Shown here in pieces: positions 1 to 64,000 of a stretch of DNA of 64,000 nucleotides. The stretch comes from Dryococelus australis. Taxonomy: Eukaryota; Arthropoda; Insecta; Phasmatodea; Phasmatidae. Every line of letters begins with the position of its first letter. The stretch's first letter is position 1. The stretch spans positions 210,112,709 through 210,176,708 of the forward strand of contig CM057009.1 in assembly GCA_029891345.1 (NCBI GenBank), written 5' to 3'. Position numbers and translations under genes: made by a program. The notes beneath the pieces are model-generated. The model was not told the origin of the DNA and made no database searches. It saw nothing but the letters and a program-made list of their open reading frames with translations.

Positions 1-129
1 CGGGCAGTGCCTCATCGCCTCGAGTCAACTAGGAACAAATTTAAAAGACTGAAAATTGAAGGTCCGATTTAAAAACTTGTAGTGTATTTCCCACAACGAT
101 AAAGTCAATTAAATAGCTATCTTCCACCT

Positions 130-560
130 TCTTGGCCAAATTTGCAACATCTATATATTGTCGCGTATATTTTTTTGATATCAAATTATTTGTATTCTAT
201 AAACCCTTTGTATAAAATCGAAGAAAATATCTTCTTGGTATCGATGGTTTCCATAAAATCCATCAAGAAAACACCTGCGAAAAACATCGCCAAATACAAC
301 TTTAATTCTACATTGTATTTCCTATATTCTAATTTTAACGTAGGTTTAACGGAAATTATACTTTCTTCGAAAGGAACTTCACCGATACGAAATTCTCTCT
401 TTTTTTTTTTTTAATCAACATTCTTACACTTCGACGCAGTATTTTGCTGTGTTTAAGAAAGATTTTTTGATTTTCGATGACCGGTTGTAGTAGTTTATAC
501 CTATCGCATAGTATGGATAAAATCAATTCGTTCGTATCCGGCACTATCTTAAATCTTAAC
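130..560 (-). pseudogene. Unknown degraded viral-type ORF with poly-A frameshift
   Basis: On the minus strand one coherent frame runs from about 560 to 400 and a second from about 410 to 130. They meet exactly at a run of 13 T on the plus strand (400-412), so the gene looks like one reading broken at a homopolymer. The downstream part ends in a hydrophobic stretch (LYLAMFFAGVFLMDF), possibly a membrane segment. No family recognised. The plus-strand ORF over the same bases is low in charged residues and is taken as a shadow. The 5-prime part also differs from host repeats in codon texture. Moderate-to-low confidence. Confidence 0.35.
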
Positions 561-779
561 TGCAGTGATAGGTATTCGGAAAAATGACAGGGAACGGAAA
601 GAGATAATGTAGGGATAAGTCAGGCAACATCTATCGCATTCGTAATACAAATATTTAAATTTTTGATAACATTCTTTAAAGTGTTCGAATTCATTTCAGC
701 AATAATTGGCATTTATCTCATACGGGTGCACTATATAACCATTTTCGTTTTGCTAACATTCGGGTTGTAGACAGTTTAT

Positions 780-1571
780 TTGGCTTTTAGGAAGCCTGTG
801 CTCACATTTGACGATTTCTGGTAATCCATGATTACAAACGATGTAGGCATCTTTCGCCTAAGGCGATCTGATTTTGTTCAATTTGTCGACACAAACGTTG
901 CCAATATCCCTTTCCATCCTAATCGCATCATTGTTCGTATGGCACGCGGTGCCATAAAAATTATATTTTTTGGGCGTACTTCCAAAATCCATTTACGATC
1001 GCATCTCATATACATATCTTCGAGTTTTTTGTATTTATTTGCGGATTCGGAACCACCGATGTTCATAAAGTTGCAATACTGTTCGTACGTTATGAAATCG
1101 ACTTGGTTAGGATTACTTCACTCACTGTACATCAACTTCAGGCCTTCTGAAATGCTCAGTTTCGGGGAGATCGACGCAAATATTAGGGGAATTAAATCAC
1201 CACGTAGCTGGATTTTATAATCCGTCCCGACTTTGACGAGTTTCGGTGAAAGTGGTTGCGTGTGACTACTTTTGAGCCATTTTTGTTTCTCTAAGTTCCA
1301 TCCCTATTCGTGAGGTGTTTTGTCTGTTTCGCTGATAAAATTCACCTCGATTTTCGAGCTTTCTGCATTCTCTGTGCCCGTCGCAAAAACTTCGCACTCA
1401 CAATACGTATTCGTTTTACACAAAGTCACAAATTTAAGTTTTTCATTTTTGACTAGGTTCAACCTAAACAAATATTTACCCGATTTCACGGATCGTATTT
1501 TGGAGTTTTCGCATATAGTAAAAACAAATACACCAAAAATATTACAAGTGATAATACTGCTTCAACAATGA
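780..1571 (-). pseudogene. Unknown degraded viral-type gene
   Basis: A single minus-strand frame stays protein-like from about 1571 to 780, interrupted by stop codons near 1304, 1125 and 878. Its composition is balanced (K, E, N and hydrophobic residues) with a Cys pair (YCEC) near the start. No motif that I can name. At least 260 residues. Because the three stops lie in one frame with no shift, this looks like point-mutation decay rather than sequencing indels. Function unknown; assigned to the integrated virus only by neighbourhood. Confidence 0.4.
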
Positions 1572-1801
1572 TGCTAATCGAGTAGGAATGCATCATTGCA
1601 TTTCTTTCTCTCTCACACATTCTCTCTTAGGGAACAAAAAATTGTAATCAAAGGATTGCTTTCAAAGCCAATGTATTTTATTCATACCAGCCAATATCAG
1701 CTGCTTCAACACAAATAAAATTGTCAAAATGACCACCCATGCAATAAGGTACCAGACTATATGGCTTCCAGTTCCGATGGTAATTGGACCATTTTGCCAA
1801 A

Positions 1802-2037
1802 TTAACCCACGTAAATGAACCGCGGCGAATCGATGAAAAGGAGTAGATCTACTAGTCTAGATAAATAAAATTTATATTTGAGATACGTATCAAACCTTTT
1901 CAAAATAATCGAATTCCATACAATTTCATTCATGCTTTTATCCAGCGTGTATAAAACTCGGCCATCGGATGTGTGAGTTTCAATCAAAGGCGTTTTCAAA
2001 TGCTCGATATTAAGCAAAGTTTTTTTTTACCGAGCAT
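1802..2037 (-). pseudogene. Unknown short ORF, frameshifted at A9
   Basis: An ATG at 2037-2035 opens a frame that runs into an A tract (T run near 2020-2028 on the plus strand). One frame over, 71 codons continue to the stop at 1802, with a reading typical of a viral protein (VLYTLDKSMNE). The VLYTLDK stretch distantly recalls the beta strand at the start of BRO-N domains, but the rest does not fit, so no family is claimed. Confidence 0.3.
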
Positions 2038-2214
2038 CTTATTTTTTTCTAATTATTGGTCAAAATCATCAAAGAATCTAACCACATCCACTCTAGAAGA
2101 AGGTTCATAATCTCAGTAAAACCAGACGTTTTCGCATAAACCGAGTGCCGCTTGCACCACGAGTTCCGTGAAATGTTAAACGATAGTCAGTTGGCAATCA
2201 TGGGGGATGTGTAA

Positions 2215-2454
2215 ATGACATTCGAGGTATGGTATGCTGCTGCCAAAAATATTTTTTGCGATATGTTGAAGTTGATCGAAGGCAAGTATCCCGCGCCAGT
2301 TAAATTTCAACTGCTTGTACATACATTCCAACAAACGAACAATTTCCGCGTACATGAAATTCATTTCGAGAAATGGAGGGAAAAAACACGATCGTCATTG
2401 ATAAAAATGCTTGTTTGGCCGAAATTCACTACCTCCTTGGCAAACATCATGTAG
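2215..2454 (+). CDS. Small ORF of unknown function
   Basis: A 79-residue ORF with a true ATG. It is rich in aromatic and basic residues (MTFEVWYAAAKNIF at the start). An in-frame TAA lies immediately upstream of the ATG after a further ATG (MGDV), so the start may once have been earlier. It sits 69 bases upstream of the 38K-like gene on the same strand. The opposite strand is also open here, so the strand choice is not secure. Confidence 0.3.
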   Translation: MTFEVWYAAAKNIFCDMLKLIEGKYPAPVKFQLLVHTFQQTNNFRVHEIHFEKWREKTRSSLIKMLVWPKFTTSLANIM

Positions 2455-2523
2455 CACAAGAGTCCAGATACTCACGGATGATCATTTCTTAAGGTTTTGA
2501 CATTGTTCAACAATCCGAGTAAA

Positions 2524-3233
2524 ATGTGCGCAAAAATTGTATTGGTATTATGCGATGACAACAATTTCGATATTTGCCAATCGATCGATAATACTTTGGA
2601 CATTATTTTTTGTGCGCATAATCCTCGTATTTCCTTGTTTGTTTTTTCCCGTTAAATGTTATAAATCAGAAGCGATGGTGAAGATGCCGATTTGGTTGGC
2701 GATTCCATATACGGTGCTATAAGAAAAGGATTTTGCAATCAGAGAATCGCCAGCAGAGACGAAGACGATCGCAAACTGGCCGATAAAAGAGCAAAAAAAA
2801 AAAGAAAATTCACAAAGAAGAGGCGAGCGCAAGGTATCGCAGCCATTGATTTTTACTCCACTTTAATTGACAAATGTAAAAACGAATTTTACGGAGCCAA
2901 TCATTTCATCGCGACTTTGGCAAAAGACTTTAAAGTGGTGCTGTGGATGGCGGTCAACGAGGTGCACGCGGAAATGTTTATCGAACAGTTTCTGCAGGCC
3001 AATAAATTTGCAAAATTTTGTACGGGTTGCATAGAGAAAGGAAATCGGTATCTATCGTTCGCCAACAACTTCTGATAACTACGGGCCCGTACATTTTAAT
3101 AGACTATTCGGTGCATAATTTGAATACGGGTGGTTACGACATACCGTTCGACGTTAAAAAATACTGTTATGTACCAAACACGAATAATGAAAAAAAAAAA
3201 TTAATTTTTCAATTAAAACTCATTACTCCATGA
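2524..3233 (+). pseudogene. 38K: 38K-like nucleocapsid phosphatase (HAD/FCP1 type), broken
   Basis: The frame starting at ATG 2524 continues past two in-frame stops (near 2657 and 2666) to 3075. The reading then shifts frame (in the overlap from 3018) and ends at 3233, about 236 codons in all, shorter than the roughly 300 residues usual for baculovirus 38K. HAD-like features: a motif I block IDFYSTLID (2845-2871), a motif II-like block FKVVLWMAVNE, and a final acidic motif ILIDYSVHNLN (from 3093) followed by GGYDIPFDV. 38K is a core nucleocapsid-assembly protein of baculoviruses and nudiviruses that resembles CTD phosphatases. In both acidic motifs an Asp expected in active HAD enzymes reads Tyr. 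The family assignment is from motif spacing and is fairly firm. Confidence 0.62.
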
Positions 3234-3277
3234 TTTATACGATCTTATAGATGCTTGGCACGAATCTGTCAGTTAAC

Positions 3278-3496
3278 TCACCCGCTCATCAATGTCGCAT
3301 TTTTTTCATAATCGTGCAACAGATTATGTAAAAATTCTTCTTGCAGAGTCGTCAGATGTAATGGCAGTGTCCAAGTATGCAATAACGTTGTAATTAACTC
3401 CATGTATCCATCAATGTTTCTATTCGAGTTGCTTCTACAAATCCAGTTCTTCTCATAGAGAGAATAAAAAAATATTTTGAACACGAGAGTGTCCAT
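3278..3496 (-). CDS. Small ORF of unknown function, convergent with 38K
   Basis: 72 codons on the minus strand, ending 45 bases from the end of the 38K reading in a convergent arrangement. The second half (TTLLHTWTLPLHLTTLQEEF and following) is predicted helical. A different frame is open upstream to 3606 but runs into the TA microsatellite, so a frameshift is possible. No family recognised; could be a remnant of a neighbouring core gene. Confidence 0.25.
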   Translation of the reverse strand: MDTLVFKIFFYSLYEKNWICRSNSNRNIDGYMELITTLLHTWTLPLHLTTLQEEFLHNLLHDYEKNATLMSG

Positions 3497-3527
3497 TCTG
3501 TTATGCTTTCTGGGAGGGAATAGACCT

Positions 3528-3568
3528 TATATATATATATATATATTATATATATATATATATATGGT
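3528..3568. repeat. (TA)n microsatellite
   Basis: An almost pure TA dinucleotide run, broken once by TTATA, between two minus-strand reading fragments. Host-type simple repeat; no coding content. Confidence 0.9.
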
Positions 3569-3822
3569 TTCGAACCCAATATATTTTTTATTTTATGTGT
3601 TTTCATTTCGTAATTGTAACTTTTTTTCGTATCAAGAGAAACATCAATTAAAATAACAAACTACAACAAACCATGAAAAATTAAAATTAATATGTAATAA
3701 AAAATAAAAAATGTCAACACATGGCAAAAAATAACGACGTACTTTCCCAATAATAACTGACTATTAATTCGCAGTTGGTAGTAAAAATATTAAAAACTTT
3801 ATCTTGTTCAAACAAATTTATA

Positions 3823-4150
3823 TTAATGATATATGCAAAACTTGCAAAATTCCTTCATTTTCACTGCAACACAATACGCGTTGGAAGAATAGACAAAAAT
3901 TTTGGCAACTTCGTGAGTACCGGGATACCATTCGCGGTTAATTATGCTGATGAACCAATGTCGAAAAAAGTTCATGTTTAGAAAATTTACCAGGCGGTGT
4001 TTCACCAACATAAATTCAGTGTTCTGTTGGTCGCTATCGTAAAATTTCGATTCAATGGAGTTAACCTTTGGCTCTGTCTTGCAAAATGATTCCCAGTCGT
4101 CCAAAGCATTACTAACTGCAATTTCGGAATATGTTTCATAATATATATTT
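3823..4150 (-). CDS. ORF of unknown function
   Basis: An open frame enters near 4150 and runs to a stop at 3823, with 93 codons after the first Met. It is acidic at the start (MDDWESFC) and ends in a short Cys-rich tail (KEFCKFCIYH). The central HWFISIINREWYPGTHEVAK region looks folded. The plus-strand ORF here is an antisense shadow. No family recognised. Confidence 0.33.
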
Positions 4151-4264
4151 CATTTTGGGAAAAACAATGATGAAAGATCTTATGCTATTGTTTTTTTTTC
4201 AATGTCTTTTTTCAATTAGTTATGCAAGACAGCCACTGAGAAATCATTAAAAGAAACAAATCAC

Positions 4265-4330
4265 GACCACTGTGGGTATATATAGAATGGTATCAGCCAA
4301 GACAAATCACTCACTTTCGAGCCAGCACTT
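4265..4330 (+). promoter_or_regulatory. TATA-type promoter upstream of the [FL]QGF gene
   Basis: A TATATATAG box at about 4277 is followed, roughly 30-40 bases on, by initiator-like CA sequences (AATCACTCACTTTCGAGCC) just before the coding region at 4345. Spacing suits an RNA polymerase II core promoter. Inferred from sequence only. Confidence 0.4.
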
Positions 4331-4344
4331 TATCAGCATACAAA

Positions 4345-4878
4345 TTGTTTTGTAATCTGCAAGGATTCCATGATAACAATGGCGAATATGTGCTAAAGGA
4401 ATTGGCCGTCACCAACATTGATGGTTTCTCTGAAAGGTGGCTCTTCAAATCTCCGTATCCGTGGAAAGCATTGGATGTTGTAAGTAAAAAGACAAGCTAT
4501 TGGCTAAAGGAAAATATTCACCAATTGGCGTGGCAAGATGGCGAAATTCCACATGATGAAATTGAAAGGGAAGTATTTCAATTGATAAGGAGCCATTAAA
4601 ACAAATATATAATATTTGTTGCGGGCTCACATCTAATAAATTGGCTAAAGAAATTGTGCCAATTCTATCACTATCTCGAAATTGTGGAATTTAATAAAAC
4701 TTACAAATGCCCTTCGTTTAAGACTCTGGTAGCTATATATGGGAATGTAGGCCATTATGATTTTTGGAGACACATTTGTAGATTTATGTATGCAGATAGA
4801 AATTCGAAATTATTGCGTTTGTGGTTCCGCGATAATGTAGTGACAAAATGGGAAGAATTCCAACAACAACAAAATTGA
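4345..4878 (+). pseudogene. Invertebrate [FL]QGF-type protein (possible DEDD-exonuclease-like domain), broken
   Basis: Two adjacent readings (4345-4599 and from about 4602 to 4878) together give some 178 residues. Motifs in order: LQGFHDNNGEYVLKELAV, the block FKSPYPW, WLKENIHQLAW, a hydrophobic strand, KCPSFKTL, and ADRNSKLLRLWF at the end. This order is familiar from a widespread, poorly characterised family in arthropod and other invertebrate genomes; an exonuclease-like fold is my guess, not shown. There is a stop/frame change at 4597-4602 and no ATG at the 5-prime end, so this copy is decayed. It may be viral or host; a second member lies at 30235. Confidence 0.5.
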
Positions 4879-4889
4879 AAAAAAGTGCA

Positions 4890-5480
4890 TCAAAGACTTT
4901 ACATTCAGTGTTTGGCGCGGGTTCACAACAGAATAGATAGTTCGACTGAATTGCTGTAGGTCAAATATCCTCATCTGTGGGCCAACTGAGGAAAAGTCTG
5001 CATGGATTGGAGTGACAAGATTGAGAAATGCCCTACAGCAAAACTGAAGATGACTGACAAAAATAATCACATTGTCTACCTGTTTTATATATTTCACAAA
5101 TGTATTTTTTTGTAAATAAAAAATGTTTATAATTTGTATGTAAATAAAATAATTTTTTTTCATTTACTCGAGATGTACTAAATTGTTACATAAATTTCCC
5201 ATACCTATCAAAACAAAACTAGATATTACTCTTATGTATGTCTAATTATCAGAGCAAGCCAACATCAATCCCAAAACTGTAAAAATAACACGTAGGCTTA
5301 TCAAATAAGTGTTTTTTGTTTGCATTCTCATATACCTTTATGGCATAATTGTCGTATTATGGTATTAGTATACTAATAAGAATTCAACTACAGTTTTTAA
5401 TAGAAATATATAAAAGTTGAATTTTGAAATGGTACCAATTACGGGGTACCAGCTAAAAGTCAATTATTTATAATTTTTGT
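4890..5480. other. AT-rich interval without convincing genes
   Basis: The first 170 bases show short coding-like fragments in mixed frames, perhaps the tail of the preceding gene. From about 5060 the sequence becomes AT-rich non-coding with AATAAA-type signals near 5116-5150. No motif recognised. Confidence 0.5.
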
Positions 5481-5550
5481 GTATATATATAAGCTGTTGG
5501 GCTTTTTATAAAACCATTATAACTACAGCATCGTTGGACAGGGGATCTCT
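5480..5550 (+). promoter_or_regulatory. Shared promoter/leader module, copy 1
   Basis: TATATATATAAGC, then TAAAACCATT, then GCATCGTTGGACAGGGGATC before an ATG at 5551. The same ordered words recur at 7119-7180, and TAAAACCATT also lies just upstream of the BRO ATG at 6330. This suggests a duplicated viral early promoter or leader. Confidence 0.45.
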
Positions 5551-5930
5551 ATGGTTGTCGAATTACAACAAAAAAAATTGATTGTAGGATTTAACTGGTA
5601 TTTTGGAAACGGCACAAAAAATTTTACTTCAAAAGAATTAATCAAGGGGAATTATACAAGCAGTTTGTAAAATAGCTGGATTCGATATTCTAACCAATAT
5701 AAACTCACAAAATATAATGTCCAGAATACAGAACTTTATATTTAAAAATGTATTTAATTGAGGGAAATGACAAAACAATTAAATATCAGAGGATATTCGG
5801 GTAAAAGAAAACGAGAACTTATAGAGAGGATTGATGAAGTAGAAACTAACCATCCGGATGTAAAAACAATAACTTATAAAAAAACTTAAATTGAACCATT
5901 AAATTTTAAAAAAATATTGGAAAAATACTA

Positions 5931-5976
<46 letters not shown>

Positions 5977-6269
5977 CAATCTAAACAGTGATACTTTGGT
6001 GGAACAAATAGTAAGTTATAAATTTATTTCAGAAAAAAACAATTCTAAAGAATTTAGAAGACTCGAAAGTTTCAGAATTGAAGCAAATTGCTAAAGAATT
6101 CAGAATTAAATGTTACGCATACATGAATAAAAATAAAAGCATCAAAAAATTATTTATACAAATCATACTAAATGAAAGGGAGAAATTGAAGAAAATTAAA
6201 GAATTTTACCTAGATACAAATAATTTTGAAAATATCTGTATTCTAAAATCGTTGTCAAATACCAACTAA
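5551..6269 (+). pseudogene. Degraded gene with SAP/Rho-N-like motifs
   Basis: An ATG at 5551 opens a short reading (LIVGFNWYFGNG), followed by fragments in other frames. Two contain the helix-extended-helix pattern of SAP or Rho-N DNA/RNA-binding modules: LNIRGYSGKRKRELIERI near 5775 and LKQIAKEFRIKCYAYMNKNK from 6078. The second lies in a still-open ORF (6078-6269). A 40-base TA run (5934-5974) cuts the reading in half. Similar short modules occur in proteins of large DNA viruses. Function not assignable; the motif call is tentative. Confidence 0.4.
5931..5975. repeat. (AT)n microsatellite
   Basis: Uninterrupted AT dinucleotide run inside the degraded SAP-like gene; a later insertion or slippage expansion. 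Confidence 0.95.
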
Positions 6270-6329
6270 TAAAAAGCCCTTGTTTTTATAAGGAACTAAA
6301 TGTAATTTCGTAAAACCATTTCAACCGAA

Positions 6330-7061
6330 ATGTCGTTGATAAGAAGGGCTCTTCAGTTGTCAAAAAATGAGAATTTTGACTTTTGGATTTTCGTGGTCGG
6401 CGATAATAACGGCAATGAGAAATTATAGTTCAAAGGGAAATATATTGCTTCATTTCTCCTATATAAAAAACCATGTAGTGCAATTATTAATTTGGTCACA
6501 CAAAAATGGAAAAGAACATGGGCAGATGTGAAGGGATTGGCCCTCACCCATGAAACCCCTTCTAATTGGCAACAACATACGATGTTCATCAATAAAAAAG
6601 GATTGAATTTATTGATACAAAATTCGAGAATACCCACATGGAAATTCCTGCTACGAAAACTGATCAAAGAATTCAACTTGAAACTGAATCTCGTTTCGAG
6701 AACAAAGGAACAAGATTACATTGTCGTAATTGTAAATTGTTTCAAACATCTGAACTACAAATTACAATATACAATCAATAATTACAGAATAGATTTGTTT
6801 TTTTTTTATTACAAAATTGCATTCGAATGCAACGAATATAATCACAAATACAGAAACATTGAATATGAAATCGAACAACTAAAACACATCGAGAAAAAGC
6901 TAAATTGCACATTTATCAGATTCGAACCGGATGCTGAGAATTTCAATGAGCATGATGTTATAAACACTATTGTTGAATTGATAGAACAAAGGAATTTCAA
7001 TGTATACAATGTTATCAATACTATCATTCGAATGATTGAACAAAAAAAAATATGTCATTAA
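6330..7061 (+). pseudogene. bro: BRO-N protein with C-terminal nuclease-like domain, one stop
   Basis: ATG at 6330 starts a 243-codon frame broken only by TAG at 6426-6428. The N-terminal part carries BRO-N features (FDFWIFVVGDN, ALTHETPSNWQQHTMFINKKG, a GLNLLIQNSRIP helix). The C-terminal part reads YRIDLFFFYYKIAFECNEYN, then LNCTFIRFEPDAENF, the pattern of a restriction-endonuclease-like domain seen attached to BRO-N in some insect large DNA viruses. BRO proteins bind DNA and affect host chromatin and transcription. The ATG follows a TAAAACCATT leader word. Downstream, duplicated pieces of its 5-prime end lie at 7119-7230. Confidence 0.68.
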
Positions 7062-7114
7062 AAAATAAACCTTAATTCATCACATAAGTGTATCAAAAAA
7101 TATTATTGGTAATC

Positions 7115-7230
7115 AATTTGTCTATATATAAGCAATAAAACCATTGCACCTATGATGCCATTGGATAGGAGATCATTTTAGCTTTCGAATTTCGAAAACT
7201 TTGACTCTTGGATTTTTCTCTAATAGACCC
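7115..7230 (+). repeat. Partial duplicate of BRO promoter and 5-prime end
   Basis: TATATATAAGC, TAAAACCATT and GCCATTGGATAGGAGATC repeat the order of 5480-5550. They are followed by TTTGACTCTTGGATTTTTC, which parallels the start of the BRO coding region near 6375. The copy loses coding sense at once, so it is a truncated tandem duplication. Confidence 0.5.
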
Positions 7231-7289
7231 TCTGTTGGCGAGGGTCCTTATACAAAACAGATCTCCTTTTTAAATTCAATTTTTGGTCT

Positions 7290-7760
7290 GGAAAATTGTT
7301 ACAATACTTAAATTCAATTTGGGTGTGCATAAAAAGTCCATCCTTATAAAATTCGACTTTTTATATTTTCAATATAAAGTTTATCTGAATCCCTTTAACC
7401 CCCCTTCCACAATTAACACCTTCACTATGAACCTCAACATCATGTGTTACTTTAAAGGAAGTACTTTTGACATACACCCCAACTAACACCTTCACTCCAA
7501 AAAAATGCTATTTCCAATATTCAATTTGGGTGCGCACGAAAAGTTCCTCCCATTAACATTAAATTTTTATATTTATCATTAATAAAAATTCTAATTTATA
7601 ATATAACATGGAATCACAATTTTTTTTAGATATTATTATTTTTTGTCTTTAATTTTTATATTAATTATAAATAAATAGTTTATCTGATTCCCCTTAACCC
7701 ACCCCCCTCCCAACTAACACCTTCATTACAAACCAACATCATAATAGGGTGGTTTTAAAT
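7290..7760. repeat. Imperfect tandem repeat block
   Basis: The words TTCAATTTGGGTGTGCATAA / TTCAATTTGGGTGCGCACGA and CAACTAACACCTTCACT recur, together with TTTATCTGAATCCC / TTTATCTGATTCCC. This gives two to three diverged copies of a unit of roughly 200 bases. Non-coding; separates the BRO block from a foldback element. Confidence 0.55.
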
Positions 7761-7779
7761 GGACATTGAGGGTTTAAAC

Positions 7780-8200
7780 CCTACAAATGCTCCCATTAAA
7801 ATTCGATTTCCCACAAGATTTCGCCAGAGGGCTCCACGATCGACGTCCCACCTCCTACTTCCGGTAACCAATAACCTTTTAGTATTTCACTTCCCCTCTC
7901 TTCCCTTGTTGCAGTTTGGGCTATATGGTGGCGAAACTTGGAAGCATCACAACTCCAAGAGCAGAAGAGGAATAAGGAGTAAGTATAATAATTATCATTA
8001 TATGTAAGGTATATTGATAATGTTACATTATTATAATTCCTCTGTATTCCTTTTCTGCTCTTGGAGGAGGAGAGATGTTTCCACGTACAGCTCTTGCCTT
8101 CGACTGATGTCTTTTTTCCAGATTTTGCAGCCATATAGGCCAAACTGAAAGGAGGGGAAGAAAGGGGAGGTGAAGTATTGCAACATGATTGCTATTTTAA
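7780..8200. repeat. Foldback (palindromic) repeat, copy A
   Basis: The left arm (about 7790-7985) ends in CTCCAAGAGCAGAAGAGGAATAAGG; the right arm (about 8035-8200) starts with its complement. Both carry the words CTATATGG/CCATATAG and TTCACTTCCCCTC/GAGGGGAAG. About 50 bases of AT-rich spacer separate the arms. It belongs to the same family as the ladder at 24.2-26.6 kb. No transposase is present, so it is most like a foldback or MITE-type host element. Confidence 0.7.
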
Positions 8201-8300
8201 AGTAGAAGTGGGGGGAGAGGGTAATGTCGATTATAACACACACAAGTGGGTTATCTCGAAGCTAATCCATTTTTATTAAAATGATTTTTTTTATAATTCA

Positions 8301-8905
8301 TTACCTCAGTTTCTGATTGGCATCATCATGGCATAAACAATTTCTACAATCGCACTCGAAAGGATAGAAATTTCGTTCCCTTTCAACAGCCATCATGGCG
8401 ATATTCGGCGGCATGGGGAACAGATCTATCGTGATTGGACATGAATACATTGTTAACGTTTTCCATGAGTTTCTCTTTTCGTCTGCTTGTGAGGTAGGTT
8501 TCGATTTTTTGCACAATCGGCTAGGAAACATCCTTTGGTAAAACATATTTTGAAATATAATAATGATAATAAAAGTTTAATTGCAGTTGCAAGTACAAGT
8601 TTTGTAGTAGCAGGCTTGTGTCTTTCCATGGACAAAACAAGCTGCGTAGTTCAAAGTAATTGATAAATTTAGTTTTGTAGCTGATGTTTATGCCTTTGAT
8701 TTTGTAGATTACATTGAGTCATTTTACAGGTTTGTTGGAGTGCTCTGATTCTATCTGGAACTCCGTCACCTGATTATTATAATACCAGATGTTTAAAATG
8801 TGTTTTACACCCAAAATGTTTAAACCTTCTTCGAAATCGTCCACTCCAATGTAGTACCAAGGTCCGAAACATACAACCAAGTCGTGAAATGGATACTCTG
8901 CAAGT
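8301..8905 (-). pseudogene. Unknown degraded viral-type gene, Cys-rich end
   Basis: Minus-strand fragments: from about 8905 to 8710 (HDLVVCFGPWYYIGVDDFEE and following, stop near 8720) and an ORF 8546-8301 ending with FECDCRNCLC. The first is clearly protein-like, with aromatic and acidic residues. The second has four closely spaced Cys. Whether the two belong to one gene is not certain. No family recognised. Confidence 0.38.
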
Positions 8906-8976
8906 GTGACAGTGATTTAATCAAACAATAATTCGTTTGCGTTCAATATTCCCATATCACTAATATTTTTTCATAG

Positions 8977-9667
8977 GTGTGTATTTTTGTAATACCTTAT
9001 ATATTACACGGATGTCGTGTTTTCAACTGCAATTATGCAAAACTTGAGCTGCATTTGCACAGAGCACATTATTACTCGTGTAATTACCTTGACGAATCAA
9101 ACTTGGAAATTCTATATTCTCTGCACAAATCTCGGGGCTTGATACTTAACAGGAGTTCGTTTTATAATTCTGGTGTCTTGTACAGGCATTTTACACCCTA
9201 GGTCACCCACTGCCATTTCGATTCGATAGAGTTAATTTCCAAGATACCAAAATCCATAATAATGTTTATTCACTTTGCCGACAATGTGCACAACACAGAA
9301 CGAATTGACCTCAAAGTGTTGAAACTTTTTTACCAACACATCAATAAAATGGCCAATTTCGAGTTGCGCGATGATTTCTCTGTTCTGCCCCAAATTTCAT
9401 ACTCGTGCTCAAACAGGGAATTTGTGCACTATCTAAATCTACTCTGTCGCGAAGAGGACTTGGTCAACACCCTATTTGAAAATCAACAAAGAGAAATTGC
9501 AATTTATTTCACTCATCTTTTCAACAAAACCCCAATTTGTTTACCCAAATATCTGTCTTGTTGAAAGGATGCCTGCATATTCCATGCCCCATCGAGAATT
9601 GACCAAGTTGATGACCAATCACAGTGTTATTCCCACCACTGGCACCTACGACGAGTTGTACCTATAA
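8977..9667 (+). pseudogene. Unknown viral-type gene, one stop and a frameshift
   Basis: One frame runs from about 8977 to 9564 with a single TAG at 9199-9201. A +1 frame overlaps at its end and continues to 9667, giving about 230 residues. The N-terminal part has Cys/His residues (GCRVFNCNY, HLHRAHYYSCNY). The middle ORF 9262-9564 starts at a true ATG (MFIHFADNVHNTE) and is helical and acidic. No family recognised. It lies directly upstream of the LEF-5-like gene on the same strand. Confidence 0.42.
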
Positions 9668-9907
9668 TGCAAATGTTAAAATTTCTCCCTCTCTAAGAAG
9701 GGACAAAAAAGCAAAAACAAAAGAGTTAAAAAATATATATAATTTCCTTCCATACATACTTGTATATAAGAGAATATGCAACTACAAACTTCAAATATTA
9801 ATTATCTGTCGGAAATGGATCTCGATAACTTATAACAGAAAGTCGTTAAAGTCGACTGATGTTTGAGTTAAATATGAAACCTGTTTCTGGAAATTGTAAA
9901 TATTGAC

Positions 9908-10490
9908 ATGTCGAAAGAGATGATGGCAACCACATCAGAGACGACCAAGCCAACATCGACTACAGAGGCTGCTGCAGAGAAAATTGGTAAGAGGGTCAAG
10001 TCCCAACCGCCATCAGTTGTGAACCTGTAAAGAATCAAAAACTAATTACAAACAAAACATCATGTAAAGAAGATGAGGAGTCATCGTCATCAACAACCCA
10101 ACCATCATCACCAGAGGATTCTATCAAGGCCCATTATAGTGGTGAGGAAAATAGTTCACGCAGACAAAAAAGAAAAAAATTTGAAAAATGTGGTTCCTTC
10201 TAAAAAAAAAAAAAAATTGAGTAAAACAGAAAAGCTAGAAAACCAGGATGATCATTCGACCATTCTCACAGATGGATCGATCTTGTTGAACGAATCGGAG
10301 TGCTTCAATAAAAGCAAAGCCATCGATTCGGAATTGGTCAAAAAGTTGCTGTCTCAGAAAATGCCTATAGATTTACACATGAAGTGTGATCATCAATATG
10401 TAAATGTCGCCGCTCAAACTAAGAGGGGAGATGAGATTGAAACCAACACACTCGTATGTAAATGATGCAATCACCAAAAATAAAAAACAA
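9908..10490 (+). pseudogene. lef-5: LEF-5-like late transcription factor (TFIIS-type zinc ribbon), broken
   Basis: Readings from ATG 9908 (Thr/Ser/Glu-rich N-terminus), a Ser-rich acidic stretch at 10070-10170 and the frame to 10465 together give about 190 residues. The C-terminus carries a zinc-ribbon signature: Cys at 10385 with DH, then AAQTKRGDEIETNT, then VCK, and after a TGA (10463-10465) a further Cys and NH. Q-T-x-R-G-D-E between two Cys pairs is the hallmark of TFIIS/LEF-5. LEF-5 is an initiation factor for the viral late RNA polymerase. An A10 tract (10204-10215) causes one frame change. The zinc-ribbon call is strong, the exact 5-prime end is not. Confidence 0.6.
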
Positions 10491-10493
10491 GCC

Positions 10494-11325
10494 ATGAAAT
10501 TATCAAAAGTGAAGACACTCGAACGAAGCGGTCTATTCGTCATCGAATAACTCAAACACACATATTTAATTTCTTGTAAATATCCATATAGAAATAGCGA
10601 ATCTAGGCTGATTGAATTCCTTCACATTCCACGAGGATATGCTGAAAAAAAGGAAAGTAAGGATTTTGCTGCCTGTCGTGAATATGTCGAGGAAACACAC
10701 AGTGTTCCGTGCAGCGAATGCTCAGTCGACTTTAACATATTCGATCTGTACTGGTACGATAACGATACTTGTTGGAAATATCACATTTTCGTCATGTTTG
10801 CCGACAAGGTGAGACCCATGAAGAACAGGTTTTGTTTGATGGCAAATGTCTGCGGTCAGGTGGAAAAATCAGTTCTAGATTCCTTTAATAAACATCCTAA
10901 AAAAATTAAAATAAAAATCCTCATAACAATGGCGATGAGAAAGGAAATAACGATGGTGGCAATCTTATGGATGCCATTAACAATAGTGAAAAAAAAACTA
11001 ACTTGGAATTACCAATGTGTCGAGAGAACGAATTGAACGTCTACACCATCCCGCAAATGTTTTTACTAAATGATTTCGAGCGTAACAGAGTGTTGAAACT
11101 ATTTGTGAAAGAGTACATCAAGTGGTTGTTGAATTTTCAATTGCACAGATACAATGAAAATAACATATACTTTGATTTCTTTGAATATGTACAAAACTTG
11201 TTGAAAACAGATAGTTGTAATTTGACAAAGATTTTTGTAAACTTGCACGAAATATATTTTGTAGATGAAAATCCAAATAACATTGTCAAGAAAAAAAAAA
11301 GGATATCTGAAAATAAAAATCTATA
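10494..11325 (+). pseudogene. Nudix hydrolase, broken
   Basis: ATG at 10494 opens a frame with one stop (TAA near 10548) that then reads to about 10900. It contains a textbook Nudix box from 10635: G-x5-E-x7-R-E-Y-V-E-E, where only the Gly near the end of the box is replaced (His). After an A-rich frameshift near 10900 the reading continues from 10967 to 11325 with a helical C-terminal part. Nudix enzymes hydrolyse nucleoside diphosphates linked to another group; baculoviruses and other large DNA viruses carry such genes (ADP-ribose pyrophosphatase or decapping roles). It starts 30 bases after the LEF-5 zinc ribbon, on the same strand. Confidence 0.7.
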
Positions 11326-11329
11326 ACTA

Positions 11330-11960
11330 CTGAATAAAAATAAGTATACACAGAGAAAGATGTTTATTTGTTCTTTTACCTCATATATTTTAGTCAGATT
11401 TGCCATATGACTCTTTAACGAAATTCCTTGAGATTTTCAAAGATACCGATGTTCAGGAAGTGATCAAAACATTTTTGCAATGATGTTAAAGGTATGTTTG
11501 TGTCAATTGCAAAATAGAAGGTTGAAGGTGAATGGTAATGATGGTTCTGGCGAGTCTCAACTCGAATAGAGTATATAAATAAGTTTTTTTTTTAATAAAA
11601 ATCACCCAACATCACTCGCTAAATTTATGCAAACTAATTCCCATATATCAGTCTTGGGGTAATATCGACGATGTAACCCTGTACAAGTTTTAAAACGAAT
11701 CCAGAATGAAATCTTTTGTCACGTGTAATGAGGCCAAAATAAAATTTACTCTATCATCCAACAAAAGATTAAAAAAATCTTTCCCAAACATTGCCTTGAT
11801 CAAGAGTAAAATTACAGATTTTTTATAAAAAAAAAAACAGAATGGGGATTTCCAATACCCCCGTTCGTGTTTTGGAAACAAAAAAATAATGTAATAAAAT
11901 AAAAAATTTTTGCTTTGGCGAGTACGTAAAAATTGTCGGTGTAGAAACAATTTGTCTCAC
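11330..11960. other. AT-rich interval between Nudix and dUTPase
   Basis: Mixed AT-rich sequence. The minus-strand ORFs here are Phe/Lys-rich shadows of A/T tracts. Coding-like fragments near 11405-11500 (plus, LTKFLEIFKDTD) may be a remnant of the Nudix C-terminus or another gene, but nothing firm can be claimed. Confidence 0.4.
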
Positions 11961-11963
11961 GCC

Positions 11964-12542
11964 ATGGCGCTCATTGTTCCTGCATGGTTCAAACATCAGT
12001 TGGTCCACGGTAGTGAAGAAACAGCTGGGTACGACTTGAAGAAAACTCACGACATTGAAATTCAACCAGGTCAAGTGGCCAATGTCAATGTCGGCCTGGC
12101 ATGTAAAATATCCGAAGGTCATTTCGGTTTTGTTACTAGTCGTTCGGGGCTGGCATTGAACCATCAAATATACACCTATAATAGAATTATAGATTCAGAC
12201 TACAGAGGAGATATCTTTGTGCAGCTGGAAAATCAAGGAAATTCAACATTCAAAGCCGAGAAAGGATCTCGTATAGCTCAACTACTCATAATGCCACAAA
12301 TGATAGTATCGTTTGTACCGACAGATGAGAATGATGATGCATTTTACAATATATGGCGAGGCACCTCGGGATTTGGATCCTCTTCATCACCACCACCAAA
12401 ACCTACACCGACACAAACCATCAAAGTGAATCCTGTGGTCCATCGAGATAAACCCATCTGGATGCAATTTTCCTTTCCCGAACAGCATCACTTGTCGCCG
12501 GCCGAAATGCAAGAGTATTTGTTGAAATCAAAATCAAAATAA
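11964..12542 (+). CDS. dut: dUTPase (trimeric type) with Pro-rich C-terminal extension, intact
   Basis: Start chosen at ATG 11964 (context GCCATGG), giving 192 residues; the frame is open 54 bases further upstream without need. All five motifs of homotrimeric dUTPase are present: AGYDLK, SRSGLAL, IIDSDYRGDIFVQLEN, KGSRIAQLLIMP and RGTSGFGSS. The catalytic Asp of motif 3 is kept. dUTPase converts dUTP to dUMP and PPi and keeps uracil out of DNA. About 55 residues beyond motif 5 form a Pro/Thr linker (SSPPPKPTPTQT) and a tail with no known domain. One of the very few long genes here with no lesion. Confidence 0.93.
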   Translation: MALIVPAWFKHQLVHGSEETAGYDLKKTHDIEIQPGQVANVNVGLACKISEGHFGFVTSRSGLALNHQIYTYNRIIDSDYRGDIFVQLENQGNSTFKAEKGSRIAQLLIMPQMIVSFVPTDENDDAFYNIWRGTSGFGSSSSPPPKPTPTQTIKVNPVVHRDKPIWMQFSFPEQHHLSPAEMQEYLLKSKSK

Positions 12543-12638
12543 AATAAGGATTTTAAAAAACTATAGTTACTTTCTTTTCTCATTTAACCCATTCTCTCTC
12601 TATATATAAGGATTTACTCCACACACATATAAGGAAAT

Positions 12639-12995
12639 ATGGAATATTTAATACATAATGACAAAAAAATTTCGTTTCTTTTAGACAAGGATGATAAACA
12701 GTGGTTTCGAGGAAAGAATGCGGTAAAAATGTTGGATTATAAGGATACTTGCGATGCCATTCAGAGACACGTTCCCGTAAATGAACGGGCAAAGTACAGA
12801 CAACTCGTATAATCAAATAGTTTACCATTGTCGAGCTATCATGGAAATTCGAGAACCATTTTCTTAACTGAAATAGGCCTATATAATTTGATTATGAAAT
12901 TGCGATTGTCGACTGGAAAAGATTTCAAGGTTTGGGTAGTGCATCAAATTCTACCGACAAAAGAACTTCAGTTTGAAAAGCAAAAAATTATGTAA
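12639..12995 (+). pseudogene. bro: BRO-N domain protein, one in-frame stop
   Basis: ATG at 12639 follows a TATATATAAGG element (12600) by about 35 bases. The 118-codon frame is BRO-N from end to end: ISFLLDKDDKQWFRGKNAVK, MLDYKDTCDAIQRHV, RTIFLTEIGLYNLIMKLRLS and FKVWVVHQILP. The only lesion is TAA at 12810-12812. No C-terminal domain follows. BRO-N is a DNA-binding domain common in insect large DNA viruses. Confidence 0.72.
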
Positions 12996-13045
12996 GCAAC
13001 TGGAGAAAAAAAATGATTATATAATCATAAGCTTTTTGCAAAGTT

Positions 13046-13868
13046 ATGGAAAGAAAAGATAAATCGGTATTTATATATATTTTACTTGTTTTCTTACTAT
13101 TCATTGTTCAGGTTTCCGTTCGCATATTGTTGGTGTACAGGCGATCCAATCATGCAATTATATCTAGAATCTGGGTTGACTGGTTTAGAAAAACAACCGA
13201 CCGTCGTGTTGAAGGAGAATGTGAGTGCAGATGATGGCGAAAAAGGCGACGATTTGTTTCTACAAAATAAATGCCGATTCGGTCATTACCTAGGCGAAAA
13301 AACGACCTGGTTTCTTGAACCTTGAGTTGTAACAACAACAATGGCGAATTCGAATACAAGATCTTTCCGGCCCAAACAATCATCAATCACATGTATCGAG
13401 GTGCCTACTGTATACCTTCAGAATCAGCCGCTCATAAACCCTATCTGGGTAAAAAATTTATGTGGATGACAAATACATTTGCCTTCCATGCCATCCGCAC
13501 TTGTTTGGAGGGATCGGTTCCAACCTGTTTGTCGGTTGTAATTGATCGATAGTGGATAGAGTGACGAATACAACATACACCGATATGGTACCCAGCACGT
13601 TTAGGATAGAGGATGTGGACAAAAGTTGGATGATTGTGATTACTGGATCGTGTACACCGAGCTATCAGACACTTTACAAAATCGATTGATTCTGTTGAGT
13701 AATAGATCGTGTTTCGAGTACATGCCAAATAAATGCTGTTCAATGACATTCAATGCACCAAAAAACATGATGCCCGATTACTCCACCAGTATATGTGACT
13801 GTGGCCCGCAAATTTTAAACTTGAATTCTGACCCCAAACTTACATGTACGAAATGCGTTTCGAAATGA
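13046..13868 (+). pseudogene. pif-2: PIF-2-like per os infectivity factor, multiply broken
   Basis: ATG at 13046 begins with a basic residue cluster and one N-terminal membrane anchor (VFIYILLVFLLFIVQV). The reading then passes through several frames to 13868. Cys-containing blocks in order: NKCRFGHYLG, CNNNNGEFEY, a GAYC block near 13410, GSVPTC, a NTTY-FRIEDVD segment near 13570-13620, and SICDCGPQI near the end. Single N-terminal anchor, many Cys and this block order match the PIF-2 envelope proteins of nudiviruses and baculoviruses, which act in the oral entry complex. At least three frame changes and several stops make it non-functional. Identification is by pattern, so moderate. Confidence 0.58.
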
Positions 13869-14218
13869 GCTGGAAGTGACCCGACCATACAAGGCGCCCA
13901 ATATGCATTCAGTATAATATGCCCATGCATAAACCTAAATACCGATAATTCTTTGTACAAGCAATTAAAAAATGCCTTGCTCTTTTGACACAATTAAGGA
14001 CCCTGAAAGAAATTCATGTGAACGTGCAATATTTCTCGCGACTAATACCTATAGTCCATTGGCTTTAAAAAATATTGAAAAAAAAATAAAAATTTCCAAG
14101 TGAATACATAAAAAATAAAAAAGAACAAAGAAATATTGAAATAAATATTTTAAAATATATTTTAATAAGTTTTCTCGGCGTAGCAGCTTAACCAGTTGCT
14201 CAGAAGAAACTTGGCACA

Positions 14219-14914
14219 ATGGATACCCCTAGTAAAACTACTGAACAGCAACAGCAGCAGCCCGAACCACAGCAGTGTCAACTCGACAATAGTGCTAATA
14301 CTTTTACTAATCTCATGGCGGAAGATCGCAAATCAGTTAAGCAAAAAAAAATACGAATGTTGTGACGATGACGAAGCTCAGGACATTGAATCATTTATTC
14401 AAGCACCAATCAACCAACAATCAGAAGGGATACCAACTGCGAAATACCAACGGGTCGAGAACATAACGTGTCTACTGTGCATTGTCGTGGATAATTCTGA
14501 AGCAAAGTTTGGTTCCATGTTAAGTGAAATTGATGGAAACTACTTCATGTTTTATTTTAACGATCAAATAAAGTTGAATGTGAGTAATTATCACTCCGAA
14601 TATGATGAAATTACCAACTTTATCCGACTGTTGGCAAAATGCCTTCAGTAGTTTAACCTTCTCGGTTCAAACATTAACCTCATCAATTTGAACAATACCA
14701 ATGAGATCAAGATAAGCTCTTAAATACTGTTTGTTGAAAACGAACCATTGAGAAAATATGTCTTTTTCACAATAGATCAATTGACTGAAAAAGATTGTTC
14801 GCAAAAATCAAAGTGGGGATTTTTACGCGAAGAATACAGAATACCTCAACAGTATTTTCGTCATCATAGCAGGACTGACAATCAATTTGGGTTTGTTCAT
14901 TCAAACCCAAATTG
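14219..14914 (+). pseudogene. Unknown viral-type gene with Gln-rich N-terminus, broken
   Basis: ATG at 14219 starts a Gln/Pro-rich N-terminus. An A9 tract near 14344-14352 shifts the frame, after which one frame runs to 14914 with stops at 14650 and about 14719. Features: an acidic CCDDDEAQD stretch, ITCLLCIVVDN, an FMFYFNDQ strand, and a basic C-terminal part (SKWGFLREEYRIP). About 230 residues. No family recognised. A 30-base AT element and TATA-like words precede it. Confidence 0.45.
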
Positions 14915-15082
14915 AAAAACTAAATTACTAATAACATTTCTTGTTTGCTTAGTTTGCTTCCCTGTTTGATGAAGAAGTTTGTTTGTGAAAAAAAAAAATG
15001 TGTATCAAATATATTGACAAAATGAATGTATAAAATGGTTTTTTATATATATATTTATTTATTTATTTACGATAAGAATATT

Positions 15083-16145
15083 TTACTTACAGCAATGTTT
15101 TTTACGGCATATTGCATATTTGGAATGTGTAAATAGACATTCGATACATGAAATCGAATGACCAGAAGGCAGAAAAACAACCTTCAACTCTCTTTGGTAA
15201 CAAATCTTGCATAAAACCGGATTTTGTTGATCATCTTCATTATCGCCACTGCTGCCGCCACCCACACATTTTTCCAAATCGTTGTTTGTGGAAAAATCGC
15301 CGCTGTTGCCACTCACATATGTCTCCAAATCGTTGTTTGCAGAATTTTCCATCTCCTTGTTCTCTTTTTGTTGAAGCCGTCGTATTTTTCCGCCCCAATT
15401 TTGTCGATGAAACCCTTTCCTTTTGTGAAAAGGAAAAATTTTCATTTGGGATACCAAAAACCATGTTCTATCCAGGGATCGTCTTCTCCTTCCTAATGTG
15501 TAATGTTTTTACCGCAGTGAAACCAAGTCACTTGATCACCGAAACCCATGTTACATAGTCATTTCGGGTCTTTAACTAGATATGGAGGCCATTGCTTTAA
15601 TTTAAACTTTTTTATTCATGCTTCACACATATTGTATTCAGGATAGGCTTGTTGTTATTTGTTGTTTTACAAAAGTTGAAATATGGCATCAACATCGACA
15701 TTATCATCTGTGATGTCGATTTTACATACATTTTTACCATCCACTAAATTTGCAGTCATAATAGGATATATGTTATCCTTTATCAAGTTAACATACAGCC
15801 ATTCAATCATCGAGTAATTATAAATGTATTCTATCCAAGGATCATGTTCTTCCTTCCAGTAATAATATTTGCAGCTGCAATAAAAGCAAATAACTGTATC
15901 ATTGTCCCATGTAAAAGAAGAAACCAGCTTGGCTTAGTTGTTTCGGTCATTGTTTCATCGCCTTGGGCCAAAACTCGTACGTTGTCAACCGCGATTGAAA
16001 CAAATTATATTGGGATACCTCGAACCTATATATTCCACGATACCCGTCTCTTCTAAACACGCTGTTGGCAATCCCATAGATGCAGATTGCACGGCATTGG
16101 AGGGCCATTGCCCATGTTCGTGAAAAGCATACTCGAACTTAACCA
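15083..16145 (-). pseudogene. iap: Inhibitor of apoptosis (BIR, BIR, RING), broken
   Basis: Reading the minus strand from about 16145: a degraded BIR (ends around 15800; NDTVICFYC and EEHDPWIEY), a second BIR at about 15575-15465 (VTWFHCGKNI, EDDPWIEHGFW), and a C-terminal RING in the open frame 15457-15083 (CKICYQRELKVVFLPSGHS, CIEC, then a final Cys pair). Two BIRs plus RING is the layout of insect-virus IAP-3, which blocks caspases and ubiquitinates targets. Lesions: several stops and frame changes; in BIR2 the first zinc Cys reads Trp, in BIR1 the His of the EHA block reads Tyr, and a RING Cys reads Ser. Viral origin is likely from context; host capture is possible. Confidence 0.68.
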
Positions 16146-16289
16146 TAATTAATTTCCTCCTCTCTCAATTCCACCCATCTTTTTTCGGTGAGTATCCTTA
16201 TATATATGAAAACAATTCACAAAGTATTGCACGAATGATTCGGTAAATCATTGCGTGGAAAATAACATCTTTGAATTATTTAAAATGCG

Positions 16290-17942
16290 TTATTCATTTA
16301 AATACAAACCATCATCTCTCAAAGTTACAACATTCCATTCGATGGCCGAGATAAACGAATTATGACCGAGTTGGGGAACCATGTGCGCATTTATACACAT
16401 TTGGTGCATTTCTTTACCGATTTCGGCCACTATTTCGTTCAAGGAAAGTTTCGAGGAATTGATTGCATCTTTAAATTCGAGTGTACCATCGAGCGAAACC
16501 AATTTATAAACGAATCCCAGGTAGTGATGAATGTTTCCTTTGGCGCCACTCAAAACGATGCGAATTAAATTTCCATCCAATAAACTCGGTGCTTTTGACG
16601 TGTAGAGAAGTGGGAGCGATTCATCGTGAATATCATTAATGATGCTATTTGCCAACTCGTAAGTTTTATGGTTCACCTCGCAAAAGAAATTGTATGTTTT
16701 CCTCGAGCCATATTTGAAATAAAGAAAGAGACAAAAATTTTCCAAAATATCCTTCATTGGTTCGACCAAGTTGTAAACGTAGGGCACGTCGACAATCAGA
16801 TTGTCCAATGCTTCGAGATTCTCTCGTCATCGAACCATTTCAATGTGTAAATGTTGCGAAACAATTCGTATAATTGGTGAAACTAATGTGTTTTGGGTAA
16901 GCTTCTTTTATGCATGTACAGAATATGAGCTTCGGTAAATTTCAAGCTCAGTTTATTAAAAGGAATGTAAATACTGTAAATGAGAGATATGTTGTTTATT
17001 GCTTCCTTGATTGCGACCACATCCGAAACCACGTACAATAATTCCGTATCTCCGTCTATGTCGGCATTCTGAATCTTCAGGATCAACGGCGAGACAAACA
17101 GTAAATCTGTCATCGCAAAAGCTACTCGATTGACGACAACGATCGAGGCGGGGTGTATCACTGGATCTCGTTTGAGTACAATGACTGTATCCCCCCTCCC
17201 AGGTTGATGAATTTCTCCTTTTATCCATCCACAATGTTGGTCAGGTCAAAGAGGATGATTCGAGAGACGTTCAGGTCGATGACTAGTGATGTCATCCACA
17301 ATGATCTCGTTTGGTCGCAGATCGGCTCGTAAAACGATTTGACTGTGCAAACATTTTATTTGCGGTGACAGTAAATTCCGGTGCATCTGGCTACTGCTAC
17401 CTTGCAACATTGTCTTTATCGACCCATTACAAAATGGAATGATGAAAAACTTTTGAATCTCGACAAATGTTTACTTGATGCAACGAAAAATTTGCTATTC
17501 CAAGGTGTAAATAGCTTGTTTGTCAACCATGCACGATTCTAATAAGAGTAAAAATGTATATATTTTCTTCCAGTTGGCACACATTTGACTGTATTGCCAC
17601 ATCTTTATCTGATTTATTAAATCGTGGTACCATTTTCCAGGGGATTCTGGAAACGATACAGTCAGGGAATCAAACAAATCCAAAATGGAATGTAATTTTT
17701 TTTATATACTGGTGATTCCCAATCATCTTAAACAGGATGACCAATTCGGTCATTTAATCAGTTTCCACAATGTTTTTAAATTTGGAAATTGATTCCTTCG
17801 GGTGCATTTTCAAGTTGGGAATAACAAAACAGCATAGATTAATATAATTGTTTTTTAATTGTTCCATGGCCCTGCAATTAGATCGATAGTAAATGTATGG
17901 AAATCTTGTTTCTACGATGTAAATACCAATATTGTTTTGCAC
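16290..17942 (-). pseudogene. lef-9: LEF-9 late RNA polymerase subunit (beta-prime-like), broken
   Basis: The frame containing 17683-16883 is protein-like throughout, with stops near 17495, 17476 and 17255. The N-terminal piece (17942-17754) and the C-terminal piece (16808-16290) lie one frame away. RNA polymerase beta-prime landmarks appear in order: VLKRDPVIHPAS (the R-x-P-x-x-H block), the metal-binding NADIDGD (17068-17048) with all three Asp, and VLSGAKGNIHHYLGF (from 16550). LEF-9 supplies the catalytic centre of the viral late RNA polymerase. About 550 residues, near the family length (about 500 in baculoviruses). The 172-codon C-terminal ORF is still open. Confidence 0.78.
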
Positions 17943-18275
17943 CTCGACTAAAGCACAACTGTTTGTATTTTTCCTAAACCACCAACCTCATCCATTTTGT
18001 GTTAACAATTGGCCAGTTTTTTTTTTTACTCGGTCCGACATTAGGTACTTTATTTTACTGCGTGTGTATAGTTTTCACCTGATAAACAAAGACTTATATA
18101 CTCAATTTATTATTTTATTTTTTATTCTCATTTTTATTGTATGTATATTTCGCCTGATAAAAGAAAGGCATGTATACTTTATTTTGTTGGTTTTTATTTA
18201 TTTTTTCCTTTTTACATTTATCAAGTGAGACTCTCTCGAGACTCGAAACAGTTTATCACACAAAAAAGTGCAGCA

Positions 18276-18400
18276 ATTAAAAAATTACGGGAAGCAAAGT
18301 TGAGGGTAATGAAGCCAAAATGTTGGCATAATCTTGAGACAAACTTGAAATTTGCCTCAACTTTGCCTGAAGATTATCCCGTAATTTTTCATTTTATTAC
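18276..18400. repeat. Short palindromic element (MITE-like)
   Basis: AAAATTACGGGAAGCAAAGTTGAGG on the left is mirrored by CCTCAACTTTGCC...CCCGTAATTTTT on the right, enclosing about 60 bases. Related CAAAGTTGAGG words continue to about 18470. A small inverted-repeat element between two minus-strand viral genes. Confidence 0.65.
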
Positions 18401-18512
18401 AGCATAATATTGAGGCAAAGTTGAGGCATTCTCAAGATTACCTCAAGAACCATGTGTGGCAAAGTTGAGGTTGCCTAATCTTTCCCTTCTCATTCCCTCT
18501 GATTAGACTTAT

Positions 18513-18965
18513 TCACTCACATAGTTTTGTGAATCGACCCGTGATGCGAATTGATGGTGTTGAAGAAAAGCAGCCGGTACCGGCATCATTACCCTCTTCG
18601 TATCCTAGGGCATCGACAGTGAATGTAACATCCGAGGCGATAGCCAGTCCTTTTATAGGTGACCCTGACGAATCTGCATCGAAAATCAGCTGGATGTTTA
18701 TCAGTTGAATTATATTTCCATAATGGCACATCTCCAGTTTAAGAAACGTTTCCGAAAAGTCGCCCAAGTAGGTAATTTTCCCACCAAATTTGTTTTTAAA
18801 CATGCAATAATCGCGTAAAATGTTTTTGATATTTATTGTGTGGCCGCAGGTAAAGAAAGTCGTGTGAAGAATCAAGTCGGCAACCACCCAATGCTATTTA
18901 TCGATATTTTCAATGTCTGCAACACTAAAACATCCATCGGCTAACACAAAAACCATTGTGATCAT
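18513..18965 (-). pseudogene. Unknown viral-type gene, single in-frame stop
   Basis: ATG at 18965 opens a 150-codon frame ending at 18513 with only one stop (near 18896). The N-terminus is MITMVFVLADGCF; then FFTCGHTINIKNIL, a beta-rich middle (LEMCHYGNIIQLINIQLIFD) and a small-residue tail. No family recognised. Near-intact state beside LEF-9 suggests it was a conserved viral gene of about 150 residues. Confidence 0.5.
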
Positions 18966-18999
18966 TTTCGATTATATAGATTGAATCCATGATAAGAGG

Positions 19000-19950
19000 G
19001 GGAAAAATTTAATGTTTTGAGAATTGATGAAACTTATACACAATTTTTCTTTTGGGCGATGTTGTGTCTAATGGACCAAAAAGAGAGATGTTCGATATTT
19101 GCTAATTTTACCCTACAACACAATGATGGAGAATTATAATGGGAAACTAGCAGTTCTGCTCCCAAAAGAAAAATCCAATAAAACCAACATGACTCGAGTA
19201 GTAGAAATTGATGATAAATGCGAGGGACAAAGGTTTAAGAACAAACTGTAAGCCTTAAACCCTCGACTCTGTTAAAAATACTAAACATCAACAGATGCGA
19301 AATTGATTACTTATTTGATTATATAACAGCCACACAGTATTCGTTAGTGCAAATCATCAACTGACTACTCGAAATAGGTATAATAAGAATCTGAGTTTAG
19401 GTATTTATAGTTTAGTTTTTTTAGTTTTGCAGTAACAATTAAAACAATTTTTTTAAACGCCTTGGTTTTTTGTAAGTAGAGAAAAATTCGACTGCTCTAC
19501 AATCATCATTCTTCACAAGGTGACTTGGTTGTTGTGGCAATGATACCAACAATGATGATGATGGCGGCAAAATCGGTGATGGTTATGATGGGAATATTGG
19601 TACTATCAACACTGATAAAAATGGCCTTGATGGAGATGACAATAATGAATGGAACTTGACATTTGTTACAAAATCATTTTGCATTTAGAAAAAACAAATT
19701 AATGTGTAAATTAAATAAAATATATATAGAAGAAAAATGCATAATTTATTCTTTAGTTCCACGAAATGTTGTCAGAGTGTGTAGTCGTCGAACCCCCTTC
19801 CACAGCTAATTTCAACATACTCTAGTAAAGTCTTGCAGAACAAAACAAGGATAACACAAAATGTCCAAAGTTACATTATTATTCACTTCACATTTACAAG
19901 ACAAATTTTGAATACTAATTACTTGTATTAGGAGCAGGCACACATTTGCA
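19000..19950. other. Mixed interval with small ORF remnants
   Basis: A 42-codon plus ORF starts at about 19125 (MMENYNGKLAVLLPKEK). A Gly/Asp/Asn-rich stretch at 19525-19660 reads as an acidic low-complexity peptide (NDDDGGKIGDGYDG). Neither has a family. The rest is AT-rich with an AATAAA-like signal near 19715. The interval marks the fading edge of the first viral block. Confidence 0.35.
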
Positions 19951-19959
19951 AATTTTATC

Positions 19960-20690
19960 CGAACCAAACAGACATGTATAAGCTGTACACTGTCCCCCAC
20001 TCCTTGTGAGATAAATGAAGTTGAATTACCCCGACTCCTAATTTCAACAACCAATCACATTGCAGCATTTCATTCCCCCCCTCCTTCCGCAACATCAGTT
20101 TGACTATATAGCAGAGAAATCTGGAAAATGATATCAGTCGACGGCAAGAGCTGGACAGAGTAACATCAAACTTCCTCCTTTCCAGAACAAAAGAGAAATA
20201 AAGTATGAACAAAAAGGCAATAAAATTAATAAATATGCCTTATTATATATAATATAGTATACATATACAATAATATAGTATATTAACAATTATTATTATA
20301 CTTGCCTTATTCCCTATGCTCTGGAGTGGAGGAATTTTGATGTCTCTCCATCCAGCTCTCGCCATCGACTGAAGTTTTTTTCCCGATATGTCTGCAATAT
20401 AGGCAAACTTTGAAGATAGGAAGGGAGGAGAAATGAAATACTGTACTTTGATTTGTTGTTGATTCCTCCCTATCACTTTATTCAATAACCAATCAAATTA
20501 CACAATTTTATATCCCTATTTTAATAATAGGAAATTATGTTTGGTTCTGAGAAAAATTAACTTGCTCGCATGAGTCTGGTTATAATTTGTTTTTTTTTTT
20601 TTAGACTTTGCCTCTATATAGGCAAACTGAACAGTGTGGAAAGGAAGGGAATCTGAAACAGTGCAATCTGATTTATGTTAATGCATCGAT
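19960..20690. repeat. Foldback repeat family, copies B
   Basis: A forward half-unit (about 20025-20205: TTTCAACAACCAATCACATTGCAGC, CTATATAG, CAGTCGACGG) and a reverse half-unit (about 20300-20470: GCCATCGACTGAAG, ATATAGGCAAACT, TTGTTGTTGATTCC) face each other across a TATA-rich spacer. A third partial reverse unit lies at 20600-20690. Same family as 24.2-26.6 kb. Confidence 0.75.
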
Positions 20691-20899
20691 GGCTGGGTGT
20701 GAATGCATCGGTTCGCCATTTCTATAGACAGTCGCTGCTTTTTTTAATTTCGGCGACAAAGTGTGATTGAGTCATCTACACTATGTAAATAATATTTTTA
20801 TCTGTCCCTTAGTTTAGTAACAAATGAAATTCACAAATATTGCTTGAAATTTTTTAACATTGCGATTTTCGACCAACTTATCAGCATAAAATAGTCTTG

Positions 20900-21125
20900 C
20901 CATGTTTCATCAACTTGGGTTATAATGTTACATTCGTTTGTCGACTTGGGTTATGACATCATGCTCGTTCATAGGATTAATCCTATATCCGTCGACTTAG
21001 GTTATGACGTCACACATTTTTGATGCCTCATGTGTCATCCTCATATGTCGACTTGTGTTATGACATCACACTAGCTCAAAGGATTATTCCTATATCCATC
21101 GACTTGGGTTATGATGACACACAAC
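20900..21125. repeat. Tandem repeat (about 53-base period), left flank of the dUTPase-like island
   Basis: TCGACTTGGGTTATGACATCA-type units recur near 20911, 20940, 20993, 21048 and 21101, the last four spaced about 53-55 bases. The same core appears in reverse complement at 23085-23265, beyond the enclosed genes. Confidence 0.75.
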
Positions 21126-21241
21126 CCTAAGATTAAAATAAAAATATTTTTTGACAAATTAAAAATAATTTTTTTCAAGAATATTTTTTATTTTATTTTT
21201 CAACACATGAGTTTATAATAAGGAAAAAAGGCCGAACAAGA

Positions 21242-21544
21242 ATGTCGGAAAGCAGACCAGGAACGATTACTCACATTCGAACTAGAAAAACAAAGCAGAA
21301 CAGGAACACCAGCGTGTTCATGAACGAGAATGCAAGATTGCCAAAATTTTACACACCAACATATGTGTACATGTTGGTCGAAACTGTGGCTCTGTTGAAT
21401 TTACCACATCCCAGAGCTCCGTGTAAGCTGAATTGTATACTTGTGTACCGTTTCGATAGCAAACAGGAGGCAAAAGACATGTTCAAATTGACCTTACGAA
21501 TGACTGCATTCAAAAACAAAAAAAAAAGCAAGTCAACTGTTTGA
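21242..21544 (+). CDS. Intact small ORF of unknown function
   Basis: 100 codons from a true ATG. The N-terminus is basic (THIRTRKTKQNRN), the centre is hydrophobic and Pro-containing (YVYMLVETVALLNLPHPRAP), and the C-terminus is Lys-rich (KNKKKSKS). It may be a nucleic-acid-binding protein, but no family is recognised. It is the first gene inside the island between inverted tandem repeats. Confidence 0.45.
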   Translation: MSESRPGTITHIRTRKTKQNRNTSVFMNENARLPKFYTPTYVYMLVETVALLNLPHPRAPCKLNCILVYRFDSKQEAKDMFKLTLRMTAFKNKKKSKSTV

Positions 21545-21735
21545 TAAATCGAGTCTTTACCGGTTGGTATTTTATATGGCGCCAAATCGACAGTTACAAA
21601 ACTGGGGAGGAAACAGAGCAAAATAAATATGGCCTTTTTTGCAGAAAGTGAAAGTGTACGGAGACATTACAAGCAGCACCAACATCACAAACATCATCAA
21701 GGATAAACTAAGACCAAAGTATAATAATTTCAGTG

Positions 21736-21858
21736 GTCGATGCTGAGAATTTGATGTTAAGGGGCAACACATGTATGTTCTCACTCAATCGAGAAGATGG
21801 GGTTGGTATAACAGAGTTTATCAATTTCATCGAACATTTCCACGAACCTGGCTCATGA
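21736..21858 (+). pseudogene. ORF remnant of unknown function
   Basis: About 40 codons of protein-like sequence (NTCMFSLNREDGVGITEFI) ending at TGA near 21858; no ATG. It may be the 3-prime end of a larger gene with fragments upstream near 21590-21700. Confidence 0.3.
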
Positions 21859-22095
21859 TTTTGCTAACAAAAACGAGCAAATTTTGGTCAATTAAAAAAA
21901 ACAGTTAATGAATAGAAACAAATAGAAGAAAGTTAATTAATAAAAACAAAAAAGCAAGAGTAGATATTTGTATCTATAATTATAAGTTGAGTAAGTAAGG
22001 TTATTCAGTATGGATAAACTACCGATTCAAGCATTAACTTAAATTGTCCTCTTCTCTGTTACGAGAAGATTCATCCAGAACAAAGAGCTCCGAAA

Positions 22096-22479
22096 TATTG
22101 AACTCTGGGATCAGCAGCTTGTGATTTATACACCATCGCAGATATCGCATTAGCTCTGGGAGAATGCCATGCACTAATTCTGGGTCCTCCATTACTCTAT
22201 CCCGCAGGTTATTTTGGGTACATGATTCCTTGTACATCGACTGGAAAACAAGGACTTCAACTTTATGCCGGAGTATGCAATACCAATTATCGCAGAGAAC
22301 TACACATCTGCTTATGGAACATTGCACCGAATGAATTGACTGTCAACAAAGGAGATCGCATCACACAATTATTAATTCTTCCATATACACGACCTGTCAT
22401 TTTCGAAAGTCGCGAGTTAGCCTTGGCTCCAAGCAAAAGCGGTGAAGGACATTTTCGGTCTACTGGATGGTATATCTAA
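22096..22479 (+). pseudogene. dUTPase-like protein with degenerate active site
   Basis: A 127-codon open stretch after a TGA has all the dUTPase landmarks in order: GSAACDLYT (motif 1), IPCTSTGKQGL (motif 2, degenerate), LYAGVCNTNYRREL (motif 3), KGDRITQLLILP (motif 4) and GEGHFRSTG (motif 5). In motif 3 the Asp of the usual I-D-x-D-Y pair reads Asn at both places, so catalysis is doubtful. The first Met lies inside, after motif 1, so the true start has been lost. It differs strongly from the intact dUTPase at 11964, so it is not a recent duplicate. It could be a diverged viral dUTPase relative with another role. Confidence 0.72.
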
Positions 22480-22584
22480 CCGCCAAGCTCTCGACTCGCA
22501 AACCTATAGTAAAATGTCGGGTCTAGACTAATTTTTGTTTGATTATATAAGTGTTAAACTTACAGAGGATACTCATCATGATGT

Positions 22585-22741
22585 AATGGTATGTTTCGGA
22601 TAGTGATATAAAACAAAAACTTGCCGAAGACATAAACGATATTTTCGTGTACAAATTCCAAAGATTTGTTCCACATGTAGCTTTCAAAATTGCTGTGATG
22701 ACCGTCGAGATCGAAGAAAACACTCCACTCACATACAAATA
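22585..22741 (+). pseudogene. ORF remnant of unknown function
   Basis: About 51 codons ending at TAA 22739-22741: acidic first half (SDSDIKQKLAEDINDIF), then KFQRFVPHVAFKIAVM. It is better than the antisense ORF as a protein. No ATG and no family. Last gene piece of the island. Confidence 0.3.
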
Positions 22742-23084
22742 AATCTACAATTGGGAATGATTTAGATAAGTGTTTACTGTATTTGAAATGTTTTGTAATA
22801 AAATAAAAAGTATATTTTTTACAATTATTGGAATAGTTTAGATAAGTGTTTACAAATTTTGAAATGTTTTGTAATAAAATTTTTAAAAGTATTTTTCAAT
22901 TATTGTTTATTTTGTTATTATTTTAAGGTGCAAACCTGGTGTCAGCATCAGTCTAATGTGATGGCCACCTAAAACAATGTGAAGTTAATTATGTCAGCAT
23001 TAATTCAATGTAATTACAACCTACAATGACATGACGGTGGCATAAAATGAAATGAGGGTGATATCCGAGATGGCACAAAAGCCA

Positions 23085-23265
23085 CCTCGTTTGACACCAT
23101 AACCAAAGATGACGAATTAATGAGATGTCATAACCACAAACGACGAACGAGTGTGATACCATTAACGCAGTGGATGATCAAGTGTGACATCATAACCACA
23201 GTCTACGAACGAGTGTGGCATCATAACAACAGTCGATGAACGGATGTGATATCATAACCGAAATG
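23085..23265. repeat. Tandem repeat (about 31-base period), right flank of the island
   Basis: GTGTGACATCATAACCACAG-type units start near 23182, 23213 and 23244, with diverged copies before. Their complement contains TCGACTGTGGTTATGATGTCACAC, the same core as the 20.9-21.1 kb array in the opposite orientation. Confidence 0.72.
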
Positions 23266-24030
23266 AGTGGAACAGAGGGGAAATGAAATGGTGAAATCTG
23301 ATTGTTTGTTGATTAAAGATGAGGGGGTGATGGCTATTGCAATACACATTGGTAAGTTTATTCTCGGAAGCAAATAAACCTGTCCATAATTGGAATTTAT
23401 TGCATGTTCTTTTTATAATACATTCCCCATTCAACAACTAATCAGAATGTTCAACATTCGATATAACCCCCTCCCCCTCAAACTTTCAACAACCAATCAG
23501 AGAAAACTGTTTCATTTCCCTCCCTTACCAACCTTTAAGTTTGCCTATATGGTGAAGAAATCACGAAAACAGATGTCAGTCGAAAGCAAGAGATGGACAG
23601 AGAAACATCAAGCTTCCTCCTCTCCCAGAGTGTTGCAATTGCTGTGTGTTGTAGTCACAACAGTGCAGTTCTGAGAAATTCTACAAAAGTGTGTTGTAGT
23701 CACATAGATGCAGTTCCGAGAAAACCTACAAGTGTGAATTACATTCGCTTTGCCACCATTCCGAGAAAAACTTACAGAGACATGTAGTAATTATTTCGGT
23801 GCTATTCCAAAAAAAAATTGGCCAGTGAATATTGCAATCGAAATTCGCCCCCTCCTGAATTAAACTTAAACAATCGATCAAGTTGCAGCATTTTACTTCT
23901 CTTCCCTTACCCTACTTCTAGTTTAGACTATATGTCGGCGAGATCTGGAAAAAAGACGTCAGTTGATGGCAAGAGATGGAAAGAGACACATCACCCTTCC
24001 TCCTAGAGCAGAGGAGGAATAAGGAATAAG
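23262..24030. repeat. Foldback repeat family, copies C and D
   Basis: A short reverse fragment (23270-23330), a forward half-unit (about 23470-23630: CAACAACCAATCAGA, CTATATGGTGAAGAAATC, CAGTCGAAAGCAAGAGATGG) and another forward half-unit (about 23860-24025). Between them lies a small block in which GTGTTGTAGTCACA and GAGAAA-type words repeat (23640-23790). A TA-rich spacer follows to 24225. Confidence 0.65.
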
Positions 24031-24224
24031 TGTACTATAAACTATATAATTAATTCTATATTATATATACTATATTACATATAGTATTTATTATATATAC
24101 ATATATACTATATATATAGAATATATAATATAAATTATATATAATATGTATAATAAATAATATATAGTATATATTTAATATATAAATAGTATATATATAC
24201 TATATAGTGTATATTGAACTAATT

Positions 24225-26615
24225 ACTTGCTCATCTGCTTTTGTAGGAAGGTTGATGTAACTCTATCCATCTCTCGCCATCGACTGATGTATTTTTCAAG
24301 ATTACTCGGCCATATAGGCAAACTAAAAAGGGGGTGGGAGAAGAGGGGATATAGTATAGTCTGATTGGTTGTTGAATCCTCCCACTCTTAATTTCAACAA
24401 CCAACCACATTGCCGCATTTCACTTCACCCCTTAAACTCCATCCAGTTTAGTCTATAGGACAGCAAGATCTGGAAAAAACATCAGTCGATGGCGAAAGAT
24501 GGACAGAGTTGCAGCAAACCTCCTCCTAGAGCAGAAGACAAATAAGGTATAAGTATACTACAAACTATAAAATATATACTATATTATATATAGTGTATAT
24601 TATATATAGTATATATTTTAAATATGATAAATATTATGTATAGTATATAATATATATTGTATATATTGTATATAGTACATGTACTATAAACTTTATAGTA
24701 TATACTATATAGTATATACTATATAGTATATACTACATAGTTGATATATTATACTTATTCCTTGCTCCTCTTCTGTTCTTGGAAGAAGGATTGATATTTC
24801 TCTGTCCATCTCTTGCCGTCAACTGATGTATTTTTCCCGGCTTTCTCAGCCTATAGGCAACCTGAAAAAGGGAGAAGGGAGTGTAGGGGAAATGGTGTAC
24901 TCTGGTTGGTTGTTGAATCTCCCCCACTCCTAATTTCAACAACCAAAGGTGTTGCAGCTTTTCCCTCCCCCCTGCCTTTTTTCGCTCCTTCCAGTTTAGC
25001 ATATATGGTAGCAAGATCTGGTAAATAACATCAGTCGATGGCAAGAGATTGACAGACACACACCAACCTTCCTCCTAGAACAGAAGACAAATAAGAAATA
25101 TGTATACTAGAAACTATAGCATATATACCATATATAATATACACTATATATAATATGAATATATTATATACAAGATATACTACATATATATTTATTTATA
25201 TATACAGTACAAAGTATGTAATATATATAGTTTACTATGTATAGTATATATTATACTTATTCCTTATTCTTCTTCTGCTCTAGGAGAAACATTGATGTAT
25301 TTCTGTCTATCTCTCACCATCGATTGCTATCTTTTTCCAGATTTCTTGGCCATAAACACAAACTGTTAAGGGGGTAGGGTGGTGAGGGGAAATGGAGTAA
25401 TCTGATCGGTTGTTGATTCCTCCCACTCCTAATTTCAACAACCAATCATGCTGCAGCATTCAAATTCCCCCTTTTCTCCTCCTTCCAATTTAGCCTATAT
25501 GGCAGCAAGATCTGGAAAAAAGATATCAGTCGACGGCGAGAGATGGAAAGACACATCAACTTTCCTCCTAGAGTAGAAGAGGTATAAGGAATAAGTATAC
25601 CATAAACTACATAATATAAACTTTATTATACATATGCATGCACATAATATATTGTATACACTATAAATATATTGTATTTATATTCAATACAAATAGTATA
25701 TAATATATAGTTTATATATAGTATGTGCTAGAGTATATAGTATACACTCTATAGTATATACTATATAGTGTATATTATACTTATTCCTTGTTCCTTGTCT
25801 GCTTTAGGAAGAAGGTTGATGTGTCACTGTCCATGTCTCGCCATCGACTGATGTCTTTTTCCTAGATTTTTTGGCCATATAGGTAAACTGGAAAGGGATG
25901 GAAAGGAGGGGAGGAAAAAAGTTGTACTCTGATTGGTTGTTGATTCTCCCCACTCCTAATTTCAACAACCAATCGCATTGCAGCATTTCACTTGCCCCCT
26001 CCTTTTTTTCCTCCTTCCAGTTTAGCCTATATGGCAGCAAGATGTGGAAAATAAATGTCAGTCGATGGCAAGAAATGGACAGACACACCAACCTTCCTCC
26101 TAGAGCAGAAGAGGAATATAATATATACTATAAATTGTATACTATTTACAATATACTATATAGTATATAGTATCTATATATATTATATAGTTTATACAGA
26201 ATATCACATATTGCATATTATATAAAGTGTATTAAATATTGTATGTAGTATATATATTATATATAGTGTATAGTATATATATTATATATTAAATATGTAT
26301 ATATATTATATATACAGATTAAAAAATAATATATATATACATATACTATATAGTTTACCTAATACTTATTCATTGCTCCTCTTTTGTTCTAGGAGGAAGG
26401 TTGGTGTGTTTCTATCGATCTTTTGCCATCGACTGACATCTTTTTTCCAGATTTCTCTCCATATAAGCAAACAAAAAAGGATTGGGGAAGGGAGGGGAGG
26501 GAAATGGTGTACTCTGGTTCTTGATTCCCCCTCCTAATTTCAACAACCAATCACATTGCAGGCATTCATTTCTCCCTCCATTCCCCTCCTTTCAGTTTAG
26601 CATATATGGCTTCAA
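24225..26615. repeat. Five-unit ladder of palindromic repeats with TA-rich spacers
   Basis: Units begin near 24225, 24755, 25255, 25770 and 26360. Each is about 340 bases: a reverse arm and a forward arm meeting at a centre like GGTTGTTGATTCCTCCCAC, then TTTCAACAACC. The arms carry TCTTGCCATCGACTGATGT / CAGTCGATGGCAAGAGATGG and GCCATATAGGCAAACT / AGCCTATATGGC. Units are separated by 150-230 bases of TATA-type sequence, giving an overall period of about 500-590. No coding capacity. ORFs reported in the arms are shadows. Confidence 0.85.
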
Positions 26616-26819
26616 TTTCCATAAATGTGAATGCAGACAAGGAGTCCAATATCACATTTGAAAAAAAAACGAACTGTTTTGCTAAATGTCAACTGGATTA
26701 TGTGGCCTGTAAATTATCTAATATATAAACAAATGTTTAAAAAAAGGTTTTGTTTGTCCTTTCTCTATTTTTTTCAATTATTCAGCTTTTTGGATCTCAT
26801 ATTTGAGCTCTTTGTGATT

Positions 26820-27300
26820 GTTCATCAATCGAACAAGTTTCTCATCAAACACATTTTTCCATGAGAGCCGGAATTTTTTCGTGCCTTACCAAGGAGACAC
26901 AATTTTAATTTGCCTGTTCTATGTCGTATTTATAGCTTGATATAAATATCCCACATATGATTCTTTGGAGAAGGGTGTGGATAAAAAAATATTAATGGCT
27001 TCCCCGATGCCCGGTTATGTATTTACAATAACCGTTGTTTATTTGCATCCTTTTTTCTCCAGTTTGTCACCATTACCATTAATGAGCGAATTTATGAAAT
27101 TAATGTGATAATTTGCAGCTACATAGTTTAATTGAAATGAGTTTGCCTGTCTAATTTCGTTATAATTCAGATTGTTTACCAAATTATTAAAATTTTCAAG
27201 CATTTGTTACAAAGTCTGTAACAACTCGACACTTTTATTTAAATCTGAATTTTGAATAGATATATTAACTGTGTTGCATAAAATTATAAAATTTGTAGAC
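26820..27300 (-). pseudogene. Unknown degraded ORF
   Basis: From about 27300 a minus-strand frame reads NTVNISIQNSDLNKSVELLQ, then a Gln/Asn-rich helical stretch with heptad-like spacing (QMLENFNNLVNNLNYNE), then LINGNGDKLEKKGCK. Stops lie near 27207, 27043 and further on. Composition is that of a coiled-coil viral structural protein, but no family can be named. Confidence 0.33.
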
Positions 27301-27567
27301 TTTTGTCAAAAGCATCACTGCTATTTTTGTATTCGTATTTAAAATAAGTGATTACTATTTCCATAAACACTTTATTTCTTATCCCTTGACTTATACGTTG
27401 TGAAATGGCAAAAGGCAACATTTGTTTCCTTTAATGTCTTATTAATATGCATTACCTCGCCATTTTTTAAATATTGACCAATATAATTATAAGTAAACGA
27501 ATAATGTATGAAAAACTTATAGATTATCCCAAATTACATTCAAATTCTATCTATTAGCAATTAAAAA

Positions 27568-27849
27568 ATGGCAACCTTTGTCAATGCAGCTTTATTCGTG
27601 TCCAACGATTGGCCAACTTTGAACATTCTGTTTGGTTTTTCACAAGATGCTCCCGAAGAGTGTTTGAATATGAAACAAGAAAACGATGCACTGGAAATTT
27701 ACAATGATTTTACTAGGATAATTTCAATCATATACAATTCGCCAACTAATTTGTGGGACGGTTTCTTATGCACCAATCTGCAAAACATTCTAAACAGCAT
27801 CTGTAACAATTTTCCAACAATTACAAAAAATATTTCGCAAGTAAAATAA
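27568..27849 (+). CDS. Intact small ORF of unknown function
   Basis: 93 codons from a true ATG (MATFVNAALFVSNDWPTLN), acidic in the middle (QDAPEECLNMKQEND), with an alternating hydrophobic C-terminal half. No signal peptide or metal site is clear. First open gene after the repeat ladder; assigned to the virus by position only. Confidence 0.45.
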   Translation: MATFVNAALFVSNDWPTLNILFGFSQDAPEECLNMKQENDALEIYNDFTRIISIIYNSPTNLWDGFLCTNLQNILNSICNNFPTITKNISQVK

Positions 27850-28600
27850 AAGCATGTGTAAAAATCGAAGGGTATATAACGAGCGGATTTATAATTGTGC
27901 CTTATTTGAATGACCATATTTTAGTGTTGAACATTGATGTGGATGGGGCTGTGCAGTTATTGCATTGTTCTCTCACTTGTTTCGCTCTCATCTAACCAAA
28001 AATCTCCATTCACCATTCGCTGGACACATCTTCATACTAAGATTATCTTTTCGAGCTGAATTGTAAAATTCAAACATTCCAATGACATCCGCGACAAGAT
28101 ACCGTAAAAAATCATCGCTATAATCTATTTAATCCACAAGAATTTGGATTGCCTATGTTGCAGCAGAAGTGTTTTCAACGAAACACCATCGTGGACAAAT
28201 AACTCAACAACATTCAAAATACCATTGACGACATTTCGACGAATAAGGCAAACCACATACACCAGTTCCTGCTAACTCTAATGTATTCGATTTTAAAAAC
28301 AGCATTTATTTTCCTCTACGTGGACTTTTAAGCAGACTCGCAGGATTTGTGCATCCCGAAACTCTTTGTGAATAACAGTGTGGCCGATGCAAGGATAAAT
28401 ACCCTGCCCAATATCGAAATATCTGTGAAAATATGAACATCACAACCAAAGTCTTGAAATAGGGTAAAACTTCCTCCTCTCTTGTCTCATCTTCCCGCAG
28501 TATAAAGGCTTGTAGTTTTGCAACAAGTGGAAATGCAAAGAAAAATATAGCAATCAAAGAAATGCTGCTCCAGATGGAAACCCACGACTGGTATAAAGGG
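27850..28600. other. Interval with short coding-like remnants
   Basis: Protein-like pieces in changing frames (for example near 28130-28260 and 28300-28440), none longer than about 40 codons without a stop. Probably a heavily decayed gene; no motif recognised. Confidence 0.3.
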
Positions 28601-29178
28601 GTGTTTGATATTTTTTTAATCAGTTTTTAAACTGTGATGTTACAAACGAACCTGATATCTTCAATGGCGATAAAGCCGATTCGGATGATGTTGGTGAGGG
28701 TAATTACTATATTTTGTCTTTATCGGAGGGGAAACCCACGTACAAAGAAACTATACAACAACTCATGAATAATTTCAACATGTTTCACCGGTTCATGTGT
28801 CAATCGTACACAGACACCATACATTTATCAGCAATTACCAACTCTTTGGGAAAATTGTGGAGTTCATGTCCGAATCACGTAAACAAATGCATCACAATCG
28901 ACAAAAAAAAACCAGTTTTAACAATAGATATGACCTTTTTGTTGAACAAAGACCTGAAGAAATGTGTCTATTTCAAATATTACAATAAGATTAGAGATAT
29001 CGATCGAAAACATGCCAATTTTATTACATCTCTAACAATACTAGGCTATGCTTGGTCAGAGAAACATTTTGTGGTGGTGAAAATAATTCATTCACTCTTT
29101 AAACAATACTATGATAGTCTACCCGAAAACATTGTTCATCAACTGATAAAAATGTATTCCTTTCAAATCATTGTATGA
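28601..29178 (+). pseudogene. Unknown viral-type gene lacking its start
   Basis: A 192-codon open frame with no ATG near its 5-prime end: acidic start (FNGDKADSDDVGEGNYYIL), then helical segments (YKETIQQLMNNFNMFHRFM), a Lys-rich loop (CITIDKKKPVLTIDM) and an aromatic C-terminal part. The long undamaged frame argues that it was under selection until recently. No family recognised. Confidence 0.48.
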
Positions 29179-29409
29179 TAAGAATGTTAATCAAATTTTT
29201 TCAAGACTCGCGAAAGAGGAGGCAAACGTTGCAACAGATCCCATTTAAAGTACATGAAATTCATGAAAAATGGTGGTACTTTGGCAGATTTCCAAGATTT
29301 AATTTCATATTTTATTTTCGGTATTAACCTAAAATTCGAGCATATTGCATCGTTGTTTGCAACACGTTGGTGAGCGAACTGAAATGTCTATATCCCTCCT
29401 AACAAAAAC

Positions 29410-29640
29410 CGTTTAATATGATCATGATCACTTCTGCTTATCAGCGAGCGGCTAAACTAAACCACGACACACAGATCTTGTATTTAAGAGATGGAATTCC
29501 CATCACCATCGAAGAAAAAAGAATAACAATTTACAAATCGACCAAAGTCCAAAAGGCTTTTCTTAGAATAATGCAAAAAAACACAACTATGCGGAAAAAG
29601 TGCTTGCTGTGTTTCTAAATGATTCGAATGCTCCCTACTC
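29410..29640 (+). CDS. Small ORF of unknown function
   Basis: 66 codons from ATG 29418 (MIMITSAYQRAAKLNHD), very basic second half with paired Cys at the end (KKCLLCF). It may be a fragment of a longer gene whose pieces (TLADFQDLISYFIFGIN) lie at 29230-29370. No family recognised. Confidence 0.3.
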
Positions 29641-29787
29641 TTCAGAAGTGTAATTGATGCTTTTATTTGATTTCCTGTACAAGACAGGTAGATAAAAGAA
29701 CAAAATTTTGTCCCTGATGATAAGTCAAGTTAACGAACTGACTGAAACTGAAAAAACTGAAATTACAACAAACAAAAAACAACAATA

Positions 29788-30072
29788 ATGTGCATTCCTT
29801 CTCAGTTTACACATACACTAAACCTGTTTGTGAATCATCCATTGTGTTCTATTTACAAAAACATGAAGAGACTCTTTGTCACCGATACAAAAACTCAGTT
29901 TGATTTACATTACTTTGTACCAAAAAAAATAAAAGGAGCGAGACCCAATCGAGGAGTGTTGTTTCATGCCTGGCGAAATAATTTTCGGTGTGTGCAATTG
30001 CAGTCGATCCGAGATTCGCACAAAATGCACTTGGGCATGGTAAAAAACGTCCACATTGAATTATGTAAATAA
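29788..30072 (+). CDS. Intact small basic ORF of unknown function
   Basis: 94 codons from a true ATG. N-terminus MCIPSQFTHTLNLFVNHP, then FVPKKIKGARPNRGVLFHAW, then a basic His-containing C-terminus (HKMHLGMVKNVHIELCK). High Lys/Arg/His content suggests a nucleic-acid-binding or structural role, but no family is recognised. Confidence 0.45.
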   Translation: MCIPSQFTHTLNLFVNHPLCSIYKNMKRLFVTDTKTQFDLHYFVPKKIKGARPNRGVLFHAWRNNFRCVQLQSIRDSHKMHLGMVKNVHIELCK

Positions 30073-30164
30073 ACAGATGTTGAACGATACCGATCTTCAG
30101 CTAATTTTACTCAACTAAGCCATGTACAATTTTTAACAAATTAGAATTTTTTTTCTTATTTGCA

Positions 30165-30230
30165 ACTCGATGGTATATAACTGCAGAAACGTATCGAACC
30201 ATATCAATCAATATTTGTTGCCGAGAAGAT
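30165..30230 (+). promoter_or_regulatory. TATA-type promoter of the 30235 gene
   Basis: GGTATATAAC at about 30171 lies some 60 bases before the ATG at 30235, with CATATCAATCA between as a possible initiator. Comparable in layout to the promoter of the related gene at 4345. Confidence 0.4.
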
Positions 30231-30234
30231 CATT

Positions 30235-30621
30235 ATGTCGACGACATGTGATAAACATGGAGCATGTTTTATTTGTGGATACAATGCACAGTGTCTGGAC
30301 TTATATTATTTGCCTTCACATACATCAGAGACGGAGAGATCGTCTTGGCCAAATTCCTCGATGGAGATCGGTGGACGGCGAGAGGGCAAAGATGATGATG
30401 CTGCAGATGCTGCCATTAATGTTTCTGTTCCTGTTGTAAATGATGAAGTTCACTCGATTTGCATTTGCGACTTTCAAGGTTTTGGAATTCTTCAAATAAT
30501 TCGCATAAAGGACTTGGCTATTTTCGACATTGAAACGAATCGCATAAAACACTATGTTTTTGGACCTCTGTGTAAACTAACTTGTTTCAGTGACAAGACC
30601 AAATATGTTATCCGAGATTAG
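30235..30621 (+). CDS. Second [FL]QGF-family protein, truncated, ORF open
   Basis: 128 codons from a true ATG. N-terminal Cys/His cluster (CDKHGACFICGYNAQC), an acidic linker, then CICDFQGFGILQIIRIKDLA, then FDIETNRIKHYVFGP. The last blocks line up with LQGF...KELAV...FKSP of the gene at 4345, so both belong to one family. This copy ends soon after the first block and lacks the CPSFK and LLRLWF parts. The Cys cluster could bind zinc. Whether it is viral or host is open. Confidence 0.5.
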   Translation: MSTTCDKHGACFICGYNAQCLDLYYLPSHTSETERSSWPNSSMEIGGRREGKDDDAADAAINVSVPVVNDEVHSICICDFQGFGILQIIRIKDLAIFDIETNRIKHYVFGPLCKLTCFSDKTKYVIRD

Positions 30622-30629
30622 ATTTTACA

Positions 30630-31125
30630 TGTGCATGGAATATGTTGGTATGAAGAGTGGGTACCTTACAAGTGTGCATTGAGTATAGTGTTTTATTTAA
30701 AATGAATATAAGTTTGTAGAGTGTGTTTTTTTATGTAATTTTGTATGTTTTTATGAATTTAAGGGCTAATCATGGCCCTAAATAAAAAAAATATAAACAA
30801 ATATATTGATACTATTTTAGATTCTCAAAGAAATCCTACCTTAAACGATGATTCCTACTCCACTGAAATATATAGTAAATTTTTGTGTCATACGCAAGTT
30901 GTTCCTTATTTATATTTCATGCTTTATCAGCTAGAATAGTATCTGCTATATGTCTATGTTTCAAATAGTTTGTTCAGTCATAAACTATGTCGTGTTCTTT
31001 ACAAGCATTATCCAAAGAGTTTATTCCTTGATCAGGATGGAGAAATATTCAATAGTTGTTACATACCATAATCGACAAAAAAATTCCATATTCAGTGTAA
31101 AAACCACATGAAATGTAAGTGATTT
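30630..31125. other. AT-rich interval, no gene seen
   Basis: AT-rich sequence with an AATAAA signal near 30780. No frame longer than about 40 codons with protein-like composition. Confidence 0.5.
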
Positions 31126-31126
31126 T

Positions 31127-32236
31127 AAAAAAAGGTAATCAATCAACACTCGTTTATAGATTTTGTCCTTTTTCTATTGCGTAAAATTATATACCAAGTG
31201 GTTCTCGACGATCGGGACAAACGCCCGTTCATAATAAACCAGTTTATTTTGGCAGTAAAACAATTTCTAGATAATATTCCAAGGACAGGAACATTGTTTC
31301 GACGAACACTGATAGACCTTCATCGTGGAGAAGAAGATTTCGACTTAATTGACATTTCGAATAATTCGCCCATTTGTGTGTTTATCATCTCTTTACAAAA
31401 TCCATTCTCGAAGTGTTTATACGAGGTTTAAAAATATTGACGAAACTTTTGACGATGCAGAAAAAATAAGATTATTGGACGATATGGTCAACCCTAATGA
31501 TTATTTCGAAGTTTCGAAAAAATACTCCTACGATCAGGGAGGTCGGAGGTGACAAAACTAAAGACGAGTTTCACGCTAAAAACGATCAAGTGTTGGATCT
31601 GCTCAATCCACCCATGGCCACAATAGAAGTAAATGACGGCAATCATTGTAAAGATGATGGTGATTATGATAGCGAAGATGAATGCATGTTACACAATGTA
31701 GATAATGATTGGGAGAATTTTAACAAAGTCATAGTCACCGTGAAGACCATGTCGATGAGAACGAGCCACTCGAAATTAGCGAATTAAATGAACCAGAAAC
31801 CAATGTTGTTGTTCTTTCTGATGAACCTGTTATAACATCAACTGATTTAAATTTCCGTGAAAAGGGAATAGAAATTGAACTTGTAAATACTGCTGACGAA
31901 TCCACAATGGTACTGGTGGAACTGAATTCCTACAGAACCGAGCCCGAAACCACATTCTTGGAAATTGAAACGCCAACAACCACACCTGTCAAAATATATT
32001 TCAGTGAAAGCGAATCGGAAACCAAAATCGAATTTGTGGAAATATCGGCATAGCAATTACTTGAAGAACGTACTTTAAACGAGCATGTGCTGGAGGAATT
32101 GAGCGAAATGGAAACCAATCTCAAAGAACCTAGCGAATCGAAGGGGGTGAAATTAATACTGAAATCGAGCTTTTCGAAAAAGGCAAAAATAATAATAATC
32201 GAAAAATATATAGGGATAATACTGCGCTATATTTAG
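31127..32236 (+). pseudogene. Unknown Glu-rich viral-type protein, three frame changes
   Basis: Four consecutive readings give about 370 residues: 31127-31431 (IIYQVVLDDRDKRPFIINQ), 31434-31552, about 31553-31787 (acidic, DDGDYDSEDE), and a Met-poor frame from about 31742 to 32236 with one TAG near 32053. The last part is unusually rich in Glu and Thr (LEIETPTTTPVKIYFSESES). An acidic low-complexity C-terminus suits a structural or regulatory virion protein. No family recognised. Confidence 0.42.
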
Positions 32237-32287
32237 TCTGTTTGACGGAAAACGACTTGTTTGCCTGAGTGGGAAAAAAAAGCTCTA

Positions 32288-32926
32288 ATGAAAAAATTTA
32301 TTTGAATTTGTTGTGTTGGCATTTCCCTTATTGTGGCTATGCTTTGCATACATGCAACGCATTGGTTGATACACGAAAACTATGGTGATCGAATCGAGCA
32401 TAAAAAATTAACGAACAATGGCATGTTTCACAAGATGGTCGATTATCTCTCAATACCGTTTCGCTGTATCGATTCGTCAGATTGTCAAGTTTTATGTGTG
32501 CTATCAAAGTTGAATTTCGATTGCGATGAAAACAAATGCACTCCACGTAAAGAAGCAACACCTGCAGCAGTAACAACAATGACAACAACAATAACCCAAC
32601 AGTCACCCACGACCTCTTCCTGTCGCACAAGCTTTGTTATGTGTGATTCCAAACATGGAATAGTTAGAGTGTTGATGAACACTGATCCTTTGGAAATTGA
32701 ATGGGCGTGTATCACGACTTACCCACTTGTGTAGAACGATGACGGGACTCAGACTCCGTATGCCTGCAAGGATGGAATCGTCATGAATGATCTGACAACG
32801 TTCTGTTTTATATTAAATGATTGTAAATGCAGGGCCGATATGATATTGGGTGTTTTCGAATTTCAACCACATGTAACGAGATGTTTCCCTTCAACCCACG
32901 TTAATTTCCTGACAAACTTCCATTAA
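32288..32926 (+). pseudogene. pif-3: PIF-3-like per os infectivity factor, two in-frame stops
   Basis: ATG at 32288 opens a 212-codon frame interrupted only by TGA at codon 6 and TAG at 32732-32734. Features: an N-terminal membrane anchor (ICCVGISLIVAMLCI), DCQVLCVLSKLNFDCDENKC, a Thr-rich insert (TTMTTTITQQSPTTSS), CDSKHGIVRVL, EWACITTYPL, ACKDGIVMND and NDCKC. Length and order of the Cys blocks match PIF-3 (about 200 residues), a core envelope protein of the oral infectivity complex in baculoviruses and nudiviruses. The Thr-rich insert is not typical. It lies 64 bases before the matrixin gene on the same strand. Confidence 0.62.
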
Positions 32927-32990
32927 ATTATAAATATCAACAATAATAATATTTTATAAGATTTATGTATTTATTTTTGTTATTATTATT

Positions 32991-33541
32991 ATGAGTAACC
33001 AGGGCCGTCATAGTTTTAATTTATTTTTCCACAGAGATGCGATACTTTATACCAGAAATTTACTAGAGAAGAAAAATAAATTTCCTATTAAATTTCGAAT
33101 ATCATTTTCCACAGTACCCTTATATCTCAATAAACAATCAAATTTGAAAAGTACCCAATTAAATTTCCAAAAGTTAAATCTGTAATTTGAAACTGAAATC
33201 CTTATGTACGCGAATAGCAATGATTCCAATGTCGGTATTATTCAATTCCCCAGCCATGACCATGGAGATGGAGACACGTTCGATGGCGAAGGTCCAATGT
33301 GCACACATGAATCCCTACCTCCCTACAAAAGCATATGTTTTGACAAAGATTAAAATTACTGATCCTTTCTTTTTACTAGCAGGTACTCATTCATGAATTA
33401 GGTCACTTGCTGGGTTTATATGACAATAAAAGAAAAGATAGCATGATGTACGATCCGACAAAACACAATAAATTTACTAGCTTTAATGTGCACAACATTA
33501 TTTCAATGTATCTATTTTTGGAAAATGAAAATAAAGTAAGA
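32991..33541 (+). pseudogene. mmp: Matrixin (matrix metalloprotease) catalytic domain, broken
   Basis: ATG at 32991 starts a frame that passes a stop at 33183-33185 and continues to about 33350; after a frame change it resumes at 33383 and ends at 33541. Matrixin landmarks in order: FPIKFRISFSTVPLYLN, VGIIQFPSHDHGDGDTFDGEG (structural zinc/calcium loop, from about 33222), ICFDKD, HELGHLLGLYD (catalytic zinc site, from 33392) and DSMMYDP (Met-turn). The third zinc ligand, normally His, reads Asp. About 180 residues: catalytic domain only, with no propeptide or hemopexin part. Several insect large DNA viruses carry such proteases, thought to help tissue breakdown and spread. Short motifs spaced this well make the call strong. 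Confidence 0.8.
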
Positions 33542-33693
33542 TAATATATATATATATTTTTTCCGAGTGCAAAAAAAAGGAGAGGGGTGGTGCAATATAC
33601 ATGCGGCTACATTTCAAACAGTGACCAGAATGAAAGAACTCGCAATAAAAAGTGCATCTATAAAGTGCTCTTGCGAATGAGAACTAAAAAAAA

Positions 33694-34504
33694 ATGGATA
33701 AATTATTGGATTTGAAAAATCATCATTTCTTGTACAACAACTACAAAATTGTTTATCTTTTGGATGGAAAAAATAATACATGGTTTAAACCAAAAACCAT
33801 TGCCAGGTTATTGAGATATGAAAATAACACGAAAGCTATTACGAATAATGTGAAAGAGAAACATAGAAGAACTTTCAACGAACTGGCAACAAATGCAACT
33901 TCAGTTGTAATTGTCAATGAGCAGCCCCACACCACCTTTATCAACAAACCGGGTATTTACAGACTGATTATGAATTCCAAAATGCCCTTTGCAGAAAATT
34001 TCCAAGATTGTATTTACGAACACATTCTTCCATGTATTCGCGAAGGTGAAAAGCGCATGTTTCAGAATCACATCGAGTATTTGCAAAAACAACCCGGAGA
34101 AAGAACTAACGACGTGGAAAATGTGAAGAGACAATTATCGACTCGAGCTGCAAAAAAGGCTGTCATCGCAAATACCACCAATGAAAGTACAGAAAAGATG
34201 AACAACTGTTTGAAATCCAATTTCTTGGTGTTGAAATTGAATGAAGACAATTTTGATTTTCTCTATTATGTAATTTGCATACAAGAAAGCAATTTGAAGA
34301 GGCGACTCAACTTGCTTCGAAAGAAACATCCCAACTGCAAGGAATTGCTGCATTTAGAGTATAATTCATGGTCTCGAAACATGTACAGCGTGTCAAGAAC
34401 ATATTGAGCACACACTTGAAATTTTCAAGAATTACTTTATGAGTAAAAATACCGAATTTACAGAATATGAAATGTTGATTCAAATAGGAAATGTGGAAAA
34501 ATGA
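33694..34504 (+). pseudogene. bro: BRO protein with C-terminal DUF3627-like part, nearly intact
   Basis: ATG at 33694 starts a 237-codon open frame to 34407. BRO-N occupies residues 1-115: YKIVYLLDGKNNTWFKPKTI, ARLLRYENNTKAI, TTFINKPGIYRLIMNSKMPF and FQDCIYEHILPCI. After a basic linker, the C-terminal part (FLYYVICIQESNLKRRLNLL and LEYNSWSRNMY) resembles the DUF3627-type domain of long BRO proteins. A second frame (34403-34504, LEIFKNYFMSKNTEF) continues the domain, so a frameshift at about 34405 has cut the tail. The best preserved BRO of the window. Confidence 0.75.
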
Positions 34505-34509
34505 AATAT

Positions 34510-34600
34510 GTGTGTATATATATATATATATACACACAGACATATATGTATATATATATATGTGTGTGTGGATGTATGTGTGTATGTGTGTGTATTTGGT
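34510..34600. repeat. TA/TG microsatellite cluster
   Basis: Runs of TATATA, ACACAC and TGTGTG directly after the BRO gene. Simple sequence only. Confidence 0.9.
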
Positions 34601-34654
34601 TGTTAAGGGAAAAAAATAATTCTAATAATTTTTAAATGATTTATTTTGCTAGAT

Positions 34655-34861
34655 TTACTTAAATTGTTTCACGTGTATGTAGTAACCATTTCCACCTACT
34701 TGACAGTCTCTATGTTTTTTAAACTTGTTTAACTTTTTACTCAAGCTAGTACTTCGTGGCCTCCATGGGCGTCGAATGGGTGACAACGATCTTCTATGCA
34801 AAGGACTCGGAGATCTACTCCTGCTATGTCTACATCGTCTTTGTCTCCTTTCTTTTGGCAT
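34655..34861 (-). CDS. SR-rich basic peptide, P6.9-like
   Basis: 68 codons from ATG at 34861-34859. The first half is Arg/Ser/Pro-rich (RRCRHSRSRSPSPLHRRSLS and RRPWRPRSTS), followed by a Lys-rich helix and an aromatic tail. Small SR-rich, protamine-like DNA-packaging proteins (P6.9) are core nucleocapsid components of nudiviruses and baculoviruses; the size fits. The ORF is intact. A TA run (34875-34905) sits just upstream. An SR-type host fragment is the alternative; the viral surroundings favour P6.9. Confidence 0.52.
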   Translation of the reverse strand: MPKERRQRRCRHSRSRSPSPLHRRSLSPIRRPWRPRSTSLSKKLNKFKKHRDCQVGGNGYYIHVKQFK

Positions 34862-34870
34862 GATGAAGTT

Positions 34871-34904
<34 letters not shown>

Positions 34905-34911
<7 letters not shown>

Positions 34912-35360
34912 TTTTAAAATTATTTATTTAATAAACGTTCGATAATATTACCCTGTTTTGTGTACACATTACACAACAAATTTAGTTCATGTAAAAACCT
35001 TTCAGAGCTTAGCAAATTCAAAATATTTTCTTGAATCTCTTCAAAAACCATTATTTTAGTCGAGATATAGGTTCAGTTTCAAAAAGTTTAAATATTTACC
35101 ATATACACCCAGTCTCCTGTTTTGAGCTTCGATAAATAAATTATCAGCGAAAATCCGAAACTCCATTTTTTTCTGGATAACAGAGTTGGGTGATTAAAGT
35201 ATCGGGAAATAAGTCGTACTTAAATGCCATCGTGACCATATTACCGTTTAGCATAATTGACCAATCCTGCAAACCCCGATAAATACTTGATCCACGAGTA
35301 GATTGTTTGAATATCGGGTGCTGCCATCACCTGATCATTATCACCGTTCATTTAGGTATT
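34905..35360. other. Interval with decayed coding remnants
   Basis: Short minus-strand protein-like pieces (for example NLYRGLQDWSIMLNGNMVTM near 35215-35280) in shifting frames, none long enough to assign. Possibly the eroded end of the neighbouring minus-strand gene. Confidence 0.3.
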
Positions 35361-35361
35361 G

Positions 35362-36180
35362 TTATTTCGGGAGATGTAGGCATCTCATCGCTGTGATAAC
35401 TGTGACATCATCGCTGAGCGATATTCGACGACATGACCATCTACATTCTTGGTATTCCTCTATGAGTTTTCGTTTGATTGATTTTGCCATATGATTGTGT
35501 TTGAATGGTTTGGGTAAATTATTTTCAGAGTTGTCGTCGTTGGTTTTGGAATGGGGTGGTATTTGACGATCGATTAAAGGTAATCCCACCCGCTCTTCTT
35601 TATCGAAACCTTCAGATGGTAAGCAATTACCCTCGTCCCTTCTGGTTTCGTCATCAGCCAGGCAGCAATCATCGTCATCACAGTGATTCGACTCTTCATC
35701 AATGCGAGTTTGTGAAACAGACTCGAATACGTTTGTTGTCGAGACACGATAATGATGCAGGGATTGTGGGCGAGGTGCAGGAGTATCGGGAAAGGTGATC
35801 TTAGGTCCCAGTGTATGTGTTTGATTGTAATCTTGCGATCATGGGCATCTGGGTGATAATTGGAGTGGAGTTGGGGGTCTGGGATGCAATTGTGATGTAA
35901 ATAGAAAATCATTCATAAATATTTGTGATAATGCGATATATGCAAAAAGAATATTAACATCATTTTGATAAAAAAAAAATTTTTCCATAGGATTAAACAC
36001 CAGCATAACCCTCTCATCATCGTTTTCAAGTTTTAAACGAGTCGATAAACTCAGATCAACATAAAACAAATCAGCCACTTTGCAAATCACCACATTGAAT
36101 ATAACGGTACTAAAAGTGGGTAAATCCACAAATATTTGTGGAGGTAATTTATGTGGGTAGTAGTAACAAATTTTTTATTT
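35362..36180 (-). pseudogene. Unknown viral-type gene, single in-frame stop
   Basis: One minus-strand frame from about 36180 to 35362 is interrupted only by a TGA at 35839 (about 272 codons). The first part is beta/aromatic-rich (FVDLPTFSTVIFNVVICKVA, FFYQNDVNILFAYIALS). The second part is Pro-rich then highly acidic (NHCDDDDCCLADDETRRDE) and ends with a basic stretch (MAKSIKRKLIEEYQECRWS). A shape like this suits a virion or regulatory protein. No family recognised. The plus-strand ORFs here are shadows. Confidence 0.48.
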
Positions 36181-36669
36181 TCAATTATTAGATTCATACG
36201 AAAACTGTCCAATTTTAACATTTTCTATGGTAGCTTTTTTCCAGAGGCTCATCTCATCATAGTTCTAAGCCCGCTCTTGGGGTGATTGTGTTTGTTCGAT
36301 GTCCATTTCGTTACAAAATGGGTTTTTGCACTTTCCTTATATATACACGTTTGCTTATGCACAGAAAAATAATTATTTATTGCAATCTTCTGTTGCACTT
36401 TTCACATCTTTAGTAGTTAGATCCCAAATCAACTCAACAATGGAAAAGACATAGGCCCAAGCCATTTTTTTTTTTAAGAATGGCATTGGCAAATTTTTCC
36501 AAGTCCATTTTAACTGCTCATGTGGCAAATGATTACTTTCTTCCTGGGCACTCTCATTTTTTTTGTAAATATATATCCTGCTCTTCATTTGCTACAATTA
36601 TAAATTTAATCCAAGCTTCCTTCAAAATTAAACGAACTGTTTTGATTTGATATTTTTTTTGTTAATTTC

Positions 36670-37450
36670 CTAGGGTATTCCATGCTCTTCTGTGTACAAA
36701 TTGAGATTTTGTTCGAGATTGTTATACATACTCTTTACCAAGTGTATATATGGAATGGTTATATACAAAATTTTGACCCTCATTGTGTTGTATATCCAAA
36801 TTCCAATGGATATTTTTTCCCATGGTATCGGCCAAATTTAAAACCAACAACTAAAACAGAAGCTAGATTAATATTTCCCAACAGTTTACTTCTTTTTCTG
36901 GTCTTTTTCTACTTAGAGTTGGTTTTTTGTCCTCTTCACTAGTGTCGCTTGAAGACCCTGAACAACTGTCACTACTGTTGGTACTACTTTTTATTTTCTT
37001 TTTAAACAAAATTTTTGTGCTGTCTTTATATCAAAGTCTTATTCTTTTTTATATCAAATCTTTTTCCCCTTTATTATATAATCTTTTGTTCTTCATTTAT
37101 ATCTTCATAAGCCGATTGTACCTGTACCTTTTCATCACTAGTGTCACCATCAGTATTCCATGTTGAACGCCGTACTTGTTGATAATGTCTCCAGTCGTCT
37201 CTTGAAGAACATTGTATGGGTCCAGCTTCACCTTTACCATTCAAAGGCTGTAGTTGATGCTGTTTGGGTTCAGCTCCACATTAATTAAACCTCTTGTTGA
37301 AATACTACCTTGTTGCTGGAAATAGTCATGGTAGTTATCACATGGAAACTCCTCGCAGTCACTGCTACTGCACGAATCATTGCTCTGTGATTTCTGATGC
37401 CTATATATACAATAGTGTGAAAACAAAATAACAAGTTTTTTATAAGACAA
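36670..37450 (-). pseudogene. Degraded Ser/Asp-rich ORF of unknown function
   Basis: Minus-strand pieces in several frames: SQSNDSCSSSDCEEFPCDNY near 37400-37340, SRDDWRHYQQVRRSTWNTDG near 37210-37150, SSDSCSGSSSDTSEEDKKP near 36990-36930. The repeated Ser-Asp-Cys low-complexity blocks suggest one protein with acidic repeats. Stops and shifts are frequent. A T18 run lies at 37481-37498 just upstream. No family recognised. Confidence 0.33.
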
Positions 37451-37628
37451 AACAACCCAACCTTATCATGTATGGAATTACTTTTTTTTTTTTTTTTTCG
37501 CCATTTCTAAAACCCGAATTTGCCAAAGAGCTTGTGACATCGCCAACCATTTTGTTTTTTTATTTCAGCATTATATGCATTATGTAACACAGCATTCTTA
37601 TTGCAACACACTGAATATTTCGATGAAA

Positions 37629-38145
37629 TGCTTTTATTGGCAATTGAATGTTTATTACATTTGTTGCATAATAAATGGAAAAATTACATCGATGGAAATT
37701 TTAAACATAATTAAAGATGAAAACATTCGCCATCCAAATGGCATGTGAAACAAAGATATCTCTATGGTGATAGACATTCTCAACAAGCGGTGGACCTTCG
37801 ATGTGACCGTACCCGAGTATAGCAAAACTTTAATGACTCGAAATGCATAGGGGATGGAGAGTGTACGAAATCGGCTTTGATGTGGATATGGTTGCATATA
37901 ATGTTGACCGGCGAAAATAATCGCAATATAAATTATAACTATGCCAAACTTTATCAGATTTTACTCGAAGAATTTGATTTTTTTATCCTGTGTTACATGT
38001 GTTTCGATCAATAGAGAAACAAAAAATCAATGCCTAAAATACTTGCGGAAAATAACTTCCTGTTAGATTATATGATGGTATTTATTCATTCGAGCATCAA
38101 AGATGAGAAAAATATTTCACAGATATATAATTCCCCACAGTGATA
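37629..38145 (+). pseudogene. Degraded ORF of unknown function
   Basis: Plus-strand pieces: MLLLAIECLLHLLHNKWKNY from 37629, MVIDILNKRWTFDVTVPEYS near 37767-37830 and MLTGENNRNINYNYAKLYQI near 37897-38000, then MPKILAENNFLLDYMMVFIH. They follow one another in changing frames and are clearly protein-like. The minus-strand ORF is a shadow. No family recognised. Confidence 0.35.
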
Positions 38146-38149
38146 ATTT

Positions 38150-38975
38150 TGCTACACACGAGTATCGGAAGTTGAAATAATGCATATTGGGCAGAGAGGA
38201 AAAACAAAAATCACTTAGTTTGGTAAATGAAACCACTTGGCTGTGGGTAATTGAAAACAACAATTGTGATGAGGGCTGAGAGGGGAAAATAGCAGTGGTG
38301 AATTTCGTAAATGAAACAACATTCGAGGCATGAGAAACTGGGCGAGTTTATCAAGATATACAAAAGTGTTTTTTTTCAAACCATTAATCATGTATATTTA
38401 CATTTTATTCGTAAAAATTTTGTTTATGGAAACATGCCTGGAATTTTTGCAATGATGGACAAAATCAACCTTGTATAAATACGTAGAAAGTTATTTACAA
38501 ATTTCGATCAGAAACTATCGGTTACGAATACAAGGAATAATGTACGAAAGAAGACTAGGGTTATTTTATTTTTGGCAGGATAATGCAAAAAGACTGTTTT
38601 CGAAAAAGAACATCGAGATGAATCGCTGATGCAACTAATACTTGAAATACGCAAATGAAATTATGAGAATTGGTGACAAATGACCCATGATAATAGAGAA
38701 CATTTATCATAGCTTGGATTGTATTATTTTGGAAAGGTTTATTTCTCAGCAGCTTAAAATGTGGCAATGTAATATGTATATATTATGAAAATTGTAATCA
38801 CAAATGTATATTCAATAAATAAAAAAAGCTTCATTTTTCATGGTACATAGTGTTTCATTTCCTCCCCCCACCTTTTGTAAAAAAAAAACAATTTAAAAAG
38901 AGTATTTTTTTTTTTAGCATTGTAACATTGTATATAAGATGAAAAATAAATTGTTTTTCTTCCAGTCAAACACAA
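38150..38975. other. AT-rich interval with weak coding remnants
   Basis: Short plus-strand fragments (near 38410-38520 and 38570-38660) with frequent stops, then AATAAA-type signals (38815-38822). The last 100 bases lead into the small membrane ORF. TATATAAG at 38932-38939 may be its promoter. Confidence 0.35.
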
Positions 38976-38979
38976 GTCA

Positions 38980-39159
38980 ATGTTGTCGGACGAGACCAAC
39001 GAATACTTGTGGAATAATCTCGACCGTTTGTATTCTGCATTTCTGGCAAGAGAATATGGCCCACATTTTTTCCTGTATACCACTTCGATCAACATTTTTG
39101 TCTCTTTCTTGTTTGTTAGTTTTCTGATATACATCTTATTTCGCGGAATGGATTATTAA
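38980..39159 (+). CDS. Small C-terminally anchored membrane protein, intact
   Basis: 59 codons from ATG 38980, too short for usual ORF lists: polar N-terminal half (MLSDETNEYLWNNLDRLYSA) and one membrane segment (SINIFVSFLFVSFLIYILF) ending in RGMDY. It starts 40 bases after TATATAAG and stops 10 bases before the helicase ATG. Tiny anchored proteins are common in the nudivirus/baculovirus envelope set, but I cannot assign it to one. An overlapping ORF in another frame (38939-39127) is a shadow. Confidence 0.5.
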   Translation: MLSDETNEYLWNNLDRLYSAFLAREYGPHFFLYTTSINIFVSFLFVSFLIYILFRGMDY

Positions 39160-39169
39160 CTCAAGTAAA

Positions 39170-42100
39170 ATGGACATGGAGCAGGAACATATTGGGAAAA
39201 TTATCAAACGTATTGAGGATATTGGCCAAGTAACTGTCAATGCAAATCTGGATCTCATAATAATGCAACTCGTAGGCTGGTTTGACACCAAATATGATCG
39301 AAATAAAATCATACCAATTGTTGGTTCCAGCGAACTCAATAATATCACCCTGCAGGAAATTTCCCCTTTGGTTATGATATTATGTTAAAGTGTATGTTTG
39401 CTTATTGGTCGGCAAAAAAAAACAACATGGAGCAGAGTACAATTGTGGGCTGGTTGTGCAAAAAATGTTTGGCATACCAATGCATAATCTTGGATTTTTA
39501 CATCGACAAGCAACACAATTTGGACTCGTACCAAGAGAACCTCTTTTGGCGCGATCGTGTGATTGAGTTTGTCGAGAATGTTACTGCAGTCACGTTCCCA
39601 TTTCTCATCAAGGGTTCTTGTCTGGTGACACATCAGCCCGAAAAGGCCAACTTTCACCTAATTCTACCCATAATAATGGATTTTGTTAGTGCGCTTGTAT
39701 TTTTTGCTATCTTTCTCACATCTACTCGTAATCGAATGAGGGATTTACACTCAAGTTTGTGTTGGACAATCCGACACAGTGTTCCTTGCCCACTGTCCGT
39801 GATCACATTCCCAAATTGGTGAGCAGGTATGATCATTTCGAAAAACTAAGACCCATCAACATATGGACTCTAAAGGAAGAGCTTGTGTCTTTTGTTCCCT
39901 TTTATGATTCCTTCAAGGAGGGTGAAGCCTTTGTAGTTTCCATAACTTGCAGTTCATCGTGAGAAATTTTTTCTTTAAAACTCAATCGGACCAACGAATG
40001 CATCAGATGATACATTTTCATCGGTTAGGCAACTAGGCAAATGCAAAATGACGAGGAATCGATTGTGGTAAATGACCATCGGGTGCAAATGGGAAACGAT
40101 GTTGGTGGTTATTGCGAGGAAGGTTCGTTACAGTCAACCATAGGATCGATCGAGTACCAGTTTCGATTTTAATATGTCACTGTGTATTTCATTGTGGGTG
40201 TTGATGGAGAAATTACTCACAAATTTGAAAATCTAAGTGGAAGTGATGTTGAGAGTGTAATTACCAAGATGTACGAATTATATAGAGTCAGCACAATCGA
40301 GACAAATTTTCAGTTTGAGACTAACCAGTTGGAGAACACTTGGTTTGACATGGAAAACTGCACTTTTCATCCGACATCATCTTTTCCGAGTACGCATAGG
40401 GAAATGCCGAACATCAGGTTCCTTTTTAAATTGTGAATTTTACCCCTTTATTAAAAATTAATTGTATATGATTGTTTTGAAGAAGCGATACAACAACCCG
40501 ACATTGACTTTGATCATTACAAGGAAAATTTCATGCAAGCATAAATAGATGGTTTATTGGCTGAATATCCAAACTTTTCTTTTTGTTGCATACACTTTCT
40601 ACGCATGTTATTGCAAAGCAAATAATATCAAATTAAAAACATTAATATCATTGTTGAATTAAATGAATGGTGGAATAACTGGATTTTGGTTAATCAACAA
40701 CTGTGATGGCAAGATCCACATAAACATAAATAATCTAAAATGGTTCGAAAAGAATTAGAGACGAAAAATATGGTGATAAACTTGAATACGACGGAGATAT
40801 AGACTATCCTCCACGAAAACGTTAATGTGGAGCATCATCATCTGATACATTCAAAGAAAATTACGACTTGTTCATCTTTGTTTTATCGGAGATGGAAAAT
40901 CACGGTTATGTGATGAGCATGGTGTCATTGCTCGTTTGCTACATCGACAGTAAAAATTTAATAATGTCGATGTACCCTAACCGGTACCCAAAGTTCATCT
41001 TGAGGGGTTGCTGCACCCACAAAAATGTAATCAGTCACTTTTACGTGGGATTCTACAAGACCGCCGTTCTTTACTTTTTGCTTTTGTCTTTATGTGAAGA
41101 AACTCTCGGCTGGACAAACCTGTTCAACGTGTACAAATACATAATCTTTGGTGAATCCAATGGTCGCGATGCCGGTGGTGGTGATAATGGGGATATGTCC
41201 TTGAAAAAAAGAAATTGTCATCAGTGACAGCTTGTAAGGCGACTAATTTCTTCTTTTCGACTCATTTTATTGACAAAGTGATGTGGCAACTTGGTGTTGT
41301 TGTTTGGAATGGAAAGTTTTCGATCATTTGCAGAAGCAAGTTGTACTTTAGTCTAGAAATACAAGAGTATGAGGTAGTTCTCGACAATCTAGGTAACCAA
41401 GTCTTTTGTGATGGGTATGTGTTTAACCCATTACTAAATGTATTTGAAACAGCTTCGCCTTCCCCAATATGTATGGTGGCTATGAAGCACCATTATGACA
41501 TTCCAAAACCGATAATCACACCGGTCTATTTCCCTCACGTACAAGACCTGTTTCCACATCTACCTTAAATTTCCAAATTTCTTATCACGGTTGCAATACA
41601 ACAAGTTGATGGTGATTTTACTCTGTCCAATATTTTCAAACATAGTAGCTAACCAGTATGCATTAATCGAACATGATTTCAAACCCCTCGACTACATCGA
41701 TGAAAGTTTTGTGGTTACTTTCAATGATTGGACTCTAAACTACAAATGGCATCCAACACTAGTAGAAATATGAAAGCTTATTACTGGCACCAAATTGGTT
41801 ATTACCTTCAAGATGTTTGTGTACTTGCTGTATATTTTAACTGAAAAATACACTGTGAACCTGAAACGAGTTACTCCATTTATACATTCCATTTTTGGAC
41901 AGCACATTCCAAAATTACTTGGGTTGGCCAGCTTTATTTTTGATTCGAAAAACATTCTTCAGTTTTGTGATTTGTTAAAGAATGGCATAAGAGACAAAAG
42001 TGGGGTTGTCGGTAGAGAAGGCGACTAGGACGATCAACGTGATCATGGTGCGGAAATTTGTTGATGACGATGAAAGAATGACCACGCCATTCCACACTTT

Positions 42101-43663
42101 ATGATCTATGAATTCTTTTTATGCAACAATCGAGAATTTTTGTGTGTAAAGTGAAAACAACTCATTGCTGAGCGTAATACCAAACAAACTAAAAAATTGT
42201 GGCTACAGGTTCCTTGTCGATAGATGCTGCGTTGTCACAGCCAGATCATCCTGAGTTCAGTTGTCGAATATCGCCTTTGTCAAGTTCAATGTCCACAATA
42301 GATGATGGAAATGAGCGCTCTTAATGTGGATAATTTTGGATTTGTTGTGCAAAACTTGAAGTTTGGAGATGAAGGGCAAGTCGAACCATCCATCCAGTTG
42401 ACCAAGTTTGAGGATGGATTCGTATGTAATGGGTTTGTCATCTTTTCGTGGTTGTTGCGGGTTTCACAATTCCTTTACAGATGGACATTTTTCGATATTT
42501 ATGTGAAATTTGGTTCGAAATTTACGATGATATGAAACAACTTGTTATCAAACTCGTTGGCCAACCTGTGTACTTGAATCACGTAAAGGACCTTGCTAAT
42601 TTACTGCGATAATTTTGTGAAAATTCGCATGTTCACCTTCCTGTTCACATTAAGCCAAAAATTGAGAGGTGCCATCTTGAAGTACTTTACAATTGGTACA
42701 AACACTTGAATGTCTACCCATGAGAGTACCAAACCACATCTGAAGAGGACATGGATGACTTGTATATTGGATTTGTATCAATTATTTTGTATGGCGAATT
42801 CAACATAGATTTGAAAGTCACTCTTATGAAGTTTATGGTATCTTTATATTTCCAAGGTAATCAGTTGCGGAAATCCCTGGTACTTTACAGTAAGTCTGGT
42901 GCAGGAAAAACATACTTTCAGATACTCACTTGAAGCTACACAACACAGGTACCCCAAGCTATCTTGTGTTGAATTCGGCCAAGATCCCATACAGTGATCA
43001 CAATCCCTTGTCAGTTGCCCTTAATCACAACATGAGTGTATGCATCGATGAGTTGGGCTTGTTCAATGCCGGCTGCTTCAAAGTGTATTGTAATATGGGA
43101 TATATGCCCATAAGGTTCATATACTCAAACAAATCGGTCGAATTACCAATAACTGCGAAACCTATCATTACCAGACAGCAAATGCTTTTGGTCATGGACA
43201 TGGCCATGGTGGGTCGATAACTTCCCATCATAAAAAGTTTCCAATACGTTCAGTTCAGTCCCAATAACCCGCTAGTCGTTTGCTTGCTCGACAAGGTGGA
43301 ACTTGGTACTCACAGTAAAGTGACCCCTCTATTGGACAGCATATTATTGACTAGATAGATACCAGAATTTACACCAGGACAAGATATTTTGGGAGGTTAC
43401 CTTCTCATATGATATTACTCATCAACTTTTTTTTACAAACCAAACAGGCCAGTTTCCATGACCAAGCCCTCATATATCGATACAAAATATCAAGAATGCA
43501 TGTTGAATTCAAACATCACTTCGAAATTCTTTTGACGGTAAAGGTAAATGTGGCCATCGAAAAGTTGTCGGAAAGGCGACTTAAGGGATTTACGCAAATG
43601 TGGTATGAAAAGAATAAATGTTTGTTTCCCAAAATCAAATTTAATGATTCTACGAGGAAGTAA
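39170..43663 (+). pseudogene. helicase: Large P-loop DNA helicase (P143/nudivirus helicase-like), heavily broken
   Basis: Plus-strand readings follow each other almost without gap from ATG 39170 to 43663 (about 1,500 codons): 39170-39388, 39382-39720, 39733-39960, 40033-40436 (one stop near 40171), pieces to 40860, 40868-41227, 41215-41568, 41591-42028, 42302-42535, 42751-42933, 42930-43220 and 43409-43663. Near the end stand Walker A SKSGAGKT (42889-42912), Walker B VCIDEL (from 43038) and a sensor-like KPIITRQ (about 43157), in the compact spacing of an SF3-type ATPase. Length and company point to the core replicative helicase. The ATPase is clear; calling the entire stretch one gene is inference. 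Confidence 0.58.
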
Positions 43664-43669
43664 GCGTTG

Positions 43670-43990
43670 AACTAGACAAACATTTTGGAAATATGATAAA
43701 ACCTACAATATTATATTGTCTCTTCATAAAATTTTATGTTTTTGTAAATAAAAAAATAAAATAATACTAAATTGAAATAAAATATTCCAATTTCCTGTAT
43801 ATTCTTGCCAGTGAGTGGCTAGTTATTGGCAAAACTCTGCACACACACATACATTTATTTGTTGGCCTGACACCAATCAATAAAAATAAGGTACATGGTT
43901 TTATATCACCTTAATCAAGTTTTCATAAAAAACTTATTTTTATATATTTCAAAAACTCGAGCCAAAGATAGCAAATGTTCAATTCAACCT
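43670..43990. other. AT-rich interval, no gene seen
   Basis: Contains AATAAA signals (about 43748-43785) following the helicase reading; otherwise low-complexity AT-rich sequence. Marks the edge of the second viral block. Confidence 0.5.
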
Positions 43991-44390
43991 TAATGTACAA
44001 ATATACCTAGATTGTTGATACCAACACCCTTTGTAGAGGTGGATTACCAATACCAACATCTGGTACAAATATTATCATCGAAATGATGGCAAGCCTACAA
44101 AGGAATCTATACAAGTTTAACATACTGATATACCTAGACTTTTGTTGGACACAATGACTTCTGCAGTGTTGGATAATGTGTCGAGTCTGGTACAAGTACC
44201 ATCACAATGGTAAACGGGCATACGAAGCAAGAACTTCTTCAGCAACATCAAGCTTAACATACTGATATACCTAGACTTTTTTAGACACAGCATTTCCAGT
44301 CGGATAACAAGTCAAGTCTGGTACAAGTACCACAATAAAGGTAAATGGACATACAAAGCAAGATGTTCTCCAGCGAGTATTGTATTTAAA
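43990..44390. repeat. Tandem repeat, about 145-base period
   Basis: TTTAACATACTGATATACCTAGACTTTT recurs near 44117 and 44253, each followed by GTCTGGTACAAGTACCA and ACATACRAAGCAAGA-type words. A diverged first copy begins near 44010 (CATCTGGTACAAATATTATCA). Two and a half to three copies; host-type satellite. Confidence 0.7.
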
Positions 44391-44499
44391 AAATATATAA
44401 ATAGTTGTTTTGGTTATATATTTGTGGGCGATTAAAAAAATAATATAAATGTTTACATTACTTGGAGCATGTGTTAATATAAAGGAACATTTATTATTA

Positions 44500-45665
44500 T
44501 ACTTACCCCCTTTCTCTCTGCCCTGGGAGAAAGTGTGATGTTTCCATATTCAGCTATCATCATTGACTGAGATCCCTTTTTCAGATCCTGCCAACATATA
44601 AGCTAAACTGAAAGGAGGGGAAGTAAGGGGAAATGAAATATTGTACTCTGATTGGTTGTTGATGGTAGGAGAAGGGGGAGGGGAGAAACTTATCCAGTCA
44701 TTGGCTTGGATTATAATGTGCCATGAAACTGTGTTTTGTATCCAAAGTTGTTTACTTTTGAGAAATATTACAATTGTGTGTGTCGTAGCAAAAGTTGTTT
44801 ACTTTCAATAAAAACTACAAACATTTGTGTTGTCATCACCATTGCTTCATTCCAAGAAAAGGTATAATTTAATTCCGAGAAAAGTTGTGTGAAGTTTAAT
44901 TCCCCCACTCCTAATTTTAACAACCAATCATATTGCAGCATTTCATTCCCCTCCCTTCCCCTCATCAAAGACTGCCTATATGGCAGAGAAATTTCGAAAA
45001 AAGACTTCAGTCGATGCTGAGAGCTGGGCTCAGAAACATCAAACTTCCTCCACTCCAGAGCAAAAGGATTAAGGCAAGTATAATAATAATCGTATATGTA
45101 AAAATAACTAAATATGTTAATATATGTGTGTATGTGTGTATAGTATATATTGTATATATACATATATATAATATATATGTATTTTATATATTATATGGAA
45201 AATAAATTATATATAAAAATATATTTTATGTTCTATATACATATATAATATAAATAGTGTATATCTATCATATATAATATATCATGAATTATATATGTAT
45301 ATATAATATATCATATATATAAAAATATACTATGTATAAAATTAAATAGAATATATACTATATATGTATGTATATAATATACACAGTATAAATATCTTGC
45401 AAGTTTTCTCCAGACTAAACAGATTTGTATATACTTTACAATGTTCTCTACTCCTTGTGAGATAAGTGAAGTTAAATCCTCCCCCTCCTAATTTGAACAG
45501 CCAATCATGTTGCAGCATTTCATTTCCCCTCTCTTCCCCACTTCAACGTTTTCCTATATGGCAGAAAAATCTGCAAAAAAGTCTTCAGTCGATGCCAAGA
45601 GCTGGACAGTGAAACAGCAACCATCCTCCAATCCAGAGCAATGGGAATAAGGTGTATGTATATAT
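44500..45665. repeat. Foldback repeat family, copies J and K
   Basis: A reverse half-unit (44510-44670: CCTGGGAGAAAG, ACATATAAGCTAAACTGAAAGG, TGATTGGTTGTTGA), a forward half-unit (about 44890-45070: TTTTAACAACCAATCATATTGCAGC, CTATATGGCAG, CAGTCGATGC) and a third forward half-unit (about 45480-45655). TATATA spacers at 45100-45400 separate them. Same family as the 24-26 kb ladder, more diverged. Confidence 0.75.
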
Positions 45666-46129
45666 ATAATGGTCCCTATATACCTTATTAATATTCAACT
45701 TATTCTTTCAAAATCAACTTTGAATAATAATTACCTGTATAGGGCACAATCGATATGTTTGTTTAGTTCCAAGAGATTCTGCAAGAGTACTCCACAATCA
45801 TCAATTCTTTCCCTTTTTCACTTTATTGATGAACCAATGAGAGTACACCACAATCTCACTGGTGTTGGTTACAGTTCACTAAAAGACAGACATACAAAAA
45901 ATGTCCCACGCCACCTCTGTGTTGAAGAATGTCACCGTCTTTGGCTGGAAATGTCCGGTGCAGGTGCATGTCTCCTTCATGTCTTGTTTGCATGGTTGTT
46001 TTCCTTGAAGAGAAAACCCTTGTGATTCATGTTTCTGGCATATGGTTGCACAATTGCTCATGGTGTTAGTTTGTGATGAGGGTACCAGCATATTATGATG
46101 TTTCTTACTATAATGGACAGTTACAACTA

Positions 46130-46930
46130 AATTTTAAAACAGAGTAAGTGGGGTCTTGCAAACATAAAATATTTGTACAACCAAATTTTAAAACAGAGTA
46201 AGTGGGAGGTTTCAAGAACAAAATATTTGTATTATTGAAGCCTTTTTTACAAATTAAAGTTATGCATGTATTTGCACTACAATATATATGGTTTTTTATA
46301 ATCAATATTGATCACATGGAACTTGATAGTCATAAAATATTTGTATTATTTAAATATTTTTACATATTTAAGTTATCCACATATTAGCACCACCTTATGT
46401 CTGGATGTTTATAATCAATATTGATCACATGCAACATTGCAAACATAAAATATTTGTATTATTAAAGTATTTTACACATTAAAGTTATTCATGTAATTGC
46501 ACTACAGCATGCCTGGATGTTTATAATCAATATTGACTACGTGCGATCTTACAAACATAAAATGTTTGAATTATTGAGGCATGTTTACACATTAAAATTA
46601 TCTCTGTATTTCCATGACAGTATGTCTGGATGTTTGTAACCGATATTGATCATGTGGGACCTTGCAAACATAAAATGTTTGAATTATTGATGCATTTTAC
46701 ACATAAAAGTTATTCATGTGTTTACAACTTAGTATGTCTGGACATTTATAATCAATGTTGACCACATGAGACTGTGTAAACATTATATATTTGTTTTATT
46801 AACGTGTTTTTATACATTTTAGTTGTCCACATATTTTCACCCCAGTATGTCTGGACGTTTATAATCAATATTGACCACATGGGACCATGTTAACATAAAA
46901 TATTTGTACATTTAAGTCGAAATGTACTGA
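46130..46930. repeat. Satellite, about 112-base period, 6-7 copies
   Basis: AAACATAAAATATTTGTATTATT-type units begin near 46328, 46441, 46553, 46668, 46779 and 46888. Each also carries TGGATGTTTATAATCAATATTGA. A 65-base duplication (AACCAAATTTTAAAACAGAGTAAGTGGG) precedes them at 46115-46210. No coding content. Confidence 0.82.
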
Positions 46931-48480
46931 TGTTCAGACACATGGGTAATTGTAAAGTGTAAAAAATACTGTATGAATACAAATATTCATGATTGCAAGT
47001 TCCCAATGAGTGCCTCATTAATTATAAGATTTCCAACTTACTGATGTCCCAACATGTGGGTAATTTTAAGGTGTTTAAATATTTTAGGTCCCATGTAGTC
47101 CACCTGGGAGTTGAAATATTAAATTAATTTACTTTTATAAGATAAACTTTAAAATAAATTTTAAAACAAGATATTACTAGCTGTTACTTACCAACAGCAC
47201 AATGTGACAACTATAACCCAAAAGCTATGATGGCTGACCTCCTCTCTTAAGGAGATAAACAAGCTATGCCTTTGGGAGGCTTTCCTCCCAGCACCAGAAG
47301 CTGGTGCGATGATGTACTGTTTCAGTAAACAAGTTGACTTATATTAAGAGGTAAAATAAATAAATTCAGATGTATTTAATATATGTAATGTTTTATAAAT
47401 GAACTATTAACAATATAATTGGTTGGAATAAACCAAATACTACTTCCTAATAAAATTCATGTCAATATATTTTATATCATGTAAAAAAATAAGGTGGTAT
47501 TAATATTATTTTATAATTTATTTGAAACATCTTTGGCGCTATCTCTTGGTGAAATTATGATGCTACTTATATTCATATTGTTTAAAAGAAACATTATACT
47601 ACTCGTCAATTTTGCCAACACAGAAATAAGTGATTTCACTACAGTTGTATTAAAAATTTCTCCCTGTACAACTTTTTTTACTTTATTATTAAATTCTGTG
47701 GAAAAAATGTGCCTGGCCTAAATAACGAAGTTTTTAAAACCAGAAATATAATTAATCTCGAAAAAACAAAGAAAGTGGTGAATAAATATGCCTACAAACT
47801 TTTTAAAATAACAAAGAATCTAAACTCCAGAAACTTGCCAGACATACAACACACATGCATATTAATGTCGAAATCGCGATGTTAAGGAATAAAAATCCGA
47901 ACATTTATTGTATAATATAGATAAACCTAGTGGTCACATAATTCGAACAAATATTGATACATAACTAACTGAAAATGTATTTATACTTAAGAAAGAAATG
48001 TTCGTTCTGCCCTGAATAATAATAATAATGGCCTTCTAGTGGTAGGTTAGTAAGTCTCTTCATTGTCTGAATAACAACAGGGGTATATTACCCTTTGTAT
48101 TATATTAATTTTTTTTCTGGCAAGCCCCGAAATTCCGCTACACCAACATGAGCACCTTTACAGTTCTGTGTGCCCTCCGGCATGCATGCTAGTAGCTAAG
48201 ATGGTTGGAGAATGAGATGTGTCTCAGAGCAAGCCCTTAACGCCTTAGGTAGGGTTTAAGTAACAAAATGGGCGCATGCATCGCGGCTGAGCAGGGTTGT
48301 CTGGTGCCATGGCTGTAATTGTAGCAATGCACACACCCCGAAAGAAGAAGTGTCTAGTAAGGGGCATAGAAAACCAGGCAAAGCAGAGAGGGCCTGGAGA
48401 AAACTATGCGACAGTCGCGGAGGATAAAAATAATCCCTTTTATTGGATTAGGGCTGGAGAAAGTAGGGTTATTGTTAGTT
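46930..48480. other. Host-like non-coding interval
   Basis: AT-rich sequence with a short hairpin (GCACCAGAAGCTGGTGC, about 47292-47308) in a GC-richer 100-base island at 47215-47320 that could be a SINE fragment. The ORF at 47494 is Leu/Phe-rich and unconvincing. From about 48120 base composition becomes GC-richer, announcing the LINE region. Confidence 0.4.
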
Positions 48481-48799
48481 GGTTAAGATAGACTTTTTTA
48501 GGTTAATGAGGGTGATATTAAATGTGTCAATCTGCTGCTGGAATGTATAGGGTCGTACCGAAGTAGCACAGCCCTGGAGGCGGGGGACAGAACTTCGCCA
48601 CCCGCCTGCAGATGCCAATCATCTCTCTGGAAGCAAAAAAAAATTGTTAGTTTCCAGGCATAAAAATAGGCGTAATTAGGAAGGAGAAGGGAGAGGTAGT
48701 GCGATGTAATGAAATGGCATTACCTACAGTGAAAATTTGCTTGCAGCTAGTGTGGTGTTGTGTTTAATGTTATCAGTGTTGTGCATGACCAGTATAGTG

Positions 48800-51700
48800 T
48801 CGAAGAATTAGGTAATTAGTAATGAGTAATGAAGGGTATAAATAAAATAATCGCCAGCCTGGAGGACGCCATATTGGGTATAAGGTAGGTGTATAGGGCC
48901 AAGGCACAGACCTACACCAGACCGAAACTTCAGGTTGGATCCCACAATGCTGACACTCGGGTACGCACGTAGTGTAGCATAGGAAAAAATTGCAATGTAA
49001 AGCACAAGGCCATCTCCAAGCCAGAAGCTGTACAGAGCCTGCTTTGTCTTGTACTGTGTTCACATAGTGCTTCGCATCATTGTATGTGTGTGTGGGAATT
49101 ATCATGTGACTTACTGGGATAATTTAGGGAAGTTATGGGGGCCAATGAGCCAAAATGCTTTTCGGCCGCTTATATTTTTTAATTTCCTCGGGGCTGGATA
49201 TTTTCGCATTTGCACTGTTTGCACAATCAGTGTAAAATTTTTGTACTAGTTTCATCAAGTGCTTATCCAGTTTTTCAATTTTTAATTCGCGATGCAGATC
49301 TGCAATGTTGCAGTATCAGGGCGCATCTGCTGCTATTCGCAGACATTTATTTTGAATTATTTGGAGGTACCTTGTGTGCATTTTAGCTGCATGTGCCCAG
49401 GTGGGCGCAGCATAAGTTATAATTTGGCGTATTAGCATCGTATACAGTAATACAGCCTTGCTTCGGGTTATGACGCTTCGCGGGTTTAATATAGGTTAGA
49501 GTGTGGATAGCCGGGCTTGTGCTCTGGCACATTTTGCATCTATATACACCTTCCAATTGAGCTTTCGGTCCATATGGACGCCTAACTATTTCACCACATC
49601 TTTATGGGGAATTTGTTCGTCAAATAGAGTTAATTCGGGCCGATTATTCGCCTGGGGTAACTGTCTGCGAGAAGATAATAGCTTCACTTTTTCCGACATT
49701 AATTTTTATCCGCCACTTTGTATAAAAATTTTGAAAATGATTTAGGACATTTTGTTACCTTTTCATTGTTAGTTCGAGATTGTGGGAGCGACTGAAAAGA
49801 ACTGTGTTGTCCGCATAGCACCCAAATTGCACCAGTTGGTGATCAGGTTTCGGTAGGTCATTTATGTATATATTAAATAATACAGGGACTAAAATGCTGC
49901 CTTGTGGCACTCCGGCACAGATAGGTTTTGCGCCAGATTTAGCACCCTTGTATGAAACAGTGAAAGTTATGTGCGCCAAATAGGTGCTTATCAATTTGAC
50001 ATAGCAGTCAGGGAGTTTTATGTCATACAAGTCATATATTAGGTCTGTGTGATATACACGGTCAAAGGCTTTTTTGATATCAAGGAATACTGCAACAACA
50101 TAATATTTAAAATTAAAGGCATTAATAATGTATTCCGTAACTCGTACAAGCTGATGTGTTGTCGAGTGTTTCGATCGGAAGTCAAATTGCTCCTCGTGTA
50201 GTAAGTTATTACTTTCCAGGTGAGAATTTATTCGCCTTAATATAATATATTCAACTACCTTTAAAAGTGTGTTGAGTAGGCTGATTGACTTATAATTTTG
50301 GGGCAGTTTCGTGTCTTTTTCTGGCTTGTGAAAAACAATTACATTCGCTTTTTTCCATATATGGGAAAAAAATTCGAACTTGAGCATTGAATTCACACAG
50401 AGTGTTAAATGTTCAATAGCTAGATCGGGGAGTTTCTTTAATACAATCGCTTGTATGCTATTATCGCCAGGTGCCATTTTAGGCGTCATATTGCGGATGG
50501 CAAGATTAATTTCTTGCAGTTGTGTATATTCTGGTTCGCGTTCTGTGGGCTGCCATTGTTTAATATTTAGTTCCTGGAGAATTATGGCGGTGAAAATTCT
50601 ATCACTGGGTACCTGATTTGACTGAAAAGTGTTTTCGTGCATATTGGCAAAGGCCTGTGCCTTCGCAGGGGTGAAGGCTACACCAGTGGTCGTGGTTAAG
50701 GGTGGAACTTTATCATTTTTGTATAATAGGCACTTGGTTAGTCCCTACAGATTATTCGTGTTTGTATTTAATTTTGCAATTTTCGTATCCCAAACACTAG
50801 CCCTCCAAAGGGCTACTTCATCCGAGATCACTGCTTGCAGCTCATTTATGCGGGCCTTAATTCTGCGATCTTTGAGGCGTGTATACTGGCGCCTTAAGTG
50901 ATTTTTCTGCGTGATAATATCCCGTATGTATTGTGGGAAAGTTTCTAGTTTTGTTGTGATTATTTTCTCTGGAATGTGCTCTGCCGTACTATCATGAATA
51001 GTTTCAGTAAGGACTGAGACTGCTTCGTCAATTAGTGCAGTTGATGTTACAGAAGCGGTCTAATTGCGGTAAATTTTCGTCAATGTAATTTGTAAATGCG
51101 GGCCAATTCGCATGGGAATAGTCTTTATTTTTTCTAGAGGCAGTAGATTCAACATTAAGCGAGTGGAAATCTATATGTACTGAGAAACAGTCGGACAAAA
51201 GAACCTGATCGACCCTGAGGTCGAAGCCAGTACTAAACTGTTTATTTATTACGATATCAAGCACATCAGGGTGTTGATTTCGTTGTGTCGGGTTATATGT
51301 CGGCTCTTAGGGTGTCATAGCCTGATAATTTCGGTTAGTTTGGTGCCTATGCAATAGCACACCATTCGCAGTTCTGGTTCGCGAATGCCAAAACGGATGT
51401 TTCGCATTAATGTCCCCCATGGCTAGTATTACAGGTCCTACATTATTAATTAATGTGTCAAGATCTGCTACTGTAAGAGAGAGCCTGGTGGGGCATAAAT
51501 TGATAGCAGTTTGGTTTTTCGTTGGCCTAATTTAAGTTCAATTCCCACTGCTTCCAGTGTAAGAAAATCTGGAAGTAATATTTAATGATGTATGATTGAG
51601 TGGTGTATAAAAGTTGCAACTCCACCACCTCTGCCTACATTCTGCACACTGTCCCGTCTGTATACGGCATAGCCTGGAACAGAGAATCTATTATTTGGTG

Positions 51701-51960
51701 TAAAGTGTGTCTCGTTTACTGCAGCGATTTTTACTTAATGCCGAGACAAATAACCAATAAATTCGTCCTTTTTGTTACTAAGGCCATGGACATTCCAGCA
51801 GAAAATTGTGTATACGTGTGGATCGGAATTATTTAGTGTAGATGCATTACAGTTGTTTACTTGCATGGTCAATACTCTTGACCATCTTTATGTGGAGCCT
51901 GATTGTCTGTGCAATTTTGTCTTCCTGCGAAAGTCCTGGAGTTGTCCAAACGGCAATCAA
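48800..51960 (-). pseudogene. LINE ORF2, endonuclease and reverse transcriptase
   Basis: Endonuclease remnants at about 51800-51030 (VILAMGDINAKHPFWHS; VLDIVINKQFSTGFDLRVDQ). The reverse transcriptase core is one open frame, 50642-49755: MAPGDNSIQAIVLKKLP, LNTLLKVVEYIILRRI, FLDIKKAFDRVYHTDL, AGVPQGSILVPVLFN and CYADNTVLFSRS. The thumb and C-terminal part are degraded to about 48800. The enzyme would copy element RNA into a nicked host site. In the catalytic YADD box the second Asp reads Asn, so the RT is dead even where the frame is open. Confidence 0.85.
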
Positions 51961-51986
51961 TTGCAATAGAGGCATTAATTCAATCA

Positions 51987-53454
51987 TTAGTTGGGGGGGG
52001 GGGGGCTCAGTTCAGCATCGCTGTTGAATGCAGATTTAATGGCATCCATGATGAAAGGAGCCTGCAGAGGTGCAGATGCTGCATCCATGGGGTCAGGGCG
52101 CGATCTGGCCGTTTGGCCGTTTTCAGGCCTCTTTTGTACAGGAGCTTTGCAAACCTGCTCGCCCAATGGGCGTTGAGCTGTCTCCTGATTGGCCGCGCAT
52201 GTAGGAGCAGCCTCTGGCGCGGCTGGAGCTTCGCTCGTCATGTCCTGGGGAGGGGGGAGGAGGGGGAATTTTTTTGTATTTCCTCATTTTACGCAGCTTT
52301 TTGCCTAGCGCCTGTTTGGATCGCTGGGAATGTAATCATTCGCGAGAGGCGGGAATTCTGCCTCGTTCACAAAATATCCAAACCTATTATAGGTCGGGAT
52401 AGGCTGGGGTCGCGCTTGTTATGCCCAGTGTGGCATAAAAGTGATGTGTGGAGGCTGAAGTGGCGCCTGCTGTTGCCCTGAGGGGGCCTGAGGTGCGGGT
52501 GTTTTACCTGGTTTTACGACATTATTGCGGATAGCCAACTTGGACTGGAACTGGCGCGACTCTCTCTCGTCTTGTGGCAGTCTAATCCACTTAGAAGCCT
52601 TGTAATTATTACACCCGCCGTAATTTGCACAGTGATTGTCCCTGCATTGTGCGCATTTGACTTGTGCTCGATCATTTTGAATACTGCAGGCAGATAAGGT
52701 TATATCCACCACAGTATCTGCATTTAGGTGCCGCATTGCACCCGCCAGTCACATGGCCAAATCGTTTGTATCTTCCGCGCTGTGAAGGCAAAGTCGGGTG
52801 CTAAAACTCTTCCACTTTAATTTGTAGTCCTGCAAAGTTTGCCAGGGCCAGGTAGGGCGCAGGGTCTGTGCCATTTGGCAGTTCAACCACGAGTTTATTT
52901 ATCACGCGGCGATTGCGATCATGGATAAACCACCACCACTGCACTGGCATTCTCGCTGCCGCGAATTCCTCCTGAAGGAATTCCATAGGTGTGTCTGCGT
53001 GGACACGACAGAAACCCAATTTAACCGGGATTTTTTGAGCCTGTCGGAGCAAGCTCTGCTCATATCCCATTTGTTTAACAGTTCGGACCTCGTTGACATA
53101 GTCGGTAATCGTGCTCGTATGCACACGAATGCTTTCTGCTCCAATGCAAACAGCACTCCATGACATCGTAATGTGCGCATCGAGTGCTCTTTTCAAGGTG
53201 GGGTGGTTGTGTGTTTTATTCGTTTACACAGTGAAGGGCTTTATCTGCACCTTCTTAGCAGCTGGCTGCTGCGCAGCGCCATTTTGTGACGCTGTTGTGC
53301 CCTGAGGGGGCTCAGTTGTGGCCGGAGGGGCCTGAAGGGCTAGTTTTTGTGTCGCATTCTGTCTTTTGCCGCTCGCATCTCTAGGCGCCGCTTCGCTGGT
53401 TGGGCGCTTCAAGGACCGTGACTCTGAGTCCATGGCAGCCTCGCGGTCTGCCAT
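51987..53454 (-). pseudogene. LINE ORF1, Gag-like zinc-knuckle protein
   Basis: Frame from ATG 53454 (Ala/Gln/Pro-rich) continues past one stop at 53224 to 52801 and beyond. RNA-binding part: KIPVKLGFCRVHADTPMEFL, then QWWWFIHDRNRRVINKLVVE. Zinc knuckles follow: RFGHVTGGCN, CRYCGGYN, and after a frame change CAQCRDNHCANYGGCNNY. The Pro/Ala-rich tail (52241-51987) ends before ORF2. It binds the element RNA and carries it in the ribonucleoprotein. One or two frameshifts and stops make it inactive. Confidence 0.75.
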
Positions 53455-53889
53455 GGCTTCGCTTGTTGTCGGAAACTACAATTACATGAAATGAGTGGAG
53501 GGGAAATTACAAAATTAAATCTAAATCGCAGTGAAACCTATATGGAAAGTGTTCCTATAGTGTACCTACACCTCTGTTGTTGTGGTGTGCGCCTTCGCCA
53601 AGCCCGCGCCCTCCTATCCTCTCCCCTCTACAGGAGACAAGACCAGAGAGGGGCGGGATACTAGCGCTTGTTTTTTTCCTCAAGTAGAATTTTTTTTTTT
53701 GTATTTGATGGGGAAGCAGTTTAAACCTTTTAGGTAGCCTTGAAAACGGCACTTAACTGTGTCTGGCGTGGTGCTTTAGCACTAAAAAGTGCAAAAGACA
53801 CCTATTCCTCGGAACTCACTGGAGACAGGTCCTTCACCAACGACACCGCAACTCTCTCTCCTGCCATATTTGACCTATTATAATATATT

Positions 53890-54590
53890 TATAGAGTAGA
53901 ATATATATATGTATATATAACTAAAAGAAATAGTCTCTTGTATTTGTTAATTTACAATAATTTGTAGATTAACTATCAAAAAGATGGGATGTGTTTGTAA
54001 AAAAAAAAACAAATAATTAAACAAATTCTTGTAAAGATATCTACTCTGTTTAAAAGCAAAAAAATGTAATTCAATTGATTTAATATTTTGTGCTTCAACA
54101 CCTAGCACTATCTCTAGGCAAACAATTAGTTGTAATAATTAAAAGTTATGTTTCTATTTTCTACTTTAAGAAGCATTTTCCAATAAGCGAACTTGTTTTA
54201 ACTTGTGTAGAATGAACTAATTTACTCTTCATAGTGTAATAGGTTTTATGTAAAAAAATATTATTAAAGATTTTTCAATAATCTGACAATAACATAGGTG
54301 ATAATTGACAATCATTTTACTAGGCATCTGTGAAGGAGATAATTATTATTATGCAAAATATCAGGTTGTGTCCACTTGTTAACATTATTTGGTTCTGTCA
54401 GAGACTTACATTTACTAATCAGTTGACAAATTTACACTCGTTTCTGGCAATCACATGACATGCACGTTTTCAATTGTCAGCATGCACCATAAGGGGGTGG
54501 GGTTTATTCTAAGTCATTTGTTTTGTTTCTTCTCGACACAATTATTCATCATTACTCGAATTTTCGTTTCCAAACGAAAGAAGCAATTAT
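53890..54590. other. AT-rich gap between the two retroelements
   Basis: Low-complexity AT-rich DNA with a short TATATA run (53900-53925). No open frame of interest. A GGGGTGGGG word near 54495 precedes the second element. Confidence 0.5.
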
Positions 54591-54599
54591 AAGTACATT

Positions 54600-56950
54600 C
54601 TAGTGTTTGTTTGCAGTAGAAACACCTATGAGATGGAATGAGGAGGGTGTTGGGTCAGTGCTGGATGTTGTGTTAGTCAGATGTGGGAATGCTGTAGTTG
54701 GTGCAATAGTATTGTATGTTAAAAGCGACCTTCATATCCCGGTTGTGGACATTGGGATTGGCAGGATGAGGGAAGAGCAAACGGCAGAAAGGTCGGTGTG
54801 GCAGTATGGGAGAGGAGATAAGAAGAGGGCAGAATCGGCCTGAGAGACAGGTTTAAAAAATGGTCTATGGAGGAGGGTGTAGGGGGGTTATGGAGGGAGT
54901 TTAGAGGATTAATGGAGGTAATGTTGGAGAAATTTTTGCCAATGAAAAGGTTATGGACTGGGTAATATCTGCCATATTATGGACAGGAGATTTTTAAAAT
55001 GAAGAGGAAGTGCAAAAAATTACATGTCAAGTGGAGAACTGAAGGGATGATATGATCTAAAGAAATGATGAAGCAAATGGGTAGGGAGCTTGAAAGGAAG
55101 AACAAACAGGCAAAGAATGTATTTCTGGGGAATATGATGGAAGAAGGAAAAGGCAATGAATGGGGGAAATTGTTTAGGTATGTTAGTAGATTAAGGGAAG
55201 GAGAGGAAGGGATCCCTCTGCTAACAGGAAGGGTTGATAGGCATGCGACAATTGACCAAGAAAAATCGGAGATTCTGCAAGGACAGTACTTGTCAGTGTT
55301 TGAGGCAAAGGAGAGTTGTAATCGGGGACAAACAGGGTTAGGGGGGTGTTTAGTAAGATAAAGATGAGGGAGTGGGAGATAGAAAAGGTAATTAGGGGTT
55401 TGAAGAGTACTAAGGCAGGGGGTCCAGGTGGGATAGGAAATGCAGCACTAAAGTTTGGTGGCAGGGAGTTGGTGAATTATTTCGAGGTGATGTTTAAGTC
55501 CTTAGCAGAGGGTAAGTTACCACAAGATTGGAAGGATGTTATGGTGGTACCTATACACAAGCAGGGAGAGGATAGGGGGAGGCCTGGTAGCTACATACCG
55601 GTGAGTTTCACATCAAGTATGGGAAACGTAATGGAGAGACTGGTGGTGTAGTGTGTGGTTAGGGTTATGAACAATAGGAATTGTTGGGGGAGTCCCAGCA
55701 TAGTTTCAGGAGGGGATACTCATGTCAAACTCAGCTGGCTGGGTTATCAGAGGATATGGTGCAGGTAGTTGATGAGGGGAAGCAGGTGGATGCCTGCTTC
55801 ATATATTTTGAGAAGGCATTTGATAAGCTGCCCCTTGGGACCTTGATGATGAAAGTGGAGGCGCTGATACCGGACAGGAGGGTAGTGGAATGAATAGGGG
55901 ACTTCCACAAGGGATGAAGGCAGAGGGTGAAAGTGGGGGAGGCAATATCGGAGGAAGAGGAGGTTACGTCAGGGGTACCACAGGGAAGTGTGCTGGGTAC
56001 TTTGTTATTTACTATAATGGTAAATGACATGGGTTTGGGGTTAGGGGAAAAATAAGATTGTTTGCAGACGATTGTGTTGTGTATACTTAAGTGGGGGAAG
56101 GGGACAGAAATTTTCAGTTGGACATTGATAAGATATGGTTGTGGACAAGGACAAATAAAATGAAGATAAATGTAAGAAAAACTAAGGTAGTGAGGTTCAC
56201 AAGTAAGAAGTTGATAAGCAGGGACATGTACAGATGGAAGGGACAAGAGAGAGAAGAAGCAGCAGAACATAAATATCTAGGGATTGTACTGCAGGGAGAC
56301 CTCAGATGAAAAAAAAAACAGGTAGAGAGGCTGGTTGCAAAGGGAAGAAGGGCTCTGGGTATGCTGGGAAGGATGCTGAAGGAAGTCAGCTGTGAGGTGA
56401 AGGAGAAGGCGTATAGCACAATGGTACGGCCAATGTTAGAATATGTAGCAGCAGTATGGAACCCGTATGTGGAGGTGGAGGTGCGAAAACTGGAAAAGGT
56501 GCAGAGAAGGGCAGCAAGATGGGTGAAGGGTAGGTGGAGAAAGCAGGGGCAGCATGATGAGGAAGAAGGAAACTATAGGCCATCAGTGATGATGAAAGAA
56601 ATGGGGTGAAGCTCATTGAAGGACAGGAGGAAAGTTGAACGGTTAGTCAGGATGTACAGGTGGGGTGAATGGATAGGGTGTGTGGGGAGGGCTACACTGC
56701 AATCTAAGTAATGGGGTGTTTAGAGGAAGAGGAAACAACAGTGAGAAACTTCACAGGGTGTGGAAGAGAATGGCGCGAGGTAGGCAGTCCATGCTTGAGA
56801 TATCTGTGAGGGAGTGGAATGTGTTGAGGGAGGAATTGGTATCTGTGAGAGGGGTTGGTAAGTTCAGGAAGGGAGTGGAAAAGGAGTTGGTTGGGTGAAG
56901 GAGAGGTGAGAGAGCTCGCCACCAGGCGGTAGCCTAATTGCGATTGTATG
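54600..56950 (+). mobile_element. CR1/Rex-like non-LTR retrotransposon, 5-prime truncated and broken
   Basis: Begins inside the endonuclease (about 54605-54840), then linker, RT and C-terminal part. RT blocks in successive frames: GLKSTKAGGPGGIGNAALKF (from about 55397), WKDVMVVPIHKQG, FIYFEKAFDKLP (about 55797), GVPQGSVLGTLLF (about 55971), IRLFADDCVVY (56056-56088), YLGIVLQGDLR (56272), then MVRPMLEYVAAVWNPYV (56421) and the RVWKRMARGRQSMLEISVRE tail to 56898. Unlike the neighbour, the FADD box is intact, but frame breaks are numerous. G-rich on the plus strand. Clade call is by motif style, so tentative; non-LTR RT is certain. Confidence 0.8.
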
Positions 56951-56959
56951 TATGCTATC

Positions 56960-57360
56960 ACTCTATTCGCTAAGAAACTCGAAACAAAAACGAAACCCTT
57001 TTAGGTCTTTGTTGCTGAGCTTTATTATAAAAACTTGACCGGTGTGTGAAACCGATTGTTTTTTTAGACTGAGTGCCTTTAGGTATTATACAATCATTAA
57101 AAAAATATTTCTGAAAACTAATTTAAAAGTACCAATTAATCTTTTTGTATTAATTTATGAATAAATTAACCAGCAGTTTAAACTGGCTAATTTGAGGAAT
57201 TTATTAGATTATTGCAGTTGTCTACAATAAAATAAAAGATCATAAACACTAATTTATTTATTTTTAATGCTTTCAGTAATGTAATTCGAAAGTAACCTAA
57301 TAGGTAGTGTTAAACTGTAAATAATTCTTGGTGGTTTACAACCAAAATTCTTTCTCTTGA
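56960..57360. other. AT-rich host-like interval, no gene seen
   Basis: AT-rich DNA with polyadenylation-like words (57226-57235). No frame worth reporting. Confidence 0.5.
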
Positions 57361-57366
57361 AAATAG

Positions 57367-57618
57367 TTGAGTGAAAATTCATATTTTGATATAAATACAA
57401 GTCACAAGAAACACAACAGTGTCTGGTTTGTGGTTCACCGCTTATTTTATGATCGCTTTATTATAGATAGCGGAGGAAAATGCTTGTTTGTAAATGACTT
57501 GCAGAAAAAAACAGTAAAATGTTTATTGAAAAAAATATTCAGGTATGTAACAACCAATGTTATGTGTACTCTCTCTTACCGGCGTGCATGCAAATTTATT
57601 TCAACTCAGTGCAAATGA
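57367..57618 (+). CDS. Possible ORF remnant
   Basis: 83 codons without an ATG at the start; basic and Cys-containing (GGKCLFVNDLQKKTVKCLLK, then TLSYRRACKF). It lies at the edge of the third viral block. No family; it may be chance. Confidence 0.2.
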   Translation: MSENSYFDINTSHKKHNSVWFVVHRLFYDRFIIDSGGKCLFVNDLQKKTVKCLLKKIFRYVTTNVMCTLSYRRACKFISTQCK

Positions 57619-57845
57619 AATTAACACATATTTATATTTTATACAGCATATATTCAACCAAATTATATCATAGTATAATGTCGTCAGCAAATTTAATACA
57701 CTTGACGATGCGAACCTTCCATATTTTAATTTCGGGTTTTATATACCAAAACAAATAAAGAAATGCATTACAAGTTACATTTATTTTTGTTACATTTACA
57801 TATACAATACAATACACTACAATGTACAATAATATTCCTTTTCGC

Positions 57846-57872
57846 AATTTTATATATATATATATATATATA
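57846..57872. repeat. (TA)n microsatellite
   Basis: TA dinucleotide run just beyond the end of the secreted-protein gene. Confidence 0.9.
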
Positions 57873-57878
57873 GTATTT

Positions 57879-58328
57879 TTACATTAGTATTCCTCTACTA
57901 TACATGTTTATGAGAATGTCTTTTCCTTCTGTCGAATTGGTGCACATCCACTTATTGTCCTGTGTTCGAGACTTTTCCACAGAATAGCAAATATTGGTAA
58001 AAAGATTGATATGATGCCCGTGGTCAAAAAAAAACTTTTCAGTTAAGAGGCAGAAAATGTATGGCAAAAGAAATGCACTTTCATCGTCAATTGAAAATTA
58101 CTTTTTACCTTTGCCATAGGAATTGACCAGATTCCAAATATTGTCTCTGCTCTTTCTACAAACCAATCCTTCTTTGATGACCCACTTCTGCTGCACCAGA
58201 AATGAAAGATCATCAATTGCCTTCACTGTGGCTAAATATTCTGTTGAAGTTGATGTCGGCAAACAAAATGGCAATTTATTCGCATAGATGTTTGTTGAGC
58301 AAAACAGTAAAACTGCTGCAAAGAACAT
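57879..58328 (-). pseudogene. Secreted-type protein of unknown function, single stop
   Basis: ATG at 58328 opens a 149-codon frame ending at 57879, broken only by TAA at 58100-58098. A clear signal peptide (MFFAAVLLFCSTNIYANKLP) is followed by Cys residues spaced through the chain (PFCLP, LVCRKS, FCLL, ICYS, WMCTN), consistent with disulfides in an exported protein. No family recognised. The frame is open further upstream to 58400 but the signal peptide fixes the start. It could be a viral secreted effector or envelope protein. Confidence 0.5.
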
Positions 58329-58524
58329 ATTTGATCTTGCTGGAACAATCCTTCTCTCTCCACTACACGCTTTGTTATGCCGGCTACTGAAACGGTCCAC
58401 ATATTTATAGCTGGTAGTGTATTACAAATGAAAAAAACAGCACAAGCTGTATCTTTTTTTATTTTTTATTTTAGCATGCTCTTCAACTCGGCGGCAATAT
58501 TTTTAACCTCTTTTATTTAGTTTT

Positions 58525-59014
58525 CATTATGTTTGAACAGATTCAAAATGTTAAATTTATTGGAATAAGCGGTCAAAAAAAATTTTATGACGTAAACGGG
58601 TTCACAAACTCGCCATAGCACCTCATTGGTTGAGTCTTCCGGCACAAACAAATCTGTCGTCGTTTGCCAGATTTGATCGTCTGAATCGTAATTTAAATCC
58701 CCAAAATTTTATTTTGATGTTGTCTTCTCACCATACAAAGAAATACTAACAAAATTTAATATGAAAATGTTATTGTCACAAATTAATTGTATTATGAATG
58801 ACGGTGGCAAATGTTTAATGTGATTGGTAATTACAATGTTATAAGCTAAAATGTCTCTGTTTTCGTAAAATTTAGCCAATTCTGGTGGATATAGTCGGTT
58901 AATATGAGAATGACCCCTATGTCTACTTGCCGATTTCATACACGTATCGAACGAGGCGTAATAATCTTTCCATTCCACCCACAGGGTCTCAACATCCACC
59001 CAGTTGTAGTTCAT
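58525..59014 (-). pseudogene. Unknown viral-type gene, single in-frame stop
   Basis: ATG at 59014 opens a frame to about 58525 (162 codons) with one TAA at 58711-58709. N-terminus MNYNWVDVETLWVEWKDYYA; then RHRGHSHINRLYPPELAKF, a hydrophobic beta segment (NNIFILNFVSISLYGE) and an acidic, aromatic C-terminal part (TTDLFVPEDSTNEVLWRVCE). No family recognised. Sequence sense carries on smoothly after the stop, so decay is recent or slow. Confidence 0.48.
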
Positions 59015-59256
59015 GGCTTGAAAAGTTTATTTTTTTTACTTACAAGAAGCTATATAGGTATTCATTGATAAAAAAGTAAAAAAAAACTATAAAAAAGAAG
59101 ACAGTGAGAGGGGAGTGGGAGAAGTAAAAAAAAAAAAGAAATCTCCTATGACACCAGGTATAAAAGACTGTGTATTGATGCTAACACTACCACAGTTCCC
59201 GAGGCACTCACACTTCGAACTTCAAAGAGTCAGCACAGTCTACTGAGTCTGGAAGT

Positions 59257-59430
59257 ATGGATTCAAAATGGTATGCTAGTAAAGACTATGTAAAGAATTT
59301 ATTCGCATATATGAAAAACACGAATCTCTTTGGAACAGAGATAAACCGGTGTATAAATGCGCATATGCATGATATAAGGGATTTCGAGAATTACTTTTAT
59401 TTACCATCGAGTTTGGAGAACATGATGTAG
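59257..59430 (+). CDS. Short ORF of unknown function
   Basis: 57 codons from ATG 59257 (MDSKWYASKDYVKNLFAYMK), with a GTATAAAAG box about 100 bases upstream (59159) and CACTCACACTTCG-type initiator sequence between. Ends with LPSSLENMM. It may be the N-terminus of the gene continued at 59593 after a decayed stretch. No family recognised. Confidence 0.38.
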   Translation: MDSKWYASKDYVKNLFAYMKNTNLFGTEINRCINAHMHDIRDFENYFYLPSSLENMM

Positions 59431-59592
59431 ACAAATACACCATTAGCAGACGGATAAAGTCTTTACGGGATTCCTACATAAGATAGTGGAAGAAGTTAAA
59501 ATATGCAAAGAAGAATGGTTGTGTTCGTGAACCAACACTGCGGTACTTTAATCTGATGAAATTCATTCAGGGGAGAGACGCATTCGACTGCG

Positions 59593-60015
59593 ATGAGGGT
59601 GGAAGATGTGGGATGTGGGGTTGTGAACAACACATCCATCAAACATGGAATGATGAATGACAATGCTGTCTATTTTCCCATGTCTGTCAACGATGAGGTA
59701 GTGGACAACGCCGTCAATACATCTGTCAACAGCGGGGTTGGTGACACTACAGTCAATACATCATTCAATGATGAGGTTGGTGAGACAGTGGTCAATACAT
59801 CAATCAACGACGAGGTTGGTGACACTGCAGTCGATACATCAATCAACGATGAGGCTATGGACAATGTAGTCAATGCGTTCCACAGTGAGCTTGGGAATAA
59901 TGCAGTCGACACAACCAACACACACGTCTATCGCGCATCTGACACATCTATTAATGATACAATCAATATACCCATCAACGGTAAGATTTTTGACATGTGT
60001 GTTTTTTTTATATGA
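59593..60015 (+). CDS. 13-residue tandem-repeat protein of unknown function
   Basis: 140-codon open frame (first Met at ATG 59593). Residues 33-97 are five tandem copies of a 13-residue unit of the form NDEVGDTAVNTSI, encoded by a 39-base repeat (about 59689-59883). The repeat is acidic with a Val/Thr alternation that suits a beta-solenoid or adhesive stalk. Flanks are unique; the end is hydrophobic (FDMCVFFI) and may run into non-coding sequence. The ORF is intact through the repeats. No family recognised. Confidence 0.5.
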   Translation: MRVEDVGCGVVNNTSIKHGMMNDNAVYFPMSVNDEVVDNAVNTSVNSGVGDTTVNTSFNDEVGETVVNTSINDEVGDTAVDTSINDEAMDNVVNAFHSELGNNAVDTTNTHVYRASDTSINDTINIPINGKIFDMCVFFI

Positions 60016-60189
60016 AATTGAAAAAAAATTCATACGAATGGAACCCTCACAGAGTAGTTACTCAAAATCAATTATCAACCATGTAGTAGATGTGGGTTTG
60101 TCTAAATGGTGGTTAAGTCAAGCCAGATGTAGTATTGTACTTTTAAAAATTACTTCATATGTATTTTATCTTTATAAAATCAAATGAAA

Positions 60190-60440
60190 CATATTTTTAA
60201 AAAATAGTTTTCATTCGTATGTTTTTAACATTTATTTTCACATCTTCTATGAATCACTTGTCTTAAATGACACATTCACTAAATTCTTTTGAAAATCTCC
60301 CATTTGCAATATCCAAATGCACTTTGTGTTCTGTTAGATACAATTCATAACTTTCAAACTATTTTTTAAACAAACTGTTTTTGTGTGTGTTTTTATGAAA
60401 GTCTGAGGCGCGGCTGCATTCAAAATTGCATGTATGACTT
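60190..60440. other. AT-rich interval between convergent genes
   Basis: Lies between the plus-strand repeat protein and the minus-strand polymerase. AT-rich, with TTTAACATTTATTTTCA-type sequence; no convincing frame. Confidence 0.45.
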
Positions 60441-63400
60441 TTATGTAATTGCGTAGATATTTACCATAATGAATCTGAAACATTTCGGGCTGCGGTACAT
60501 TGTTTTTTTTTTTTTTTGCCTCTGTGGTAATTTGGAATACTTTTCCAAAGTCAAGTATCGATCTACCTGAAATTCTTCGGGATCGTACAAGAGCACCATA
60601 TTCTTACGGCCAATGTAGGAAGAACTGAGACTATCAATGTACCTTTGACGTGCAGATGGGTTTTTGAGCCTAACCAACTTTACATTTTCGTACAATTCCG
60701 TCTGATCCATCAAATAGATGGCAAACAATATATTTTCGAAATTAAGGAATTTTTCCAGTTTATAACAGTTGGTTACTTTGGTCATATTCGCAAAGAAGAA
60801 GGCATGTGCAGCTACATAGTTGTATATTCGTTTCACGAAACGCGATGCAATGCGCTCGTAACCTTTATGAACAATACAACAAAATTTCAACACATATTGG
60901 TTTGAATTACTGCAAAATACACTGTAGTCAATCAGTTTTGTCAAATGTAAGTATTTTTTCTTCACTAGTAAAATAGATGCAAGTATCTCAGTGCTTTCGA
61001 GAACGATACTCCTTCCATTAATTATGTTCATTTCCTCTCTTATGAGTTCGATAAACCTGTTACTGTCCAATTTCAAAATATTTGTAAATTTATACCCATC
61101 GGTATCTGCGTCAAAGACCATTTCACGATACTCTCGCGGAATTTTGCGAACTGCACAGAGTTTCGTCTCGTCGTACACAATCAGTTTTTTATTTGCTTCC
61201 AGATTAGAGTAGGTATCATAGGCATCTTGGCGAATGAAATATACCAACTGCATGAGCTCCTCTTCCATCAGGTTGTTTATTGTTTCTTTGTGATAGCGAA
61301 TCGCAAGCAGTAGATACAGCACGGGTGTAATTCGACATATATGTATGAGAAGTTTGCGTGCAAACAACGTCGTGCCTATGGTTTACGGGAATGCTGACAA
61401 ACTTGAAAGATGGAGTGCCAAAAAGCCTGTAGGTCAATTTGACCGTAATTAAAAACGAAAAGTTGCTTCGCATCCAAAACCGAGTACTCTAGTACTTGTC
61501 TTGAATCCTCTCTTCAGAGATTTTTTTTTTTTTTTTTTTTTTTCCCAGACTTTAGAGATTTCATTTGCTTCTTTGCAGTTTTCCTACGATCGAGTAAAGC
61601 CTCTGTAAAGTTTATAGTGAATGGAGTTTTGGCATGTGAGAGTAAGCGAATTAGAATGGGAGTATCGCCAGCCACAACTAGTTCCATGACGGAAAGTATC
61701 ATGTCCATGTATTCCGAATAATTTTGGTTTTCGTCTTCCATCACATACAGAGCAATTACATCATTCCTCAGCATTTCATCGAACGCGTCGCGGAATATCG
61801 GAGCATTTTTTAAACACTAGATTCAATGCCTTGGCGCAGCAACAACCGACGGTAGATCTGGAAAGTCGTTTGTTGATGATGATGTTTGGGTTGAAACTAT
61901 TGACGTCGTATTGAATAATGTTCCAAAAAAAGACAGTGGATTGCAAACACCCCGGCTCCAGGATATTCTTTTTTCGTGTACTTGAACTTTGGTTTGGTGT
62001 AAATTGGTCTACCGTCCATCGCAGATGTTCTTTCAGCGAGCGACAAACATTTCAGATCAGGTATGGCCAGTAAAACGGAATCATTGTTCTGGTATCCCGG
62101 TAACATACTAAAGGATAATGCATGATACAGGAATGTGTTCGCAATCCGGCGAGAAATGGCATTCATCGAACTGTCTTCGAGACCGCAGTTAAAGAGATTG
62201 GACTGGTGAAAATTGCCAAATTACACTTGTTGTAAATTCCGACTACGGCCACGCAATCCCTCTCGTTGTAAATTAAAGCCTGCTCCATGCAATAGAAAAC
62301 GATAGAGTCTGCATTTGTTTCACCCGCAAGTTTACACCAAACGCTACCACCAACGAACTGGGTGTGGCGCACTTGCATGTTTGTGTATTGAGCGTTCACA
62401 GCATAAATTTTTTTTTGTTGTAGGGCTCGATGTGAAAGATATTTCTCATACACTCTTGACGAAAGTATGTGATGGTGTAATCTAGAATATAATAATTCTC
62501 ATAAACACAGAGTTCAAATCGATTTTCCTAAACTTTTGGCTCAGATAGTTCCCCAACGACAAATTCCGACTCGCCAATGCATTTTTTCTTTTCAAGATTG
62601 TCAACGTATCGAATATGATACCGTCGCGGTGAAAAGAATGAGCGGAGCTGTGGCTAATTTTCCGAGGGTTATAAATGCTTTTGTTTCACGTTGCATATTA
62701 AGAACCCGCAAGAGAGTCAATAGGAATTTCAAATCGTATTTGATAATGTTGTGGCCGAAGAAATAATGTGGGAAATTTTGGTATCCCGTTAACATTTTCA
62801 GCAAGTATCCCTGACTATACCACAAGAGAAAATTAGTAATAAGAACCTCTTCGTGTGAGAAACCTTGGATCCAAATGCATTTCGAGGGCAGTCTTTTGTA
62901 TTTCTTTCGCATTTCCACGTCAAAATCATCAGGCATGCCGCGACATTTAAGGTACGTAATTATACTCACTTCGACATCCAGATACTCAAAATAGAGCACA
63001 AACAAGAACAGTTTTTCTGGAGCGAGACCCCCCAGGGGCAAGTCTTCCAAATTATCCACACCAGTCTTGATGTCGAAGTTTACGACAGGAATGTACTTGT
63101 ACAGATGAGTGTAATCGTAAGACGTGTCCAGGATCAGATGCTTATACTCGGTGACTCAGTACACACCATTTGCACGAAATATATTTTCTACCATGAGATT
63201 ACCGACTCCATGTTTTAGTCTGCGAAACTTTAGTTTTGCAAGTTGATTCAATTTGATGGCTGAATTTTGCAATATCCCCTCTGAAGTTACAGTTTTGATG
63301 TACTACTCCATTTGCAACATGAAATGCACATAAGTCGACTGAATGGTAAAGTAGTATTTTTTTTTTCGCAATTATTTTCCTCGAGAAATTTGTAGACTGT

Positions 63401-63712
63401 GTTCAAGTTACTCGTGGTGAGAAATTCAATTTTTACCAAATGATATTAAACGTACAATGTGCTTGCAGCTTTTTGAGTCAAAATTTCCAGCAACAAGTTT
63501 GAATTAGTTTCCAGAGAGATTGTTGTGTCATCGATTGAATCGATATACAGTTCATATAACTCAATCAATAGTTGGCACATTTCGTATTTCATGTTTTCAG
63601 CAACTAGAAAGTATATCGAGAGGGGGTAAGTCAAGATTTCTTGACGCCTCTTCATCGTTTTGACATCGATGCCCAACACATTTATCTGATTGTTGTAGAT
63701 GAAAGACTTCAA
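60441..63712 (-). pseudogene. dnapol: Family B DNA polymerase, broken
   Basis: Minus-strand readings cover about 1,090 codons, the length of nudivirus polymerases. Exonuclease: VVNFDIKTG near 63080 (Exo I, usual D-x-E reads D-x-K), FGHNIIKYDLKFLL near 62756 (Exo II) and YNERDCVAVVGIYNKCN near 62260 (Exo III region). Polymerase: YDVNSFNPNIIINKRLS near 61908 (motif A, in a frame without Met), a KLTYRLFG block near 61435 (motif B position) and FDADTDGYKF near 61112 (motif C). Open pieces: 63712-63446, 63059-62601, 62453-62163, 62166-61897, 61774-61514 and 61367-60441. A T23 run (61521-61543) and T15 (60503-60517) coincide with frame breaks. It replicated the viral genome. Confidence 0.82.
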
Positions 63713-63754
63713 TGTAAATATTTTATTTTGTAGATTTAAAGATCCTGGAGGGCT

Positions 63755-63793
63755 AAAATTTATTGTTATATAAGAACAAACTAAGTTTTACAA
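63755..63793 (+). promoter_or_regulatory. TATA-type promoter between polymerase and the acidic gene
   Basis: GTTATATAAGAACAAACTAAG ends 4-5 bases before the ATG at 63794; the TATAAG word resembles TATA/TAAG elements used in this virus group. Position in a short divergent gap supports a promoter role, by inference. Confidence 0.42.
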
Positions 63794-64000
63794 TGACCAG
63801 AGTATTGGAAATATTGAGAAATATCTACAACGACCCAGAACTGTAAACTTTGGACGAATTTAAATGGTTTCACACGTATTTTGGCAACAGTCTCTTGGAA
63901 TGCATTTACACTCGCGAAAATGACGATGACAAAGACTCTGACGAAGATTTCGAAGAGGCATTTGATACTGATCTTAATAACAATACTTACATTCTGTTAA
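63794..64000 (+). pseudogene. Acidic ORF of unknown function, cut by the window end
   Basis: ATG at 63794, 30 bases after TTATATAAGA, opens a frame with TAA near 63842 that continues to the end of the window: FKWFHTYFGNSLLECIYTRE, then an acidic run (NDDDKDSDEDFEEAF). It is divergent from the polymerase gene and shares its promoter region. No family recognised; the 3-prime part is outside the window. Confidence 0.45.

Follow-up and report, generated by a model that had tools for sequence, protein, structure and literature searches.

The stretch of DNA analysed here, which we call the window, comprises 64,000 nt of the Dryococelus australis genome (GCA_029891345.1, CM057009.1:210,112,709-210,176,708, forward strand) on a 327-Mb contig of a 3.4-Gb assembly, and it carries a decayed set of genes of an arthropod DNA virus. 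Among them PIF-3 (32306..32923, +) is the core gene that exceeds the curated Pfam cut-off. Its two halves (PIF3 7.8e-7 for 32306-32731, 2.3e-6 for 32735-32923) adjoin in the profile, are separated by a single in-frame stop and both lie above the cut-off; an earlier note on this DNA, made from the letters alone, had proposed a six-frame profile search for core genes, and in this gene the search returned a significant match. Most accessory genes named there were recovered above the cut-off as well. A dUTPase is encoded by an unbroken 192-aa ORF (11964..12542, +; dUTPase 7.3e-25 over 11898-12539) with a mitochondrial dUTPase as best PDB match (1.4e-18). A second dUTPase-like gene (22102..22476, +; 1.9e-13), collinear in other copies described below, misses its N-terminus and matches best the dUTPase of a retroviral POL polyprotein (2.9e-14). 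Three BRO genes are found: a 210-aa open piece (6429..7058, +; Bro-N 2.6e-11), a gene with an in-frame stop (12633..12992, +; Bro-N 5.2e-6 for 12633-12809 and 7e-7 for 12813-12992) and an unbroken 237-aa ORF (33694..34407, +; Bro-N 2.1e-21 over 33688-34404, DUF3627 1e-7). An IAP (15086..15933, -) combines a BIR part (2.7e-5, 15670-15933) with a RING part below the cut-off (4e-5, 15086-15508), and a matrixin metalloprotease fragment lies at 33380..33541 (+; Peptidase_M10 6.9e-6). The Nudix-like gene (10551..11033, +) stayed below the cut-off (NUDIX E 0.077); its box pattern, read by eye, we take to be that of the family. Protein database queries with PIF-3, a 313-aa polymerase piece and a BRO gave no lead, and IMG/VR scans counted one BRO relative and returned two loci, both unrelated to the window.

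The other core genes that had been proposed fall into two groups. Four reached sub-threshold matches only. An RNA polymerase largest-subunit-like gene (16293..17470, -; RNA_pol_Rpb1_2 1.4e-4, below cut-off, 16886-17245) has an NADxDGD motif, a coding tract with one frameshift and one stop (16293-17189) and vaccinia rpo147 as best PDB match (E 0.012); judged by these features it is probably LEF-9, and Pfam gave no match on the candidate piece from another copy (L051:1130-1534). A candidate PIF-2 is spread over several frames (13017..13865, +; PIF2 E 0.0034, below cut-off, 13605-13865), with Pfam blank on 13017-13322, 13319-13549 and a piece of another copy (L056:5771-6112). Close to the right end of the window, a candidate DNA polymerase B in several frames (60444..63787, -) shows coding tracts and a DNA_pol_B_exo1 match below cut-off (0.034, 62604-63155); five other pieces were without Pfam match, and the motifs read by eye are presumably those of the polymerase. 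A helicase candidate in many frames (39128..43660, +), likewise with coding tracts and collinear in other copies, matches Baculo_helicase below cut-off (E 0.043) at the P-loop (42724-42930, +; profile positions 952-1007 of 1307). For the second group, 38K, LEF-5 and P6.9, the profile searches lent no support: none of these families is among the Pfam rows of the window pieces, and Pfam may not model each. The candidate 38K (2665..3230, +; coding tract 2674-3198) has what we assume to be a HAD-phosphatase-like pattern, and its piece 2665-3072 (+) matched nothing in Pfam or PDB. The LEF-5 candidate (35365..36213, -) is a coding tract with longer open pieces in other copies, for which Pfam returned nothing beyond one chance-level row (35365-36174, - and a better-kept relative); it adjoins a P6.9-like Arg/Ser-rich peptide (34658..34927, -) recognised by composition only. 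In addition, a conserved-looking ORF with one in-frame stop (4240..4875, +) contains a coding tract and a sub-threshold SNaCT8 match (E 0.0016, 4600-4875). PDB was queried with pieces of 38K, polymerase, LEF-9 and helicase, and Pfam with other-copy pieces of the LEF-9, LEF-5, 38K, PIF-2 and helicase candidates; both yielded either no row or rows at chance level. In stretches neighbouring other copies, the 25 of 41 families listed include AAA ATPase (4.7e-16), BRO (1.5e-5) and Baculo_E66 (3.6e-4), with one match each.

The coding character of the locus was also evaluated independently of profiles. ORF pieces of at least 100 aa exceed 100 of 100 local shuffles in six blocks (1-7.7, 8.2-19.5, 19.5-23.5, 26.6-36.2, 38.8-43.7 and 57-64 kb), with no excess in the other four blocks tested. 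A codon model found 38 coding tracts totalling 18.2 kb, 12 of them overlapping training pieces, compared with 1-6 tracts in 12 shuffles. Pfam was run on 40 picked pieces and, low-complexity pieces excluded, on the listed rest of at least 48 aa (136 of 139 at 1-19 kb, 193 of 229 at 19-46.5 kb, 57 of 60 at 57.2-64 kb and 29 of 87 at 46.5-57.2 kb). Rfam and tRNA scans were empty, and two single-sequence AlphaFold models had low confidence (pLDDT 36 and 45), the second without meaningful fold match.

What was detected, only a few core genes, marks the class Naldaviricetes and not a family. The class is indicated by pif homologues, PIF3 being above cut-off in the window and throughout the assembly and PIF2 reaching only 0.0034. 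The order is probably Lefavirales, to judge from the LEF-9-like Rpb1 domain (below cut-off), one of the lef-4/8/9 markers; no row for LEF-4, LEF-8, P74, PIF-1 or PIF-5 appeared among the window pieces scanned with Pfam. The same sub-threshold gene speaks against membership in Nimaviridae, which are described as lacking lef-4/8/9 in the available text of PMC10271883. The label 'nudivirus-type' given earlier is one option among families, because PIFs also occur in filamentoviruses, AmFV and the ant LGDV viruses, and a filamentovirus as well as LGDV are reported to have several BROs (available parts of PMC12548425, PMC10403939). P47 belongs to the nudivirus core set (PMC11019937, in part) and is absent from Filamentoviridae, AmFV and LGDV as far as the accessible text of PMC12548425 goes; among the window pieces scanned there was no P47 row, a search that distant homologues could escape.

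The window is far from being the only such locus. With PIF-3 as sole marker gene, the assembly contains at least 150 profile matches on 16 contigs (269 candidates, 150 scored), the window's own included, the listed rows all being over the cut-off; none of 14 control genomes has one. Forty-seven of 48 fetched loci align mutually and with the window at 81-92% identity, and one of the 48, L039, carries a very divergent PIF-3 (24.6% amino-acid identity). All eight loci returned for longer stretches align with the window over kilobases (80-86%). In a separate comparison of eight copies, pieces of at least 300 nt have a mean identity of 81.8% over 112,719 nt, and twelve 10-kb stretches adjoining six copies largely keep collinearity with the window, rearrangements being present. 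Gene content, gene order and palindromic repeats are common to the copies. In the sampled copies the shared unit can be followed from about 8.5 kb across the rest of the window, with gaps in the sampling, and for at least another 6.7 kb past its right end; the 8.5 kb to the left are viral in appearance and lie outside the reach of these copies. At 36220..36221 the window itself has a deletion of about 770-860 nt relative to L057, L058, L059 and L061. A decayed virus segment in a host chromosome had been claimed from the letters, and this holds: a long PIF-bearing segment with stops, frameshifts and LINE insertions lies in the 327-Mb contig. Of the further suggestion of a long segment or whole genome, the long segment stands, and a whole genome is not in evidence within the window.

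The comparison of copies also changes the reading of the repeats. Blocks of AT-rich palindromes at ~20-26.6 and 43.7-48 kb had been taken as host satellites. They recur at matching positions in other copies, so the blocks are part of the viral unit, and they resemble viral homologous regions (hr) with a putative origin function. Self-comparison places this family of dispersed imperfect palindromes at four sites: 7953..8220, also aligned, where the sampled copies stop short; 19946..20508, matched in five of eight sampled copies; a long block with TA repeats at 23468..26615; and 44478..45682, the last two again within the unit in other copies. A 113-bp tandem repeat (46196..47084) also occurs at the corresponding position of one other copy. 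CpG observed/expected has a median of 0.95 in viral blocks (36 windows), 0.25-0.58 in satellite blocks (4) and 0.26-0.92 in LINE blocks (8); as a map of host versus virus this contrast was rejected, collinear copies placing the low-CpG satellite blocks inside the unit. The virus/host junctions that had been put at 19-20, 26.6 and 43.7 kb were not confirmed, other copies continuing through all three points; the one at 57 kb is a boundary of an inserted LINE, and no junction could be located with certainty. Taken together, these data leave very little room for the initial proposal that one nudivirus integrated long ago into satellite DNA of the host. A nudivirus, AmNV, does have matches to BRO, IAP and matrix metallopeptidase (PMC11019937, in the part available), but the satellites lie inside the viral unit, no family-specific gene is in evidence, and the PIF-3 copy number already contradicts integration at one locus.

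Only two LINEs are foreign to the unit. The first (47950..53933, -) has RVT_1 (1.2e-30) and Exo_endo_phos_2 (1e-5) matches; the second (54471..57265, +) is similar to the reverse transcriptase of the first (2.7e-5, 5.1e-7) and in PDB weakly matches reverse transcriptases of LINEs (0.0063-0.016). The alignment of the LINE block comprised 86 distinct of 87 pieces, and its two RVT_1 members are possibly a single piece, for which reason the second LINE was checked apart. The type labels, Jockey-like and CR1-like, respectively, are those of the earlier note. In L062, the sole sampled copy that spans both sites, the sequence runs from 47949 to 53934 and from 54470 to 57266 with both LINEs absent, and the two are later insertions that followed amplification. 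The assignment of the interleaved repeats to the host is correct for the LINEs and not confirmed for the satellites. An assembly artefact or virus contamination is the least credible explanation: copies differ by 8-19% and in their deletions, the contigs that contain them measure up to 403 Mb, and LINEs interrupt one copy and are absent from another.

How the copies multiplied can be addressed through their phylogeny. A tree of 48 sequences, chosen by coverage and in most cases by a high score, a choice that favours less decayed copies, is a star: 96% of its length is terminal (median tip 0.073), internal branches make up 4%, two of 45 nodes reach a support of 0.9, and no pair exceeds 92.2% identity. 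Stops are found in one copy only at 22 positions and in two to six copies at 11; of 36 distinct deletions, 33 are private and three occur in two or more copies. This pattern agrees with a single burst that began with an unbroken ancestor and was followed by independent decay. Differences are spread nearly equally over codon positions (0.32, 0.31, 0.38), dN/dS is 0.57 versus a simulated neutral mean of 0.75 (range 0.57-0.96), and stops number 1.17 per copy versus 1.92 in the simulation; selection may have acted to some degree, either ahead of insertion or later, since stops fall below the simulation and dN/dS sits at its lower edge.

Two further explanations have to be weighed against this pattern. 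A history of long-term repeated infection and integration, the copies sampling a diverging virus lineage, would agree with the dN/dS at the bottom of the simulated neutral range and with L039, which indicates at least two virus lineages; it should have left internal branches, yet these are nearly missing, and L039 is a single locus among those fetched, so we regard this history as unlikely. Less likely still is one integration with subsequent segmental duplication of the host region, host repeats included. Shared palindromic blocks, the few stops and deletions common to several copies, and a local inverted duplication at L045 with arms 99.7% identical could be read in its favour, but the star tree without close pairs, the mostly private lesions and the spread over 16 contigs oppose it, and L053 and L054 have nothing of at least 200 nt in common to the left of their window-like stretch. 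We therefore favour, with a probability of roughly 0.84, that the window is a decayed, LINE-interrupted endogenous copy of a dsDNA virus of the class Naldaviricetes amplified in a short burst; with virus genes that lie in chromosomes of the host, have decayed and are split by transposons, it qualifies as an endogenous viral element. In other words, a large baculovirus-like DNA virus spread to no fewer than about 150 chromosomal sites, apparently in one ancient burst, and the window is one of its broken copies.

In this scenario a single viral genotype with unbroken genes would have entered the germline and multiplied briefly, either because virus DNA integrated again and again or because copies already integrated spread in the manner of a transposon. 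Afterwards the copies would have decayed under little or no selection and lost segments, in one case between hr-like repeats, and the window copy would have acquired its two LINEs. Whether the lefaviral baculovirus-like unit, more than 50 kb long, acted like a giant transposon, with one source, a single ancient burst to some 150 sites, palindromes included, and palindrome recombination shaping the deletion forms, we consider an even bet. A transposon-like giant element would combine a recombinase and defined ends with numerous copies of one origin; many copies and a star tree were observed, and recombinase, target preference and element ends were not found here.

Similar integrations are known from other arthropods. 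Crustacean endogenous nimaviruses, called giant transposable elements, are likewise naldaviricetes with transposon-like spread in host genomes (PMC10871703, in part), from which the window differs by its LEF-9-like gene and BROs (PMC10271883, in part). Endogenous nudiviruses share integration into insect genomes and partial pseudogenisation; whereas Venturia canescens has 60 intact, mostly single-copy nudivirus genes in five clusters, the PIF-3 of the window has ~150 matches (available text of PMC7916170, PMC10542567). Filamentoviridae (LbFV, MhFV, PoFV) resemble the window, by description, in PIFs, lef genes and many BROs, MhFV having 17, and 139 endogenous filamentovirus loci are reported in Platygaster orseoliae (PMC10403939, PMC10259472, both in part). 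Also close are LGDV/AmFV-related elements of ants, notably Harpegnathos saltator and Camponotus floridanus, in which a lefaviral virus with BRO genes and palindromic repeats was endogenised. The available portion of PMC12548425 describes a ~100-kb endogenous block with stops and transposable elements in C. floridanus, and in H. saltator 1,378 loci, with paralogs in three clusters of 81-100% identity and relatively conserved flanks, interpreted as duplications. Compared by description, the Dryococelus copies instead form one star with no close pair. Ant case apart, no comparable burst appeared in the literature searched, which covered titles and abstract openings in part.

With this many copies in its chromosomes, the host genome preserves the virus in a dense fossil record. 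A star-like burst of more than 100 copies of a long viral unit amounts to a population sample of one ancient genotype, which makes it possible to measure gene content and repeats and to date the burst. It also raises the question of how a nuclear virus multiplies in the germline without reverse transcription. On a practical level, the locus illustrates that virus-borne palindromic repeats can pass for host satellites.

The window (G000:C17:210112709-210176708) lies in an assembly of 3,415,067,245 bases and 646 contigs, those seen being up to 403 Mb long, and is one of many copies of a viral segment that share one source and have since undergone mostly independent decay, LINE insertion and segment loss. 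A PIF3 profile search of the whole assembly returned 269 candidates, 150 of them scored, and at least 150 matches, a lower bound as for large families generally; every listed row was above the cut-off and many lacked an internal stop. The matches are spread over contigs C1-C15 and C17, and PIF3 was found in none of 14 control genomes. All eight loci returned first align with the window over kilobases. Together with 40 more of the 150, picked for wide coverage and mostly high-scoring, 48 loci were compared, and 47 align with each other and with the window. The exception, L039 (G000:C17:170294550-170295500), has a PIF-3 with only 24.6% amino-acid identity over 167 residues. This divergence indicates at least two virus lineages, the second being another naldaviral one in the same genome.

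In a tree of the 47 loci and the window, pairwise difference is 8-19%, terminal branches (median 0.073) make up 96% of the tree, and support reaches 0.9 or more at only 2 of 45 nodes. Stops occupy 22 positions in a single copy and 11 in two to six copies, and 33 of 36 deletions are private to one copy. From this branch shape and the mostly private lesions it follows that the copies arose over a brief period from a single source, near-identical and with its genes unbroken. By general insect neutral rates the burst would, very roughly, be tens of millions of years old. The dN/dS among copies was 0.57 and stops per copy 1.17, against 0.75 (range 0.57-0.96) and 1.92 in a neutral simulation with the same spectrum, both observed values being lowered by the preference for high-scoring copies; some purifying selection may have acted. 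One viral genotype would have entered the germline and multiplied there rapidly, by repeated integration during infection or by transposon-like spread, which the data fit alike. An inverted duplication around PIF-3 at L045 (G000:C8:88878500-88880700; arms of 607 nt, 99.7% identical) is far younger than this burst.

The extent of the repeated unit was assessed by comparing twelve 10-kb neighbours of six copies with the window. Collinearity with the window extends over long stretches at about 82%, interrupted by rearrangements. Of the 8 copies sampled, 5 match the palindromic repeats at 19.9-20.5 kb, and 3, 3 and 1 show partial matches to the blocks at 23.5-26.6, 44.5-45.7 and 46.2-47.1 kb, respectively, although in such a family a single match may hit a sister repeat and firm evidence comes from unique sequence on both sides. 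Among these loci and neighbours, L055 runs from 30.4 through 26.1 and 24.2-21.0 to 20.7-19.8 kb, L051 and L052 hold 21-23.3 kb between repeat blocks, L061 passes from 43.1 kb into 43.5-45.2 kb, and L062 carries 43.9-44.8 and 46.5-47.9 kb in order. The blocks, taken for host satellites in the earlier note, thus recur between unique viral sequence and belong to the unit; homologous regions built from imperfect palindromes are common among dsDNA viruses of invertebrates (PMC12548425). Past the right end of the window, L060 continues to resemble the adjoining sequence piecewise over at least 6.7 kb. The next 10 kb to the left (L063), which the other sampled copies do not cover, encode an AAA ATPase (4.7e-16). 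In the flank set, Bro-N and Baculo_E66 are each matched by one member. Copia-like polymerase pieces, read by eye, lie left of the virus part in L054 (1-2100).

Segments were also lost and gained. L056 goes from 14.8 kb through an hr-like repeat to 26.6 kb, which fits recombination between repeats; L060 jumps from 36.2 to 62.8 kb; and at 36.2 kb the window is about 770-860 nt shorter than four of the other copies. Both LINEs (47950..53933, minus strand; 54471..57265, plus strand) are absent from L062, the sole sampled copy spanning the sites, where some 145 unmatched bases separate 47,949 from 53,934 and 22 separate 54,470 from 57,266. The LINEs therefore entered the window copy after the burst. 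Comparison of the window with L062 gave no clear target-site duplication at either.

Stop-to-stop pieces of the window were each searched separately against Pfam. PIF-3, called in the earlier note, is above the cut-off in two adjoining pieces separated by an in-frame stop, and the accessory calls were borne out for dUTPase (two places), BRO (Bro-N in three genes) and matrixin; a BRO of 237 aa and a dUTPase of 192 aa remain unbroken ORFs. The proposed IAP has its BIR domain above the cut-off but its RING below. Matches to PIF-2 (0.0034), the polymerase B exonuclease (0.034) and the P-loop region of the baculovirus helicase (0.043) do exist for three further calls but all fall below the cut-off, as does a match at 16.9-17.2 kb to the active-site domain of RNA polymerase (1.4e-4). 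These sub-threshold matches, RING included, are in keeping with the rest. Because the 416 members (415 distinct) scanned in four alignments gave 38 family rows at E <=0.05 (10, 9, 11 and 8), several of them from a single piece, with about 21 expected by chance, the PIF-2, polymerase and helicase matches are unremarkable alone and gain weight only from location and neighbouring genes. No profile match among the window pieces backs 38K, LEF-5 or P6.9. The second dUTPase (22102-22476) has a retroviral (POL polyprotein) dUTPase as its nearest PDB match; the best match of the first is a mitochondrial one.

The class Naldaviricetes is characterised by its pif genes, and the order Lefavirales by lef-4/8/9 (PMC10271883). 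The window has several BROs, as do the filamentovirus MhFV (17; PMC10403939) and the ant virus LGDV (three; PMC12548425), and the nudivirus AmNV also has a BRO match (PMC11019937), so the gene set is compatible with more than one virus family.

Pieces of at least 100 aa outnumber those in 100 of 100 local shuffles at 1-7.7, 8.2-19.5, 19.5-23.5, 26.6-36.2, 38.8-43.7 and 57-64 kb. There was no such excess at 36.2-38.8 kb (count reached by 10 of 100 shuffles), at 43.7-48 kb (3 of 100) or in either LINE block (12 of 100 in one, 10 of 100 in the other). A codon model found 38 coding tracts that together cover 18,178 nt; 26 of these tracts lie clear of the pieces on which it was trained. Across 12 shuffles it gave 1-6 tracts each. 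An ORF at 59560-60012, in a stretch common to L062, contains 39/78-bp repeats and encodes a repetitive peptide. At 1-4000, CpG observed/expected is 1.24-1.51, higher than in most other viral windows.
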